Source of the DNA: Lineus longissimus
Lineage: Eukaryota > Nemertea > Pilidiophora > Heteronemertea > Lineidae
Assembly: GCF_910592395.1 (NCBI RefSeq)
Contig: NC_088308.1
Span: 11,115,001-11,179,000, forward strand
Reading direction: 5' to 3'
Length of the DNA stretch: 64,000 nt
Every line of letters starts with the position of its first letter. Positions within the stretch are counted from its first letter, which is position 1. Under the pieces are notes generated by a model. That model saw only the letters and a list, made by a program, of their open reading frames with translations, had not been told where the DNA came from and did not search any database. A program made the position numbers and the translations under genes. Below are positions 1-64,000 of this stretch, piece after piece.

Positions 1-280
1 TTTCTTATTGGGAAAACTTGAATAAATGATTTATAACAAACATCATGTGTCCTATTCCTTTGTCAGAAACAATTTCATCGCTGAATTATGAAGATTAACT
101 AAGGTACATTTGTAGCAGGAGCCATCCATTCAGGTACAGTCTAGCTCATATTAATATCAATACCTACTTGATACGATATTTCGCCAACTAAAGCAGGGTG
201 TACACTAGTAAAATATTGGCAACATTTTACCAACATTTATTTAACCAACATTTTTACAACAATTTTGCAACAAACGCTTC

Positions 281-942
281 AAGGCCCTGTGTACACTAGC
301 AACAAAATTGCAACAAATTAGCAACATTTTTACAACATGTTGATAAATTGTTGCAAACTTTTTACTGGGAACAAAGGGAAATAGGTATTTTGGAGGGAAA
401 ATGGATGATTCCAAGGAGAGAAGATGTGTTTTGAGTGCTTCTGCAGCAATTTTAGCTGTCATTGTTGAGAGACGGAAGAGGCGGCGAAATAACCAAAGAG
501 AATATGGACCAGGCCCTGGATCAAAATGAGGATGGATCATGGGGCATATCACTGCCTGTTAAAGGAGTTGCGGCTGACTGACAAGCCGTCATACAAAAAC
601 TTCCTGCGAATGGATGAAACTTCTAGAAAAGGTTTCATCACCCTACGAAGCAAGACACTCACTTGAGAGTTGCTATACCTGCTTCTTGTTCAAGTCACTT
701 GACCTCAGGTAGATCACATGACGCAAATCCTATTTCTGATTGGCTGAAGAGTTTGCAACATTTTTACAACATGCAACAAAGAATAACATTGCATTTAATT
801 TGCAACGATTTTACAACAATTTTACAACATGTTGTAAGACGCGTTTTGCTCTGTACACACTACGCAACATTTTTGCAACATTTGTTGCAACTGGATATGA
901 TGTAAAAATGTTGCTAATATTTTACTAGTGTACACAGGCCTT
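281..942 (+). mobile_element. PIF/Harbinger-like transposon remnant
   Basis: The ends are inverted repeats: AAGGCCCTGTGTACACTAG at the left and its near complement CTAGTGTACACAGGCCTT at 925-942. Both flank runs of AACATTTTTACAAC-type words. Between about 400 and 665, plus-strand frames contain pieces that look like the N-terminus of a Harbinger nuclease (LRLTDKPSYKNFLRMDE), broken by stops and frame changes. The rest of the transposase is missing, so this is a deletion derivative. A second end-like sequence (GTGTACACTAGTAAAATATT) lies at about 198, suggesting another partial copy next to it. I could not define a clean target duplication. The superfamily call rests only on the short peptide match and the style of the termini. 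Confidence 0.5.
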
Positions 943-1090
943 AATGGACCAAATTCAATGCGGTTTTTAGCTTATTTTCAGAAATGTTGTTTCTTATCAT
1001 ACCTTATAGCAGGTATGTGATTGCATAAGATTTTCATTATGAAATCAGCCATTTAAAAAACCCTTACAAAAAACTTTTTTATTTCAAATT

Positions 1091-3420
1091 TTTTGGCTCA
1101 CCGTAGGGGAGTCTATACAACACCGCTCTGTCCGTCATCGTATCCTGTTTCAAAAACAATGGCACGTTTCTTAACCACTGGGGCTATGAACTTGAAACTT
1201 TGAACACAGGACCCCCCCCCCCCCCCCCCCCAATCAGGTGACCTCTGACAATAAATTTCGGTCCAATCTGATGCTTGACTTGGTCACCAGGGGGCCAGAA
1301 GTGGAAACCTAAGAAGTGTTATATTCTTCTTATGAGTGACTCGTTTTCGATAAAATTTTTATGGTAGGTTTTCCTATTCAGGCTACATCACATATCATAT
1401 GGGTTTTTGATTTGACCTAATTTTCAAGGTCACAGAGGTCAAATGGTGAAATTGTCCTTCTGAGTGTAACTATGGCACGTTTCTTACCCGATAAAGCTAT
1501 GAACTTGAAATGTAGTACTCATGACTCCCTACATCATATAACCTCTGACACCTAATTTCGGTCTGATCTGATTCTCGACTTGGCCACCAGGGGGCCAAAA
1601 CTAAAAAAGGTAAAAAGTGCAATATCTCGCTTAATAATGACTTGTTTTCAATTTTATTTTTATGGTAGGTACTCAGAGCAAGGATACATCACATATCCTG
1701 CAGGTTTTTGATTTGACCTGATTTTTAAGGTCACAGAGGTCAAATGGTGTGAATTGGCTGTTTGTGTGTAACTAAGGCACGTTTCTTCACCACTAAAGCT
1801 ATGAACTTAAACTTGGTACACATGACCCCCTAGGTCAGATGACCTGTGACACTGATTATCGGCCCGGTCTGATTTTTAACTTGGCCACGAGGGGGCCAAA
1901 GCCAAAAATTTTAATAGTGCCGTATCTCGCTTATAACTGATTCGTTTTTGGTAAACATTTTATGGTAGGTAGGCCTACTCTTAGCAAGGATGCATCAAAT
2001 ATGATACGGGTTTTTGATTTGACGTAGCCTACTTGTCAAGGTCACAGAGGTCAAATGGCGTAAATTGGCCATTAGAGCGTAACTGTGGCACGTTTCTCAA
2101 CCCCTAAGGCTATGAACTTGAGACTTTGTACAAAGTCAGGTGACCTCTGACCCTGAGGTCTCGTCAGGGAATTTTTCCCAAATGTACGCGATGATGACGT
2201 GCCCCATTAACAGGACGTAACATCTATTTTAAAATGCGTTTCCAAAGTGAATGCATGAGGACAACCCATTTGTGTCGTATGTCACTGGAAACGCCCGATT
2301 CCCCTGATTCTGCAGGATGTTAAATCGGGCATTTTATTTCTTTAAATAAATCATAAGCGTCACATTTGCTCCTAGCTCTGTTCACCATCCCAAATGGCAA
2401 TATTACCAATTGGGCCGGACAATCACGAAAAACCCCAAATATTATACATTTCTTCCTGAATAATTCTTACAGAGACCATTCTCCCATGAAAGACAGTTGC
2501 TTACGCTACACAAAAATCAAAAAAAAATCGAGGGTCAACCATTGAACTTTTGAGATGTTGAATTTTGCACAAATCAGCGAAAAACGCACCAACTGGCACT
2601 GGACGGCATTTCAACACGGGGCCGACGCACATCCCAAGTTCAGTGTACACATACCACATACGTCGGCAACAACAGTATAAATGCGTAGTTTCTTGTTAGC
2701 CGCCTATTGAGTTTCAGAAACTCCAAAAAAAACATGTCTTTGCCAAAACAACTGCTGAATCAACACTGACATACTGTAAGGACCGAGAAATCAATGATTT
2801 TAGGAACTACGGTGAGTGGGGGGGGGGGGGGCGCATGAATAAAAAAAAAACTCCCTAATGAGACCTGAGTTTCAGTCCGGTCTGATTCTCGACTTTGCAA
2901 CCAGGGGGCCAAAAGTGAAAACCTAGAAAGTGTGATATCTCGCTTACTAGTGATTTGTTTTCAATAACATTTTATGGTAGCTTTCTCTAGCAAGGATACA
3001 TTACATATCATGACTTTTTTATTTGACCTGCTTTTCAAGGTCACAGAGGTCAAATGGGGCATATTGGTCGTTTGAGTGTAACTATGGCACGTTTCTTAAC
3101 CACTAAAGCTATGAACTTGAAATTTGGTACACATGACTCCCTACGTCATGTTACCTTGGACACCGAATTTCGATCTGATCTGGTTCTCAACTTTGCCACC
3201 AGGAGGCCAAAGCTAAAAATAGGTAAAAAGTGCAATATCTCGTTTATTAGCGACTTGTTTCTGATGATATTCTTATGGTACTTACTCCAAGCAAGGATAC
3301 ATAACATGTCATACCGACTTTGGTTTGACCTATATACACAAAAGTACTATACATGTACAATGTTTCTTAATCAGGATGAATTCCAAAGCATCAAATATCT
3401 ATAGGGTGAGCACAATGGCC
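1091..3420 (-). repeat. Element of ~300-bp tandem units with GCTCACC ends (copy 1)
   Basis: The left edge reads GGCTCACCGTAGGGGAGTC and the right edge GGTGAGCACAATGGCCCC, giving short inverted termini. Inside are diverged units marked by GGCACGTTTCTT at about 1161, 1474, 1776, 2087 and 3086, so the period is about 302-313 bp. Each unit holds the phrases ACCAGGGGGCC, AAGCTATGAACTTGAAA and AAGGTCACAGAGGTCAAATG. Two further copies lie at 16.2-17.3 kb and 51.8-54.2 kb in the opposite orientation. The 2158-2864 MITE interrupts this copy. No coding capacity is evident; open frames inside it are chance. It may be a non-autonomous DNA element whose body has grown by tandem duplication. Confidence 0.75.
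2158..2864. mobile_element. 707-bp MITE with 5-bp target duplication
   Basis: The terminal inverted repeats are GTCTCGTCAGGGAATTTTT at the left and AAACTCCCTAATGAGAC at the right. Both are flanked directly by CTGAG (2153-2157 and 2865-2869). It interrupts a 300-bp unit of the surrounding repeat: the sequence before and after joins into the phrase expected from neighbouring units. No open frame of note lies inside. It contains a run of G around 2818-2831. The superfamily is not recognised. Confidence 0.75.
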
Positions 3421-4310
3421 CCTGACCGTTTCATTTTAAAGTATTTTTCTTTTGAATGATGAAACACAAAGTTTTTGGTCTTCAGTTCATTAAAATCGAC
3501 CAATCAGAAGCGCACTTAGATCAAAACAGTAAGTGTGAATAAGTGTGTTCTATTGTTGGAATGACAAAAGCATTTATTGTTATAGCTACAACATTGCTTG
3601 TTCGATTTTAATGAAATAAAAACTAAATATCTTAGAAATGTGTGCGCTGTCATTTTAAGGAGATTTTTTCAAAAAAAAGTTTTTGTGAGGGTTTTTAAAA
3701 TGACCGACTACATTAATGAAAAACCTGTACGTCATTACATTTCTGTCATAAATGGATTATCAGAAAACAAAATTTCTAACAATATGCTAAAAACCGCACT
3801 GCATTTCGTGCATTAGTGTGGGAGATATCGTTTGAAGAAGTTGTTGATATTAATATGAGCTGTACATAGCGAGGGGGGGGGGGGGTGCCAGAGCATAGAG
3901 CCAGGGGAGGGGGTCTATCCTAAAGCGCATGTACGCAGCCGAAGTAGTTTATTCACGCCGGGCGCCGCACGCAGTGAGTGTCGTCGGTGTCGCCATCTTG
4001 AAGTAGAGTATCTGCGCACTGTAATACATGATGGAATTTCAGTGGCGAGTCAATTACTAAAGTCAAACGTACGTGCCGGGGGTGACAAACTGAGAGCTGG
4101 CAGCAGTTTCTACGTGGTATTTCTTATAACATGATGATTGACATAAATAGGAGAAAAGAGACACACAATTTGCGTGCCAGTGCCATTATTACACACTGGT
4201 GACAATCCCTGTATACGCTGTAATAATGGAGGATTCCTTACTGATGCATATCCGCACATCTACATTATTATCATGAATTTGAGAATTTTTCGAAAAGAAT
4301 AATTCAAAAA
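3421..4310. other. Unassigned stretch
   Basis: No convincing gene. A 72-codon frame at 3598-3816 has no recognisable domain. A G-run at about 3872-3885 and AT-rich sequence are the only notable features. Confidence 0.4.
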
Positions 4311-4313
4311 CTT

Positions 4314-4520
4314 GGCAACTCTATATCAATTAAGACTATCACTGACTGGTAGGATTGTTGTGAGAACCATGATAAGGCGGGCGAGAATAGCAACACTATA
4401 TCAATAATTAAGGCTGTCACTGACTGGTAAGATTGTTGTGAGAACCACGAGAAAGGCCAGCGAGAATAGCAACACTATATCCAGTAAGACTATCGCTGTC
4501 TGGTGGGATTGTGGGTTTGA
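4314..4520. repeat. Three ~77-bp tandem repeats
   Basis: The phrase GCAACWCTATATC recurs at about 4315, 4389 and 4469. It is followed each time by CACTGACTGGTARGATTGTT or a variant. The units are about 75-80 bp and moderately diverged. Confidence 0.75.
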
Positions 4521-4535
4521 ATGACACTGGTCCTA

Positions 4536-4620
4536 CCAGAGTCTTTCAAATAAAGAGTCAGGAAACTGGGGAACGTATGGTTTCAACATCAAAGCCACCG
4601 CTTGTTTCGAAAGACGCGCG
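4536..4620. repeat. CCAGAGTCTTTCAAATAAA end sequence
   Basis: CCAGAGTCTTTCAAATAAA at 4536-4554 recurs in the palindrome at 7531-7568. The following 65 bases (AGAGTCAGGAAACTGGGG onward, to the GCCACCGC phrase) recur in reverse complement at 51,411-51,487. It is probably a transposon end belonging to the family that also carries the unknown gene next to it. The matching opposite end was not fixed. Confidence 0.5.
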
Positions 4621-4982
4621 TTCCCGGGAATTTTGACTTTATCTAGCTTCTTAAGACTTTTCATAGTCTTTATACTTTGCGTACTCAACATACTTTGTAG
4701 GGGTATCTATCTCATAGCGGGATATTATATTCTCAACAGCCAATAGATCATTTACGATATGGCTCAGACTTCGACAACGCCATGTATTTTACCCACCAAT
4801 GACGTAGGACTAATACAAGTGCTTCTAGAATTCCCGCCTTTACATCGACTCGGATCGTTGATGATCTAGCCTCTCCCATATGCTCTTATCACTTTGTTTA
4901 TTATACGTGATAAAAAATCAGGCCTATTGTGTGTTGGTCTCATTGGCAGTGATGTCTTATGGCTGTGAAATGAAGAACAAAT

Positions 4983-5910
4983 TCACCTGTGCCAGCTCGG
5001 TCTATAAATTATGAAGGGACTTTGCCCATACCAGTTATATATCACAAATGCACCATTACGCCCAGCGGCAATCGAACCACGACTTTGATAAACTTCCCTC
5101 AGAACACTAACGGACATTTCCTCATCGTGCCAAGTGTTATGTAATCTTGGTATTCGAATAGATATGACCAGGTGTGTTTTCTTCCTCCGTCTACAAATAG
5201 ATAACATGCTTTTCCCATCCCACGCATTGTCACGAGCAAAACATAAAACTTGTGATTTCAGCTCTTGTAGCCATATCATCCCTCGAACTACCGAACTTTC
5301 TTCGTAATTGCTCCTCATTGTAAACAGAAATATACATTTCGCATTCCTAACAATAATATCACTATTACTGGTTCTGTGAATAGTGAAATAAAAGTTTACA
5401 AATTCTCTTCTCTGTATTTTGTTATCAGCATTGATGACTTTCAACTCTGTTCCGTTTTTCAGCAAATGGTCAGATGAATTCACATTGTCATGTTTGTGTT
5501 TTATTATAACGATTATCAAAAGCTGCCTCCCATTTCGCTGTATGTGGCACAATACGAATGCTTCTTTTTTTATTGCCCTCGACTGTTATCTCATTTAAAG
5601 AGAGCAACTCGTCATCTTTACGTTGCAATTCTAAGGTATATGAGCCAGCGTAATGCCCATTTTTAATATTTATGATGTGGCCCTTTTTTGATCTGAATTT
5701 AAATAGCACTAAATTTCCCTGAATAAATTTAACCTTATCGTGCCCCAACTGTTCTGTGGTGAACAGCAGCTTCCTCTCATAATGATGCCATCTTCTGCGG
5801 AAAATATAAACCAGACTTCTGCTTGGTCTGCACTCTACTACGTACAAATTTGAGAATGCATCAAAACAGGCCACGAAGCCATTGGAGGTACCTTTCCCGG
5901 GCGACGACAT
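4983..5910 (-). pseudogene. Broken copy of unknown ~310-residue gene
   Basis: This is the partner of the intact gene at 54,257-55,189. It starts at the same ATG (5908-5910, MSSPGKGTSNGFVACFDAF) and runs open for 140 codons on the minus strand. The frame then shifts at a run of seven A/T bases (5565-5571). The remainder continues in another frame down to 4983 and matches the rest of the intact copy. A short in-frame deletion follows near 5500, where about four residues are missing. The N-terminal part has the alternating hydrophobic/aromatic pattern of beta-propeller or NHL-like proteins (FSNLYVVE, SLVYIF). That is a resemblance, not an identification. Flanking non-coding DNA is also shared with the 51-55 kb copy, so the whole block, not just the gene, was duplicated. 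Confidence 0.65.
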
Positions 5911-6045
5911 CCAGAAACGCGATGAAAGGGAAATGTTTTTGTATTAGTGATTTCTCTGTCGCTTTCCCTTCAAACATTATCCATTGAAGAGATAATAAAT
6001 GATTCTACGATTGAACATGATCATATGAACTGTAGCAAAAACAGA

Positions 6046-7500
6046 TTAGTTCAAAAAATCTCGAACTTGGATTTCCCCAATTTTTTAATGAAATTGCTAT
6101 TTTTCAACCCCTACTTGGCGGTCGCAGTTTTTGGAGGATTGTAATGGTTAGGGTATCAAAATGAGGCTAATGCTCTCCCCTTACAGCCGAACAGGGCAAT
6201 TTAAACATTGCCGAGGAAAACAATTATTACTAATATTGTAGGAAAAATATAAATTTTGGTCGAGTTTGTCTGCAGTTTGGCAAAATGAATATCTCAATTT
6301 TGTTGGCCACGGGCTGCGCAGTCATCCGACGTGATAATTGTAACTGCTGCTCTCATTGTTTGGGACGTTCAGTTTGGGACATTTAGAGTGGATGAATCAT
6401 CTGCCCTTCAATCACATCCCGACCAGGGCAATATGGCGTCCGACGCCTTTAAGTCGGGTGTTATTTGGTGTTAATTCCCCCGCGTAAATTCGCCATGCGT
6501 GCGGGATAAGGGCATCAATCTCATCAAGAAGGACCCCGTGATCCCTTCGAACGTCATTCGATCATCCCTCCCAGCCATTGGGGTTGTTGTGGAATGGAAC
6601 AGTTCTAGAACTGTTGAACTGTGCCGATAGACTTTGGACAGTTCTACCAATTCACTAGAAGGAAATGTTCTGTCACTGTTCCAACCAACATCACACTTCA
6701 GTGGTTACCTGGCCTGGAATGATTACATGACAGATAGATCACGGTCATGATCAATTATAAACTCATGCACACACTAGAAAGTTTTCACATGTGTTACTTG
6801 TAACATTGTTGTTGAGAAGTACAAAAGGAAACTAATCAAAGTAGATTCTATTTTAAAACGCTGTAAGCTATTATTACTAATTTCCTTATTTCCACCCACC
6901 CACTGGATTAGCCTAAGCTCTATCATGGCAAGACTCATGTTTTAAATGTTTGATTACTTTTTTTGTTCGATGTCTTTTTTTGTTGGATGACATTTTTTGA
7001 ATGTTCGATTACTCTTTTTTGTTCGCTGTCTTTTTTTGTTCGATGACATATTTTCACTCGCTTTATATTTTTGTTTGGATCAATAATATTTCTTAAAACT
7101 AAGTAATATTTTTAAATTTAAGTCGTTGATTTCAAGATATCGTGTTTTTTTCTTTTCGATTATATTATTTAAACAAGAAATTGAGGCGTCTGAAAGCTAC
7201 CAGAAAGGAGTTTGGCCAGTTCCATAAATCCTCTGATGAACTGCTGAAAAGCATTGAGACGTGGATTTGTGGTATATACCGCAAACAAGAGCACACATTT
7301 GCAGATGCTTAATATCGCGGTTCTCAGTTAAAACCTTGAATGATTTTTGCGGCGAATTTACTCGACGTGCCTCATCAATAAGTTTGACTACTTTTGCAGT
7401 CATTTAGGAAAATAGAAGGTGTGACAGTTTATTATGTAATCACCCGTCAAAACTTCTATTAACGCGATTAACTGCGAAAAGGACAACTTCGATTAGTTAG
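6046..7500. other. Unassigned stretch with T-rich tandem repeat
   Basis: No gene supported. At about 6947-7060 imperfect repeats of TTTTTTTGTTCGATGTC and TTGGATGACATTTTTTGAA alternate. Around 6595-6630 there is a small inverted repeat, GGAACAGTTCTAGAACTGTT. Confidence 0.45.
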
Positions 7501-7530
7501 TTATTCCACAGTCTTTCAAATAAATTTATT

Positions 7531-7568
7531 CCAGAGTCTTTCAAATAAATTTATTTGAAAGACTCTGG
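7531..7568. repeat. Perfect 38-bp palindrome with TTATT flanks
   Basis: Two CCAGAGTCTTTCAAATAAA ends face each other with no sequence between them. They are flanked on both sides by TTATT (7526-7530 and 7569-7573). Another partial copy of the same end (GTCTTTCAAATAAATTTATT) lies immediately to the left at 7511-7530. The structure is that of two transposon ends joined head to head, or of a nearly completely deleted element within its target duplication. Confidence 0.8.
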
Positions 7569-7966
7569 TTATTCTAAATCTTGGTTTAGAATGAACCACA
7601 CATTACAGTGTAAATGCACTATGCGCCAATGAAGCCTCGTTTTGAATTCAGCGGTTACGGTCAGGCAACCATAACCGCTTGGGTTGGTGCAAAATGTGGA
7701 AGCATTTCAAAAGCATTTCCAACCAAATTATTCGTTACCTAATTTGAAATGTTTTAGAATAGAAATTGATACCTGACTGTCAGTATTGATTGTCTCACCA
7801 AACCACTCGGATGGAAATAAAATATTAGCCAAAACCTCGGCTACGACTCGGTTTTGGTCTTCATTTTAGCTCCACCCTCGGGGTTTAGGTGAGACAACTA
7901 ATAGAGCCTACTTACAGTTCGGTATCAGTTCCTTAATTCATTCAAGAACGACATATATCGCGTAGT

Positions 7967-9260
7967 ATCAATCAATCAATCAATCCATGTAATACTTATA
8001 GAACCCAAAGCGCCACCTCCCCAAAGTGCTGCTGAGGTTCTTGTTCGCCACTGACCGAGTACGACCTTCAGTTTTCTTAAGAAGGCAACGCAGGTACCCT
8101 GGTCCAACACCACTAACTGACTGATGAACCATTTACAGAATCTTGAATTCTATCATGGCTTTGAATGAAGCTCCCTTTGTAACGGTGTAACGTGATCAAA
8201 TTTGCCACGACGACACGCTAACTTGCTCGACATATTCTGCTAACTTGCTCGACATATTCTGCACTCTTTGCAAATGTACCAGGGTCTTATCTGGCAATTA
8301 AACCATATAGAACTCCATTATTTGAGTCAAGCCTCGACATTACAAAGCATGGCCTAATCTCTCTTTACTATGTTTGTCCAGGATCTTTCTGATGTGTCCG
8401 ATCTTATAAAGGCATCCAAAAGCAACCTTGCAGGTCATTTTGATATGCATGTTCATGTTCAAGTTCTCGTCCAATCATTACTCCCAAATCCTTAACACAA
8501 CTCGAATTTGAATACTGACCCCATCAATGGTGAGCCCATTTATAGATCCAGAGCTCCTGGTAGTAACAAAGATTGCCATGTCTGGTCTTAGGTGCATTCA
8601 CGGCAAGCATATTATTGGTCAGCCATGACTGAATATTCGAAATACTTTCCTCCGTGCCAACAACCAGTGCAACGCACTCCTGCTTTCTCTAATTTAGATG
8701 CAGATAATCCGATTCAGGTCTGCAGTTGATTCAAAAGTAGAGCGTGGCCCACCGTATCAAATGTGGCAGAAAGATCAAGGAGTACCAAAAGCACCGAGCG
8801 CCCGACATCCAGTGATGTAAGAATGTCATTCGTTCTTTCAGTAGGACAGTTTCCTTGCCGGTATGCGGACTGATTTGGATCAAACAACTGGTTTGATAAC
8901 ATGTGATCCCGTAGGCGCACTGATCCTCTCAACAAGCTTGGACAAGTAAGAGAGGTTAGAAAACGACCTGTAATTCCCGAGCTCGTCCCTGTACTAGTTT
9001 CTTCAGTAGCGACTTCATAAGGGCAAATTTAAGAGAAGCAGGCAGATGGCCTTGCTTGAGAGACTTGTTAATACTGGTAACGAGAACTGGACAGGTAGAA
9101 TTGAACTAAGGCATTCATTCAGGAGGGTTGCCTAAGTCCAATCTCTCCCGAATTCTGGATATCTTATTCATGAAGAAACTAAGAAATTATCTGCCAATTC
9201 CTTGGGATTCTCGTGAACTGGAAATGATGACGAAGACACTTTACCAAGAAGCTTATCCGA
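7967..9260 (-). pseudogene. LINE A, reverse transcriptase part (decayed)
   Basis: Reading on the minus strand, frames give phrases typical of CR1/jockey-type LINE reverse transcriptases. Upstream of the catalytic region is a segment like NPKELADNF near 9200. Next come LPASLKFALMKSLLKK near 9030, LSYLSKLVERIS near 8950, and an open frame at 8935-8714 with LFDPNQSAYRQG and VLLVLLDLSATFDTV (region A of the RT palm). Frameshifts and stops interrupt it. The 3' end lies at about 7968-7985, where the minus strand has a (TTGA)n tail. The 5' part of the same element is at 11.18-12.03 kb, displaced by two insertions. It is not functional. Confidence 0.7.
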
Positions 9261-10415
9261 TGTGGGGATTCGGACAGTGTCCGCAAGTCACTGTTCACTA
9301 CTATGGTTACCACAGCGCTAGCAGACGACCATAACTAATTCGAAAACTCAGGCTGGTTTAACGGCGAATATTTCCTTTTCTATGGCACTCGACGTGGACT
9401 ATTTGGGAGATATTTCTAGTTGATAACTTCAACACATCTGTTAACAGGGAGGTTAAGAACTCGAACTCGAAACGACAACGGTAACGACAATGGCGTCATT
9501 ACGTTTAACGTGAAGAAATAACGTTGGTTGGATTAAGAAGCACACATTGAATTTCCGGTAAACGTAAAACACTGATCCGAGTCAGGAAAGACCAGTACTA
9601 TAGGCCTTTTAACTAACTTATATAATGTTTTAATGTGACTTGTAATGCCAATCGAATCCCTGCGCGAGCATTTCTTGGCCCTCCAAAGCCTGCTGTACAC
9701 GGCTATTCAATGAATTACCTCATCAACTTAAGACGTGTAGATGTGCATGACACTTTAAGATACAATTAATGTTGGTGATTCACTCTAAATCCTTTTTTGC
9801 ATCATTTAGATTTTTCGCGATTACTTCTCACTGATTCCGGTGATTGTTCGGGTCGTATTGAAAAGGGTTCACAGCGACAACTTCTCTCAGCAGCAGCACA
9901 TCCTGCTCTTGAGAGAAACGAAACTTTGGCGGCATGTTCCACTTGAGTGACTGTACAGAAGTGAATGATCAATCGGCCCGGGTCTACAGGGTTTCACCTT
10001 CGCTACGATTACCTCACATGGAGTAAAAACTTGTGTTATTCTATGGATTACATCATCAATGTGTGTGAAAGCACAATTCATTATCATAATAATGCACTGC
10101 GCTCACAGAAGGTGTATCATAGGCCTGTAACTGAACCGAACGACATTTGTTCATCATTGAAACGGTAGACGATTTTGAGGATGACGTCATTGTCATTGTC
10201 GTTGTCGCTTATCGTCCGAGTTGTTAACCTTCCTATTATAAACCTACTAACAGGGGTCTTTAAGTTATCATCTAGAAATGTCCACCAGCAAAGCCTCGTC
10301 GAGTGCCATAGAACAGGAATTATTCGCTGTTGAATCTGCCCGAGTTTTAAAATTTACTGTCGTCTGTTGTAACCATAGTGGATAGTGACTTGCTGACACT
10401 GTCCGAATCCCCACA
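9261..10415. mobile_element. Foldback element with ~250-bp inverted repeats
   Basis: Both ends read inward TGTGGGGATTCGGACAGTGT. Similarity then continues for about 250 bp in inverted orientation (GGTTAC, CTATGGCACTCGACG, AACGACAACGACAATG-type words at both ends). The inverted arms are roughly 9261-9510 and 10,170-10,415. No transposase frame is visible between them. It sits inside LINE A, whose coding sequence resumes on either side. A related single end occurs at 41,465. Confidence 0.75.
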
Positions 10416-11181
10416 TTATTATAAACAGTGTCTTTGCTGCTACTGTTCTCGACCTTTATATATATGTTTATTCGTACTACTTTCCGTTGTACAGATAACA
10501 AAAAATAAGGTGCAATAAGACAATACAGAGTTGGGTGCAAATACAAGTTTACGATAAGGCAAACAAAGTAAAAGGTAAGACTGAGAGTCGAACCCGAAAA
10601 CCTCTCATTCTTGGAGATGATCCTGAATAAGTTACATTAGTATCTTGAACTATCACAATAAAACTAACACCAAAAACAATACTCCATCAAATCAACCTGT
10701 ACACAAAAAGTTAATTATCATGTCTATTTCCTCTTTTGTGAGAATATGATTCCCTGCCTCCCGCATTTCAAGCAATTCCCTAACTTGGATGGCAACCCTA
10801 TTATGCCCCAATCCCCAAAATTCCCTATTGATGTCCCTTAGCATTATACATTCATCAGGCAGCTGATCCCTATTCCAGTTGTACTTTTGTAACACCATAG
10901 TTAGACTTTTCCCCACTGATGAGACGCTCCCGGCAAATAATAATCCAACTGTAACCTTTACGAGTGTATTTCCTGATTTCCGCAGTCCTTTGATGAATTT
11001 TACGAACCTTTTCTCCAATTGAGTTTGAACGCTACAGTCCTTTATAATGGCTGGTAACAGGTCATTATGAGTGCGATATGGCAAACACAAAATCTGACGA
11101 ATACATTTACGCCATGCAATATACAATTCTTCCATGTATGGTTTTGAACAATCTAGCAACTGGTAACCATACAGCGGCATA
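10416..11181 (-). pseudogene. LINE B, 3' end of a second LINE
   Basis: A minus-strand open frame (about 11,181 to 10,692) encodes the C-terminal region found after the catalytic domain of many LINE reverse transcriptases: PLYGYQLLDCSKPYMEELY, then RKCIRQILCLPYRTHNDLLP. This ends at a stop and is followed by a 3' untranslated part. On the minus strand that part ends near 10,455-10,472 in AATAAACATATATATAAA, a polyA-like tail. A tRNA-like B-box phrase (GGGTTCGACTCTC) lies within the 3' part near 10,590. The element is strongly 5' truncated. The last bases towards 10,416 may belong to LINE A. Confidence 0.65.
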
Positions 11182-12035
11182 CATTGACTTGTAGAAAGGC
11201 AATTTTGCTTTGTCAACAAGATCGCAGACAACCTGAGTACGAAACAGTTGACGATTTATCTTGGTACGTTCTTTCCTCCATCTACGCTCAAGCTTGCGCC
11301 GAGTTGCTCATGCCTCGCGAAATTCCTCTGTGAACCACGGAATATTTGGTTTCACTACCACCGAACGTGTGATCTCAGGCGTATGTTTGTTGAGGATGTC
11401 TCTGAGAACAGGGTCATATTGGTTGACTAGTGCATCCCAGTCATCCTCAGGATTCAAGACCAGACCAGAGTTCACAATATCAGCAGAGAACGCTTCACAG
11501 CCATGTCCTTTATCCTCCTTGAGGTGTCCAATTTCCGAGGTTGCGGTCGTTTTGCGATCCGAATGCCACCATGCAATGCGAAATGATCCGTTGGAAGTGA
11601 AGGATCCACCAAGACATCCTTAACGAGTCCATCAAAGCACTGCGAGTGATAACTAGATCAAGGACATGCCCCTTGATGCGTTGGCTCCTTGATGTGTTGG
11701 ATGATGTCAAACGATTCCATGTGAATGCTGAAGTCTCCCGCTATCAGTAGGTACTCGGTAGTGGACACAACATGTTCCAGCAGTTATGCGAACTCCTGAA
11801 TGAATTCATTGATCAAGGATTTGCTTTTGAACATTATGGCACCTTTTAGCAGAATTCCAACACGACCATGGTATCCGTGGCTGATGAAACAGTTTGCAGC
11901 CAGAAAACTGATTCGTTAAACTGGATATCACTATATTGTCAGTGTCGTCCTCTTTAAACACAATTGTCACAATGTCTGTTAATGGAATTGACCAGTTAAT
12001 CAGGCGAAATCTGTTCGGGCAAATATAACCAACAA
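11182..12035 (-). pseudogene. LINE A, endonuclease part (decayed)
   Basis: On the minus strand, from 12,035 downwards, broken frames give GYHGRVGILLKGA, then LLIAGDFSIHME, then RIKGHVLDLVITRS (the DLVIT block of APE-type LINE endonucleases). Next come VVVKPNIPWFTEEF and ERRWRKERTKINRQLF, and the frame continues to VDKAKLPFYKS at about 11,182. There LINE B is joined. At least one in-frame TGA and one frameshift are present. This is the upstream half of the LINE whose RT half lies at 7.97-9.26 kb. The 5' end is truncated near 12,035. Confidence 0.7.
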
Positions 12036-12657
12036 AACTTTAACGAAAATATTCAATACACAACAAAAGAATCATGTTCACCTGCATGTCCTTCTTTTAT
12101 AGTTATTTTCTGAAAAATTGTTCGAAAAATTATATATCAGAACTATCCTGTACATTGTATTTCGTGTTTTTTTTTTATTAAACATTGAAATATTGACATT
12201 TTTGAGAAAATTCAAAAAGAAATAAAATTCAAACTTTTTTGGGAGGTTTAAACACATCTTTATCAACAATGAACACTACAGACCATGATAACCTCAGTCT
12301 GGTTGGTCTGAAGTTTTTGGGGATCATTTTTGCTAATTTCTTTAAAATTTGGACCCGCGAATGGGCTTTTATATGACTGGGTGCACAGACAATTGTGTTT
12401 AGAGGCAAGACCGTTTAGCAGTTAAATGGTTAATGTTTGATCGCGTCGCATCAATTACTGCTTGCAGCTATGAATCTGAAATTTGGATATGATATTCAGA
12501 ACAGTCGGGAAAGTAACATGTGAAATTTAAACTGGTAGTTATCCACGGAGATACTTTAGGTGACGGGACATGTTGGAGAGACATTGATATTTTGACCCGT
12601 TTCAGGCAACGGGCAGATCTTTAAATACTATTTTTACATCTTAAAATACTGTTGCCA

Positions 12658-13037
12658 ATGAGGAACCGGCGCGATTTATCCGCCGCGTGGCGCTGCAATC
12701 GATCATACCAAAACTCTCCATTTCCAATGCATTATCATGTTATTTCTGAGCCCGAAAACGATCGCTTGTTTTCGACCGATTTCGGCGACGTTTGCATCTT
12801 CCTGTTTTAAATCTATTGAGCTATCAGTTTCTTAAGATAATTTTGCGGAAAATATGCGTGATGCCAGTTATTGGGCACGTTTTCTGTTGTTGAAATCCTG
12901 TGCAAAAATGTACGCAATGGTTTCCCGTGATTGACCTCATGCGACGTCAACAGACCAGAAAATGACGTCATGGCGTCAGAAGGTACGATCGATTGTGGCG
13001 CCGCCACTGGCATTTATCTTAACGCCGGTTCCTCATT
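12658..13037. mobile_element. 380-bp MITE with AATGAGGAACCGGCG ends
   Basis: The left end AATGAGGAACCGGCG is mirrored by CGCCGGTTCCTCATT at the right. Further inside, CAATCGATC is mirrored by GATCGATTG. The corresponding place in the uninterrupted copy near 63,462 reads CCCAAATGAGCAAAC, so the element is absent there. The exact duplication length is ambiguous because the element ends resemble the target. Confidence 0.75.
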
Positions 13038-13195
13038 AGCAAGCATCTAAATCAATTTTTTTCATGAGAAAATGTCTTTATATCCGTAGGCTTGCCACCA
13101 AATATCTTTTGAATACTTCTCCAAATATGGACTTGACAGTTAAAAACATACATGTACCAGCGTCTAATTGACAGATCTGAATATTCATTGGTGAC

Positions 13196-14367
13196 AAATT
13201 GCCACGTCAACATCATTTGTTATTATTTCCTTGGTGTCCAATGTCTGACAACACCCCAGGGCGCTCTGGCTTCGGCACTGCACATCTGTAGTGCCTGTGA
13301 TGAGGAAGTGTCACACTCTCCCATCTTCGTAAGTGGTCGATTTTTGTCGCAACCATTTGGGCCTAGGGCCCCGCACTCACTTCAGAGTGCATTATTAATG
13401 AGCTTCAGCTCCATGAAGCTTTCATCAGTGCACCCAGCCCCTATGGATTTCATGTTCCCAAGGTAAGTATACGTACATTGCCACGTCATTTAAATACTAT
13501 TTTCCCTCCGTATACTTATTTCCTTTACTGTCCAGCTGTTTCAACCTCTTCGGTTTCGCGTGGCTTCTTTAGGCACACAGGTTAAACTTTTAACCATCTA
13601 GACCCACCTTTTGCCAACTGCTTGGCTCAGACCGCCCTTCAGCAGGCCATACTGCCTGGATGGACTGACCAAGATCTACTCTAGGTCAATCAAGGGGAGA
13701 AATTGACACCTTGCGGTCCCGCTATCAGGATACCTCTGTATATCCAACCGTATTTCTTTGTCGCCACACGCATCTGATGAGTCTCTCTTGACGAAACCGC
13801 ATTTCCTGCACCGTCATGACCTATCAGGCACACATGGTTGCTTCATACCATCAGAGCACGGTGCCCAGTAGCCAAAATCCTTCATTTTGGTCCTCTCTTG
13901 TTGCCATGAGCAACAGAGCATGCAGGCTCAGGCTATGATGTCACTGATGACGTCACAAGGGTGCCATGTCGTCATAATGATGTCATGACGTCGGGTCAAC
14001 AATCACAGCTGTCAGACAGTCCCTGAATGATCTCTTCATTCAGTTGCGGTCATGCAGGCGCAGTGGACACCAAATTGCCACGTCAACATCATTTGTTATT
14101 ATTTCCTTGGTGTCCACTGTCTGGGAACACCCCAGGGCGTTCTGGCTTTGGCACTGCACATCTGTAGTGCCTGTGATGACGAAGTCTCACACTCTCCCAT
14201 CTTCGTAAGTGGTCGATTTTTGTCGCAACCATTTGGGCCTAGGCCCCCGCACTCACTTCAGAGTGCATTATTAATGAGCTTCAGCTCCATGAAGCTTTCA
14301 TCAGTGCACCCACACCTGTGGATTTCATGTTCCCAAGGTAAGTATACGTCATTGCCACGTCATTTAA
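13196..14367. mobile_element. Small element with ~300-bp direct terminal repeats and 15-bp duplication
   Basis: The 15-bp phrase ATATTCATTGGTGAC is duplicated at 13,181-13,195 and 14,368-14,382 and is single in the empty copy near 63,582. Between them, nearly identical direct repeats occupy about 13,196-13,490 and 14,073-14,367. Each starts AAATTGCCACGTCAACATC and ends near GCCACGTCATTTAA. The internal segment is about 580 bp and has no gene. Direct terminal repeats suggest a TRIM-like LTR element. The long duplication fits a Penelope-like element or another retroposon better, so the class is open. The open frames of about 100 codons in the two repeats are copies of each other and not evidence of a gene. 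Confidence 0.75.
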
Positions 14368-14407
14368 ATATTCATTGGTGACATTGTCTCCTAACCATGA
14401 CATTCAT

Positions 14408-15624
14408 ACGGTGGCTGGGAATGGACATCGAAAAAAAAAAATTCTCGGCGGGACGACTTATTATCTCGGGGGGACGACTTACTAAGTCGGGGGGACGACT
14501 TAGTAAGTCGGGGGGACGACTTAGTAAGTCGGGACGACGACTTAGTAAGTCGGGGGGGACGACTTATTATCTCGGGGGGACGACTTAGTAAGTCGGGGGG
14601 ACGACTTAGTAAGTCGGGGGGACGACTTAGTAAGTCGGGGGGGACGACTTATTATCTCGGGGGAACGACTTATTAAGTCGGGGGGACGACTTATTATGTC
14701 GGGGGGACGACTTATTATCTCGGGGGGACGACTTAGTAAGTCGGGGGGACGACTTATTATCTCGGGGGGACGACTTATAAAGTCGGGGGGACGACTTATG
14801 AAAACGAGGGCGAGGCCTGGCTGTGACTGTCTCATCTCTCTCACCATGTTGTCAACACGGTGGAGCAGCCAGGGCCGATTCGGCCTGGCTGTGACTTCCT
14901 CATCTCTCTCACCATGTTGACAACTTGGCAGAGCAGCCAAGACTGATTTGGCCTGGCTGTGACTGTCTCATCTCTCTCATCATGTTGTCAACACGGTGGA
15001 GAAGCCAGGACTGATTCGGCCTGGCTGTGACTGTCTCATCTCTCACAGTCACAGCCAGGCCGAATCAGTCCTGGCTGCTCCACCGTGTTGACAACATGAT
15101 GAGAGTGATGAGACAGTCACAGCCAGGCCGCATCAGTCTTCGCCGCACTGCCTAGTTATTGATATGGCGAGAGAGATGAGACAGTCACAGCCAGGCCTCG
15201 CCCTCGCTTTCATAAGTCGTCCCCCCGACTTAATAAGTCGTTCCCCCGACTTACTAAAGTCGTCCCCCCGACTTACTAAGTCGTCCCCCCGAGATAATAA
15301 GTCGTCCCCCCGACTTACTAAGTCGTCCCCCCGAGATAATAAGTCGTCCCCCCGACATAATAAGTCGTCCCCCCGACTTAATAAGTCGTCCCCCCGAGAT
15401 AATAAGTCGTCCCCCCGACTTACTAAGTCGTCCCCCCCGACTTACTAAGTCGTCCCCCCGACTTACTAAGTCGTCCCCCCGACTTAGTAAGTCGTCCCCC
15501 CCGAGATAATAAGTCGTCCCCCCGACTTACCAAGTCGTCCCCCGACTTAGTAAGTCGTCCCCCCGAGATAATAAGTCGTCCCGCCGAGAATTTTTTTTTT
15601 TCGATGTCCTTTCCCAGCCACCGT
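14408..15624. mobile_element. Foldback element of 21-bp repeats with 8-bp duplication
   Basis: The ends are ACGGTGGCTGGGA inverted, followed inward by GGACATCGAAAAAAAAA. Each arm (14,440-14,790 and 15,210-15,590) is a tandem array of 21-bp units such as GGGGGGACGACTTAGTAAGT, in opposite orientations. Variants end in TTATTATCT or TTAAGT. The centre (14,795-15,205) contains several direct and inverted copies of AGGCCTGGCTGTGACTGTC. The 8-bp target duplication ACATTCAT lies at 14,400-14,407 and 15,625-15,632. The empty copy at 63 kb has ACATTTAT once. The architecture is the one described for sea-urchin TU and Drosophila FB foldback elements. Translated frames here are only repeat artefacts. Confidence 0.9.
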
Positions 15625-16208
15625 ACATTCATGTCATGAACAACATAGATTTTTTTTATCTTGAGTGCAATGTTGATTTTATGTTATTGCTCCAAACATA
15701 GATTTTTTGTTAGATGTTCAGCGTAAAATGTATGTTGGGCGGACGTAAATTATGTGTAGCGCAAACACGAATTCTATGTTGGGATATCCCCAAAATACTT
15801 TGTGTTCGGGTTTTTTCTTCAAAATGGAGTTCAATGTTTCTGCCTATATGTAGTTAGCTCTAACGTTTCGGGATCAGTAAATGTAATAAATGTAGCTGAA
15901 AAATGAAGAAAAAAACTTACCTTTTTCCTCATGATTGTATCCATTGATTTATTCGTTCGTTTAAACTGACAAGACTGACCCAGAAAGTAGCAAATTTTAG
16001 TTTCGCCTTGGATCTTAAACCTGAACCCGACAACTAAATCGTGATGTGAACAGCTAATAGAGCAGTGCAACCGGGACCTTAAGTCTAACAAAACATCGTT
16101 ATGTTTGTATACAAATCCGATCTCAGCGTTATTTGAAAGTGGTGCAAATATTACACTGAAGCTCGTACTTCCAGTTGAGATTTTGAGGCATATAGATGCC
16201 ATTATGAA

Positions 16209-17325
16209 TAATGAAGTGGCCAGGGCCATTGTGCTCACCTCATGTGGAGGAAAGATGGATAAAGAGCATGGTATTGTGTCATGTAGTGTTAGGTTTGATG
16301 TAGGTCCAACCAATTACAATTTCCCCAAAATGGCCAATTTACAGTACATTCGACCTCTGTGACCTTGAAAAGTAGGTCAAATCAAAGAAGACCCGGGTGA
16401 CACATTGAATGGTTGTTAGAATTAGATGTACCTATGATATAAAATTGGTGCCAATCGGGCAAGTCATTATTAGGAATAATGGCATTTTGAAGAATTTAGG
16501 ATTTGGCCCCCTCCCTGGAGGCCAAACGGCAAATCAGATCGCACCAAACTTCGGTACCTGAGATCACCTGACCAAGGGGTACATGTGTACTTAATTTGTG
16601 ATCAATAGTCATTGCAGTTAAGAAACGTGCCATAGTTACGGCCTGACGGCGAATTTACGCCATTTGACCTCTGTGACCTTGACAAGAAGGTCAAATTAAA
16701 AACCTGTGTGACATATACTGTATGGTGGTTAGATGTACCCATGATATCAAATTGGTGGCAATCGGGCAAGAAGTTAAGGAATAATCACATTTTTAAGGTT
16801 TTTGGATTTTTCCCCCTGGTGGTCAAGTGGTGAATCATATTGGACCAAACTTCGGTCCCTGAGATCACCTGACTAAGGGGTAAATGTGTACCAAATTTGG
16901 TATCAATAGTCATTGCAGTTTAGAAACGTGCCATCGTTACATCCTAACGGCCAATTTACACCATTTGACCTCTGTGACCTTGAAAAGGAGGTCAAATCAA
17001 AAACCCGGAGGATATATGATGCACCTTTGCTAGAAGTACCTACCATATTTTTTTCAAAATTTCCCGACTACTATTAAGGGAGATATTGCATATTTTCATT
17101 TTTAACGTTTGGCCCCCTGGTGGCCAAACCATGAAACGAATCGGACCGAAACTTGGTCTCCAAGGTGTCATTACATAAGGGTACATGTGTACCAAGTTTC
17201 AACTCAATAGCTCTAACAGTTACGAAACGTGCCCTGCTAACGGACGACGGACGACGGACGACGACGACGGACGACGGACGCCACGGTATGGGATAAGCTC
17301 ACCTCTGCTAAGAGGTGAGCTAAAA
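16209..17325 (+). repeat. Element of ~300-bp tandem units with GCTCACC ends (copy 2)
   Basis: It begins around GGCCAGGGCCATTGTGCTCACC and ends in GGTGAGCTAAAAA at 17,310-17,325. GAAACGTGCC marks the units at about 16,622, 16,922 and 17,223 (period 300-301 bp). Just before the end lies a (GGACGAC)n microsatellite at 17,240-17,282. The units share TTGACCTCTGTGACCTTGA with the other two copies. Confidence 0.8.
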
Positions 17326-18499
17326 ATGAAACAAAACCTCGCATTATTTATGAACGGAAATTGAAGTATGACCAAAAACAGGTCGTGTGTAAGTATTTGG
17401 CTTTCTAACTTGATATACTCTCTTTTACACATAAAAGATATCAGTCCCAAGAGTGTTTAGAAAACATGATTGACAGGTAACACAGCCCAATTCTATGTTC
17501 CATTGGCTACTAGAATTGTACATTTCCAATGGTGGTCATTACTAACATGCAGGTGGTCATTAATCTTTAGATTGATTTTATAGAAATGTACATGAATTTC
17601 GGACCAATATTTGTATATTCTCCGGAACTATAACACTAGATAACTCCACCCAGAACCAGTCAATTCATATTCACCATGCCTGCTTATTTCTTGTTGGCAG
17701 ATGCATGAAATAAAACGTAAGAAGGCTGTCGTAATCAACACTTACCATCCGCAGTCGTCGTAGACCTCAACTTTTACTGTTTGACCAGGTATGACTGATA
17801 AGCCATGCTCTATACGAGGCTTTTGCTGGGGTCATGAATATTCACCGTTAAGGTGGGACTAGTGACTTTCTCTGGTGTTATAGTTTTCGGGAAAGAGCAA
17901 ATATAACAACTTCTAGAATTCCTTCCAGGCATACCGGAGCACACTCTTCTGAAAGTTACAGAAATATTGCAGTATAAGGTGGTCTGATTATCTTGCGGAC
18001 AAGCCTCCCTTTTGTGCCCGTAGACTTTTTTCGTAGAATTTCACCAAATTTGTCACTATACAATGTATATAGCATAAAACTTGAGACACTTCTTCGGCCT
18101 TGTATACAAACCCCTTCGGCATTCCCCCGCATATGCTGAAGTTCTAGCGCAATTAAGGCAATAGCGCCAATGGTCAGAGCGTCAGCTGCATCTGATTTTT
18201 TTAAATTTCATCAACGCTGCAGCCAAACTTGATCTTGACACTAGAGGTGGCTGATTTCATTCCTTAACGATAGCCAAAATTCGCATGTTCATTGGTTGTT
18301 ACATCTTGCCGACGAAAAAGAAAGCACAGTATCTTAAATGTGTCATATGCATTAGATTATAGTGAGTAAAGGCTAAAGCCTACTCTATTTTCGACGGACA
18401 TCCAGATCACAAAAAACTTGCGAACACTGGCATTATGGTTCTCTTAATAGTCCTTGACGTGTCTATTTTTGATCAAAACTCTGATGACGAACGTAGATC
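17326..18499. other. Unassigned stretch left of the large element
   Basis: No gene, strong repeat or RNA gene was recognised. Short open frames here lack domains. Confidence 0.4.
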
Positions 18500-18656
18500 T
18501 ATGGGCGGTTATTTCCGCATAAATAGAGGTTGTCTCAAATAGACATTTTATGTCGTGTAATGACTCAAATAGACGTTTGGTGGCGCTTTTCAAATAGACA
18601 TACACTCAAATAGACGTTTGGTGGCGCTCGTATCTCAAATAAACATATACAAGAAA

Positions 18657-19559
18657 ATATGATGATTGCAACTCCCACCCTCCTTAAAGGGGTTTGCTGT
18701 GACTAACGTTCATGGTATTGACTGGTGGCTGAGATAACTGGTAAGACACAATGCTGTAAGTGCACTTGTTATGGAGGAGTGTTTGAGAGAGAGTCTCAAA
18801 GACCTTGCGTTTCTATGTCAAGTCCTTGCTATGGTATTGACTCTAACATGATTTGACAATACCCTAAACAACCCCAGACATGATATTCAGCTGCCTCTTA
18901 TAGTGCATATTAAGCCAGACAGTTTTATTTCCCGTCGAAAAAGTGCTCCAAAAATAGCCCACAATTAACATAGTTGCTTTATATCTCATAGCGTCCCAAT
19001 CAAGCCTAGAGCAGTGTGCAGGCTTGATGGCAAGCTCACAATAACCGGTCAGTTTTATTGACACGAATACATAATCTGTTGTAAACCCAATTGTTCTGAG
19101 GAGTTGACTATTGTGTATGAGGTCGATACACAAACAGTGTAGTACAGGAATTATTAAAGTCAATCATCCACAGACATCAATGAAAGTGAAACGCCTGCTC
19201 CCTGCTACACCAAGCACAAAACACTTCTTGCCTGAGAAACTAAATTGTAATCTCTTTATTTTCAATTGTCTTTTTGTTGTGTGATTTCTGAATAACAACT
19301 ACCCAGGCAGAACCTCTCTATTAAGGAAACAATTGGGACTGACAAGTGCTGTCCATAAAAGGGAGGTGACATCATTACAGAGGTCCAATTGTATAGTCAA
19401 TGATGTATTTGGGACCAAACTCACTGTTCTTGACAGGGAGAATGTCCCACTTACAGAGGTGTCCGCTAAGGGAGGTTCCACTGTATTCCATGATTATTCC
19501 ACATGCAACTCAATGATTATCTGATAAAATTTATCTGATGAATGACAATTATTTCTCTA
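18657..19559. other. Insert in left TIR containing a short MITE remnant
   Basis: This sequence has no counterpart in the right repeat. Within it, 19,306-19,485 has inverted ends (GCAGAACCTCTCTATTAAGG against CCGCTAAGGGAGGTTCCACT), a small TIR element. A related remnant lies at 40,470-40,545. No gene seen. Confidence 0.5.
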
Positions 19560-20641
19560 CTAGCATTATACCCGTGGCGCAGGCAGGTTCAAATGGGCTA
19601 TATCTTGATTAGATTGAATTGCAATGAAAATCTAATGCAATATCAAAGGAGCAATATTGAAGAGGCAAATTAAACCAACCATTTGTCCACAGACTCGGAC
19701 CTAGCTGTGGCGTGCTGTATGTGTGCATAAAAAGTGTATCAATTGGTCCGATAGATGAGGCAATGTCAATATGCCTCGTTCCTCAGTCAGCAATATGCCC
19801 CTTTTTATACGGAGAAGAAGGAGAACTCAGATAGGCCTTCACATGCGTCGGCTTCCAAATGTCTCGGGCAAGGCACTTAGTCGAAAGGCAAGCTAGAAGT
19901 TCAGCATCGTGAGCAGCTCCTTGATAAGGCCATGCCAAGTTCAGAGTGCCTCTTCAGATACATCAAGTATTGAAAGCTGTGGTGAGCACATAAACAGACC
20001 ATGGTCACCTTCATTTGAAAATTCCTTCATAATCAAGGGCTAGCTCCAATTAAAACAGCACCCATAAACAATAGACCATCAATTTGACCCAGCTCCTAAC
20101 TGCGGGAAAACCCAAGTCCAGCAACCAAAGTACCAAAAATACATTTTTGTTTACATTTGAACTGCACACATGCGTTTGTTTACAATTTCATTTCCCGCGA
20201 AATCGTGGATTGAAAATAACATTAACCTGGGTTCAGCAGGTCAGCAGGTATACCGGCTGTTCCAATCATCCCCCTACAGCCAGCTGTTCAAAAGGTAATG
20301 TTATTCACCCCAGAGGGAGTGCAGCAGGTCAGCAGGTATACCGGCTGTTCCAATCATCCCCCTACAGCCAGCTGTTCAAAAGGTAATGTTATTCACCCCA
20401 GAGGGAGTGCAGATAATTGATTAAGCCCCTGCATAATTTAACAGCAGCTGTAAGTGGTAAGGAGAATTGACAGTGTCCGATTAAAAATCCCTCATTACTG
20501 CTCCGCTGAAGTATATTTTTGAACAAAACCAAGACGTTGCATCAGGGTAAGGTGTCACCACAATTCATGCAAAATTTCAAGGCAATCCAACGCCTCTAAG
20601 TGTGACTTTATTCGTCCCCCTTCCAGTATTATTATATAGAT
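19560..20641 (+). mobile_element. Helentron-like non-autonomous copy (left TIR)
   Basis: It starts CTAGCATTATACCCGTGGCG and ends TATTATTATATAGAT. The same ends and body occur at 48,222-50,869 in the right repeat. No target duplication is present, and insertion lies in an AT/TT context, as expected for Helitron/Helentron insertion. Inside, a segment of about 91 bp (GCAGGTATACCGGCTGTTCC through CACCCCAGAGGGAGTG) is tandemly duplicated at 20,236-20,409. There is no Rep-helicase coding sequence. The family assignment rests on the termini and on the lack of duplication. Confidence 0.55.
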
Positions 20642-20946
20642 TGTCGTGTTTTTAGATTTTTGTATATAACTCAAATAGACGTTTGGTGGCGCTTTTCAAA
20701 TAGACATACACTCAAATAGACGTTTGGTGGCGCTTTTCCGCAAAAATGGAAGTTCCCCAAATAGACGTTGTGTGGCGCTGGCGCGCGGCAATTCTGGATT
20801 AAGTTTGGAATTGGTTTATCTGCCACGACGATATTATTGTTTTTGCTCTAAGCAGTGCACATGGCTATTTGCGCGCGTATCTGAGGAAAATCGACATTTA
20901 ATATCATTTCATTTTGATTGTAATTGGATTGTCAGTGTATTTAGCT

Positions 20947-23900
20947 ATGGTAGAAGAAGAGAGAAACAAGCGGAAGCGTAAGATGGTGAACCTGCTTCAC
21001 CAGGTCATTAATATTATGCAAACTGACATTGCCTCGGAGTCGGAGGATGCTGCAAATATGCCTACTCGGACTGACACGATGATCTCGAGTGTCCTCGAGC
21101 ATGTCGAGAATGCGGAGACCAGGCCGCCTGCAGCTGCCCGGCCTGCTGATAGGTTAAGAAGAATGCCAGCTGCCGCTGCTGGCAGCGCAAGCACAGCAAC
21201 AGGCACAGCCACAAGTACTCCTAGTCCTACTCCTAGACCTAGGCAAAGTGCAACTCGAGAATGGCCTAGTACTAGCAGTACTATTGATTCCAGCGCAAGA
21301 GTCACCACCACGGGTAAGCAATACTCCAATAGCATAGTATTAGTAGCCTACTTCAGTACTTGCTATGAGTTATGGTAGCATGAGGCCTAGGCTCAATGGG
21401 CTAGGCATGCTAGGCCTATTTATTAATCTTTATTAATTAGCTAATTGCCATTTGTCCTATATAGGCCTACCATTTTGTAGTTGAATTAACCCTTCGGGAA
21501 TCCTGGGAATGCTTATGTCCCACATGGTATTCAACTTTTCAAAGGGCCAATGTGTTTGATGCTGTCAATTAGGTTCCCTTTTTTAAGGCGATAACTCATA
21601 GTGTGCCCCAAACATGGATTTTCCAGTCTGCGATATACAACTAACACCATGTATATTATATCGGCCCCTACTGGTTCTCGAGGGGGGTTCACTACAATAC
21701 TTACTGCCCCATTTAAAGGGTTGCTTTTGTAGAGAGACTACGTGATATGAAATACAGTTAGGGGCCTCCACCTTGTAAGTAATCAGATCACATTTCCATT
21801 TCATCATTTCCATTATCTTATTAGTTTTTTATTTGTTTCAGACTTTCCATCAGCCATAGCTGAGCACCGGGCATTGTTTCAGCCCTATCCAAGAAGGAAC
21901 ACCACTGCCACTGCTAGTGCTAGTACTAGTACTAGTAGATATAATCGACGACATGTTGGACGCCAAGTATGTGTTGTGTAAACACTGTCTTTCTGTGAAT
22001 ACAGCTATGTACTGATTGTGGTCAATATTACTCTAAACTGCTAAAGTTAGTGATTGTGATATCGTGGTACTGGTAGGGTTAAACTGGCAATGGGAATGTA
22101 ACAAACTGCTTGAAACAACTTGAGAAAGAATGATGTGGTTTTACAATGGTTAAAAGAGTGGTTTTACAATGGTATGCACATCAACCTTTTGAAAGGTGCT
22201 CTGCTGAGACATGCTCTGATATTACCGGGTATCAGAAATGATCAACCAAAGTTTACTGAGCAAAACTGCTGATTGTTCTAAATAATATGATCATGCAAGG
22301 AGACTGGGTTTGTGTTGTCACAACGCTTTATATTGGAATCAGTTGACACCTTAAAAGAACCAAAAAATGCTGCTTTTTTAAAAGACGAAATTCAATTGTA
22401 AATCGAAAATCGGTTTCTGAGTAAGAGCTTGTAACTTTGCACTGAGTTGATTTTGATGAGATGAGAAGATTTTGAAATATTCTTTAAATGGTAGTTTATT
22501 TTTCAGACAAGTCAAGAACGATTCACCGGCACACGAGTTTCCCAGAATGGTAAGTCCTTCCCGCCCTAGCGCATGGTGACAAGGTATCACCTAGTAAAAA
22601 AAGGTTTTAACTTTTCTGATTAAAAAGGCATTAATTGATGCAGAAAAAAAATGCAGGAACCATGTTAATTTCTCTATGAAGTCAATCATGTTAAAGTCCA
22701 CTTTGTAGTAGTGAGATTGCAGTTGCAAACATTTCACCCCTCACCAAGTTTTTCTTATTTTTTAGAAAGAACCATCAAACGCTGGTTTCTCTGTCTGCAC
22801 ACAACAGATGCATGTGTAGTGCCAACAACAACACTAAAGTCCCAGTTATATGACTCAGGCCTGGGAGAAAGGGAAGTTGTATTTAGAATGTGCGATGATG
22901 CTGCTGCTGTGAAGGACAGCATATTCAGGTTTGTTTTTCTCATCTTTTATTAAACTGTCATTGGGTCAGATTTGATTATTCTTTCTTTCTAACATAGCTT
23001 GTTCTTATCCAGCGTACCTGTATTCTCTAGTATTTCAGCTCTGCAAATAGGCCTGTACCATTTGTTTAGATTTGTGTAGTATAACACGGAGATGGAAGAG
23101 TTGCAAAATGGACCTCATTGCCAGGCATACATTCTATTGATAATATCATCAATACGATGCATTTTTGTAATGTTTGGCATTTTGTCAGTCTTGTCTTGTT
23201 TTTAATGATAATGATGTTGGATTCTTAAACTAGTATAGCACAATTCCATGGTTTATCACCTTGCTCAATGCACTTTTAGGACTATTTTTATTATCTCGGT
23301 CTCCGCTGGATTCAATCTAGGCTTTCAATGAGCAGCTACTAACTAAGCGCTCAATCGAACTCCACCGAGGAAGTTCCTAAGTGGCAACTCCCTCGGGAAT
23401 CGAACCCACAACCTCTTCATCATGAGGCCGACGCCACCCTGGTTTTTATCACTAATCTATGATGATCATCATGCACTCTAGTAGAAATAAGAATATAGAT
23501 ATTGAGATATGTGATATTGAGATGTGTGATTTACATTCCTCCTCCGATTTTTTTCAGCACATTTCCGAAACTGGAGCAAACAGGGGGTTTTGAGGTGCTG
23601 AAGGTGAAGGAGGGCAGCCGCACTTGCCTTGATGTTATTCAAGTGGGATCATTCCCCTCTGCAAAGTTGCGGTCCTTTGGCACCAGCTCCTCTACCAAAT
23701 TATACCTTCGGCCATTGCAGAGGGACATCACCCTTGATGAGACTGCCAGTGCTGCAGAGGACCTCGAGGAATGTGTAGAGTGTGGGGAGTACTACCCCAT
23801 AGCTGAAATGCGTTCCCATAAGGAGGATTGCATGGTTAGAGGTTACACATGCTTCAACTAGGTTAAATAGCATTTTCGCGCAGTGCATGTCTATCATTCT

Positions 23901-26900
23901 AACTGATGGCACCACCAGTAAGAAAAGTGCAAAAGAAAGTGTGAAAAAAACACTTTGCCAGCATTTTTCCTGATGCCGTGCTACACCAGTCTTTTCTTTT
24001 AGAGTGCCCCCACCCCTCCCGGAGGAGAACTCTAAATTATCTCTAGGTGACCACACACCCCCCCCCCCCACACTGCCACAAAGGTGCAAAGATTAACCCC
24101 CCCCCCCCCCCCCCCCCCGGAAGAATGAAAGAAATAGCATTCAGATGAAAAGTAGGCAGGTTTATCAAAGTCCCCCCTGAAAAAAGCTACACACCAATTT
24201 CAGAATATTGGCAAACTGGTTATTTTTCTCCATACTTCAGAGATATAATGTTGAATTTGTCGAGGTGCCTTATGCAACACCTACAGATGATGTCCTTGTA
24301 TTCGAGGAACCAATCCTTGAGCCGGTTCAGGATTCGTTTGGATCTGCAGATCTGACCGCTGCCATAGGCAGCATCATTGACAACATGTGAGTACAGAAGT
24401 GTAGTGCATAATTTGGAAGTGCGCCTACACCATTTTTCTTGAAGATATGTGATGTATGGATCCTTATGTACATAGACTATTTAAATATGATATCAATAAT
24501 ATGATGGAAAATAGTTGCAGGTTTTGTATTTAATTCAACTGCTGATTTCTGACTTGGTCCCAAGTAGGCTGCCCTTGGGTGACAGTAATTTGTTCAGCTT
24601 CATATTTCATATTTTGGCCACCATGGGGCACTAACTTAATTGCATTTAAGTTTTAAACAAATTATCAATCATCCATTGTGCTCATGATCATGCCAATTAT
24701 GATAGCCAATATGGGATCTTGGGTATGGATCTAGAAATCCTCCCAACAATTTCCCCTTTTCATGTGACAAACTTTGTTTATCTTCCTTGTTCTTCTCTCT
24801 GCTTCGTGTCCTTGGTCAGCTGGTGAGCATTGTTTTTAATATCATTCACCATTTTAATTACAGCACAGCTGAAGACCCGAAGGCAGTATTGGCCGAGTAT
24901 ACAAAAGCCTTTTTACAGGGCAGACCACTTGATGTCGATGTTGAAAGATCTTTGACAATGGTGGGCGATGTTGAAGAAATCTTCTTGGACAGGGAGGAAA
25001 TTTTTCCAACTGCATTCAGTGAACTGATGCGAGGGCATGTAAATCGCAGGCTCCCTCTCCGGGTCAACCTACTCGGAGAGGATGTTGATGATTTAGGTGG
25101 GCCAAGACGAGAGGTCCTGACCCTGCTCCACAGGGAGGTACTCAATAATTTTGTGGCCAATGGATCATTGGTCACAAATCCCGCATTTGTTCGGCAGAAA
25201 AAAATTTGAGTTTGCGGGAATGATCTGTGGTAAGTCCATTCTCAATGGAACGAATAAACAAACAGACAATAAAACATGAACCTGTCATTTTGAAAAGATG
25301 TTGAACCAGAGATTCTCATCGGCTGATTATGAGTATTTGCCAAGATCGTCCAATAGGATCTGCTAGCCAAAATTACATCATCATCTAGAATTTCAAAAGT
25401 TACTCGGGGTTACCATGGTTACAGTCCAGTCTCGAGAGAAAAAGTAACTTTTTGCAGAGTTGGGGTCAAGGAGTTCAGATGTAATAAAATATTGTAGAGT
25501 TTTATATCATATCATTGGACTGAAATTATGAATTGCATATGAAGCTACAATAAATAGGCATATTGTAAAGCCTTCATTCGAGAGACAATACACCTAGGAA
25601 TTCTTCTCGCTTTTCAGCCCTATGCCTTCTCCAGGGAGGTCCACTGCCAAAGTTCTTCGGGCAAGATGTCGTGCAACATATGACATTAAATGGTGGGAAC
25701 GCTTCAGATGAATTGAAGCAGTTCATCAGAGGTTTGGATCTTTATGGAATAGTCAAGGTATATAGACTAGTCTACATGTACATTACTGGTACTAGCATTT
25801 TTTCAATGTGTATAACAAAACATCAGTTATCCTCCCAGGATTTTGATTAACTATGTTAACCAAATTCTGATTCTGCATTCTATGCATCACTACATGTGTA
25901 CAGTCTTAGTCAATTCGTTGTTAATTGATCCAAGAGCATTAATCTTTCAGCATTTTCCCAAAATTCACTGTTCCGCTGTGAACAAACATTATGAAAACTT
26001 GTGATAGAGGACATCATGAGTTCGGGTAACAGCAATAACCAAGACCGAATGTGTGTTTGGAGAATTGTGAAACAATGAATGATTTTTTCCTTCAAATTTG
26101 AATGTTTGAAGTCTGAATCATACATACACTGTAAACGTACTTTATGGATGGCTTCTCAAAAAGTCTCGACGAGCATGTTCAGCTTGAAAGAAGAAAGTAT
26201 CAGACTGAAACATGGTCCCAACAAGCAGTCAGTACTAGTATTATTAGCTAGCGCTGAGAGGGATGACTGCATTTCCCAGGGGTATCTGCATAAACGCCTC
26301 CACTGTTTGCTGATAATGTTTAGTCTCTCATTTCAGCTGATGGATAAAAACCCAGAATGCCGTATTTTCTTCAACAAGGATATGGAGAAAGAGACACCTC
26401 TGTCTGTATCGATTTTACTGAACCTGTTCCTCCCAACCCAGTATTCTGCTAATGGGTCTAATAGGAGACAGAAAGAAAAGGCGGCTATGAAATTCTTCAC
26501 TAAATGGCTTCGTGAAGTTGAAGGTAAGAATTGTTGAAAGAGGCTTCAGTCTTTTAAAGAACTCTACATGTATGTTCACATGGGGACAGGATATTGAATA
26601 AATAATTACATGAGAACATATACCAATCATAAATTCCGACTTATTATGCATTTATTCTGCACTGCTTGATCGAAGATGTAGAAGTCATTGCTCCTGCCTC
26701 ATAAGGTTTATTCACTCAGGCCACGAGTTCTGAAAAATATTAAAATTAAGTTACATGGTGTTTGGCAGGTATACTACTACTAGAATGTATGTCATAGTTT
26801 TGCAAGTGCCTCGGTGTATTATTGTACAATTGGACCCAATTCCATTTTAATCTTTACTTTCAGCTTGCAACAGGTATTTCATTCAACCAGGAGGAGAGGA

Positions 26901-27180
26901 GTCTCCTTCCAAAATAGACCTTGGCGACGCTCTGAGGTTTGTAACTGGGTGTGAACGCATCCCGTTATTTGGCTTCTCACCAAAACCAACAATGATTTTT
27001 GTGATAAAGGATTCAAGTGACCCAAATGTATTCCTCTTATCAGCCTCAACATGTACAAACATGTTGAGAATGCCCGTGGAAGGAAATGCTCTCTCACAGT
27101 TGGATGAACAATCCATGTTTCGTGTCTTCGATACATCATTCAGCTGTGACGGCTTCATGAAGGAAAGAATGGACACATGA
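20947..27180 (+). CDS. HECT-domain E3 ubiquitin ligase (transposon cargo, one frameshift)
   Basis: Ten exons with GT-AG borders: 20947-21313, 21842-21966, 22507-22549, 22766-22928, 23558-23834, 24241-24386, 24864-25229, 25618-25757, 26337-26523 and 26864-27180. All phases join. Exon 7 alone is one base too long, because of an A7 run at 25,198-25,204 that creates a premature stop. With six A the frame runs on to the donor. The product would be about 709 residues. The N-terminus is Ser/Thr/Ala-rich. A globular part follows (TIKRWFLCLH, KLYLRPLQRD), then a C2HC finger near residue 310 (CVECGEYYP, H, C). The HECT domain covers about 375-709, with DLGGPRREVLTLLHRE, ALCLLQGGPLPKFF, LRFVTGCERIPLFGF and the catalytic cysteine in ASTCTN near residue 667. 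HECT ligases form a thioester with ubiquitin before transfer to substrate. The closest style is the G2E3-like group. The first ATG is chosen as start; it lies 165 bp inside the TIR. Confidence 0.82.
23330..23445 (-). mobile_element. tRNA-derived SINE remnant
   Basis: On the minus strand the stretch contains a B-box-like GGTTCGATTCCC, preceded by GTGGCGTCGGCCTCATGATG, an A-box/anticodon-arm-like phrase. It lies in an intron of the HECT gene. The folding was not checked, and it could be a decayed tRNA-like sequence of other origin. Confidence 0.45.
24057..24118. repeat. Poly-C tracts in HECT intron 5
   Basis: Two runs of more than ten C lie close together, separated by an ACACTGCCAC-type spacer. 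Tract lengths in such runs are unreliable in assemblies. Confidence 0.8.
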
Positions 27181-27353
27181 AGTTAAAACAGGAAAAACAA
27201 ATTTTGCCTCCTCATCAGGGTGGACTCAATTTGTCCTTGTTTGTTGAAATAGGGACAAATGCACCTTTGGTTTTGCGAAAAACTGAAATTGCCTTGGTGT
27301 TTAAACACACTGATTTAACTGCTTCGATTATTTGAAATACATTGAATATCTTC

Positions 27354-27413
27354 TTTATTCATGAGTGCAACACAACATATATTTTAGCTGTACACATTTA
27401 CCCGATCTTTATT
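27354..27413 (-). promoter_or_regulatory. Candidate polyadenylation signals of the transposase gene
   Basis: On the minus strand AATAAA occurs at 27,413-27,408 and 27,359-27,354, about 200-260 bp after the transposase stop at 27,615. Both lie between the two convergent genes. Confidence 0.45.
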
Positions 27414-27614
27414 GATAAGATATCTCACTTAAACCCATGCATCATGCTTACATGTGGGCAAAGCAGTTTCTTTTGTAGTGAATTATGTATTTGTGTTTCA
27501 AAGAGCCATTGTCTGACAAAGTAGTTATACAGAGGTTGCGTAACTTTCCATTTTAGACAGAGTTGCAGCTAATTATGAGTGTACTCAACAACTGTATGAG
27601 CAGTAGATACATTT

Positions 27615-30600
27615 TTAGTATGTTTGAGGAGGCAGGAGTGAACTCATATGTTCCCTCATAAGTCTATAAGTGTTCATTCCCCATTCATCTTCAACATCAT
27701 TGGGATCAAACTGTTCATAAACCCTTGCAATCTCTTCAGCACCAAATGTAACTTGAACATTTTCCACAATGACTCCTGCATCAGTGACCGTTTCATCTGG
27801 GAATGGGGCCTCTGCATCTATTCCAAAATGTGCTGCTTGTTCCTGAAAAAAAACAGGAATACTTATAGGAATTTTACATCCACGAGTACCAATGCATCTT
27901 CATGTAATGCACAAAATGTAGAATTCACACTAACCAGTTGATAAGCCGTTTGACGATACATTTATGTCTACATACATTTCAATGCTTTAATTCAAAACTC
28001 CTCAACCACTGAACTTCCTTAAAAAACACGAGAGGAAGGAAATCACTGAAAATGTTATGAAATAGATTTCAGTTGACCTACTTTGATGATTTACTGAATA
28101 ACAGCTGAGCACCAGGCCCTTTTGTTGTGATGGTATGAAGACGCAGAGAACAATCATGTGGGGGAGATGATCAATTACTTATTATTTATCTCGGAGAGAT
28201 AACAGTACTTAATATTGGTGACACTATTTACGCTAAAGAGCACACAGTCGATGAATCCATCAACTGTATGGTTAGACAATATGTCTACTGAAGATCGCGC
28301 AAAATACTTTGTGTACTCTTGTGGCATACGAGATACAGGTATACATGCATGACATGGTCTTACTTATAGAGAGCAAACCATGATGACCTTTACTGATACC
28401 ATACACTAATTCAGAATCTCATATTTGGTACACTGTACATATCCATGTATATAGGTCATTCTTTCATCGAATGCTTATTTTCTCATATCACTTATTCATG
28501 TTATTCATTTAAATTCATGTTCGAGTTTCTCACAATTGTTGTTCATTTAGGGCCACGTTCATGCACATCTGAATTTGTTAATTGCTGTGTGATATTTTGA
28601 GCATTTTTGAACAATATCCTGATGGAGTTGTGGCCTTTGCATTATTACCATTGGAGGATGCAGTTTTTAAAAAAATGACTTTTTCTCATGAGAAGTTTTC
28701 ATTCAAATCCCAGGATCAAAGGACCACACCGCACTCCATAAAATTAGTTAAGACTTAGCTACATGAAGTGAAACCCTAGTCAAATTCTGTTGGTGAACAA
28801 AAAAGAGTTTTAGTTAAAAAGTAGGGCATGTGCATTATAGTTTTATTTTTTCATAATTGTTTAATTTCTTAACATTTACTAGTCAATGCTAGTTCATTTC
28901 AAGTTATATGGATAAAGTTACAAATATCTTAGAATTCTATCAATATTCATGTTGTTCATTTGCAATATTGTAAATCATGTTAAATGTTTGTTACTAATAG
29001 AGAATTGAAATGTCCTGGTATGATATGTCCATAGTGAAATCACTTTGAAAGGCCATTATTTGTGACTCTTCAGCAATTGATCCTTGCTACCATACTGTAC
29101 TGTCTTTTTTTATTTAGGGTCGCTGAATATTATAAACCAATGGTTAGGTTGTAACCCATGCCACATTTTTATACTCTAATATTAACTAGTATGTAGTACA
29201 TTTAATACCAATAGTATTGCATTCAAATAAATGATCTATTTTTTAAAGAAGACTTCATTTTCAGTCTCTCAACTCACAGTCTCTAACCATAGAGGCAAAT
29301 ACACTGCCATACATGGTCTTGGACTGAGAAGATTCCTGATGATGTTAATACCTTAGAGCGTTATATCATAAAAATATGGAACTGATTATTCATACGGCAG
29401 GATCGTGCCTACACCGATGATTCGGCGCTGTGCATCGTGTTATTGCTGACATTATTTGTACGGCAAGATTAGTTTTGACAGAACTTCGACGTCAGCGGCA
29501 TACCAATAATAACCACAGTCACATCGCCGTGCCTTGAAATATTTCTTCACTGCATGCACAGCCATGCCAGATGAATAACATCCAGTATTGTAACTTTTTT
29601 TTTGTGTATGAATAAAAGTGGTGGGGGCACTGGAAGATCACACCCTTTTGAACCCCTTGGAACCCCCATCATCATTCAGGAAATTGGAAGTACCAGACCA
29701 CCAAATTATTGATGAAGATATATAAAGTACATTTCGTACCTCATTTAGCAATTCAAAGTATTCGATTGCAATTGCATCTCCTCCATCAAGAGTGGATAGG
29801 CCTTTAATAAACAGCTGTTTTGGAGTCTTATGCCTTTCTGTGCGAAGTTTATGGTTGTTCCAAGCCTCAGTGAACCGTGCCAGTGCTAGGTTTATTCTTG
29901 AACCATAAATGTAGTGGAGACAGAAAAGATCAATATCGCTGTCACAGTTCAGAATGCCTTCATCCTCTAAGTTGATGAACAGGCCATAAAATGTGGATAC
30001 AACAGTTGTGTAAACGTCCCGCCACATCCTCTCAATACGGGAGTTGTGAACACTCTTTCCAGTTATGAATGAGCCACGATTAAGACCCCGCAATGGATGA
30101 CACAGCATCCATTCTGCAACATCTCTATTCTCAACCCCTTTGTCAGCACGAACTCTTGATGGAAGTCCCCATGTATTCACTGCTTCCTGGAAGGCATGTA
30201 GCACTGTGGAAGACTTGTTATTGGTACTGCATTTTAGATACACAATGAGGCGGCCAAAACCATCAACTCCTCCATGGATTACGAATTTCCATCTGAAATG
30301 AAAAAAAATCACTTGAGTGGAAAATTTCTATCCATGAAGTCGCATGTGTAAACTTCAAAACCTTGATGTTTTGTGCCAGTGTTGGTTGAGGCTGGGCTCA
30401 ATTATCGGAAATAGTGCTACATATGCACATCCCTATCACTCCCACCCAAAAGAGATATGCACATACAATTACGCATACACGTTCACCATCAGTTAGGTGT
30501 TCTTACATTCTTTACCGAGCTAAGTGCCTTTTGTTGTTAGCCAGCATAAGCGTACCAACAGTGTATATGTGGGTATAGATTACCCAAAAGAACAAATGAA

Positions 30601-33600
30601 TGCATTGTATTGCAGTATCTACACGTGTTTTCACATGAGTGTTTTCAACGATTAGTTGGACGCTTTACCATAACTTTTTAACGAGGTACGTGTCCTATGA
30701 TGACCTTGAACTTAGGTCCACCTAATTAATTGGGTCGTTTTGTATATGTCCCCTTATAACACCCCTTGTTACTGTAGAAAACTACCTTCATATCAATGCA
30801 CTGGATCTGACTGTTTTGTTTAGAAAATGACACTCTTGGCAACTTGGGGACAAAAACACAGACATAGTGTTTTGCGCTACCATAATCATGATAATAGGGA
30901 GTTTTCGCAAAGCCCCGGAGATGTCAACGCGAACACCTGTCCCACTGCTGTTCGACATACTTATAAGGAGATCCAAATTTAGGGTAGGCGTTCACGTTGG
31001 CGTCGGGGGATTGGCGAAAACTCCCTATTAGCAGCACAATACAATCAGCAGAAAATGTGTTTAGGCTTTGAACGCGCGAGGTTACATATAGGCCTAGTTG
31101 CAGTGGGGGGGGGGGGGGGTGCACGAAGCACCTCCCCTTTAGTCCGAGAGGAGCGCCGTTTTTTTTCCAGTGTGCCTCTCCAAGCAATTCCTAATGTAAG
31201 CTAGCCCTCGGAAAACAAATTTTGAAATAGTAAATATAATCCAATTCCAATTTTTCGAGGAGGGCCCCAGTTATTGAATCAGCTCCATACAGTCATATTA
31301 TGTCATCATGATTAAAATGTGCATGCGGTAACATAAATCTGTTTTTCTTAAAAAACAAGTCATGATGCCTATATATCCTATTATGAGGACTTCGATCGAG
31401 TTGTGGGCCAAATTAATGCAAGTCCTCTTTCTCCAATATTCACCCTTAAATGTCCCAAGGGCCGTTGAGATCAAGCAGCATGATCCGAATGGTTAAAAAC
31501 GTAGATGCGACTCCCAAGTATTTACTTTAACGATTTGGTCCTGGATTGAGGGAGGCCCCCCCCCCCTGCACTTGTGGTGAATACGGCCTTGTCTGTATAG
31601 AGAGCCATTGAATTTAAACCTAGTGAAAATTCATCCCTGCACGAATGAGTTTTTGGTCATTCTCAGTTAAGTTGACTTCAATGTTTTTTTTACTCTATTA
31701 AGTGGACACGAAGTGCGTTAAGTGGCCAAAGGCTGGTCCACTTTATACGGTCGAGACATAACGCTTTAAAATGCCTTAATCGATGGAGATACAGCGTCCT
31801 GGAAAATGTCCCCATAACCTTGAGCACTGGTCAATTGAAAATTGGATGCATGCTCAAATCTGGGACACCTTACCCCGCAATCAACTGTCCACGATTATAG
31901 TTCAGGGATAATCCTTGTACTTAAAGGGGGCCAAGGATGGTGGTCTGTTGAATAATTTTGGCAGTGTCAGCACAGCAGGTTGCCATTGTCTCTCACTCCG
32001 AGACCAAATGCAGATTACGTAGGATTACTATACAGGTCGGGTTATCCAAGCTATCGAGGTAATCGGGGTTACGAAAAAACCTCCGCTGGAAGATCAAATC
32101 CTCTTATTGCTAAGAGTTGCATGGTTCCTCCAGCGCAACTCTCTACGTAAAGCGACAAGAAAATTAACGTGAATATCAGTACATGTATTGGACTTGGAAA
32201 GCTATTAAGTTGTTTCTAATTTGCAAGTCATATGTATGGCTTTACACTAGCATATCACCTTTCTCAAAAAGACTAATCAAATAACAAGTGATTTGGATTG
32301 ATTGCCAATGCAACTAAAATGCAAGTTACGGTACATGGATGGATTGCCATCACATGTCAAATGCTATAACTTGCAACTCTAGTAAGCGACAAGAAAATTA
32401 ACGTGAATATTAGTACATGCATTGAACTTGGAAAGCTATCACAGTTGTTTCTAATTTGCAAGTCATACACTGTCTAGGTTCTAGCCAGATCTTGTTATAG
32501 ATTTGTGATTTTGATGGATTGCCATCACTTATCAAATCTTATTATTCTGTGACATTCGAATGAATTTACATATTAATACCACATTTATCATCACAAACCT
32601 GAGCAGACATGATTTTGGAGGACACCAAATAGAAAAAATTATGATGGCCTTTCCTAGCAAGGAAACGCAAAGCCTGGTCTTCGGGGGAATTTTCATCAAT
32701 TTAGGACAACCTGAAAATGTGATTTGGTTGGTTGACCATTGCATATTATCTAGATATTTCCCATTTTTTCCTTTGACTTCTTCAACAAGGCGTTTCGTGC
32801 ATTGCTTTCCGATTTGATCATATGCTGAACTCATCTTTTTATCTGAGCGTCAGCTCTGCCTCGCAGGACTGGAATATTACCAAATACTCTCGAAATATCA
32901 TTTTGGCGAGAGATTCGTTAATTCAAGAGGTGTCTCTTGAATCCCAGTTCTAATGCAGTCAGTTCTTCCTTTGTCCATCTTACCCTCTGCGTCTTTCCTC
33001 TGACAGTTGCTTTACCTTTTTTTCTAGGCATCTCCATACTATCATTTCCTGAATCACATTCAGATGATGAGCTGCTACTGCTGGCTTTATAATTTGAATC
33101 CATGGCTGAATCATTATGTTCATCAGAGTCCGGTTCTATATTTCTAATCTTTTTTCCCTTTCGAGCCGTTCGTCTTGGAAGAGAATCCGGAGAACGGTCG
33201 GGTGAATCATCAGGCGGCAATTTATTGGATTTTCTCGGTTTACCTTGTTTTCCTGTCAACTTCTTTTTCAACTTCCGCGTTTTGGTCCTCCTTTAGCCAC
33301 TGAATCATCAGCATGTTGACATTCAACGCCATCTTCACTGTCACTGTTTTTTTCGCTTTCGTCTTTTGTTCTTTGTCTTCCCAACCATACCATTGGAATC
33401 ACTGGCATGTTCACTTTGAACACTGCATTCACCATCCTCCTCATCCCAATCAACATCATCTTTTTCATCAAAAGCAGTCCTAGGAATATCTGAAACAAAT
33501 TTATTTCGTAACTGTTAAAACTTTAAAGAAACAAACGTATCAACATTCCAAATTTGACCCCATATGACCTTGACATTGATTACAGAAAGCATAATGGTGT

Positions 33601-36600
33601 AAGTCTGAAGCCGTGCAAGTGCCCTGCCATTTCATATTTGCCCAGGCTCAAGTTCATCGTCCTCATAACACATAATCCACAAAGTACTCTACAAGGAGAG
33701 GAATCATTTTCCACTCTTGTTCTGGCATGGCACTAAAGTTTAAAGAAAGTCAAACTTACTGTCTACATCAATTTCGTCCAATGACTTTCCGCTGAAGTTT
33801 CCAACCACTCCCTGGTCAATTGCAAGTAACAGTTTGGACACTTTAGCCATTTCTATAGTTGATTCGTGCAACCTCTAGGCTTCCTTGTGAATATCCACTG
33901 TGTGACCCATATGGTTGCTAAGCCATTCGACTTCACCAGGTGTAAGACCCAGGATCTGAAAATTAGGTATGGAAATATAATGAGTTTCTAGAGTTACAAT
34001 TAATTCTTACGTATGATCAACTCTGGCATCGTCGGCACTCGGAAGTTCAACACAGTGAGTTAATTAATTTCATAATGATTTAGTAAGTCAGACATAATAA
34101 AACTCGGCAGTTTCGTAAGAATTTATCAAAATAATGAAAATATCATTCTTCTTTTGTACCAGGACAATAACCCCCAGACAACTTAAATCATATAACTTAC
34201 ACAAACATTTTTCTGAAGCATTTTGTCCATATGAGACAACCGCCTATTTTTTCCTAAGCAGGGCACACTATTGTATTTGCAGGAATAACCATAGTTATTG
34301 TCTAAGTTACAGCTGGTAATATTTGCTTATCATTTTGGAGAACGGAAAAGTGGCGCTGTGATGGAACTACAACACTGACTTATCCTCTGTGATTCTGCAT
34401 GGGAATTTTGTTTTTGGAATTTGCTGAAATATTATTATGATTTTACACGCCCCCACTTCAAATGTTTCAAGCTTGGTGGACTTTTGATTCTCACCCTATA
34501 GGTTTAATACGCTAGTACATAGTCATCTATACTGAATTGACTCTTTTCTACTAGAAAATAGTACAATCAAAGCATCCTTATCTCACATTAATCCACAACA
34601 TTGTATTTTCGTGTGATAAGAAAGCAGACCAAACTACTTTCTGTTCCTTCAAAAACCTTATCATAGCTGTTTGACCCGCAGAATGCAGGGCTACATGTAT
34701 GTTCACTTGAAAAGAAGGTAAAAATGGAACACTGTATTCCAGCCTGGAATGGCATATGCATTTGGGGATCACACATGGGGGGAGGGGGGGGGATGTCTTA
34801 ACACACACATCGAGTGCCATATTGTCTAAAGCAGGGGGAAGACAGACTGACACTGTTTAGATACGACCGCACTGTTCAAAATTAGGGAAATTAATCTGAC
34901 TTGGTCTTTGGGATAAAAGCCTAAATGTCAACTTGGTTATATAAACTCCTCAGAACATAGGCTTAACGATAGTGCCGACTGGTAAAAGTACAAAGTTAGG
35001 TGGACATCGATTGGTTGAGTAGACAAATAGTTGACAGGTGGTTAAATTTTACAACTCCAGTTTTTTTGGCTTCAGTGGATGTGCAGATATGGGAATGACT
35101 CATGACACTCAATGTATGACCCTGATTTTTACGCTACTAATTTTCGCTTTAACCATTGGTTTCGAAGCTCGCACGAAATGATAGTAAGCTAAGAACAGTT
35201 TTGAGTTGAGTGCAGAGAATGATTATATCTTCAGAGTACTTCTATTCCCAATAAAAGTTCAAATTGACGCTGTGTACGCATGACATTTCAACTTGGTATC
35301 AATATGATGTGATTTGTTAAACGAAAACAAAACACTTGCCACAAAAAATGCACATCAAATCTAATTCTCGGACAGCCTGGCAACGTTTTTGTGATTGCGG
35401 CATGACGAATACTGACGAATTTTATCTCGCTAACTTGTATCAAAAAGCTAGAATATTCGATCGGAATTTCTTTCCTCTATCTAGTAAACAGAGGATTCTG
35501 TTGAAATAGTTTTAATTCAACGTCATTGGTACAGGGGACGACGATTCATGATAGTCATATAGGATATTAGATGTAAGATATAGAAAAATTTACTGCTTGT
35601 GTGGACTGTTTGAAAAAGTCCCTTGTCGACCTGGGTCAGAGCGACTAGCTCTTTAAAGTTGACTTATGAAAGGGTAGGATTTGCAAATCTTTGGGTAGAA
35701 TTCTGCAGGGAATTGACGTAGGCCAGGTTACATGCAATGGCATTGGAACTAGTGGGCCGACCTACTGCATCAAGACCGACTCGGATAATTGCGGTTACAA
35801 AGATTTTCATAGCCATTGGCTGGGCAACAGCACTAGTGAATAGTGATCTGACCCTTCCATGCATCACACCCAGTAGCCTTTAGGCCAATTCAGATTATAA
35901 TAATATGTGCCTACTCACCATCTCAATGATTTTTTCTGAGACTCCGACATGTGAAGATGCGGCCGTTTTTTAGGCAGATCGTCCATTTTTGTAGCAGACA
36001 AGAAACTTTCCAAAAATCGTGTCGCTTTAGCGTAAAATTCCAAATGCGCATGATGCAGATATATCCCTTACAATAGATATCATTGCCTCGCCAAGGCATA
36101 CTTGAGTATGAATTTAAACATCCATCCTCCGCACATGACTCAAGTTCTGAACGCCTCGTTCCATCCCTGGTTGGATAGCCTGCCATATCCCCGAAATGGC
36201 GAAGATTGAGTCATTTCATTTTTTAATTTTCACTGCAGGTCTTTTATACCAAATTCTGAGACATCGTTAGAATGGAGTATTAAAACATTAAAGTTGGCAC
36301 ACCTGTGCACAATACAACATTGTGTTTTGTATTTCAACCCGAAATACTGTACGGAACTATGGCTGTGACCTAATCTCAGCGCAGGCAGAGAGACATGAAT
36401 AACATTTCTGTTTGGAGAATGCTTAACCTCATGACAACCACATGACAGAGTCATTTTGTGTGGACATTGTATATAACGACGATTAACAATAAGGTAAAGC
36501 TGCAACTTGTCCATACGTTTATGAATGTCCGCCAACAGTAAAGGTATTCATCAGCACACTATCAGATACAAAACAATTACTATGCCTATACTGATGATTA

Positions 36601-39600
36601 TGTTTTCTGACCCTACCGAGTAATATTTTAGGACTCAAAATAGTCCATCAGTTTCCTGACATAATTCACTGAAGTGATAATGAATGGTTGGCTGTAATTA
36701 TGATGTGACTTATCTTGCTGAAATGATGCGACTTAAACTTGCAAACATCGAGTAATAAATTGTTGTGTAGTCTTAGAAGACATTACATATGGATCGGCAG
36801 CCACGGTAGCTTGATATGATCACGTGAACACTGCTGGAACAGTCGCCATCAATACCGGCCAGCATGTGTTGCGATTCGTTTCCCAACTGTCAGGAACACA
36901 CTTGCATGAGGATGAAACACTGCTGGTTTCTATTTCATTCCATGTTCATCAGAAAATGACCGATAGCCTGTTTAATTTCTATCCTCGATGGTTAAACGTT
37001 CATTTACATGGTAATCGACAGGACTGGTTGGCACATTAGCCGACAGTAGTTGTGATTTTGTTTCAATCAAAGGGAAAGCACACCAATAAGTTGTTACAAT
37101 GTCCCCATCTTAGCTTATGTTATACAGAAGGACCGATAGGTTGTGACTATGTCCCTGTCTCAACCTACACTATACATAAAGACCGAAAGGTTGTGACTAT
37201 GTCCCTGCATTAACCTACACTATACATAAGGACCGAAAGGTTGTGACTATGTCCCTGTCTTAACCTACACTATAAGGACCGAAAGGTTGTGACTATGTCC
37301 CTGTCTTAACCTACACTATAAGGACCGAAAGGTTGTGACTATGTCCCTGTCTTAACCTACACTATAAGGACTGAAATGTTGTGACTATGTCCCTGTCTTA
37401 ACCTACACTATACATAAGGACCGAAAGGTTGTGACTATGTCCCTGTCTTAACCTACACTATACATAAGGACCGAAAGGTTGTGACTATGTCCCTGTCTTA
37501 ACCTACACTATACATAAGGACCGAAAGGTTGTGACTATGTCCCTGTCTTAACCTACACTATACATAAGGACCGAAAGGTTGTGACTATGTCCCTGTCTTA
37601 ACCTACACTATACATAAGGACCGAAAGGTTGTGACTATGTCCCTGTCTTAACCTACACTATACATAAGGACCGAAAGGTTGTGACTATGTCCCTGTCTTA
37701 ACCTAAACTATACATAAGGACCGAAAGGTTGTGACTATGTCCCTGTCTTAACCTCCACTATACATAAGGACCGAAAGGTTGTGACTATGTCCCTGTCTTA
37801 ACCTACACTATACATAAGGACCGAAAGGTTGTGACTATGTCCCTGTCTTAATCTCCACTATAAGGACCGAAAGGTTGTGACTATGTCCCTGTCTTAACCT
37901 ACACTATACATAAGGACCGATAGGTTGTGACTATGTCCCTGTCTTAACCTACACTATACATAAGGACCGAAAGGTTGTGACTGTGTCCCTGTCTTAACCT
38001 CCACTATACATAAGGACCGAAAGGTTGTGACTATGTCCCTGTCTTAACCTACACTATAAGGACCGAAAGGTTGTGACTATGTCCCTGTCTTAACCTAAAC
38101 TATACATAAGGACCGAAGTGTTGTGACTATGTCCCTGTCTTAACCTCCACTATACATAAGGACCGAAAGGTTGTGACTATGTCCCTGTCTAAACCTACAC
38201 TATAAATAAGGACCGATAGGTTGTGACTATGTCCCTGTCTTAACCTACACTATACATAAGGACCGAAGGGTTGTGACTATGTCCCTGTCTTAACCTACAC
38301 TATAAATAAGGACCGATAGGTTGTGACTATGTCCCCGTCTTAGCTTACGCTATACCAATGACCGATAGGTTGTTACTATGTCCCCATCTTAGGTAACGCT
38401 ATTCCAATGACCGATAGGTTGTTACTATGTCCCCATCTTAGGTAACGCTATTCCAATGACCGATAGGTTGTTACTATGTCCCCGTCTTAGCTAACTCTAT
38501 ATCAATGACCGATAGGCTGTTACTATGTCCCCATCGATATAAACTAACGCTCGGACACATGGGCTGACAGGTTGTTCTGTCTCCGATCACTAAGATATAA
38601 AGGTACCTAATACGATGATCGACGAGATGGCAGTTACAAGAAAGCACACGAGGACCAAGGGTTGTTACTGTTTGTCCGTCGAAGCATGTATGTTCTTACA
38701 TCATGAGGGTTGATCGACAGGTGGTTTTGTAACCAGCTGCTCAGACAAGTCACTGACGAAAGGGCCTACGGGTCGTCTCTTGTTATCAAAGATTAAGTTC
38801 TGGCATGCTTGGTTTATAGATTTGTGAATCTATTATGGGAGGCACCCAAACAAGGCACTCGATCAGAACTGTCGATGGATTGTGATCATGTCATCAGCTG
38901 CATGAAAGACCATCACATAAATGCCGTTCGAAAGACAGGTTGTGGCCCATGTCGCCGCTTTATCATTGACAAGCCCATCAGGCTACAAGGATATGAGGTT
39001 CCGACAGTACAGAAAACTATGTTGGACAAGGAAATTGTGACAATACAGGAGTTGTGAGTCTCTCCAAATTCCACTTCTTCTTCATTACAACAGGTTGCTT
39101 CGATCCTCATGCCCGCAAGGTCACAATATTCGTCGCACTGTCCAGTGAGGAAGACCACGATGGCATGAATCAGGCAAACCCACCAAATTTTGAACTAATG
39201 ACGGGGACCGCGAGAATGGAATTACTAAAACATCACACATGTGTACGCTTCCCTAAATAAGTAAAACATTAATACAAATACATTGTTTATCCAATGAATT
39301 TATTCTCGTGTAATAAAATTTAACAGTTGACGTCTATATGAAAGTTAGCAATTGGAAAATCTCAAACACTACATCAAAAAATGTACTAGACCAATGTTTA
39401 AACCATACATTTTGAATTTCAAATGATCCTTCAGTGCCTTCGTAATATTGAATTCAGGCAACTGCATGGTATTCTACCCCAAAGTTCCAGACGAATTCGG
39501 CAAATGTCTCGTCTTGAAAGCCAGAGTGCTCGAGACCTGACCTGGCCGATCACTGGTGCAGAGCCCGGTCACCAGGATATTGGCAAGCTTTTTGGCATGT

Positions 39601-42600
39601 TTGGTCGGTTTGTAAACAGTTCTCTTCAGTAGGCCTATAAAGATTTGGATTATAAATGCCCCTGATCGAGATCTAATAAAAAAAAGTCCCGGTTATTTTA
39701 AGGGTGCATTAAATGGCAGATGATCCTATGTTATAAATCTCAATGCCTCTTAGTTTCTATCAAACATGTCAAATGCGCCCTGCACCTTTAAGTTGGGAAG
39801 TATCTCTAGTTACAGATTTACTGCTTTTCTTTGTCATCAAAGCAATGCTAAAAGTATGCCCTTACAGTGATCTTATCCCATCATACTCTAGATAATAAAC
39901 CTGCTCGCAAAAGACGACTAATTTACGACACATGGATTCCCTCTCCGTGCAATACAAAAAACTAATGCCTTTGTGGTCAATTTTACATTGGCTCTGTCTA
40001 TATAACCCATTAACACACGACCAATGCGAATCCCCGCACCTCATCGTACAAAAGACGATAAATCATGAGTTCACGAAAAAACGATTTTGCTCGAGAAATA
40101 AACCATACAGAGTGATAAATATCTGAATTAATTGCACTGCCTCAATATACACGACTACACGTAAAATCTGTATTTCCTAGAGTCCTACAAAAATGATAAA
40201 CATTTAAGATGTCGGCTTTGGGAATATCACATTCCTCGGGTCAGGCAAAAATTCCTTGCAAATATCTATATTTGATGGGATGGCAGACTATCTTTACTAA
40301 AGCACTAAACGATGGATGTTATATACCAGTAGATAACATTCTAACATCAGTTTTGGGACCTGATACAACATGTACAAGGGAAGTAAAAAAAGCCTTGAGT
40401 GTTGTCGGGTGCACCCTGAATAACTTGATGGATTCGTCAGGTTAGGATTAGACTGTAGCCTGAACAACTGTAATGGGACACCTCTCTATAGAGACAGCAA
40501 GTGTCAGTCCCAGGGAACCCGTTAATAGAGAGGTTCTGCTGCATTTAAAATGCAAGAATTGTCTTAAATCTTGTCCATGTACATCGGTTTTAACATGCCT
40601 AGTAACACAATCAAAGTTAACACAGAGTGACATTAGCGCTAGTGTTTAAAACAAACATTTAACTTGACTGATTTTCCCTCAGAAAAAATGCTTCCAAAAA
40701 GTCATCATACACGCTGAATTTCGATGGATTTTATTGCATTGAATGGCTTTCCATTTCAATACAGCTAAATCAGGCAAAACCTATTCAGATTCTTTACATC
40801 AAATATTACATTGGAGGATTTCCACTCCAACAAATTTGTTTTATGATACTTGGCGAACCTGCATAGCTTTTCATCAGGCCCCTTTCGGTTTTGTAATCGA
40901 CATTATGAACTGAATTTGGATGGCTTTCCATCACAATGATTTGTAAACGTGTTGATTACAAAGTGACACACTCAGATTATCATTATTCTATTTCGGTGTT
41001 AAAAAAAACCTCCTATGATATTAATTTAGTCAATTCGTAAATGGTATGTCCACGTCGTTTTGGGCTGTATGGAGCGCAAACTGTTCCTAGTTCCCTTAAT
41101 TTTAGCGTTATCCAGGAGGGTATTCTCACGTACTCGAATCTTCGAAACCTTGCTGTCCAGGTCACTAGTGGAAAGACGAATGCAGCTGCCGACCACAGGT
41201 TAAGGAGCCCTCGTAACCTTTTCGTGTGGGCCTGAAACAAAAAAAACAGAACATTCACATTTCATATTTAGATAATTGTCATGCACCCGGCCTAATTATC
41301 AATGTAATATCTCCTCTTAGTGAAGTTGAACTCTGTTACACAATATCCCAACCGAAACTGTATTTACGCCGTATGAAAACAAAATTTGCCAGCGTTCATC
41401 CTGGGTCTTTCGCACTGGGAGAAAGCCTCTTTTAATGGCGCAACATTGATGCTAGAGTGATCAGTGTGGGGATTCGGACAGTGTGAGCAAATCACCGTCC
41501 ACTATGGTTACCAAAGTTGCTAGCAGCTAGACGACAGCAAATAAATTGAAAGCACAGGCAGATTCAACCGCGAATATATGAACATTATGGCCGAACTCGC
41601 TGAGTACAATGCTGCCACTGCTTCTATGCAACTCCCAGTTGCACATTGATGGACAGTGGCCGAAATGACATATTCCTCCTTTCTATCACAAGAAGAGGGT
41701 AGAGGTGACGGCTGGATTACTTTCTTTGAGAGTCGGATATGCCTACACCACCCATTTGGTCACTGAATACATTGTTCAAACGCTGCAAAATTGCAATATT
41801 ATTCTAGCACATATGAGCCTTTGGCATGACCAATGGCACAATGATGTGATGGACTGTGGCCGAAATGACATCACTTCTTTCTATCACAAAACAAGTGGCC
41901 ATGAGGTGACGGATTAATTTCATTGAGAGTCAGATATATACCTTCACGAACAACATTCGTTCGTCATTTATAGTAGTACATCGTTGAAACGCTGACCAAT
42001 GCACTGAACCAGTCAATAAGTTGGGCTTCAGCGTCGCTCATCAGATGTGGAGTGTATTTAGCATATTCCTGTGCAGGCGTATAATTTCGATGTAGCCTCT
42101 GAACAAAGTGAGTGGCAGAATATGTACGCGAGCATAACCTACTCGCGAAAATATCCTAATACCGGATAATTTTCTATTCTAGTCAGATCTGAGGTAAATT
42201 GGGTAACCCATAATGATTGTACCCCTTCATAGAAATTCTTTATTACACGCATTATAATATTGATTATATTACTCGAACATTATCAAGAGAGAAAACCAAT
42301 CATGCTTATGGTCGGTTTTAGTGGATTACTTTCTTAGGTACCCCGTGTCTTCATGCATATGTAGTGTTCAGGCGTTTTTTGCATTTTTTTTAGTTTGTAC
42401 CAGAGTCATGGTTTCAATGCTTTTCACATGCTCCCCGAAGAGAAATGTGTCGACCTATGTAAATTATTGTTTGGAATACTTAAAGGTGGGGGATGGGGGG
42501 ATCATTTCTTTTTAACACCTACCTGAATATCGTCATTCCTTCACAACTCTGACAAAAATTATCCAACCTTGTATATAAGGTGAACTATAACCTCGAGACA

Positions 42601-45600
42601 TTCTTGAAGGCAATAGCATCTTATGGCATCCATTCTGTCTATTACACAATCCTCCACATCGAAGTTCTTTTTTCGCACAATATTCAAGTGCAACGATGAA
42701 TGTGTTGGGAGATACGAAGCATAAGCGTCCACATCTGACTCATCTTGCTGTCTGTTTCCTGATTCTGAAGAAAAGAAATACAATATAAGTTTACTTCTTT
42801 CCTATGAAACCCATCGAATTCATGTTCAAGATGCAATGGAAAATGCTTTCACGGGTTTTTACAATTCAATTTTTGCTTGGGGACGGCCTCACTCTGCCAT
42901 GGGGACACCATGGAACTCCGGTATTCTGTATACTTTCCTTAGCGAACCATGGTGATATATGAATATGATGTGATATGATATGTTCAAAACCGTTTTAACG
43001 TTATTTTCCTTATTTCTAGTTGAACATGTTCGAAGTCCCCATAAAACTCTTTGTACAGACTTGCGTTATGTGTACATACTGCACGATGTTAACCTGCACA
43101 AGGTCTCTTTCAAGTCAGGTAACGCAGGAAAACCAGTCAAAACATTAGGCCTATACATCGCGTTTTTGGGTTAGGTGGCCATAGGGGAGGTTAATTCTCT
43201 TGATTGCCCCTCTACTAGCCAGGAAGGGCCTTATATCACTTTTGAGTTAACATTAGTAGACGACCTAAGTACAGTTTAGTCAAGTTAACGAAAGATGAGA
43301 GTACATTTTGACTTAAGCTCGATGTTGTAAACCTCGCAAAACCTTTCAGGTTGTGTGGCCACACTGTACGTTTTTACCGCGTTAGTTCATTTTTTAAGAT
43401 ATATACTAATTCTCTCTCACGAAAGAAACTGATCAGTCGCTTGGCATCCGTGCTTAAAGGGTTAAATGTCAACGTAACGAAGGGAAAAATACAATTTGTC
43501 AAAAAACACCTCAAAGATTTTCTAAGATGGGGTATGAGGAAATATTATTGGGAGGGCCTAAGTGCAGGTTATCTGGACACACTGTTCGTTTTTTACATCG
43601 TTTGTTCATTTTGATTATCTCTCACAAAAGAAACAGATCATTCGCTTCGCGGCTAATGTTACGAAAGATGACTACAATGTATATCTGTCAAAAACACTAC
43701 CAAGATGTTCTAAGATGAGGCATCAGTGGCCACTATACCCTACGCTCACTTGCACAAGGGCCACGGAGAGACTGTCATTGTGTGGAATGATAAGCGATAT
43801 TTATTTATGAACCAACAAATGTGTTTTGCTCTCTTCCAAATCACTGCGTATGACGACGGGGTGTTAAAATTAAAAAAATAAGAAAGAAAAAATATGCAAA
43901 ATCTTGTAACCGAAGATATCCACTGATCGACCTTATTGTCTGAACCATTGAATCTGAACCATGGGCAGAAGAAAGGACCTGATGAAAAAGGCCCGAGTAG
44001 CCTATCTTCATCTTGATGTTGAAGTGAAAAAGTCGACCGGTTTTCACAGAGGACTTCAAATCCAAAAATGTAGGCCTGCATTGTAAGATTCCTTAATAGA
44101 ATACATTATCATATACGATTACAAACCTGTGCTGTTTTGATGATAATATCCACTGTAATTCCAGTAAAATCCTTATACGAAGAACTCATGAAATACACGA
44201 CTGCTAACTCTCATCCATGTCATCACCATTGAAATGTGCGCGAAATTGATGGAATGTGACCTACTCCAGATTCTAGGCCATCTCTATTGTTTAGTTCGGT
44301 CCAGGCACTCGGCTGATGACACAGGAAAAAAGCGTATATAAACTGTGTCACTCCCGGGAAGTCCTCGATATAGGGCAAACCTGCAGAGACCGCCACTGGA
44401 CAGTGCCCGTTGGCGAAATTTTTTTCTGCAGGATACTTCTGCCACAGTGTACATCTGACAGCCAATCACAATTGGCGCGATCTTTGACGTCACACTGTTT
44501 ATTTATGCATGATAATGCAAATACAATGGACGATACCGAGTCGCATGCCGAGTGCCACTTCAACTGTGAATGTGACAATAATTGTCTGACCCCAAGTATG
44601 CTCAACTCAAGGTTTGTGTCGTAGTGTTTAGGAATGAATTGCACAGATTCATTGTAAAATTGATGATATTATGCGTACAAAAGAGGCATCAGCTGATCTG
44701 ATCCTACATTGCAGTGCATGCATTGATTTGTGAAATTTTAAGGGGCAGTGACACTGACAGGGTTGCCAATGTTGATAATTATTAAAGGGACAGTGTATCC
44801 GATGTCTCGCGATTTGTGAAATTTTAAGGGGCAGTGACACTGACAGTGTTGCCAATGTTGATAATTATTAAAGGGACAGTGTATCCGATGTCTGCTGTTG
44901 AAGGTATCAGGCCTATTTTGGTAGTTTGAACATTGTTGAAGGGCCATTGTATAAAACACATTTTGAAAAGCAAACAAAATAAAATTGAATGGTGGCGCCA
45001 CCTATGCATATACAGCAGAACTAGTTACACGGTTGACAGATAAACATTCAACCTCGGCTATTTTGCCGAGCACAGTGCGCCTTAACAGACAAGTCCAATA
45101 AATACAGTCCACTCGACAATGAAAATACATGTTAAGATACTGCAAATAAATATATTTTAGCTAATATACTCCTCTAACCATTTGCTAACTTGTTCTTTCC
45201 AAGATTATCAGAAAACGTGGCATTGTTGACATTATTGCGCCATGTGGAAAGATGATGTCAACAAAGACACGTGCTTGCCTTGAATTCTGATTGGCTGTCA
45301 GATGTACACTATGGCAGAAGTATCCTGCAGAAAAAAATTTCGCTGCCCGTTGTATATTGGGATAGAGGGGACACCAATCATGGTTATGGGGACATTGTAT
45401 CTCCATCGATTAAGGCATTTTAAAGCGTTATGTCTCGACCGTATAAAGTGGACCGGCCTTTGGCAACTTAACGCACTTCGTGTCCATTTAATAGAGTAAA
45501 AAAACCATTGAAGTCAACTTAACAGAGGGTGAACAAAAGTACGCATACATGTACTATGTACCAAGGCCATCATGTACATACTAGTATGTAATATATTAAT

Positions 45601-47810
45601 TGCACTCTTACAGTTTGACTATCATGATACCTAATAGATAGTTGATAGTTGTAATACAATTCTCGTCGTCGAGCAGGTTTTGGGATGATTCTCAGATGTT
45701 TCCTTACTGTAAAATATCTTACCGTATCAACTTGTGGTGTCCATCGATGTGCCAAAGAGATAAAGGTGACTTCACCTGATATTTGCGACGTCGTATGTGA
45801 CGAATTTGTCTAATGGTGCCCCCATTTGGGTCAACCCTCCACATAGAACTACGAAGCCTGTGTTGTTGTACTCTAATGTCTTGTCGACGAAGGTCACCCT
45901 CGATTGTCTTAAATCCTGGAATTATAGGAACATAACATTACAAGTGGGCTACAATCATAATCCTGAGCCAAGTAGTATTGAAAACTATGACATAATAGAT
46001 TTGATGTCTGAATTGGTGAATACTGAAAAGAGGTCATTTTTAATTATGATAGCCACATTTGGTTGTTGCATTACCTGCCTTGCCTCCCAGAAGACTGAGG
46101 TAATAGATTCCTGTAACGCACAGTCTATGATCGACCGGTGAGTCTACTGTGAGCCATTCAATTGTGAGGTAAGACATGTAGGCCTATTGAATGGGAATGC
46201 GATAAGAAGGGGTGAAAAAGTGACTGTTGCCCTAACGTTAATCCAATACAAAAGAAAGACAAGTCTATTCAAGGTAGACATCAAACCCCACTGTACACCA
46301 GAGGGTCGATCGGAGAATATAACATAGCATAAATATTTTTGTCCTTGAATTGTGATTTAGGACAACGATTTTGACCATATGGTGCCACATGTATAGCGAT
46401 AGCGGAGTAAAATCTATCTTTGCTTGTACAGCAGTACAGCGATCCATCGTGGGTGTCACCCATAAGGGCTGCATTTCTAATGTCGTTTGTGGTATGGATA
46501 ACTGATTGAGGCACTACTATATGAATCAGTATTGATACTGTGCCCACTTTAATATGCATACACTGTTCCTTTCCTGATAACATAACTATCACTGCAATTT
46601 TCGATTCAATCTCCTAGCAGTAGTTTCAACACACCCTCACCTACTTACCAGCATTTGGAAAGATTGACATTACTGAAAACACCTTGGAGTCAAGAATTTC
46701 ATCATCTATCTCGGTATATTGGGCACGTATGGATAGACCACTATCTCTCATTTTGTTCTCAATGGTCCTTTTAGAAACATTCAGTATGTCAGCAATATCT
46801 TGCACTTTGAATCCTTCACCTGAAATTACAAATGTATTTGTAATATGGCAAATTCACCAATTCCACCAGTAATATTTTTTACAACTAGAATTGTCCCATC
46901 ATACCACAATTCAATTTCAGAGTAAATAGATCTATTACAACAAAAGCTTAAATATACAATTACAAATATATAAAGTATTTTAGTACTGTAACTGAGCATG
47001 ATATTAATGATACAATGTACATTGTAAGAATAAATCAATTTTGAGGCCAATTTTGTGTGGAGTCAAATAAGGCATGGCCTGGTACTGGTGTGAAAAAAAT
47101 GGGTGAATACCATTATTTTTACACACTTTAAAGAATTGTTCATTTGCCTGATTGGGTGCAATAAATAATGGAATGGATAGACTGCAATATTATCAAGGTC
47201 GTAGGTGCTTTTGACACAGGGCAAAATTAAATGGATGCAGCTAGGGAATGACTAAATGGCAGGCATTCCATTGACAGACAGAAGGGCAATTTTACAGGAT
47301 AGTCCGACTGTGGCCATCAGTGTGGGTGTAATGACAGTGGGGGGCGGGGGTCCACGGGGCACAGCCTATGCTAGCATGCTAGGCAGCAAAAATAAGCCAG
47401 GAAAATCAGTCTTCAGAACAAACCAATTAATTCTTACCCAATAGATATCCAATCTGCCTTTCTGCTCCGGAAGTCAGGATGGGACGTCTACCCCTCTTCT
47501 TCATTGGTTCAGCACTGACAGCAGTACAGCCATCGGGAGTATGCCTGCTGGCAGAAAGCCAACTGCCACCACTAGCCACAGCCGAAGTTCCATCTCCATC
47601 ATCTATTGAAATCAAATTCAATACCTGCAGCAAAAGACCTGGGATCGTTTCCACAATCGCATTTCCAATGCACACATCAATGGAATCACGAACCACAGAC
47701 TCCACCATAAAAAACACATTCTCTTCAACATCGACATCTCTGTCGATGCAACCTTCAATCTCTTGAATGATACGACTGACACGCCCCGCCAAGTGTTCCA
47801 TCAAGGCCAT
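27615..47810 (-). CDS. DDE transposase, IS3-like/integrase-core type, intact over five exons
   Basis: Exons on the minus strand: 47810-47438, 46819-46649, 45915-45723, 30292-29740 and 27842-27615 (stop 27,615-27,617). All introns are GT-AG, phases 1, 1, 2 and 0 agree, and the total is 1,518 bases for 505 residues with no internal stop. Exon 1 ends with a basic AT-hook-like KKRGRRPIL. Exon 2 holds a helix-turn-helix ([20 protein letters not shown]). Exon 3 carries the first catalytic Asp ([12 protein letters not shown], near residue 237). Exon 4 is the integrase core: the second Asp in [10 protein letters not shown], and Glu 37 residues later in [12 protein letters not shown]. Exon 5 is an acidic C-terminus. 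This is the RNase H-fold cut-and-paste family catalogued as IS3EU, as far as I recall. Intron 3 is 15.4 kb because another element sits in it. The open frame extends upstream of the chosen ATG to 48,011 without another ATG. It starts beside the right TIR and converges with the HECT gene. Confidence 0.88.
27843..29739 (-). other. Transposase intron 4
   Basis: AT-rich sequence between transposase exons 4 and 5. No nested gene or clear repeat was recognised. Confidence 0.6.
30892..31030. mobile_element. 139-bp MITE, TA-flanked
   Basis: The ends are TAATAGGGAGTTTTCGC and GCGAAAACTCCCTATTA. Similarity extends further inward (GTCAACGCGAAC against GTTCACGTTGGC). If the outer TA is the target duplication, the element fits a Tc1/mariner-type MITE. 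It lies in transposase intron 3. Confidence 0.65.
32918..33955 (-). pseudogene. Decayed tyrosine-recombinase (Crypton-like) C-terminal region
   Basis: The minus-strand exon 33,955-33,760 (phase 0 acceptor, GTAAGT donor) reads [18 protein letters not shown], then VDIHKEA, a TAG codon (33,875-33,877), then [19 protein letters not shown]. In tyrosine recombinases the nucleophile lies about nine residues after the GH histidine. The stop is exactly there. The next exon starts at 33,489 ([17 protein letters not shown]) and is a charged, Lys/Ser-rich tail. It changes frame at A-runs and ends near 32,918 with a Myb-like [16 protein letters not shown]. Upstream exons with the Arg-His part of the catalytic set were not found. 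The family resemblance is to animal Crypton-like YR proteins, from memory. It is clearly non-functional. Confidence 0.6.
34000..37070. other. Unassigned interior of nested element
   Basis: No gene supported. Minus-strand frames at 35,664-35,867 and 35,923-36,186 have no recognisable domain and could include decayed upstream exons of the recombinase, but I could not show this. Confidence 0.35.
37075..38535. repeat. 50/46-bp minisatellite, about 30 units
   Basis: The unit contains GACCGAAAGGTTGTGACTAT followed by GTCCCTGTCTTAACCTACAC. Full units are 50 bp (ending TATACATAAG), and a shorter form is 46 bp (TATAAG). Units are nearly identical in the middle (37,400-38,100). They diverge at both edges, where GTCCCCATCTTAG and GACCGATAGGTTGTTACTA variants dominate (38,330-38,535). 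Confidence 0.95.
38540..41460. other. Unassigned interior of nested element
   Basis: No gene supported. Open frames at 38,809-39,057, 39,054-39,260 and 40,209-40,445 lack domains. 40,470-40,545 is a small TIR remnant (CACCTCTCTATAGAGAC against GTTAATAGAGAGGTTCTGC). Confidence 0.4.
41465..41945 (+). repeat. Single foldback end and ~215-bp tandem duplication
   Basis: TGTGGGGATTCGGACAGTGT at 41,465 matches the end of the 9,261-10,415 foldback element for over 100 bp, without an inverted partner nearby. Immediately after it, a segment with GTGGCCGAAATGACAT through TTGAGAGTCGGATAT (about 41,650-41,730) is repeated at about 41,860-41,940. Confidence 0.6.
43270..43735 (+). repeat. ~210-bp tandem duplication
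   Basis: Segments around CACACTGTACGTTTTTACCG (43,362) and CACACTGTTCGTTTTTTACA (43,576), with their flanks, are diverged copies about 214 bp apart. Part of a third copy precedes them. Open frames of 60-87 codons here are by-products. Confidence 0.55.
44406..45350. repeat. Inverted repeat with 86-bp tandem duplication inside
   Basis: 44,406-44,470 (TTTCTGCAGGATACTTCTGC, then ACATCTGACAGCCAATCA) recurs inverted at 45,289-45,350. Between them, 44,741-44,910 holds two copies of an 86-bp unit with AGGGGCAGTGACACTGACAG. It could be a small foldback element. It lies just inside the right end of the nested element. Confidence 0.65.
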
Positions 47811-48221
47811 CTTCTCCGGATTAACGCAAACCCCGAGTGTTTTGACGAGATATAAAATCAGCAAAGAAATAATCAACAATCTGTCTGCATTTCCTGACAA
47901 TACATAAGCATCAAATGTACATGCAATACATGCAATAACGCCGCCGCTTACCGCAATGATAATGTCAATATCGCTGTCGCCGTCGTTAAAATTGATTCCA
48001 GCGCCACACAACGTTTATTTGGGGAACTTCCATTTTGCGGAAAAGCGCCACCAAACGTCTATTTGAGTTATACACAAAAATCTGAAAACACGGCAGTATA
48101 TGTTTATTTGAGATACGAGCGCCACCAAACGTTTATTTGAGTGTATGTCTATTTGAAAAGCGCCACCAAACGTCTATTTGAGTTATATACAAAAATCTAA
48201 AAACACGACAATATATGTTTA

Positions 48222-50869
48222 CTAGCATTGTACCCGTGGCGCAGGCAGCTTCAAATGGGCTATACCTTGAATAGATTGAATTGCAATAAACATCTAATGC
48301 AATATCAAAGGAGCCATATCGAAGAGACAAATTAAACCAACCATTTGTCCACAGACTCGGACCTAGCTGTGGCGTGCTGTATGCGTGCATATAAAAGTAT
48401 ATCAGTTGGTCCGATAGAGATGATGAGGCAATGCCTCGTTCCTTAGTCAGCAATATGCGCCTTTTTATACGGAGAAGAAGGAGTACCCAGATAGGCCTTC
48501 ACATGTCGGCCTCCAAATGGCTCGAACCAATTGCACTATCACTACTATAACTTTAAAATGCGTGCTCCTCCTACATATAGCCAGGTCTCGGGCAAGGCAC
48601 TTACTCGACAGGCAAGCTAGAAGTTCAGCACCGTGAGCAGCTCCTTGATAAGGCCATTTCAGGTTCAGCGCGCCTCTTCAGATCAAGTACTATTGAGAGC
48701 TGTGGTGAGCACATAAACATACCATGGTAACCTTCATTATCACGGGTTAGCTCTGGCTAACACAGCACCCATAAACAATAGACCACCAATTTGACCCCAG
48801 CTCCTTACTGCGGGAAAACCCAAGTCCAGCAACCGAAAGTACCAAAAATACATTTTTATTTACATTGAACTGCACACATACGTTTGTTTACAATTTCTTT
48901 CCCCGCGAAATCTCGAAGATCAGGTGACCTACAATCGTGGATTGAAAATAACATTAACCTTAGTTCAGCAGGTCAACACGTGGGTTCTAAAGGAACTTAG
49001 TAATGAACTGGCAATACCGCTAAGTTTACTTTTCAATAAGTCATTGAATGAAGGAAAACTGCCGTCCGATTGGAAGAAGGCACAGATCACAGCCTTACAT
49101 AAAAAAGGAAGTAAGTCTGACTGCGGAAATTATAGGCCGATAAGCCTAACATCAATAATATGCAAAATCATGGAGGATTTTGTAAGGACCAGGTTAAACG
49201 ACCATCTAAGAGCTGCTGTATCCAAATCTCAACATGGCTTTCAAAAGGGAAGATCTTGCATTACACAGTTACTTGAATCAATGGATAGAATAACGGAAAT
49301 CCTTGACAAAGGACATCCTGTAGACGTAATCTACCTAGATTTTTCAAAGGCTTTCGATTCAGTACCCCATGAGCGATTGAAAGTCAAGCTGAGAAATTAT
49401 GGAATAAAAGGCAAGATTTATGATTGGGTCTGTGACTTCATTACTGACAGAAAGCAAAGAGTCATGGTAAATGGATCTGCATCGGCCTGGACATCAGTTA
49501 GGAGTGGAGTCCCCCAAGGCAGTGTTCTGGGCCCAACATTGTTTGTCTACTATGTAAATGACTTACCGGAGTGTGTTGAGAACTTTTGTGAAATGTTTGC
49601 AGATGATGCCAAGATTATTGCAAGGATTCGAAGCCCTGCAGATAGTATAGGATTGCAAAGGGATTTGATCAGCCTAGATTACTGGTCACTTAAATGGCAA
49701 TTAGGTTTCAACACTGATAAATGCAAACGAATGCATTATGGGCGAAATAACAATCATAAAGAATACTTCCTGACAAAAAATGGTATAAGAAATGAAATTA
49801 AAGAAACTGACATTGAAAAAGATTTAGGAGTCACCTTCGATAACAGACTTAGCTTCAGCAAGCATGTAGAAACTGTGGCAAATACAGCCACCAAAGTGGT
49901 AGGCATGATCAGGAGATCTTTCGAATACCTGGATTCGAAGATGTTTGCCATCCTATTTAAAAGCCTGGTGAGACCTCACCTAGAATATGCAAACGTGATT
50001 TGGTCGCCCCATTTGAAGAAAGACGTAACAGTGCTGGAAAATGTACAAAGACGTGCTACTAAGATGATTCCAGGTATGAGGGACAAAAGCTACGAAGAGA
50101 GATTAAAGCTCGTAGGTTTACCTAGTCTTGCATATAGAAGGTTACGAGGAGATTTGATAGAGGCGTATAAAATCTCACATGGATTTTATAATATTGAAGG
50201 AGAAAAACTACTCAGACCAGCTGATGATAAACACCTGACCAGAGGGCATTCTTTTAAACTCAACAAACCTAGAGCCAGGATGGATACACGAAAGTATTTT
50301 TTCTCAAACCGAGTCATTGACCCATGGAACAGCCTACCGAACCATATTGTTAACGCCGAGTCTCTAAATATATTTAAAAACCAGATAGATGCCCACTACA
50401 AATCTGAGTCATTTAGTCTGGACCCAAAACCAATCCTAAACCCTCGCTTCCACCCCACCGCACTCCCGCAATCAGCAGAAAAAGTTAAGAAGAAAAAACC
50501 TGCTACAGGCTAAAAAGCCTATTTGCAGTAATATATGTATGTATGTATGTATGTGTACAGGCTGTTCCAATCACCCCCCTACAGCCAGCCGTTCAACAGG
50601 TAGTGTTAGTCACCCCACAGGGAGTGCAGGTGATTCATTAATCCCCTGCATAACTAAACAGCAATGGCTTGGCTTCCGTGAGTGGGAAGGAGAATTGACC
50701 GTGTCCGATTAAAAATCCCTCATTACTGCTCCGCTGAAGTAAATTTCCGAAAATAAACATGACGTTGCATCAGGATAACATATCACCCGCAAACGTGCAA
50801 AATTTCGAGACGAAACACGACCCCCAAATGGCACTTTAGCGAGCCGCCTTATAGTATTATGATATAGAT
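48222..50869 (+). mobile_element. Helentron-like copy (right TIR) with LINE inserted
   Basis: It starts CTAGCATTGTACCCGTGGCG and ends TATTATGATATAGAT. The host repeat reads straight across as GTTTA/TTTGAG, as seen undisrupted at 48,096. Without the internal LINE (about 48,976-50,560) its length is about 1.06 kb, like the left copy (1.08 kb). It lacks any Rep-helicase gene. Confidence 0.6.
48977..50513 (+). CDS. LINE reverse transcriptase (CR1/jockey-like), 5'-truncated, open
   Basis: The frame is open for over 500 codons and encodes the reverse transcriptase of a non-LTR retrotransposon. The palm blocks appear in order: ITALHKKGSKSDCGNYRPIS, LDFSKAFDSVPHERL (first Asp), SGVPQGSVLGPTLFVYYVND, and FADDAK (the catalytic YxDD-type pair), followed by a thumb and a C-terminal FSNRVIDPWNSLP typical of CR1/jockey groups. 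The endonuclease and ORF1 are missing. The upstream codons back to 48,924 belong to the host Helentron-like sequence. The 3' end carries (TATG)n at 50,535-50,552 and then returns to the host. No start codon of its own is expected. It is dead on arrival, but young enough to have no stop. Confidence 0.88.
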
Positions 50870-51008
50870 TTGAGATACGAGCGCCACCAAACGTCTATTT
50901 GAGTGTATGTCTATTTGAAAAGCGCCACCAAACGTCTATTTGAGTCATTACACGACATAAAATGTCTATTTGAGACAACCTCTATTTATGCGGAAATAAC
51001 CGCCCATA

Positions 51009-51837
51009 CTATAAAACTCATTATATTATAGTCGGTCAAAATTGATGAGATATGAACATCCCATTGGGTGACAACAAATGGAACCATATGATACCCTTTA
51101 GGTGGTACGTTATGCACCGACAACATACTTAACTGTGTGATGATGTGGAGTAGAAAAACGCATTTCGATAATCATTCTCACATCAGTTCCATCACTTCTT
51201 CTCAAAACCGTCGAAAAGACGAAGCTTTTCATCTCAATGTTGTCTTTAACAACATATCTAAATAGTTTTATAGAAATCAATGAATTTGAAGCAGGCGTTT
51301 GCTCTAAAACGGAGCATTTGTAATGGCCATGTTCAGCTGATCGAAGAATTGTTCAAGTTCCAGTTGTGCGGGACTGGCTTGCGTCAACGGGTAATTCACC
51401 CGAGAGAGCTCTGTCCCAGCGCATGCGGTGGCTTTGATGTTGAAACCAGATGTTCCCTAGTTGCCTGACTCTTTAATTGAAAGACTCAAATCGTGCCAAG
51501 TGTTATGGAATTGTGTTATTGTAACGTAAAACCACTTTTTTCTCTCCAGGCTACAAATAAAGAGCAGAAACACCAGTCCATGCGCTCAGTATCCAGAGCA
51601 TTACACGAAACTTGAGATTCTGTTCTGGTCGCCATATATCATTTCGGATTTTCATGATTGATTGATTTCATGATTGATAACTACCGCAGTTTAAACAATT
51701 TGATACTGATGGAATATTACAATTATCTTATATGTATTTTGTGTCGACATTCTAATTTTTCTTAATGGTGTTTCCGCCCAGCAACTTCCGCTGAATTGCT
51801 CGCTATATGCTCTTATCACTTTGTTTATTAAGTAATA
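51009..51837. other. Right flank with fragments of the unknown-gene element
   Basis: 51,411-51,487 is the reverse complement of 4,536-4,612. Next to it, CGTGCCAAGTGTTATG (51,491) matches part of the unknown gene at about 5,127, suggesting a third, truncated copy. At 51,796, TGCTCTTATCACTTTGTTTATTA equals the sequence that precedes the gene at 4,880. Confidence 0.5.
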
Positions 51838-54192
51838 AATGAAACGGCCAGGGGCCATTGTGCTCACCGTATACATCTTTTAGTAGGCAGGATCATGCTT
51901 AGTTTAGAGGTGAATATGGTGAACACAATCAGGCATGAAGACTTTTTTTAGATGTGTATTGATGTCAAGTAATAAGACAGGGCAGTATATATAAGTTTAT
52001 GATCCAACCAATAATTGTCTATGACATCAACAAGATCAATATCGTGTGCTTGCTAAGAGTCCCTGCAAAAAAAATTCATAGAAAAAAAGTCATTAATAAG
52101 CGAGATATTGCACGTCCTACTTTTTCAGTTTTGACCCCCTGGTGGCCAAATCAAGAATCAGATCAGGCCAAAATTCGGTGTCAGAGATTATCTGATGTAG
52201 GGGGTTACATGTACCAACTTTCAAGTTCATAGCTTCAGCAGTTAAGAAACGTGCCATAGTTACACTCTAATGGCCAATTTACGCCATTTGACCTCTGTGA
52301 CCTAGAAAAGGAGGTCAAATCCAAAAATCGTAGGACATGTGGTGTATCCTTCCTAGAAGTCCCTGCCATAAAAATTTTATCGAAAACAATTCACTCAAAT
52401 AAGCAAGATATTGCACTTCTTCCTTTTTCCATTATGGCCCCCTGTTGGCCGAATAAAGAATCAGATCAGGCCAAAATTCGGCATCAAAGGTTATTTGATG
52501 TAGGGGGTTATATGCACCAAGTTTTAAGTTCATAGCTTTACTGGTTAAGAAACGTGCCATAGTTTACACTCTAACGGCCAATTTGCGCCATATGACCTCT
52601 GTGACCTTGAAAAGTAGGTCAAATTGAAAACCCGTAAGACATGTGATGTATTCTTCCTAAGAGTACCTACCATAAAAATTTTATCGAAAACAAGTCACTT
52701 ATAAGCGAGATATCACACTTTTTAGATATCCACTTTTGGCCCCCTGGTGGCAAAGTTGAGAATCAGATCAAACTGAAATTCAGCACCAGAGGCCATGTGA
52801 TATAGGGGGTTATATGTACCAAGTTTCAAGTTCATAGCTTTAGTGGTTAAGAAACGTGCCATAGTTTACACTCTAACGGCCAATTTACGCCATATGACCT
52901 GTGACCTTGAAAAGTAAGTCAAATTGAAAACCCGTAAGATATGTGATGTATTCTTCCTAAGAGTACCTACCAGTACCATAAAAATTTTATCCAAAACAAG
53001 TCACTTATAAGCGAGATATCACACTTTTTAGATTTCCACTTTTGGCCCCCTGGTGGCAAAGTTGAGGATCAGATCAAACTGAAATTCAGCACCAGAGGCT
53101 ATGTGATATAGGGGGTTATATGTACTAAGTTTCAAGTTCATAGCTTTAGTGGTTAAGAAACGTGCCATAGTTTACACTCTAACGGCCAATTTACGCCATA
53201 TGACCTCTGTGAACTTGAAAAGTAGGTCAAATTAAAAACCCGTATGATATAAGATGTATATTTGCTATGAGTACCTACAACACAAGTTTCATTGAAAACA
53301 AGTCATCAATAAGCGAGATATCACACTTTTTAGATATCCACATTCGACCCCCTGGTGGCCAAATTGAGAATCAGATCGGACCGATATTTAGCACAAGAGG
53401 TTATCTGATATAGGGGGTTATATGTACCAAGTTTCAAGTTCATAGCTGTGGCGGTTGAGAAACGTGCCATAGTTACACTGAAACAGCCAATTTATGCCAT
53501 TTGACCTCTGCAACCTTGAAAAGTAGGTCAAATTAAAAACCCGTACGATATATGATGTATCCTTGCTATGAGTACCCACCACGAAAGTTTTATTGAAAAC
53601 AAGGTATTGATAAGCGAATTATCACACTTTTTAGGTATCCACATTCGGCCCCCTGGTGGCCAAGTTGAGAATCAGATCAGACCGAAATTCAGCACCAGAG
53701 GTTATCTGGTATAGGGGGTTATATGTACTAAGTTTCAAGTTCATAGCTGTGGAGGTTGAAAAACGTGCCATAGTTACACTGAAACAGCCAATTTACGCCA
53801 TTTGACCTCTGTGACCTTGAAAAGTAGGTCAAATTAAAAACCCGTATGATATATGATGTATCCTTGCTATGAGTACCTACCACAAAAATTTCATTCCAAA
53901 CAAGTCATTAATAAGCGAGATATCACACTTTTTAGATATCTACATTCGGCCCCCTGGTGGCCAAATCAAGAATCAGATCGGACCGAAATTTAGTGTCACA
54001 GGTCATCTGACCAAGGGAGTCCTGTGTACAAAGTTACAAGTTCATAGGCTTAGCGGTTAAGAAACGTGCCACTGTTTTTGAAACAGGATACGACGACGAC
54101 GGACGACGGACGACGGACGATGACGACGACAGACGACGACGGACGACGGACACTGCGGTATTGTATAGACTCCCCTACGGTGAGCCAAAAAT
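51838..54192 (+). repeat. Element of ~300-bp tandem units with GCTCACC ends (copy 3)
   Basis: It begins GGCCAGGGGCCATTGTGCTC and ends ACGGTGAGCCAAAAA. AAGAAACGTGCC recurs at about 52,244, 52,547, 52,849, 53,156, 53,457, 53,758 and 54,059, a very regular 301-307 bp period over seven units. A (GACGACG)n tract lies at 54,092-54,150, before the end, as in copy 2. It is inserted in the element that carries the unknown gene. The sequence at 4,880-4,925 shows the join without it. Confidence 0.88.
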
Positions 54193-54256
54193 CAGGCCTA
54201 GAGTGTTAGTTTCATTAGCAGTGATGTCTGATGGCTGTGAATGAAGAAGAACAAAT

Positions 54257-55189
54257 TCACCTGAGGTGGCTCGGTCTATGAATTACGAAGGGCCTGTGCC
54301 CAAACCAGTTATATGTCACAAATGCTCCATTTCGCCCAGCGGCAATCGAACCCAGTCGAGAATCAACTTCCTTCAGAACACTAACGGAGATTTCCTCATC
54401 GTGCCAAATGTTATGTAATCTTGGTATTCGAATATACATGATCGGGTGTGTTTTCTTCCTCCGTCTACAAATAGATAACAGGCTATTTCCATCCCACTCA
54501 GTGTCACGAGCAGAACACGAAAATGAAAATTCATTCAGCCATAAAATCCCTCGAACTACCAAACTTTCTTCGTAATTGCTCCTCCTTGTAAACAGAAATA
54601 TACAATTCGCATTCCTAACAATAATATCACCAGTGCTGGTAATGTGGATGGAGAAAAAAAAGTAAAAAAACTTTTCTCTTTGTAGTTTTTGATCAGCACT
54701 GCGCACTTTTAACTCTGTTCCGTTTTTCAGCAAATGGTCAAATGAATTCACATTGTCATGTTTGTGTTTTGTTACGATGTTGTAACGTCCGAATACCAAA
54801 AGCTGCCTCCCATTTCGCTGTATGTGGTACATCACAAATGCCTCTTTTGCATTGTCCATGACTGCTATCTCATTTAAATAGAGCAACTCGTCATCTTTAT
54901 GTGGCAATACTAAAGCATATGAGCCAGCGTAATGCCCATTTTTAACATTTATGATACGGCTCTTTTTTGATCTGATTTTAAAAAGCACTAAGTTTCCCTG
55001 AATAAATTTAACCTTATCGTGCCCCAACTGTTCTGTGGTGAACAGCAGCTTCCTCTCATAATGATGCCGTCTTCTGCGGAAAATATAAACCACACTTCTG
55101 CTGTGTCTCCACTCTACTACGTACAAATTTGAGAATTCATCAAAGCAAGCTACGAAGCCTTTGAAGGTACCTTTCCCGGGCGACGACAT
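54257..55189 (-). CDS. Unknown gene, intact 310-residue copy
   Basis: The frame is open on the minus strand from ATG at 55,189-55,187 (MSSPGKGTFKGFVACFDEF) to the stop at 54,257. The frame continues upstream without an ATG to 55,252. A shifted copy lies at 4,983-5,910, so it belongs to a repeated element or a dispersed family. The protein is rich in basic and aromatic residues, with no signal peptide or membrane segment visible. Repeated short strands such as FSNLYVVEWRHSRSVVYIF, KVKFIQGNLVLF and GRNGAFVTYNWFGHRPFVIH suggest an all-beta, possibly beta-propeller fold like NHL/TRIM C-termini, but I see no firm motif. I do not recognise a transposase motif. No intron is needed. It could be a retrocopy, a captured gene, or a lineage-specific gene. 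Confidence 0.6.
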   Translation of the reverse strand: MSSPGKGTFKGFVACFDEFSNLYVVEWRHSRSVVYIFRRRRHHYERKLLFTTEQLGHDKVKFIQGNLVLFKIRSKKSRIINVKNGHYAGSYALVLPHKDDELLYLNEIAVMDNAKEAFVMYHIQRNGRQLLVFGRYNIVTKHKHDNVNSFDHLLKNGTELKVRSADQKLQREKFFYFFFSIHITSTGDIIVRNANCIFLFTRRSNYEESLVVRGILWLNEFSFSCSARDTEWDGNSLLSICRRRKKTHPIMYIRIPRLHNIWHDEEISVSVLKEVDSRLGSIAAGRNGAFVTYNWFGHRPFVIHRPSHLR

Positions 55190-55346
55190 CCAGAAACGCG
55201 GTGAAAGGGAAAATGTTTTGTATTGGTGATGCCTCTGTCGCTTCCCCTTCAAACACTATCCATTGAAGAGATAATAAATGATCAAAATACATGCAATTAG
55301 CAACACCCATCTACGACTGAACATGATCATATAAAGTGTAGGCTTG

Positions 55347-55770
55347 CAGGGCCGTATTTAACTTTTTTGTCTAGGGGGGGCAGTGGGATAGATCGCCGAA
55401 GGCGATCTGCATGCACCGCAGGCGCATCCGAAAGGGGGGGTCTGGGGGCCCTCCCCCAGAAAAATTTGAAAATAAAAGGTCTGAAATGGCATTTTCCTGG
55501 CATTTGGAAGTGTGAATCAATAGTATTTTTACTCTAAAAAAGGACCACTTGGCACTTTTATGAAGACTAGGGTCAGGGCACTGGACTGGTCAGATTATAA
55601 GGGTTGCACCTGAGTTGATAACATCTGCTATTCATATGCTGCTATCATGCTGGTAAAGCTATGGCTAAGATTAGTTTGTCTTTTTATTACTTTCTGAAAA
55701 AAAATTTTTCAACATTTATTGCACAGGGGGGGCAGCTGCCCCCCCTGCCCCCCCTCTAAATACGGCCCTG
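55347..55770. mobile_element. 424-bp MITE with CAGGGCCGTATTTA ends
   Basis: CAGGGCCGTATTTA at the left is mirrored by TAAATACGGCCCTG at the right, followed inside by G-rich and C-rich stretches. GCTTG flanks both sides (55,342-55,346 and 55,771-55,775), a 5-bp duplication. The ends resemble hAT-type termini, but those elements usually make 8-bp duplications, so the superfamily is unresolved. Confidence 0.8.
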
Positions 55771-55775
55771 GCTTG

Positions 55776-57590
55776 TGCAGGGGTAAGCATTCTGTATAGA
55801 GTGGTTTCACGACACTGGAGATTTGAACCGAACTGATTGGCCATCAAAACATTAATACGTATTGGGGTGCCACACTCAAGTCGGTTCAAACCGTTTTCAA
55901 ACAACTCTAACCAATACGGTTCCTGAATCGATTTGAATGCGCTTTAACAAAGTTGTATCAACCGATTCGCATCATGTACTGTGGCGCGTGAATTCGTATT
56001 AAACAGTCTATTGGCAGGGCGCTTGCGCATTAGCTAGTTCCTGTCTTGATGATCTTCTAATTACAACAAATATTCTAACACCTTCAACACTATCGTTCAA
56101 CACATACATCTCTGTTGCCACGTTCATGACCCCAGAGAGAGAGGCCTGTCTTCCACACATTTTGGAAGAGCAGAACATATCCTGGTACCGGAAAGAAGGA
56201 TAGACTTTGTGTGTGACACATACACAATACACTATCAATAAGGGGTGGGTTGTACGAAGAGAGGTGCTGGTGAACTGTACATCATCATTACTGTCCCTAA
56301 CTAGAATTGTCCCCAGATCTATTTTATTGAGCAAACGTGAGAAAACGGACTCCAGGATTGTGTCACGATTTATCCCTAGCTGCAGCGGTGGTGTACGCGC
56401 TAGGCGGATTTTCGATGGTGCGGCTTTGGTTCGCGAACCAAGATTGGTGGTCCATTTTCAGGCGGTGTACGTGCATGCTCATTCCAGGAAATCTCCTTGG
56501 AGATAACCATTTTGGAGGGAAAATTATAGTTCATAGGAAACTCCCTTCATTGTGCGCAGTTCTGACATAGCCTGAGTAGAGGCAACACCTATTTTCTGCT
56601 GGTGAAGATTGTCCAAGGAAAATCCAGCTATATGTCGACTAGTAGGCCTATAATTGTGGAACATTAGTGTGATTTGTGTACCTCTTTGATATTAGTATAG
56701 TTGTTCCACACTTTGGGAAATTGCACTGACTTGGACCAGTTCAGTGGAGGATCAACCAACGTACTCTCGCTTTTGCGCACATTCTCTGCGCAACGAAGAA
56801 TACCATTGAATATTACATAAATATTGCATGTCAAGCCATAGAATAGTCAAAATTATTTGTCAGGTCAAAAATAATTTCACGAGGCTTTAAACCAAACCTT
56901 GAAGAAATCGGCCCAGCAGGTTTTGCACAGCGACCCAAACCACTGTCAAAGTGATTTTTAATCGGCGGATACGCAAATCATGTATGGAGCCAAGACGTGT
57001 ACATTATGTACTGTAGACAGTGTGTGTTTACATTAGCAGACGATGTTTGTTTGAAGCGAGTCCAGGCCCAACTTTAATGCCTTGTACTTTCTGTTCGTGG
57101 ATGTAACAGTCCCACCCAATGCAACCTACCTACTTTGTGGGTGTAATTCAAGACCCTGACAGTATCACTGTGCAACTTCCTGGCTTAAAACGCCGTAAAT
57201 ATGCTGTTTTTTATCGCCGATTTCGTCGAAATCTTAATGGCCGCCATTTGCAATATCGCGTCATCGAGGACGTCAGCCGTGGAATAATGCCGTGGAATAG
57301 TCAAAATTATCGCATGGCACGTGGTCGTGAATGACGCGACGTGATTGGCTCACATACTAATGAGGTATGATAATCTGGAATATTGTTGAATGACCACGTG
57401 TTTTTAATTTGTACTATATATATAGTTTTTGACTGTAGCCGAATAGATGATAAATCAATAAATCAATTTGAATTTGAAATTTTGACTCTTTTATTTCATT
57501 TTAGCAGTGAGGATGGGCGGATACAGGCGGTATCATTTCCAACAACATGTCACAATAAGAGACCTTTTTCCTTTGTGCCAGGAGTAAGAG
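55776..57590. other. Unassigned stretch
   Basis: Short open frames at 56,008-56,334, 56,207-56,506 and 57,119-57,334 show no domain or splice context that I can support. Confidence 0.4.
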
Positions 57591-57599
57591 GGGTTGGGG

Positions 57600-58877
57600 T
57601 GGTTAGGTCCTCTCATTCCCAGCTGCCAGTCACAGTCCGGTAAATTTTTGTCTCAAGTATGAATTTTGGCAATGATCATGGGTCGGGGTCCTATCATTCC
57701 CAGCCACGAGTCACAATCTGGCAACTTTTTGTCTCACGTATGAAGTTTGGCAGTGATCATGGGTCGGGGTCCTATCATTCACAGCCACGAGACACAATCT
57801 GGGAACTTTTTGTCTCACATATAAAGTTTGGCAGTGATCATGGGTCGGGGTCCTATCATTCACAGCCGCGAGTCACAATCTGGTAACTTTTTGTCTCACG
57901 TATGAAGTTTGGCAGTGATCAGGGGTCGGGCTCCTATCATTCCCAGCCACGAGTCACAATCTGGTAACTTTTTGTCTCACGTTTGAAGTTTGGCAGTGAT
58001 CATGGGTCGGGGTCCTATCATTCCCAGCCGCGAGTCACAATCTGGTAACTTTTTGTCTCACGTATGAAGTTTGGCAGTGGTCATGGGTCGGGGTCCCATC
58101 ATTCCCAGCCGTAAGTCACAATCATGTAACTTTTTGTCTCACATATAAAGTTTGGCAGTGATCAGGGGTCGGGGTCCTATCATTTCCAGCCACGAGTCAC
58201 AATCTGGTAACTTTTTGTCTCACGTATGTAGTTTGGCAGATATCAGGGGTCGGGCTCCTATCATTCCCAGCCACGAGTCACAATCTGGTAACTTTTTGTC
58301 TCACGTATGAAGTTTGGCAGTGATCATAGGTCGGGGTCCTATCATTCCCAGCCGCGAGTCACAATCTGGTAACTTTTTGTCTCACGTATGAAGTTTGGCA
58401 GTGGTCATGGGTCGGTGTCCCATCATTCCCAGCCGTAAGTCACAATCAGGTAACTTTTTGTCTCACATATAAAGTTTGGCAGTGATCAGGGGTCGGGGTC
58501 CTATCATTTCCAGCCACGAGTCACAATCTGGTAACTTTTTGTCTCAGGTATGAAGTTTGGCAGTGGTCATGGGTCGGGGTCCCATCATTCCCAGCCGTAA
58601 GTCACAATCAGGTAACTTTTTGTCTCACATATAAAGTTTGGCAGTGATCATGGGTCGGGGTCCTATCATTCACAGCCACGAGTCACAATCTGGTAACTTT
58701 TTGTCTCACATATAAAGTTTGGCAGTGGTCATGGGTCGGGGTCCCATCATTCCAAGCCGTAAGTCACAATCAGGATTTTCTTTGTCTCACATATAAAGTT
58801 TGGCAGTGATCAGGGGTCGGGGACCTATCATTCACAGCCACGAGTCACAATCTGGTAACTTTTTGTCTCACATATGG
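57600..58877. repeat. ~80-bp satellite array, about 16 units
   Basis: The unit contains AAGTTTGGCAGTGATCATGG, then TCGGGGTCCTATCATTCCCA and GTCACAATCTGGTAACTTTT. The markers are 80-81 bp apart. Two alternating subtypes are visible: CACGAGTCACAATCTGG, and GTAAGTCACAATCAGG with GGTCATGGGTCGG. This suggests higher-order arrangement. A 75-codon frame through the first units is a by-product. Confidence 0.95.
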
Positions 58878-58879
58878 GC

Positions 58880-60665
58880 CCACTCATTGTTAATTCAAGA
58901 AGCGGATAATAGACGGCGAAAGCATCTGGCCAACTGTGAACTGTCTACTGTGTAAGTGGAAAATGGAGACAGTGAAGAGTTCACTGTTTTGTGCGGAGCA
59001 TGCTCTGGGAGGATAGGTAAAACTCAGTGCATATACAATAGTACTCAAGATGGCCACCATTGTTGTTTGAAGATTTTAATTTCACTTAGTTTAGTGTTTT
59101 TTCTCAATTGGTTTTATTCCAATTTTGAGGTTTCATTCTTCTTCTTGCGAGGAAGGTGAATGATCTCCATTTGGGAGACGGTACGCGTTAGGAATAGGTG
59201 CACCTGTTTTTCATCCACTAGGCCTTCATTAGATTGTTGTGTTTTGTTCTGCCAAGGTATTGGAAACTTGTTCGATGTTTCAACAATAATAGTAAAAGAC
59301 TCATGTCTGTCAAAAACAAATAGTTATAGTTAGTATTCAGTTGGTGAGTTGTATCCAACTTCTGCTTTGCACAGACTCATAGTAATAGTGCTTAGTATTG
59401 TGTGTATTGGAAGTTAACCCTTTCTGATCTACGTCGGCCATTCGTCACATATTGGTGCGAAGCCTTGGTGACTCAACCTCGATTCAATATATGTCGACAC
59501 TGATGGTGATGTGATCGCCCCGGATGTCGTCAATAGTTTAGCAGTCGTTAATAGATGTCGCCACTGATGTTGTCGCCATAGTTGATCTTTGTCGGAAGTC
59601 CCTAGTTTCATCCATTGTCACCTACAGATGTCGCCACTGATGTTTGAGGAACACAGATTGTTGCCATTTGGTTACTTCCATTTACTATACACACTTTTAA
59701 TACGATTTAGTCTGCCTGATATTTAATACTAGTCGACATACTCAGGTCAGAACTGCCAACTTTCTTCGGCAGACTAAATCGGGTATCTTTCATAGTTTTA
59801 ATTTGTGTGAAGCACTTATATTATAGTCTTTGTGCGAAGCACTGCTTTATAGTCATAAGTGACTGCATATTATACTTAGTCTCCCTGAGTGGGACAAAAC
59901 CATAAACTTAAGGTCAACTTTACTTATAATATTGCCCCTCGTCTACGCACGAGGAGACACCTAGGACTATCGGTGTAAAAATAAGGTCCATCGTACGGAG
60001 CGAGGTCAACTCGGAAGATCGACGATAGTTACCCTCCATCTTGGTCGTCGCCGCCTAGAAGTCATTGTAGATCGCCACTCCGTAATTTCAAGATACAATC
60101 TGTCCCTTTTTGGTGAGTTCTCGGATAGGAATACAGCCCTCGGCGAATAGTTTTTAGATTTCGCCAAAACACTAATTATGTAACAAACATTTCAAAAATG
60201 GTCCAAAAATCACTTTTTTTATTTCATGTGCCTTTTCAAAAAATTACATGAATTGCTTTATGACCACCATTTTTTGGCACTTGCAATTCAATAGAATGTG
60301 TTCGATAGTCATGACAATTGTTATGCTATTTTTGTAATCTCTTCCATAACCAGACCTCCACTCCTTCATGTATGAGCCGAGTTGGCCCGGACTGGCTGCA
60401 TTGCTGACCGTAAGGGGTGTTCTCAAAGGTCATCAGTTGTCTGGAAAAAACAATCACGTGTAGCGAGCTAAAACTAACCTTCAAAATGAAAAATTCAGCA
60501 GAAATTTTCTAGTAATGAAAGCAAAAAAACCCTTTGTTGCATCATAGTTCACCCATACGTTGTAAAAAAGAACGTAAATAAAATAAAATAAAATTTTTAC
60601 TTTTTGGACATTTTTAGAATTGCCTTGTTACATGACGAAGAGACAGGATTAGCTGGTCCCAACAA
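58880..60665. other. Unassigned stretch
   Basis: No gene supported. Three GATGTCGCCACTGATG-type words recur at 59,490-59,645. Confidence 0.4.
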
Positions 60666-60670
60666 CAACA

Positions 60671-62265
60671 GATTCATGGCCAACTGGATATACCATTCGA
60701 TCGATTAAAGGAGTTTGTCAAAGAGAATAATGTACTTGTAGAAGAGCAATCTGGATTTAGGAGTAAATACTCGACAGTCGATAGCATTTTCGTTTTGTCA
60801 GGGAAGATCGAAGCTGCATTAAGAAGAAGGAAGGGTAGGCTGTATTGCCTGTTTGTGGATTACTCTAAAGCATTCGATAGAGTTGAAAGGGATTTGTTAT
60901 GGTATAAATTGATCAGATGTGGTGTGCCTGGGTACCTTATTCGTGGTTTGATGGCGATTTATAGTTCGGTAGAGTGTATCGTTAAGGTATGTGGCCAAGT
61001 TGGGGAAGCTTTTGTTTGTAAGACGGGACTGAAACAAGGTTGTCTGTTATCTCCTATTCTCTTTCAATTATTTACTAACGATATAGTTCGTTATCTGAGT
61101 AGGTTTTTTAACAAAACTGGTGATATCTTGCAAGATATTTTCATCTTGATGTTTGCGGATGATATGGTTCTTATGGCTGACAGTCCAGCTGAGCTCCAGG
61201 AATTGATAGATGGCCTAAAATCGTATTCGGAGAAGTGGGGCTTAGTGGTCAACTTGGATAAGACAAAAATTGTGGTATTCAGGAACAGGGAACAACTAGA
61301 TGAAACTGAGAGATGGTTTTTTGATGAGAAGGAGATAGAGATTGTTTCGTCGTATAAATACCTTGGTGTGCTCTTTCATTATAGTGGTAAGTGGCACACA
61401 CAGACAGAACAAACAGCAAGAGCAGCAAGTCGTGCGGTTTACAAACTTAGTGGAAATGTGGCGAAGTTTGGTGACTTGGGAATACCTACTGCGATTTGCC
61501 TATATGATACTTATGTAGCGTCGGTTAACAGGTATGGCATGGAAGTTTGGGGCTTTGCCCACTGTTATGAAATTGAGAAGGTTCATACTGATTTTTTAAA
61601 GAGGCAGTTGGACGCTAGGAAGAGTACCCCAAACAATGCAGTGAGGGCCGAGTGTGGCCGGTTACCTGTAGAAAAGGAGGCACAGATAGTTATGGTCAGA
61701 TATTGGGCAAAACTTATGCGTATGAATGAAAACCGTTATCCAATAGCGTGTTATGAAGCTCTGTTGCGGTTGAAAGGCAGGAACTGGGCGCCTAAAATTA
61801 AAGGGCTCTTGTTGAGGTACGAATTTGGTGAGGTATGGGAGGCCCAAGGGGCTGGTAGATTGAATGTATTTATCAAGATGTTTGAGCAGCGAGTAAAGGA
61901 TTGTTACGCCCAATCATGGGAGGTGGAGTCGAGAAATATGAATAGACTTTCCATATTAGTGGAATTGGAGAGATGTGATTATGCAATTTCCAGTTATTTG
62001 GTCAAAATTAAGAATAAGCGTGGCCTTGACTAAGTTACGCTGTAGTTCACACAATTTGGCAGTTGAAACGGGTCGGTGGCAAAAGCCACGCGCGATTCGA
62101 AGGCAGGACAGATTGTGTCCGAATTGTGAGCTTCAAGATATTGAGGATGAGTACCACTTTTGTATTGTTTGCCCGAGGTTTGGTGCTCAGCGAGCACAGT
62201 ATATAAAGCAGTATTATCGGAGGAGACCTAATGTATATAAGTTTGTGCAATTGCTCAGTGCATAG
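60671..62265 (+). pseudogene. LINE reverse transcriptase with zinc-knuckle C-terminus, frameshifted
   Basis: The open frame starts at a 5' truncation near 60,671 (LVEEQSGFRSKYSTVDSIF) and runs to 62,033. The RT palm is complete: LFVDYSKAFDRVERDLL, GLKQGCLLSPILFQLFTND, and the catalytic FADDMVLMAD. One base is lost near 62,015-62,030. The next frame then continues to 62,265 with CPNCELQDIEDEYHFCIVC, a CCHC-like knuckle common at LINE C-termini, and ends in FVQLLSA. The sequence is very different from the LINE at 49 kb, so it belongs to another clade. The 3' untranslated part (to about 62,450) contains AATAAATATCAAATATC. Confidence 0.8.
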
Positions 62266-62459
62266 AGCAAGGTGGCTCTGACGAATCTTGCAAAGTTTGT
62301 GAAGGAATGTATGCAGTTAAGAATTTGATGTAATTATGATGGGCACTTTCATTATGTTGCTTCTTTTGTACCACCCTATTCCTATGTTACTTGTAAATTT
62401 GTACCATAAGCCAGTGTGGCTTAGTGTCATTTGAAATAAATATCAAATATCATTCTCTG

Positions 62460-62935
62460 CTGAAAACCGCATTCAATTATGTTATTCTATCTCTGTGATA
62501 TTTAAAAAACCCTGTGGACATTTACTTTCTAGTAGGACTGTACTTGCCAGAAATTTGACTACATTTTGGTGACAATTAGTGATATTAACTAACCCACCAA
62601 CTTGTCACTTGGTTAACGATATTGATGGAATACCTCGACACAAATATTTTGAGTGGCAGATCATTGTTACCTGATGAATATTCATGAAGATATAACGATT
62701 TTGAATGGCGCATAATTCCGGCCTATAATTATTCTTGTAAAAACGATTCAGAAATAAATACACTCCCTATCAGTGTCATTTCTATAACTTCATTATTTTT
62801 GCTTTGCTAGTAGAGATTATCTCTCTGCTTACTGATCCAGGTATTTTTGGCCAAAGAAATGGATAACAGGCTCATAATTAGAGCTATTTAATATGATGCG
62901 TAGATTTCAAATAGCACAACTTTTTATAGCCTTTG
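62460..62935. other. Unassigned stretch
   Basis: AT-rich DNA between the LINE and repeat Y. Nothing recognised. Confidence 0.45.
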
Positions 62936-62939
62936 AACC

Positions 62940-63845
62940 CCCTAAATATCGAAAATATCCTGTACATTGTATTGCCTGTTTTTTTTTAATAATACATTGA
63001 AATATTGAAATTTTCGAGAAAAATCAAAAAGAAATAAAAATTCAAACTTTTTTTGGCGGTTTAAATAAATCTTTATCAGCACTGAAGTAAGGTCTGAAAT
63101 TTTTGGGTTAATATTTTTGCACATTTGAAAAAAAAATGGATCCGCGAATAGACTTGTGTATGACTGGGTGCACAGACAATTGCGTTTAGAGGCAAGAGCA
63201 CCATTAAAGCTTTTTAGCAGTTAAATCGTCAATTTTTGATCGCGTCACATCAATACTGCTTGCAGTTATGAATCTGAAATTTGGATATGATATTCAGAAC
63301 AGTCGGGAAAGTAACACGTGAAATTTAAACTGGTAGTTATCCTCGGAAATATTTTAGATGATAGGACAAGTTGGAGAGACTTTGATATTTCTACCCATTT
63401 CAGCCAACTTGCGAAAAAAAATCTTTAAAAACTTTTTTAAAATCTTAAAATACTGTTCCCAAATGAGCAAACATCTAAATCATTTTTGTTCATGAAATAA
63501 TTTCTTTATATCTGTAGGCTTGCCACCAAATATCTTTTGAATGCTTCTCCATGAACTTGACAGTTAAAGACATAGGTCTGAATATTCATTGGTGATATTG
63601 TCTCCTCACCATGACATTTATGTCATGTATAAAATATAGATTTTTTATCGGGTGTCCAATGTTAATTTTATGTTATTGTTACCAAACATAGTTTTCATGT
63701 TGGATGTTCAACGTAAAATGTATGTTGGGCGGACGTAAGTTATAGGTAGCACAAACGCGAATTCTATGTTGGGATATCCTAAACGTATATGTACTCTATG
63801 TTCGGTTTTTTTTCTTTAAGACGGATTAAGAACCCGACAAAATTG
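62940..63845. repeat. Dispersed repeat Y, copy 2 (uninterrupted)
   Basis: It matches 12,140-15,840 over about 900 bp without the three insertions found there. At the insertion points it reads CCCAAATGAGCAAAC (63,460), TGAATATTCATTGGTGAT (63,577) and CCATGACATTTATGTCATG (63,609). Confidence 0.85.
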
Positions 63846-63944
63846 TGTTCCCAAAAATACTTTTTGAAATTATATGTTTTGGAAAAATTGCCACAGCGAC
63901 GGATTTCGTCTGCTGTTTTGCTGCCCCAACGTTTCTCTATCTTT

Positions 63945-64000
63945 AAGTTTTTAAACCACGACCTCTCGATCATGAGGGCGACACTTTTACTCTGCTCTTT
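63945..64000 (-). mobile_element. Possible tRNA-like SINE head at window end
   Basis: On the minus strand GTGTCGCCCTCATGATCGAG followed by AGGTCGTGGTTT resembles the tRNA-related region of the SINE at 23.3 kb. It is cut by the window border. Confidence 0.3.

What the first reader, a model, noticed from the sequence alone, without database searches (positions are those of the whole stretch)
18500..51008. Very large cut-and-paste transposon that carries a HECT ubiquitin ligase
Matching inverted ends enclose an intact DDE transposase and a HECT E3 ligase gene, arranged head-outwards and converging. Each gene starts within 200 bp of its terminal repeat. HECT ligases are host regulators, and a ligase as a standing second gene of a DNA transposon would suggest that the element controls host or transposase protein stability. 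The inverted repeats and both genes are seen in the sequence. The functional link is inference.
Basis: partly seen in the sequence, partly recalled or inferred. Interest (0 to 1): 0.92.

Follow-up and report, generated by a model that had tools for sequence, protein, structure and literature searches.

The report
Transposons that carry a ubiquitin ligase
A group of jumping genes in a marine ribbon worm carries, besides the enzyme that moves them, a second gene for a ubiquitin ligase, kept in the same place in many quite different copies, which suggests that these parasites tamper with the cell's protein-tagging system.

Summary
At 18500-51008, 141-bp inverted ends (100%) enclose an intact five-exon rva_4/integrase-type transposase (505 aa) and a ten-exon HECT ligase gene, converging, each starting 166-188 bp from inner terminal-repeat sequence. 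The 32.5-kb size is secondary: a second copy (C7) with both genes is 13.2 kb; the window copy has swollen by a 15-kb intron insertion and retroelements in both repeats. Its HECT frame is broken by one extra base; the C7 HECT frame is open. Neither copy has a target duplication, but 10 of 10 gene-less copies with both ends have an exact 6-bp one and TA..TA termini, as described for IS3EU.

Genome-wide (Lineus longissimus, inferred), 30 of 56 HECT loci lie within 20 kb of an rva_4 gene, 27 of them converging (shuffled maxima 7 and 4 in 1,000), with transposases 28-100% alike. A second family, with other ends, holds both genes between matching termini with a 6-bp duplication (AATGCC). The catalytic cysteine is present in all three families read. 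So the ligase is a standing second gene of these transposons. I found no report of this in the papers searched. Its target is unknown; other species could not be tested.

The parts
18500..18650 (+). Left terminal inverted repeat, outer part; terminus TATGGGCGGTTATTTCCGC
   Evidence: 100% complementary to 50868-51008 over 141 nt; same terminus at other copies
19550..20635 (+). Truncated non-LTR retroelement inserted in the left terminal repeat
   Evidence: direct repeats with 48212-50870, 76-95% over separate blocks; no such block in the C7 element
20636..20781 (+). Left terminal repeat, inner part, with tandem subrepeats
   Evidence: inverted repeats I3, I8, I9 with 47998-48216
20947..27180 (+). 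HECT-type E3 ligase gene, 10 exons (20947-21313, 21842-21966, 22507-22549, 22766-22928, 23558-23834, 24241-24386, 24864-25229, 25618-25757, 26337-26523, 26864-27180)
   Evidence: exons 1-7 equal NCBI model P0121, Lineus longissimus LOC135486700, up to the frameshift stop
25205..25205 (+). One extra base relative to the C7 copy; shifts the HECT frame
26864..27180 (+). HECT C-lobe exon; catalytic Cys codon 27052-27054
   Evidence: Pfam HECT E 7.1e-8; aligned to solved HECTs
27615..47810 (-). rva_4/integrase transposase gene, exons 47810-47438, 46819-46649 (helix-turn-helix), 45915-45723, 30292-29740 (core), 27842-27615; 505 aa
   Evidence: retroviral-integrase-like fold of P0001
30483..45537 (.). 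15-kb later insertion in the third intron of the transposase, flanked by an imperfect 13-bp repeat
   Evidence: absent from the C4 and C7 copies
47998..48216 (-). Right terminal repeat, inner part
48212..50867 (+). Non-LTR retroelement in the right terminal repeat, with a reverse transcriptase frame at 48795-50513
   Evidence: Pfam RVT_1 E 2e-34; no such block in the C7 element
50868..51008 (-). Right terminal inverted repeat, outer part; terminus ..CCGCCCATA

Best explanation
This is a damaged copy of a two-gene cut-and-paste DNA transposon of the IS3EU kind. A helix-turn-helix plus DDE integrase-type transposase acts on TA..TA terminal repeats and makes 6-bp target duplications. The second, converging gene encodes a HECT ubiquitin ligase and belongs to the element: it has travelled and diverged with the transposase in many families of this genome. 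Both genes start just inside the terminal repeats, so the repeats probably hold both promoters. Shown: anatomy, pairing, termini, duplications, conserved catalytic residues. Inferred: the ligase is active, and it ubiquitinates a protein that limits transposition. A host silencing, repair or cell-cycle factor (about 0.45) is somewhat more likely than the transposase itself (about 0.3), because a ligase aimed only at its own transposase would more readily be lost. The confidence below is for the two-gene element, not for the target.
For: Second full copy with both genes in the same order, 97-99% alike. HECT genome search (111 matches, 56 loci) against rva_4 search (150 matches, 121 loci): 30 of 56 within 20 kb, 27 converging; all 18 within 5 kb converge; jitter null mean 1.4 near, maximum 7, converging maximum 4 in 1,000. 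20 of 56 HECT loci lie over 300 kb from any rva_4 locus; 19 of these look, by eye, like host genes. Family 2: C1:19659963-19669479 encloses transposase and HECT C-lobe with duplication AATGCC at both ends. Four copies of that family (C1:19.66, C17:1.91, C12:9.35, C4:14.90 Mb) each have the converging HECT; of five equal-scoring copies of another (C20:9.22, C4:17.85, C11:9.39, C16:9.18, C20:6.18 Mb) four do. Cys motif in three families: STCTNMLRMP, SSTCANILKLP, SNTCANLLRLP. DDE residues invariant in 58 aligned rows. 6-bp duplication and TA..TA in 10 of 10 gene-less copies with both ends.
Against: Both two-gene copies of this family lack a target duplication. Neither is intact in both genes: HECT is shifted in the window, and the transposase 3' end is shifted in the C7 copy. 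HECT dN/dS between the two is 0.59, not significant (p 0.18). A converging HECT was found at only 27 of 121 rva_4 loci. 3 of the 30 near pairs are not converging. Several TE-type HECT loci have no transposase within 20 kb (C17:5.13, C14:10.76, C17:1.69, C20:7.34, C7:12.88, C7:13.58 Mb; C4:16.43 and C11:5.69 Mb). No HECT was found beside the 77% transposase at C11:5.78 Mb. The window-family HECT is short in the part of the N-lobe where HECTs bind their E2 enzyme (the site is recalled, not tested).
Confidence: 0.9

Rival explanations
1. The HECT gene is a passenger: a host gene captured once by this transposon family, with no role in its life.
For: HECT dN/dS 0.59 is not significantly below 1; the window HECT frame is broken.
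Against: The pairing, in the same orientation, spans transposases 28-100% alike and families with different ends, and the catalytic cysteine is kept in all three families read. A passenger would decay or be swapped.
Confidence: 0.07
2. Chance neighbourhood: the HECT genes and transposases merely share repeat-rich regions.
For: Transposons cluster; some HECT loci are unpaired.
Against: 30 of 56 near against at most 7 after jittering within 1 Mb; 27 of 30 converging against about a quarter in the jittered sets; one duplication encloses both genes.
Confidence: 0.01
3. The pair is real but regulates the element itself: the ligase lowers transposase level, limiting copy number (self-control).
For: Both genes sit head-outwards at the repeats, which would allow shared control; element-encoded regulators are known from other transposons (recalled).
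Against: No direct evidence either way; a self-limiting gene is expected to be lost in some surviving lineages.
Confidence: 0.3
4. The 18500-51008 pair of ends is a chimera of two insertions joined by rearrangement, not one insertion.
For: No target duplication; retroelement pieces in both repeats.
Against: Ends are 100% identical, and the gene order equals that of the C7 copy, which however also lacks a duplication.
Confidence: 0.3

Closest known systems
IS3EU/GingerRoot DNA transposons (PMC10045372; passages and section 3.3 read)
   Same: TA..TA termini, 6-bp target duplications, integrase-like transposase without an HHCC domain
   Different: The text of that paper holds no word HECT or ubiquitin; here a HECT ligase is a regular second gene
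KolobokP (PMC9587614, seen in search listings with title and abstract start only)
   Same: Animal DNA transposons with an added gene besides the DDE transposase
   Different: Different transposase; the added gene is a His-Me endonuclease
ULP1/SUMO-protease genes in Mutator- and CACTA-type elements; OTU proteases in Helitrons (recalled, from no call)
   Same: Ubiquitin-pathway genes carried by transposons
   Different: Those remove modifiers; a HECT ligase adds ubiquitin
'G2/M phase-specific E3 ubiquitin-protein ligase-like' genes of animal genomes (recalled, from no call)
   Same: Recalled likeness of the HECT and upstream segments, also the large copy numbers
   Different: Not compared here; whether they are transposon genes was not tested

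Membership tests
IS3EU/GingerRoot superfamily | TA..TA termini | tested here: met
   window, C7 copy, gene-less copies and the family-2 copy all begin TATGG or close to it; one end of L013 reads TACGG
IS3EU/GingerRoot superfamily | 6-bp target-site duplication | tested here: met
   10 of 12 family-1 copies with both ends, plus the family-2 two-gene copy; not in the window or C7 copies
IS3EU/GingerRoot superfamily | DDE integrase-type transposase with N-terminal helix-turn-helix and no HHCC zinc domain | tested here: met
   rva_4 hit, weak HTH hits (best E 6.5e-4, below Pfam cut-offs), no zinc-domain hit; invariant D182, D239, E276 in P0001 numbering; integrase fold
IS3EU/GingerRoot superfamily | Grouping with reference IS3EU transposases in a tree | not tested
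   no reference IS3EU sequences at hand
HECT E3 ligases | HECT domain with catalytic cysteine in the C-lobe | tested here: met
   PF00632 over its cut-off in three families; TC motif aligned to solved HECTs
HECT E3 ligases | N-lobe with E2-binding subdomain | tested here: inconclusive
   N-lobe start aligns weakly with SMURF, WWP and RSP5 HECTs; the subdomain looks short in the window family and longer in the C12 family (read; site recalled)
HECT E3 ligases | Ubiquitin transfer activity | not testable with these tools
   needs a biochemical assay

The most novel reading that the evidence does not exclude
An old lineage of animal DNA transposons has kept its own HECT ubiquitin ligase since before its families split, uses it to disarm a host control on transposition, and is the source of many of the expanded, unexplained HECT (G2/M-specific-E3-like) genes annotated in invertebrate and fish genomes.
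Probability: 0.4. Interest if true: 0.9.

Novelty: new variant of a known kind. Interest (0 to 1): 0.75.

Why it matters
It would be the first ubiquitin ligase shown as a regular second gene of a cut-and-paste transposon lineage, as far as the papers I could search go. It makes testable the question of how DNA transposons act on host protein control. It also offers a simple cause for expanded HECT genes in animal genomes that might otherwise be read as host family expansions: in this genome about half of the HECT loci found (30 of 56) sit beside such a transposase.

Tried and rejected
Searching HECT relatives in the 5.8-billion-protein set found only the locus's own protein, twice; sequence divergence and low-complexity words probably prevented more. 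Relatives of the transposase in viral contigs: none of 10 pattern matches. In bacterial/archaeal genomes: three short contigs of a sponge-symbiont MAG, probably sponge DNA; I saw no HECT-like frame by eye, but they end 0-2.1 kb past the transposase, so they test nothing. Large gene-less copies L009+L010 and L011+L012 have intact duplications, but the long frames inside look like nested insertions, not cargo (by eye, no domain search). A first HECT dN/dS run had a frame slip after the indel and is superseded. Literature, seen as listings: (10 of 10 searches used, with 40 and 42 on other words). None listed a paper on HECT in an IS3EU/integrase transposon. Searches listed papers holding only part of the terms; of the 1,481 papers I saw 15, none with the E3 name. 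The one paper with all of 'HECT domain', 'DNA transposon' and 'transposase' (PMC8195603, passages) uses them in unrelated places. The GingerRoot paper is not held.

Counts. One dropped row, C7:13568178, would add another converging pair. One search scored 150 of 214 candidates, so rva_4 counts are lower bounds. One search used 17 of the 47 HECT rows, one or two per locus.
Full report
OBSERVATION. The window is G000:C1:11115001-11179000 of a 391-Mb genome in 30 contigs. The host is inferred to be the ribbon worm Lineus longissimus: two predicted proteins of that species match the genes of this locus (P0001, LOC135485554, the transposase without the helix-turn-helix exon; P0121, LOC135486700, identical to HECT exons 1-7). 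The inverted arms 18500-18640 and 50868-51008 are perfect over 141 nt; a second, inner pair (20636-20781 and 47998-48216) is the rest of the same terminal repeat. The quoted 20-mer occurs 313 times in the genome, 0 in the reversed control; in the listed part (the first places, C1-C4) many sit in short inverted pairs or arrays.

GENES. The minus-strand gene has five GT-AG exons and codes for 505 aa without a stop: Pfam rva_4 (E 1.1e-71) preceded by weak helix-turn-helix hits. The core D, D and E are invariant in 58 aligned sequences. The predicted structure (of P0001, which lacks the helix-turn-helix exon; mean pLDDT 79.7) matches retroviral integrases best (E 3.8e-6) and also the IstA transposase. 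The plus-strand gene has ten exons. Its last exon is a HECT C-lobe over Pfam's cut-off; N-lobe and C-lobe stretches align weakly to solved HECT ligases (best whole-sequence E 6.5e-4), with the catalytic cysteine in place. The upstream part holds a possible C2HC zinc finger (E 0.072, below cut-off). In the window one extra base at about 25205 shifts the HECT frame. The genes converge with 434 bp between stops; starts lie 166 and 188 bp from inner repeat sequence.

NATIVE FORM. A second copy at C7:15982501-15995734 is 13,234 bp long, carries both genes in the same order at 97-99% identity, and lacks the retroelements and the 15-kb insertion. Its HECT frame is open over 709 aa; its transposase is shifted in the last exon. 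Thus neither copy is intact in both genes. C7:15741648 shares the 15 bases left of the element and is truncated, so it is probably a later duplicate, not an insertion. On C4 a HECT-side piece (HECT matches from 13019073; homology to the window followed from 13023000 to element position 10330) and a transposase-side piece (from element position 11083) lie about 193 kb apart and are nearly complementary; one split element is the simplest reading, not proven. The 77% transposase at C11:5778002 had no HECT match in the 6 kb fetched downstream of it; a HECT fragment lies 90 kb away.

TERMINI. Of 15 sources put into, 12 have both ends: 10 gene-less copies all have exact 6-bp duplications; the window (TAGATC/CTATAA) and C7 (GTAATC/CTTCTA) copies have none; three sources show one end only. 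Eight of the ten gene-less copies were searched for both genes without a match; the other two (L001, L004) are 428 and 654 bp long, too short for either. TA..TA termini with 6-bp duplications are what is described for IS3EU (PMC10045372). Why the two gene-bearing copies lack duplications is open; rearrangement after insertion is possible.

IS THE LIGASE A STANDING GENE? Protein searches of the own genome gave 116 transposase matches and 47 HECT matches. A Pfam search found 111 HECT matches and 150 rva_4 matches (150 of 214 candidates scored). Merged: 56 HECT and 121 rva_4 loci. 18 HECT loci lie within 5 kb of an rva_4 locus, all converging; 26 within 10 kb (24 converging); 30 within 20 kb (27 converging, 2 divergent, 1 tandem). 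Moving the HECT loci by 50 kb to 1 Mb with random strands gave at most 7 near and 4 converging in 1,000 trials. 20 HECT loci lie more than 300 kb away; these include the strongest Pfam matches and are, but for C17:5.13 Mb (44% like the window HECT), probably host genes (judged by score and exon pattern, not tested). The remaining six lie 21-78 kb away: C7:13.58, C7:12.88, C14:10.76, C17:1.69, C20:7.34 and C1:19.59 Mb. HECT matches at C4:16.43 Mb (190 kb) and C11:5.69 Mb (90 kb), found only with the window's own HECT, are also unpaired. A converging HECT was found at 27 of 121 rva_4 loci; a number of the rest are short or stop-ridden matches, and HECT detection is weak.

The paired transposases listed are 28-100% identical to the window's over the matched part. 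Four copies of one family (C1:19.66, C17:1.91, C12:9.35, C4:14.90 Mb) each have the HECT 1.2-1.3 kb from the transposase match, converging. For this family the left end was found by comparing C12 with C17 (TATGGCAAGCC..). An 18-mer of that end occurs 441 times in the genome, 0 in the reversed control. The C1 copy, 19659963-19669479, has matching ends and the duplication AATGCC on both sides, enclosing the transposase match and the HECT C-lobe match; the rest of the HECT gene was read at C12, not in this copy. So a single insertion carried both genes, in a family whose transposase is 43-52% identical to the window's. The HECT cysteine motif is STCTNMLRMP here, SSTCANILKLP at C14 and SNTCANLLRLP at C12.

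SELECTION. Window against C7: HECT 7 synonymous and 14 nonsynonymous differences (dN/dS 0.59, p 0.18); transposase exons 1-4, 8 and 8 (0.29, p 0.015). The first does not show constraint on HECT at this short distance. The kept cysteine and open exons in families whose HECT pieces are about 30-46% identical are the better evidence.

MECHANISM. Shown: a two-gene element with integrase-type transposase, TA..TA ends and 6-bp duplications, with HECT as regular partner. Inferred: the ligase is active and its target limits transposition. I put host factor above transposase, without direct evidence. The window-family HECT seems to lack much of the part of the N-lobe where HECTs bind their E2 enzyme (recalled site), while the C12-family HECT has more sequence there, so activity may differ between families.

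NOVELTY. In the searches named under Tried and rejected no listed paper joins HECT with such a transposon. Most subscription papers and Repbase itself are not searchable here, so a database entry could already note it. Association in other species could not be tested.

Noticed in passing
19550-20635 and 48212-50867: Two copies of one non-LTR retroelement family sit at nearly the same place in the left and right terminal repeats, both on the + strand although the repeats are inverted; two independent insertions at a favoured target are likely.
   Followed up: partly
30483-45537: A 15-kb insertion in a transposase intron, flanked by an imperfect 13-bp repeat, with inverted 149-bp arms (31651-31799 / 45390-45538, 93%) that are terminal only on the right; nature unknown.
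   Followed up: partly
36980-38550: Minisatellite of about 50-bp units within the 15-kb insertion.
   Followed up: no
L009+L010 (C1:10724926-10737550) and L011+L012 (C1:12230207-12246727): Large gene-less relatives of 12.6 and 16.5 kb with exact 6-bp duplications; their length seems due to nested insertions.
   Followed up: partly
60636-62033: Another reverse transcriptase frame (RVT_1 E 1e-33) outside the element.
   Followed up: no
C14:2.48-8.07 Mb: Eleven degraded rva_4 fragments, several with near-identical scores and stop patterns, spaced along this stretch and all on the + strand; looks like a repeated segment.
   Followed up: no
L051-L053: rva_4 transposases on contigs filed under a bacterial symbiont of a sponge; probably sponge DNA in the assembly.
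   Followed up: partly
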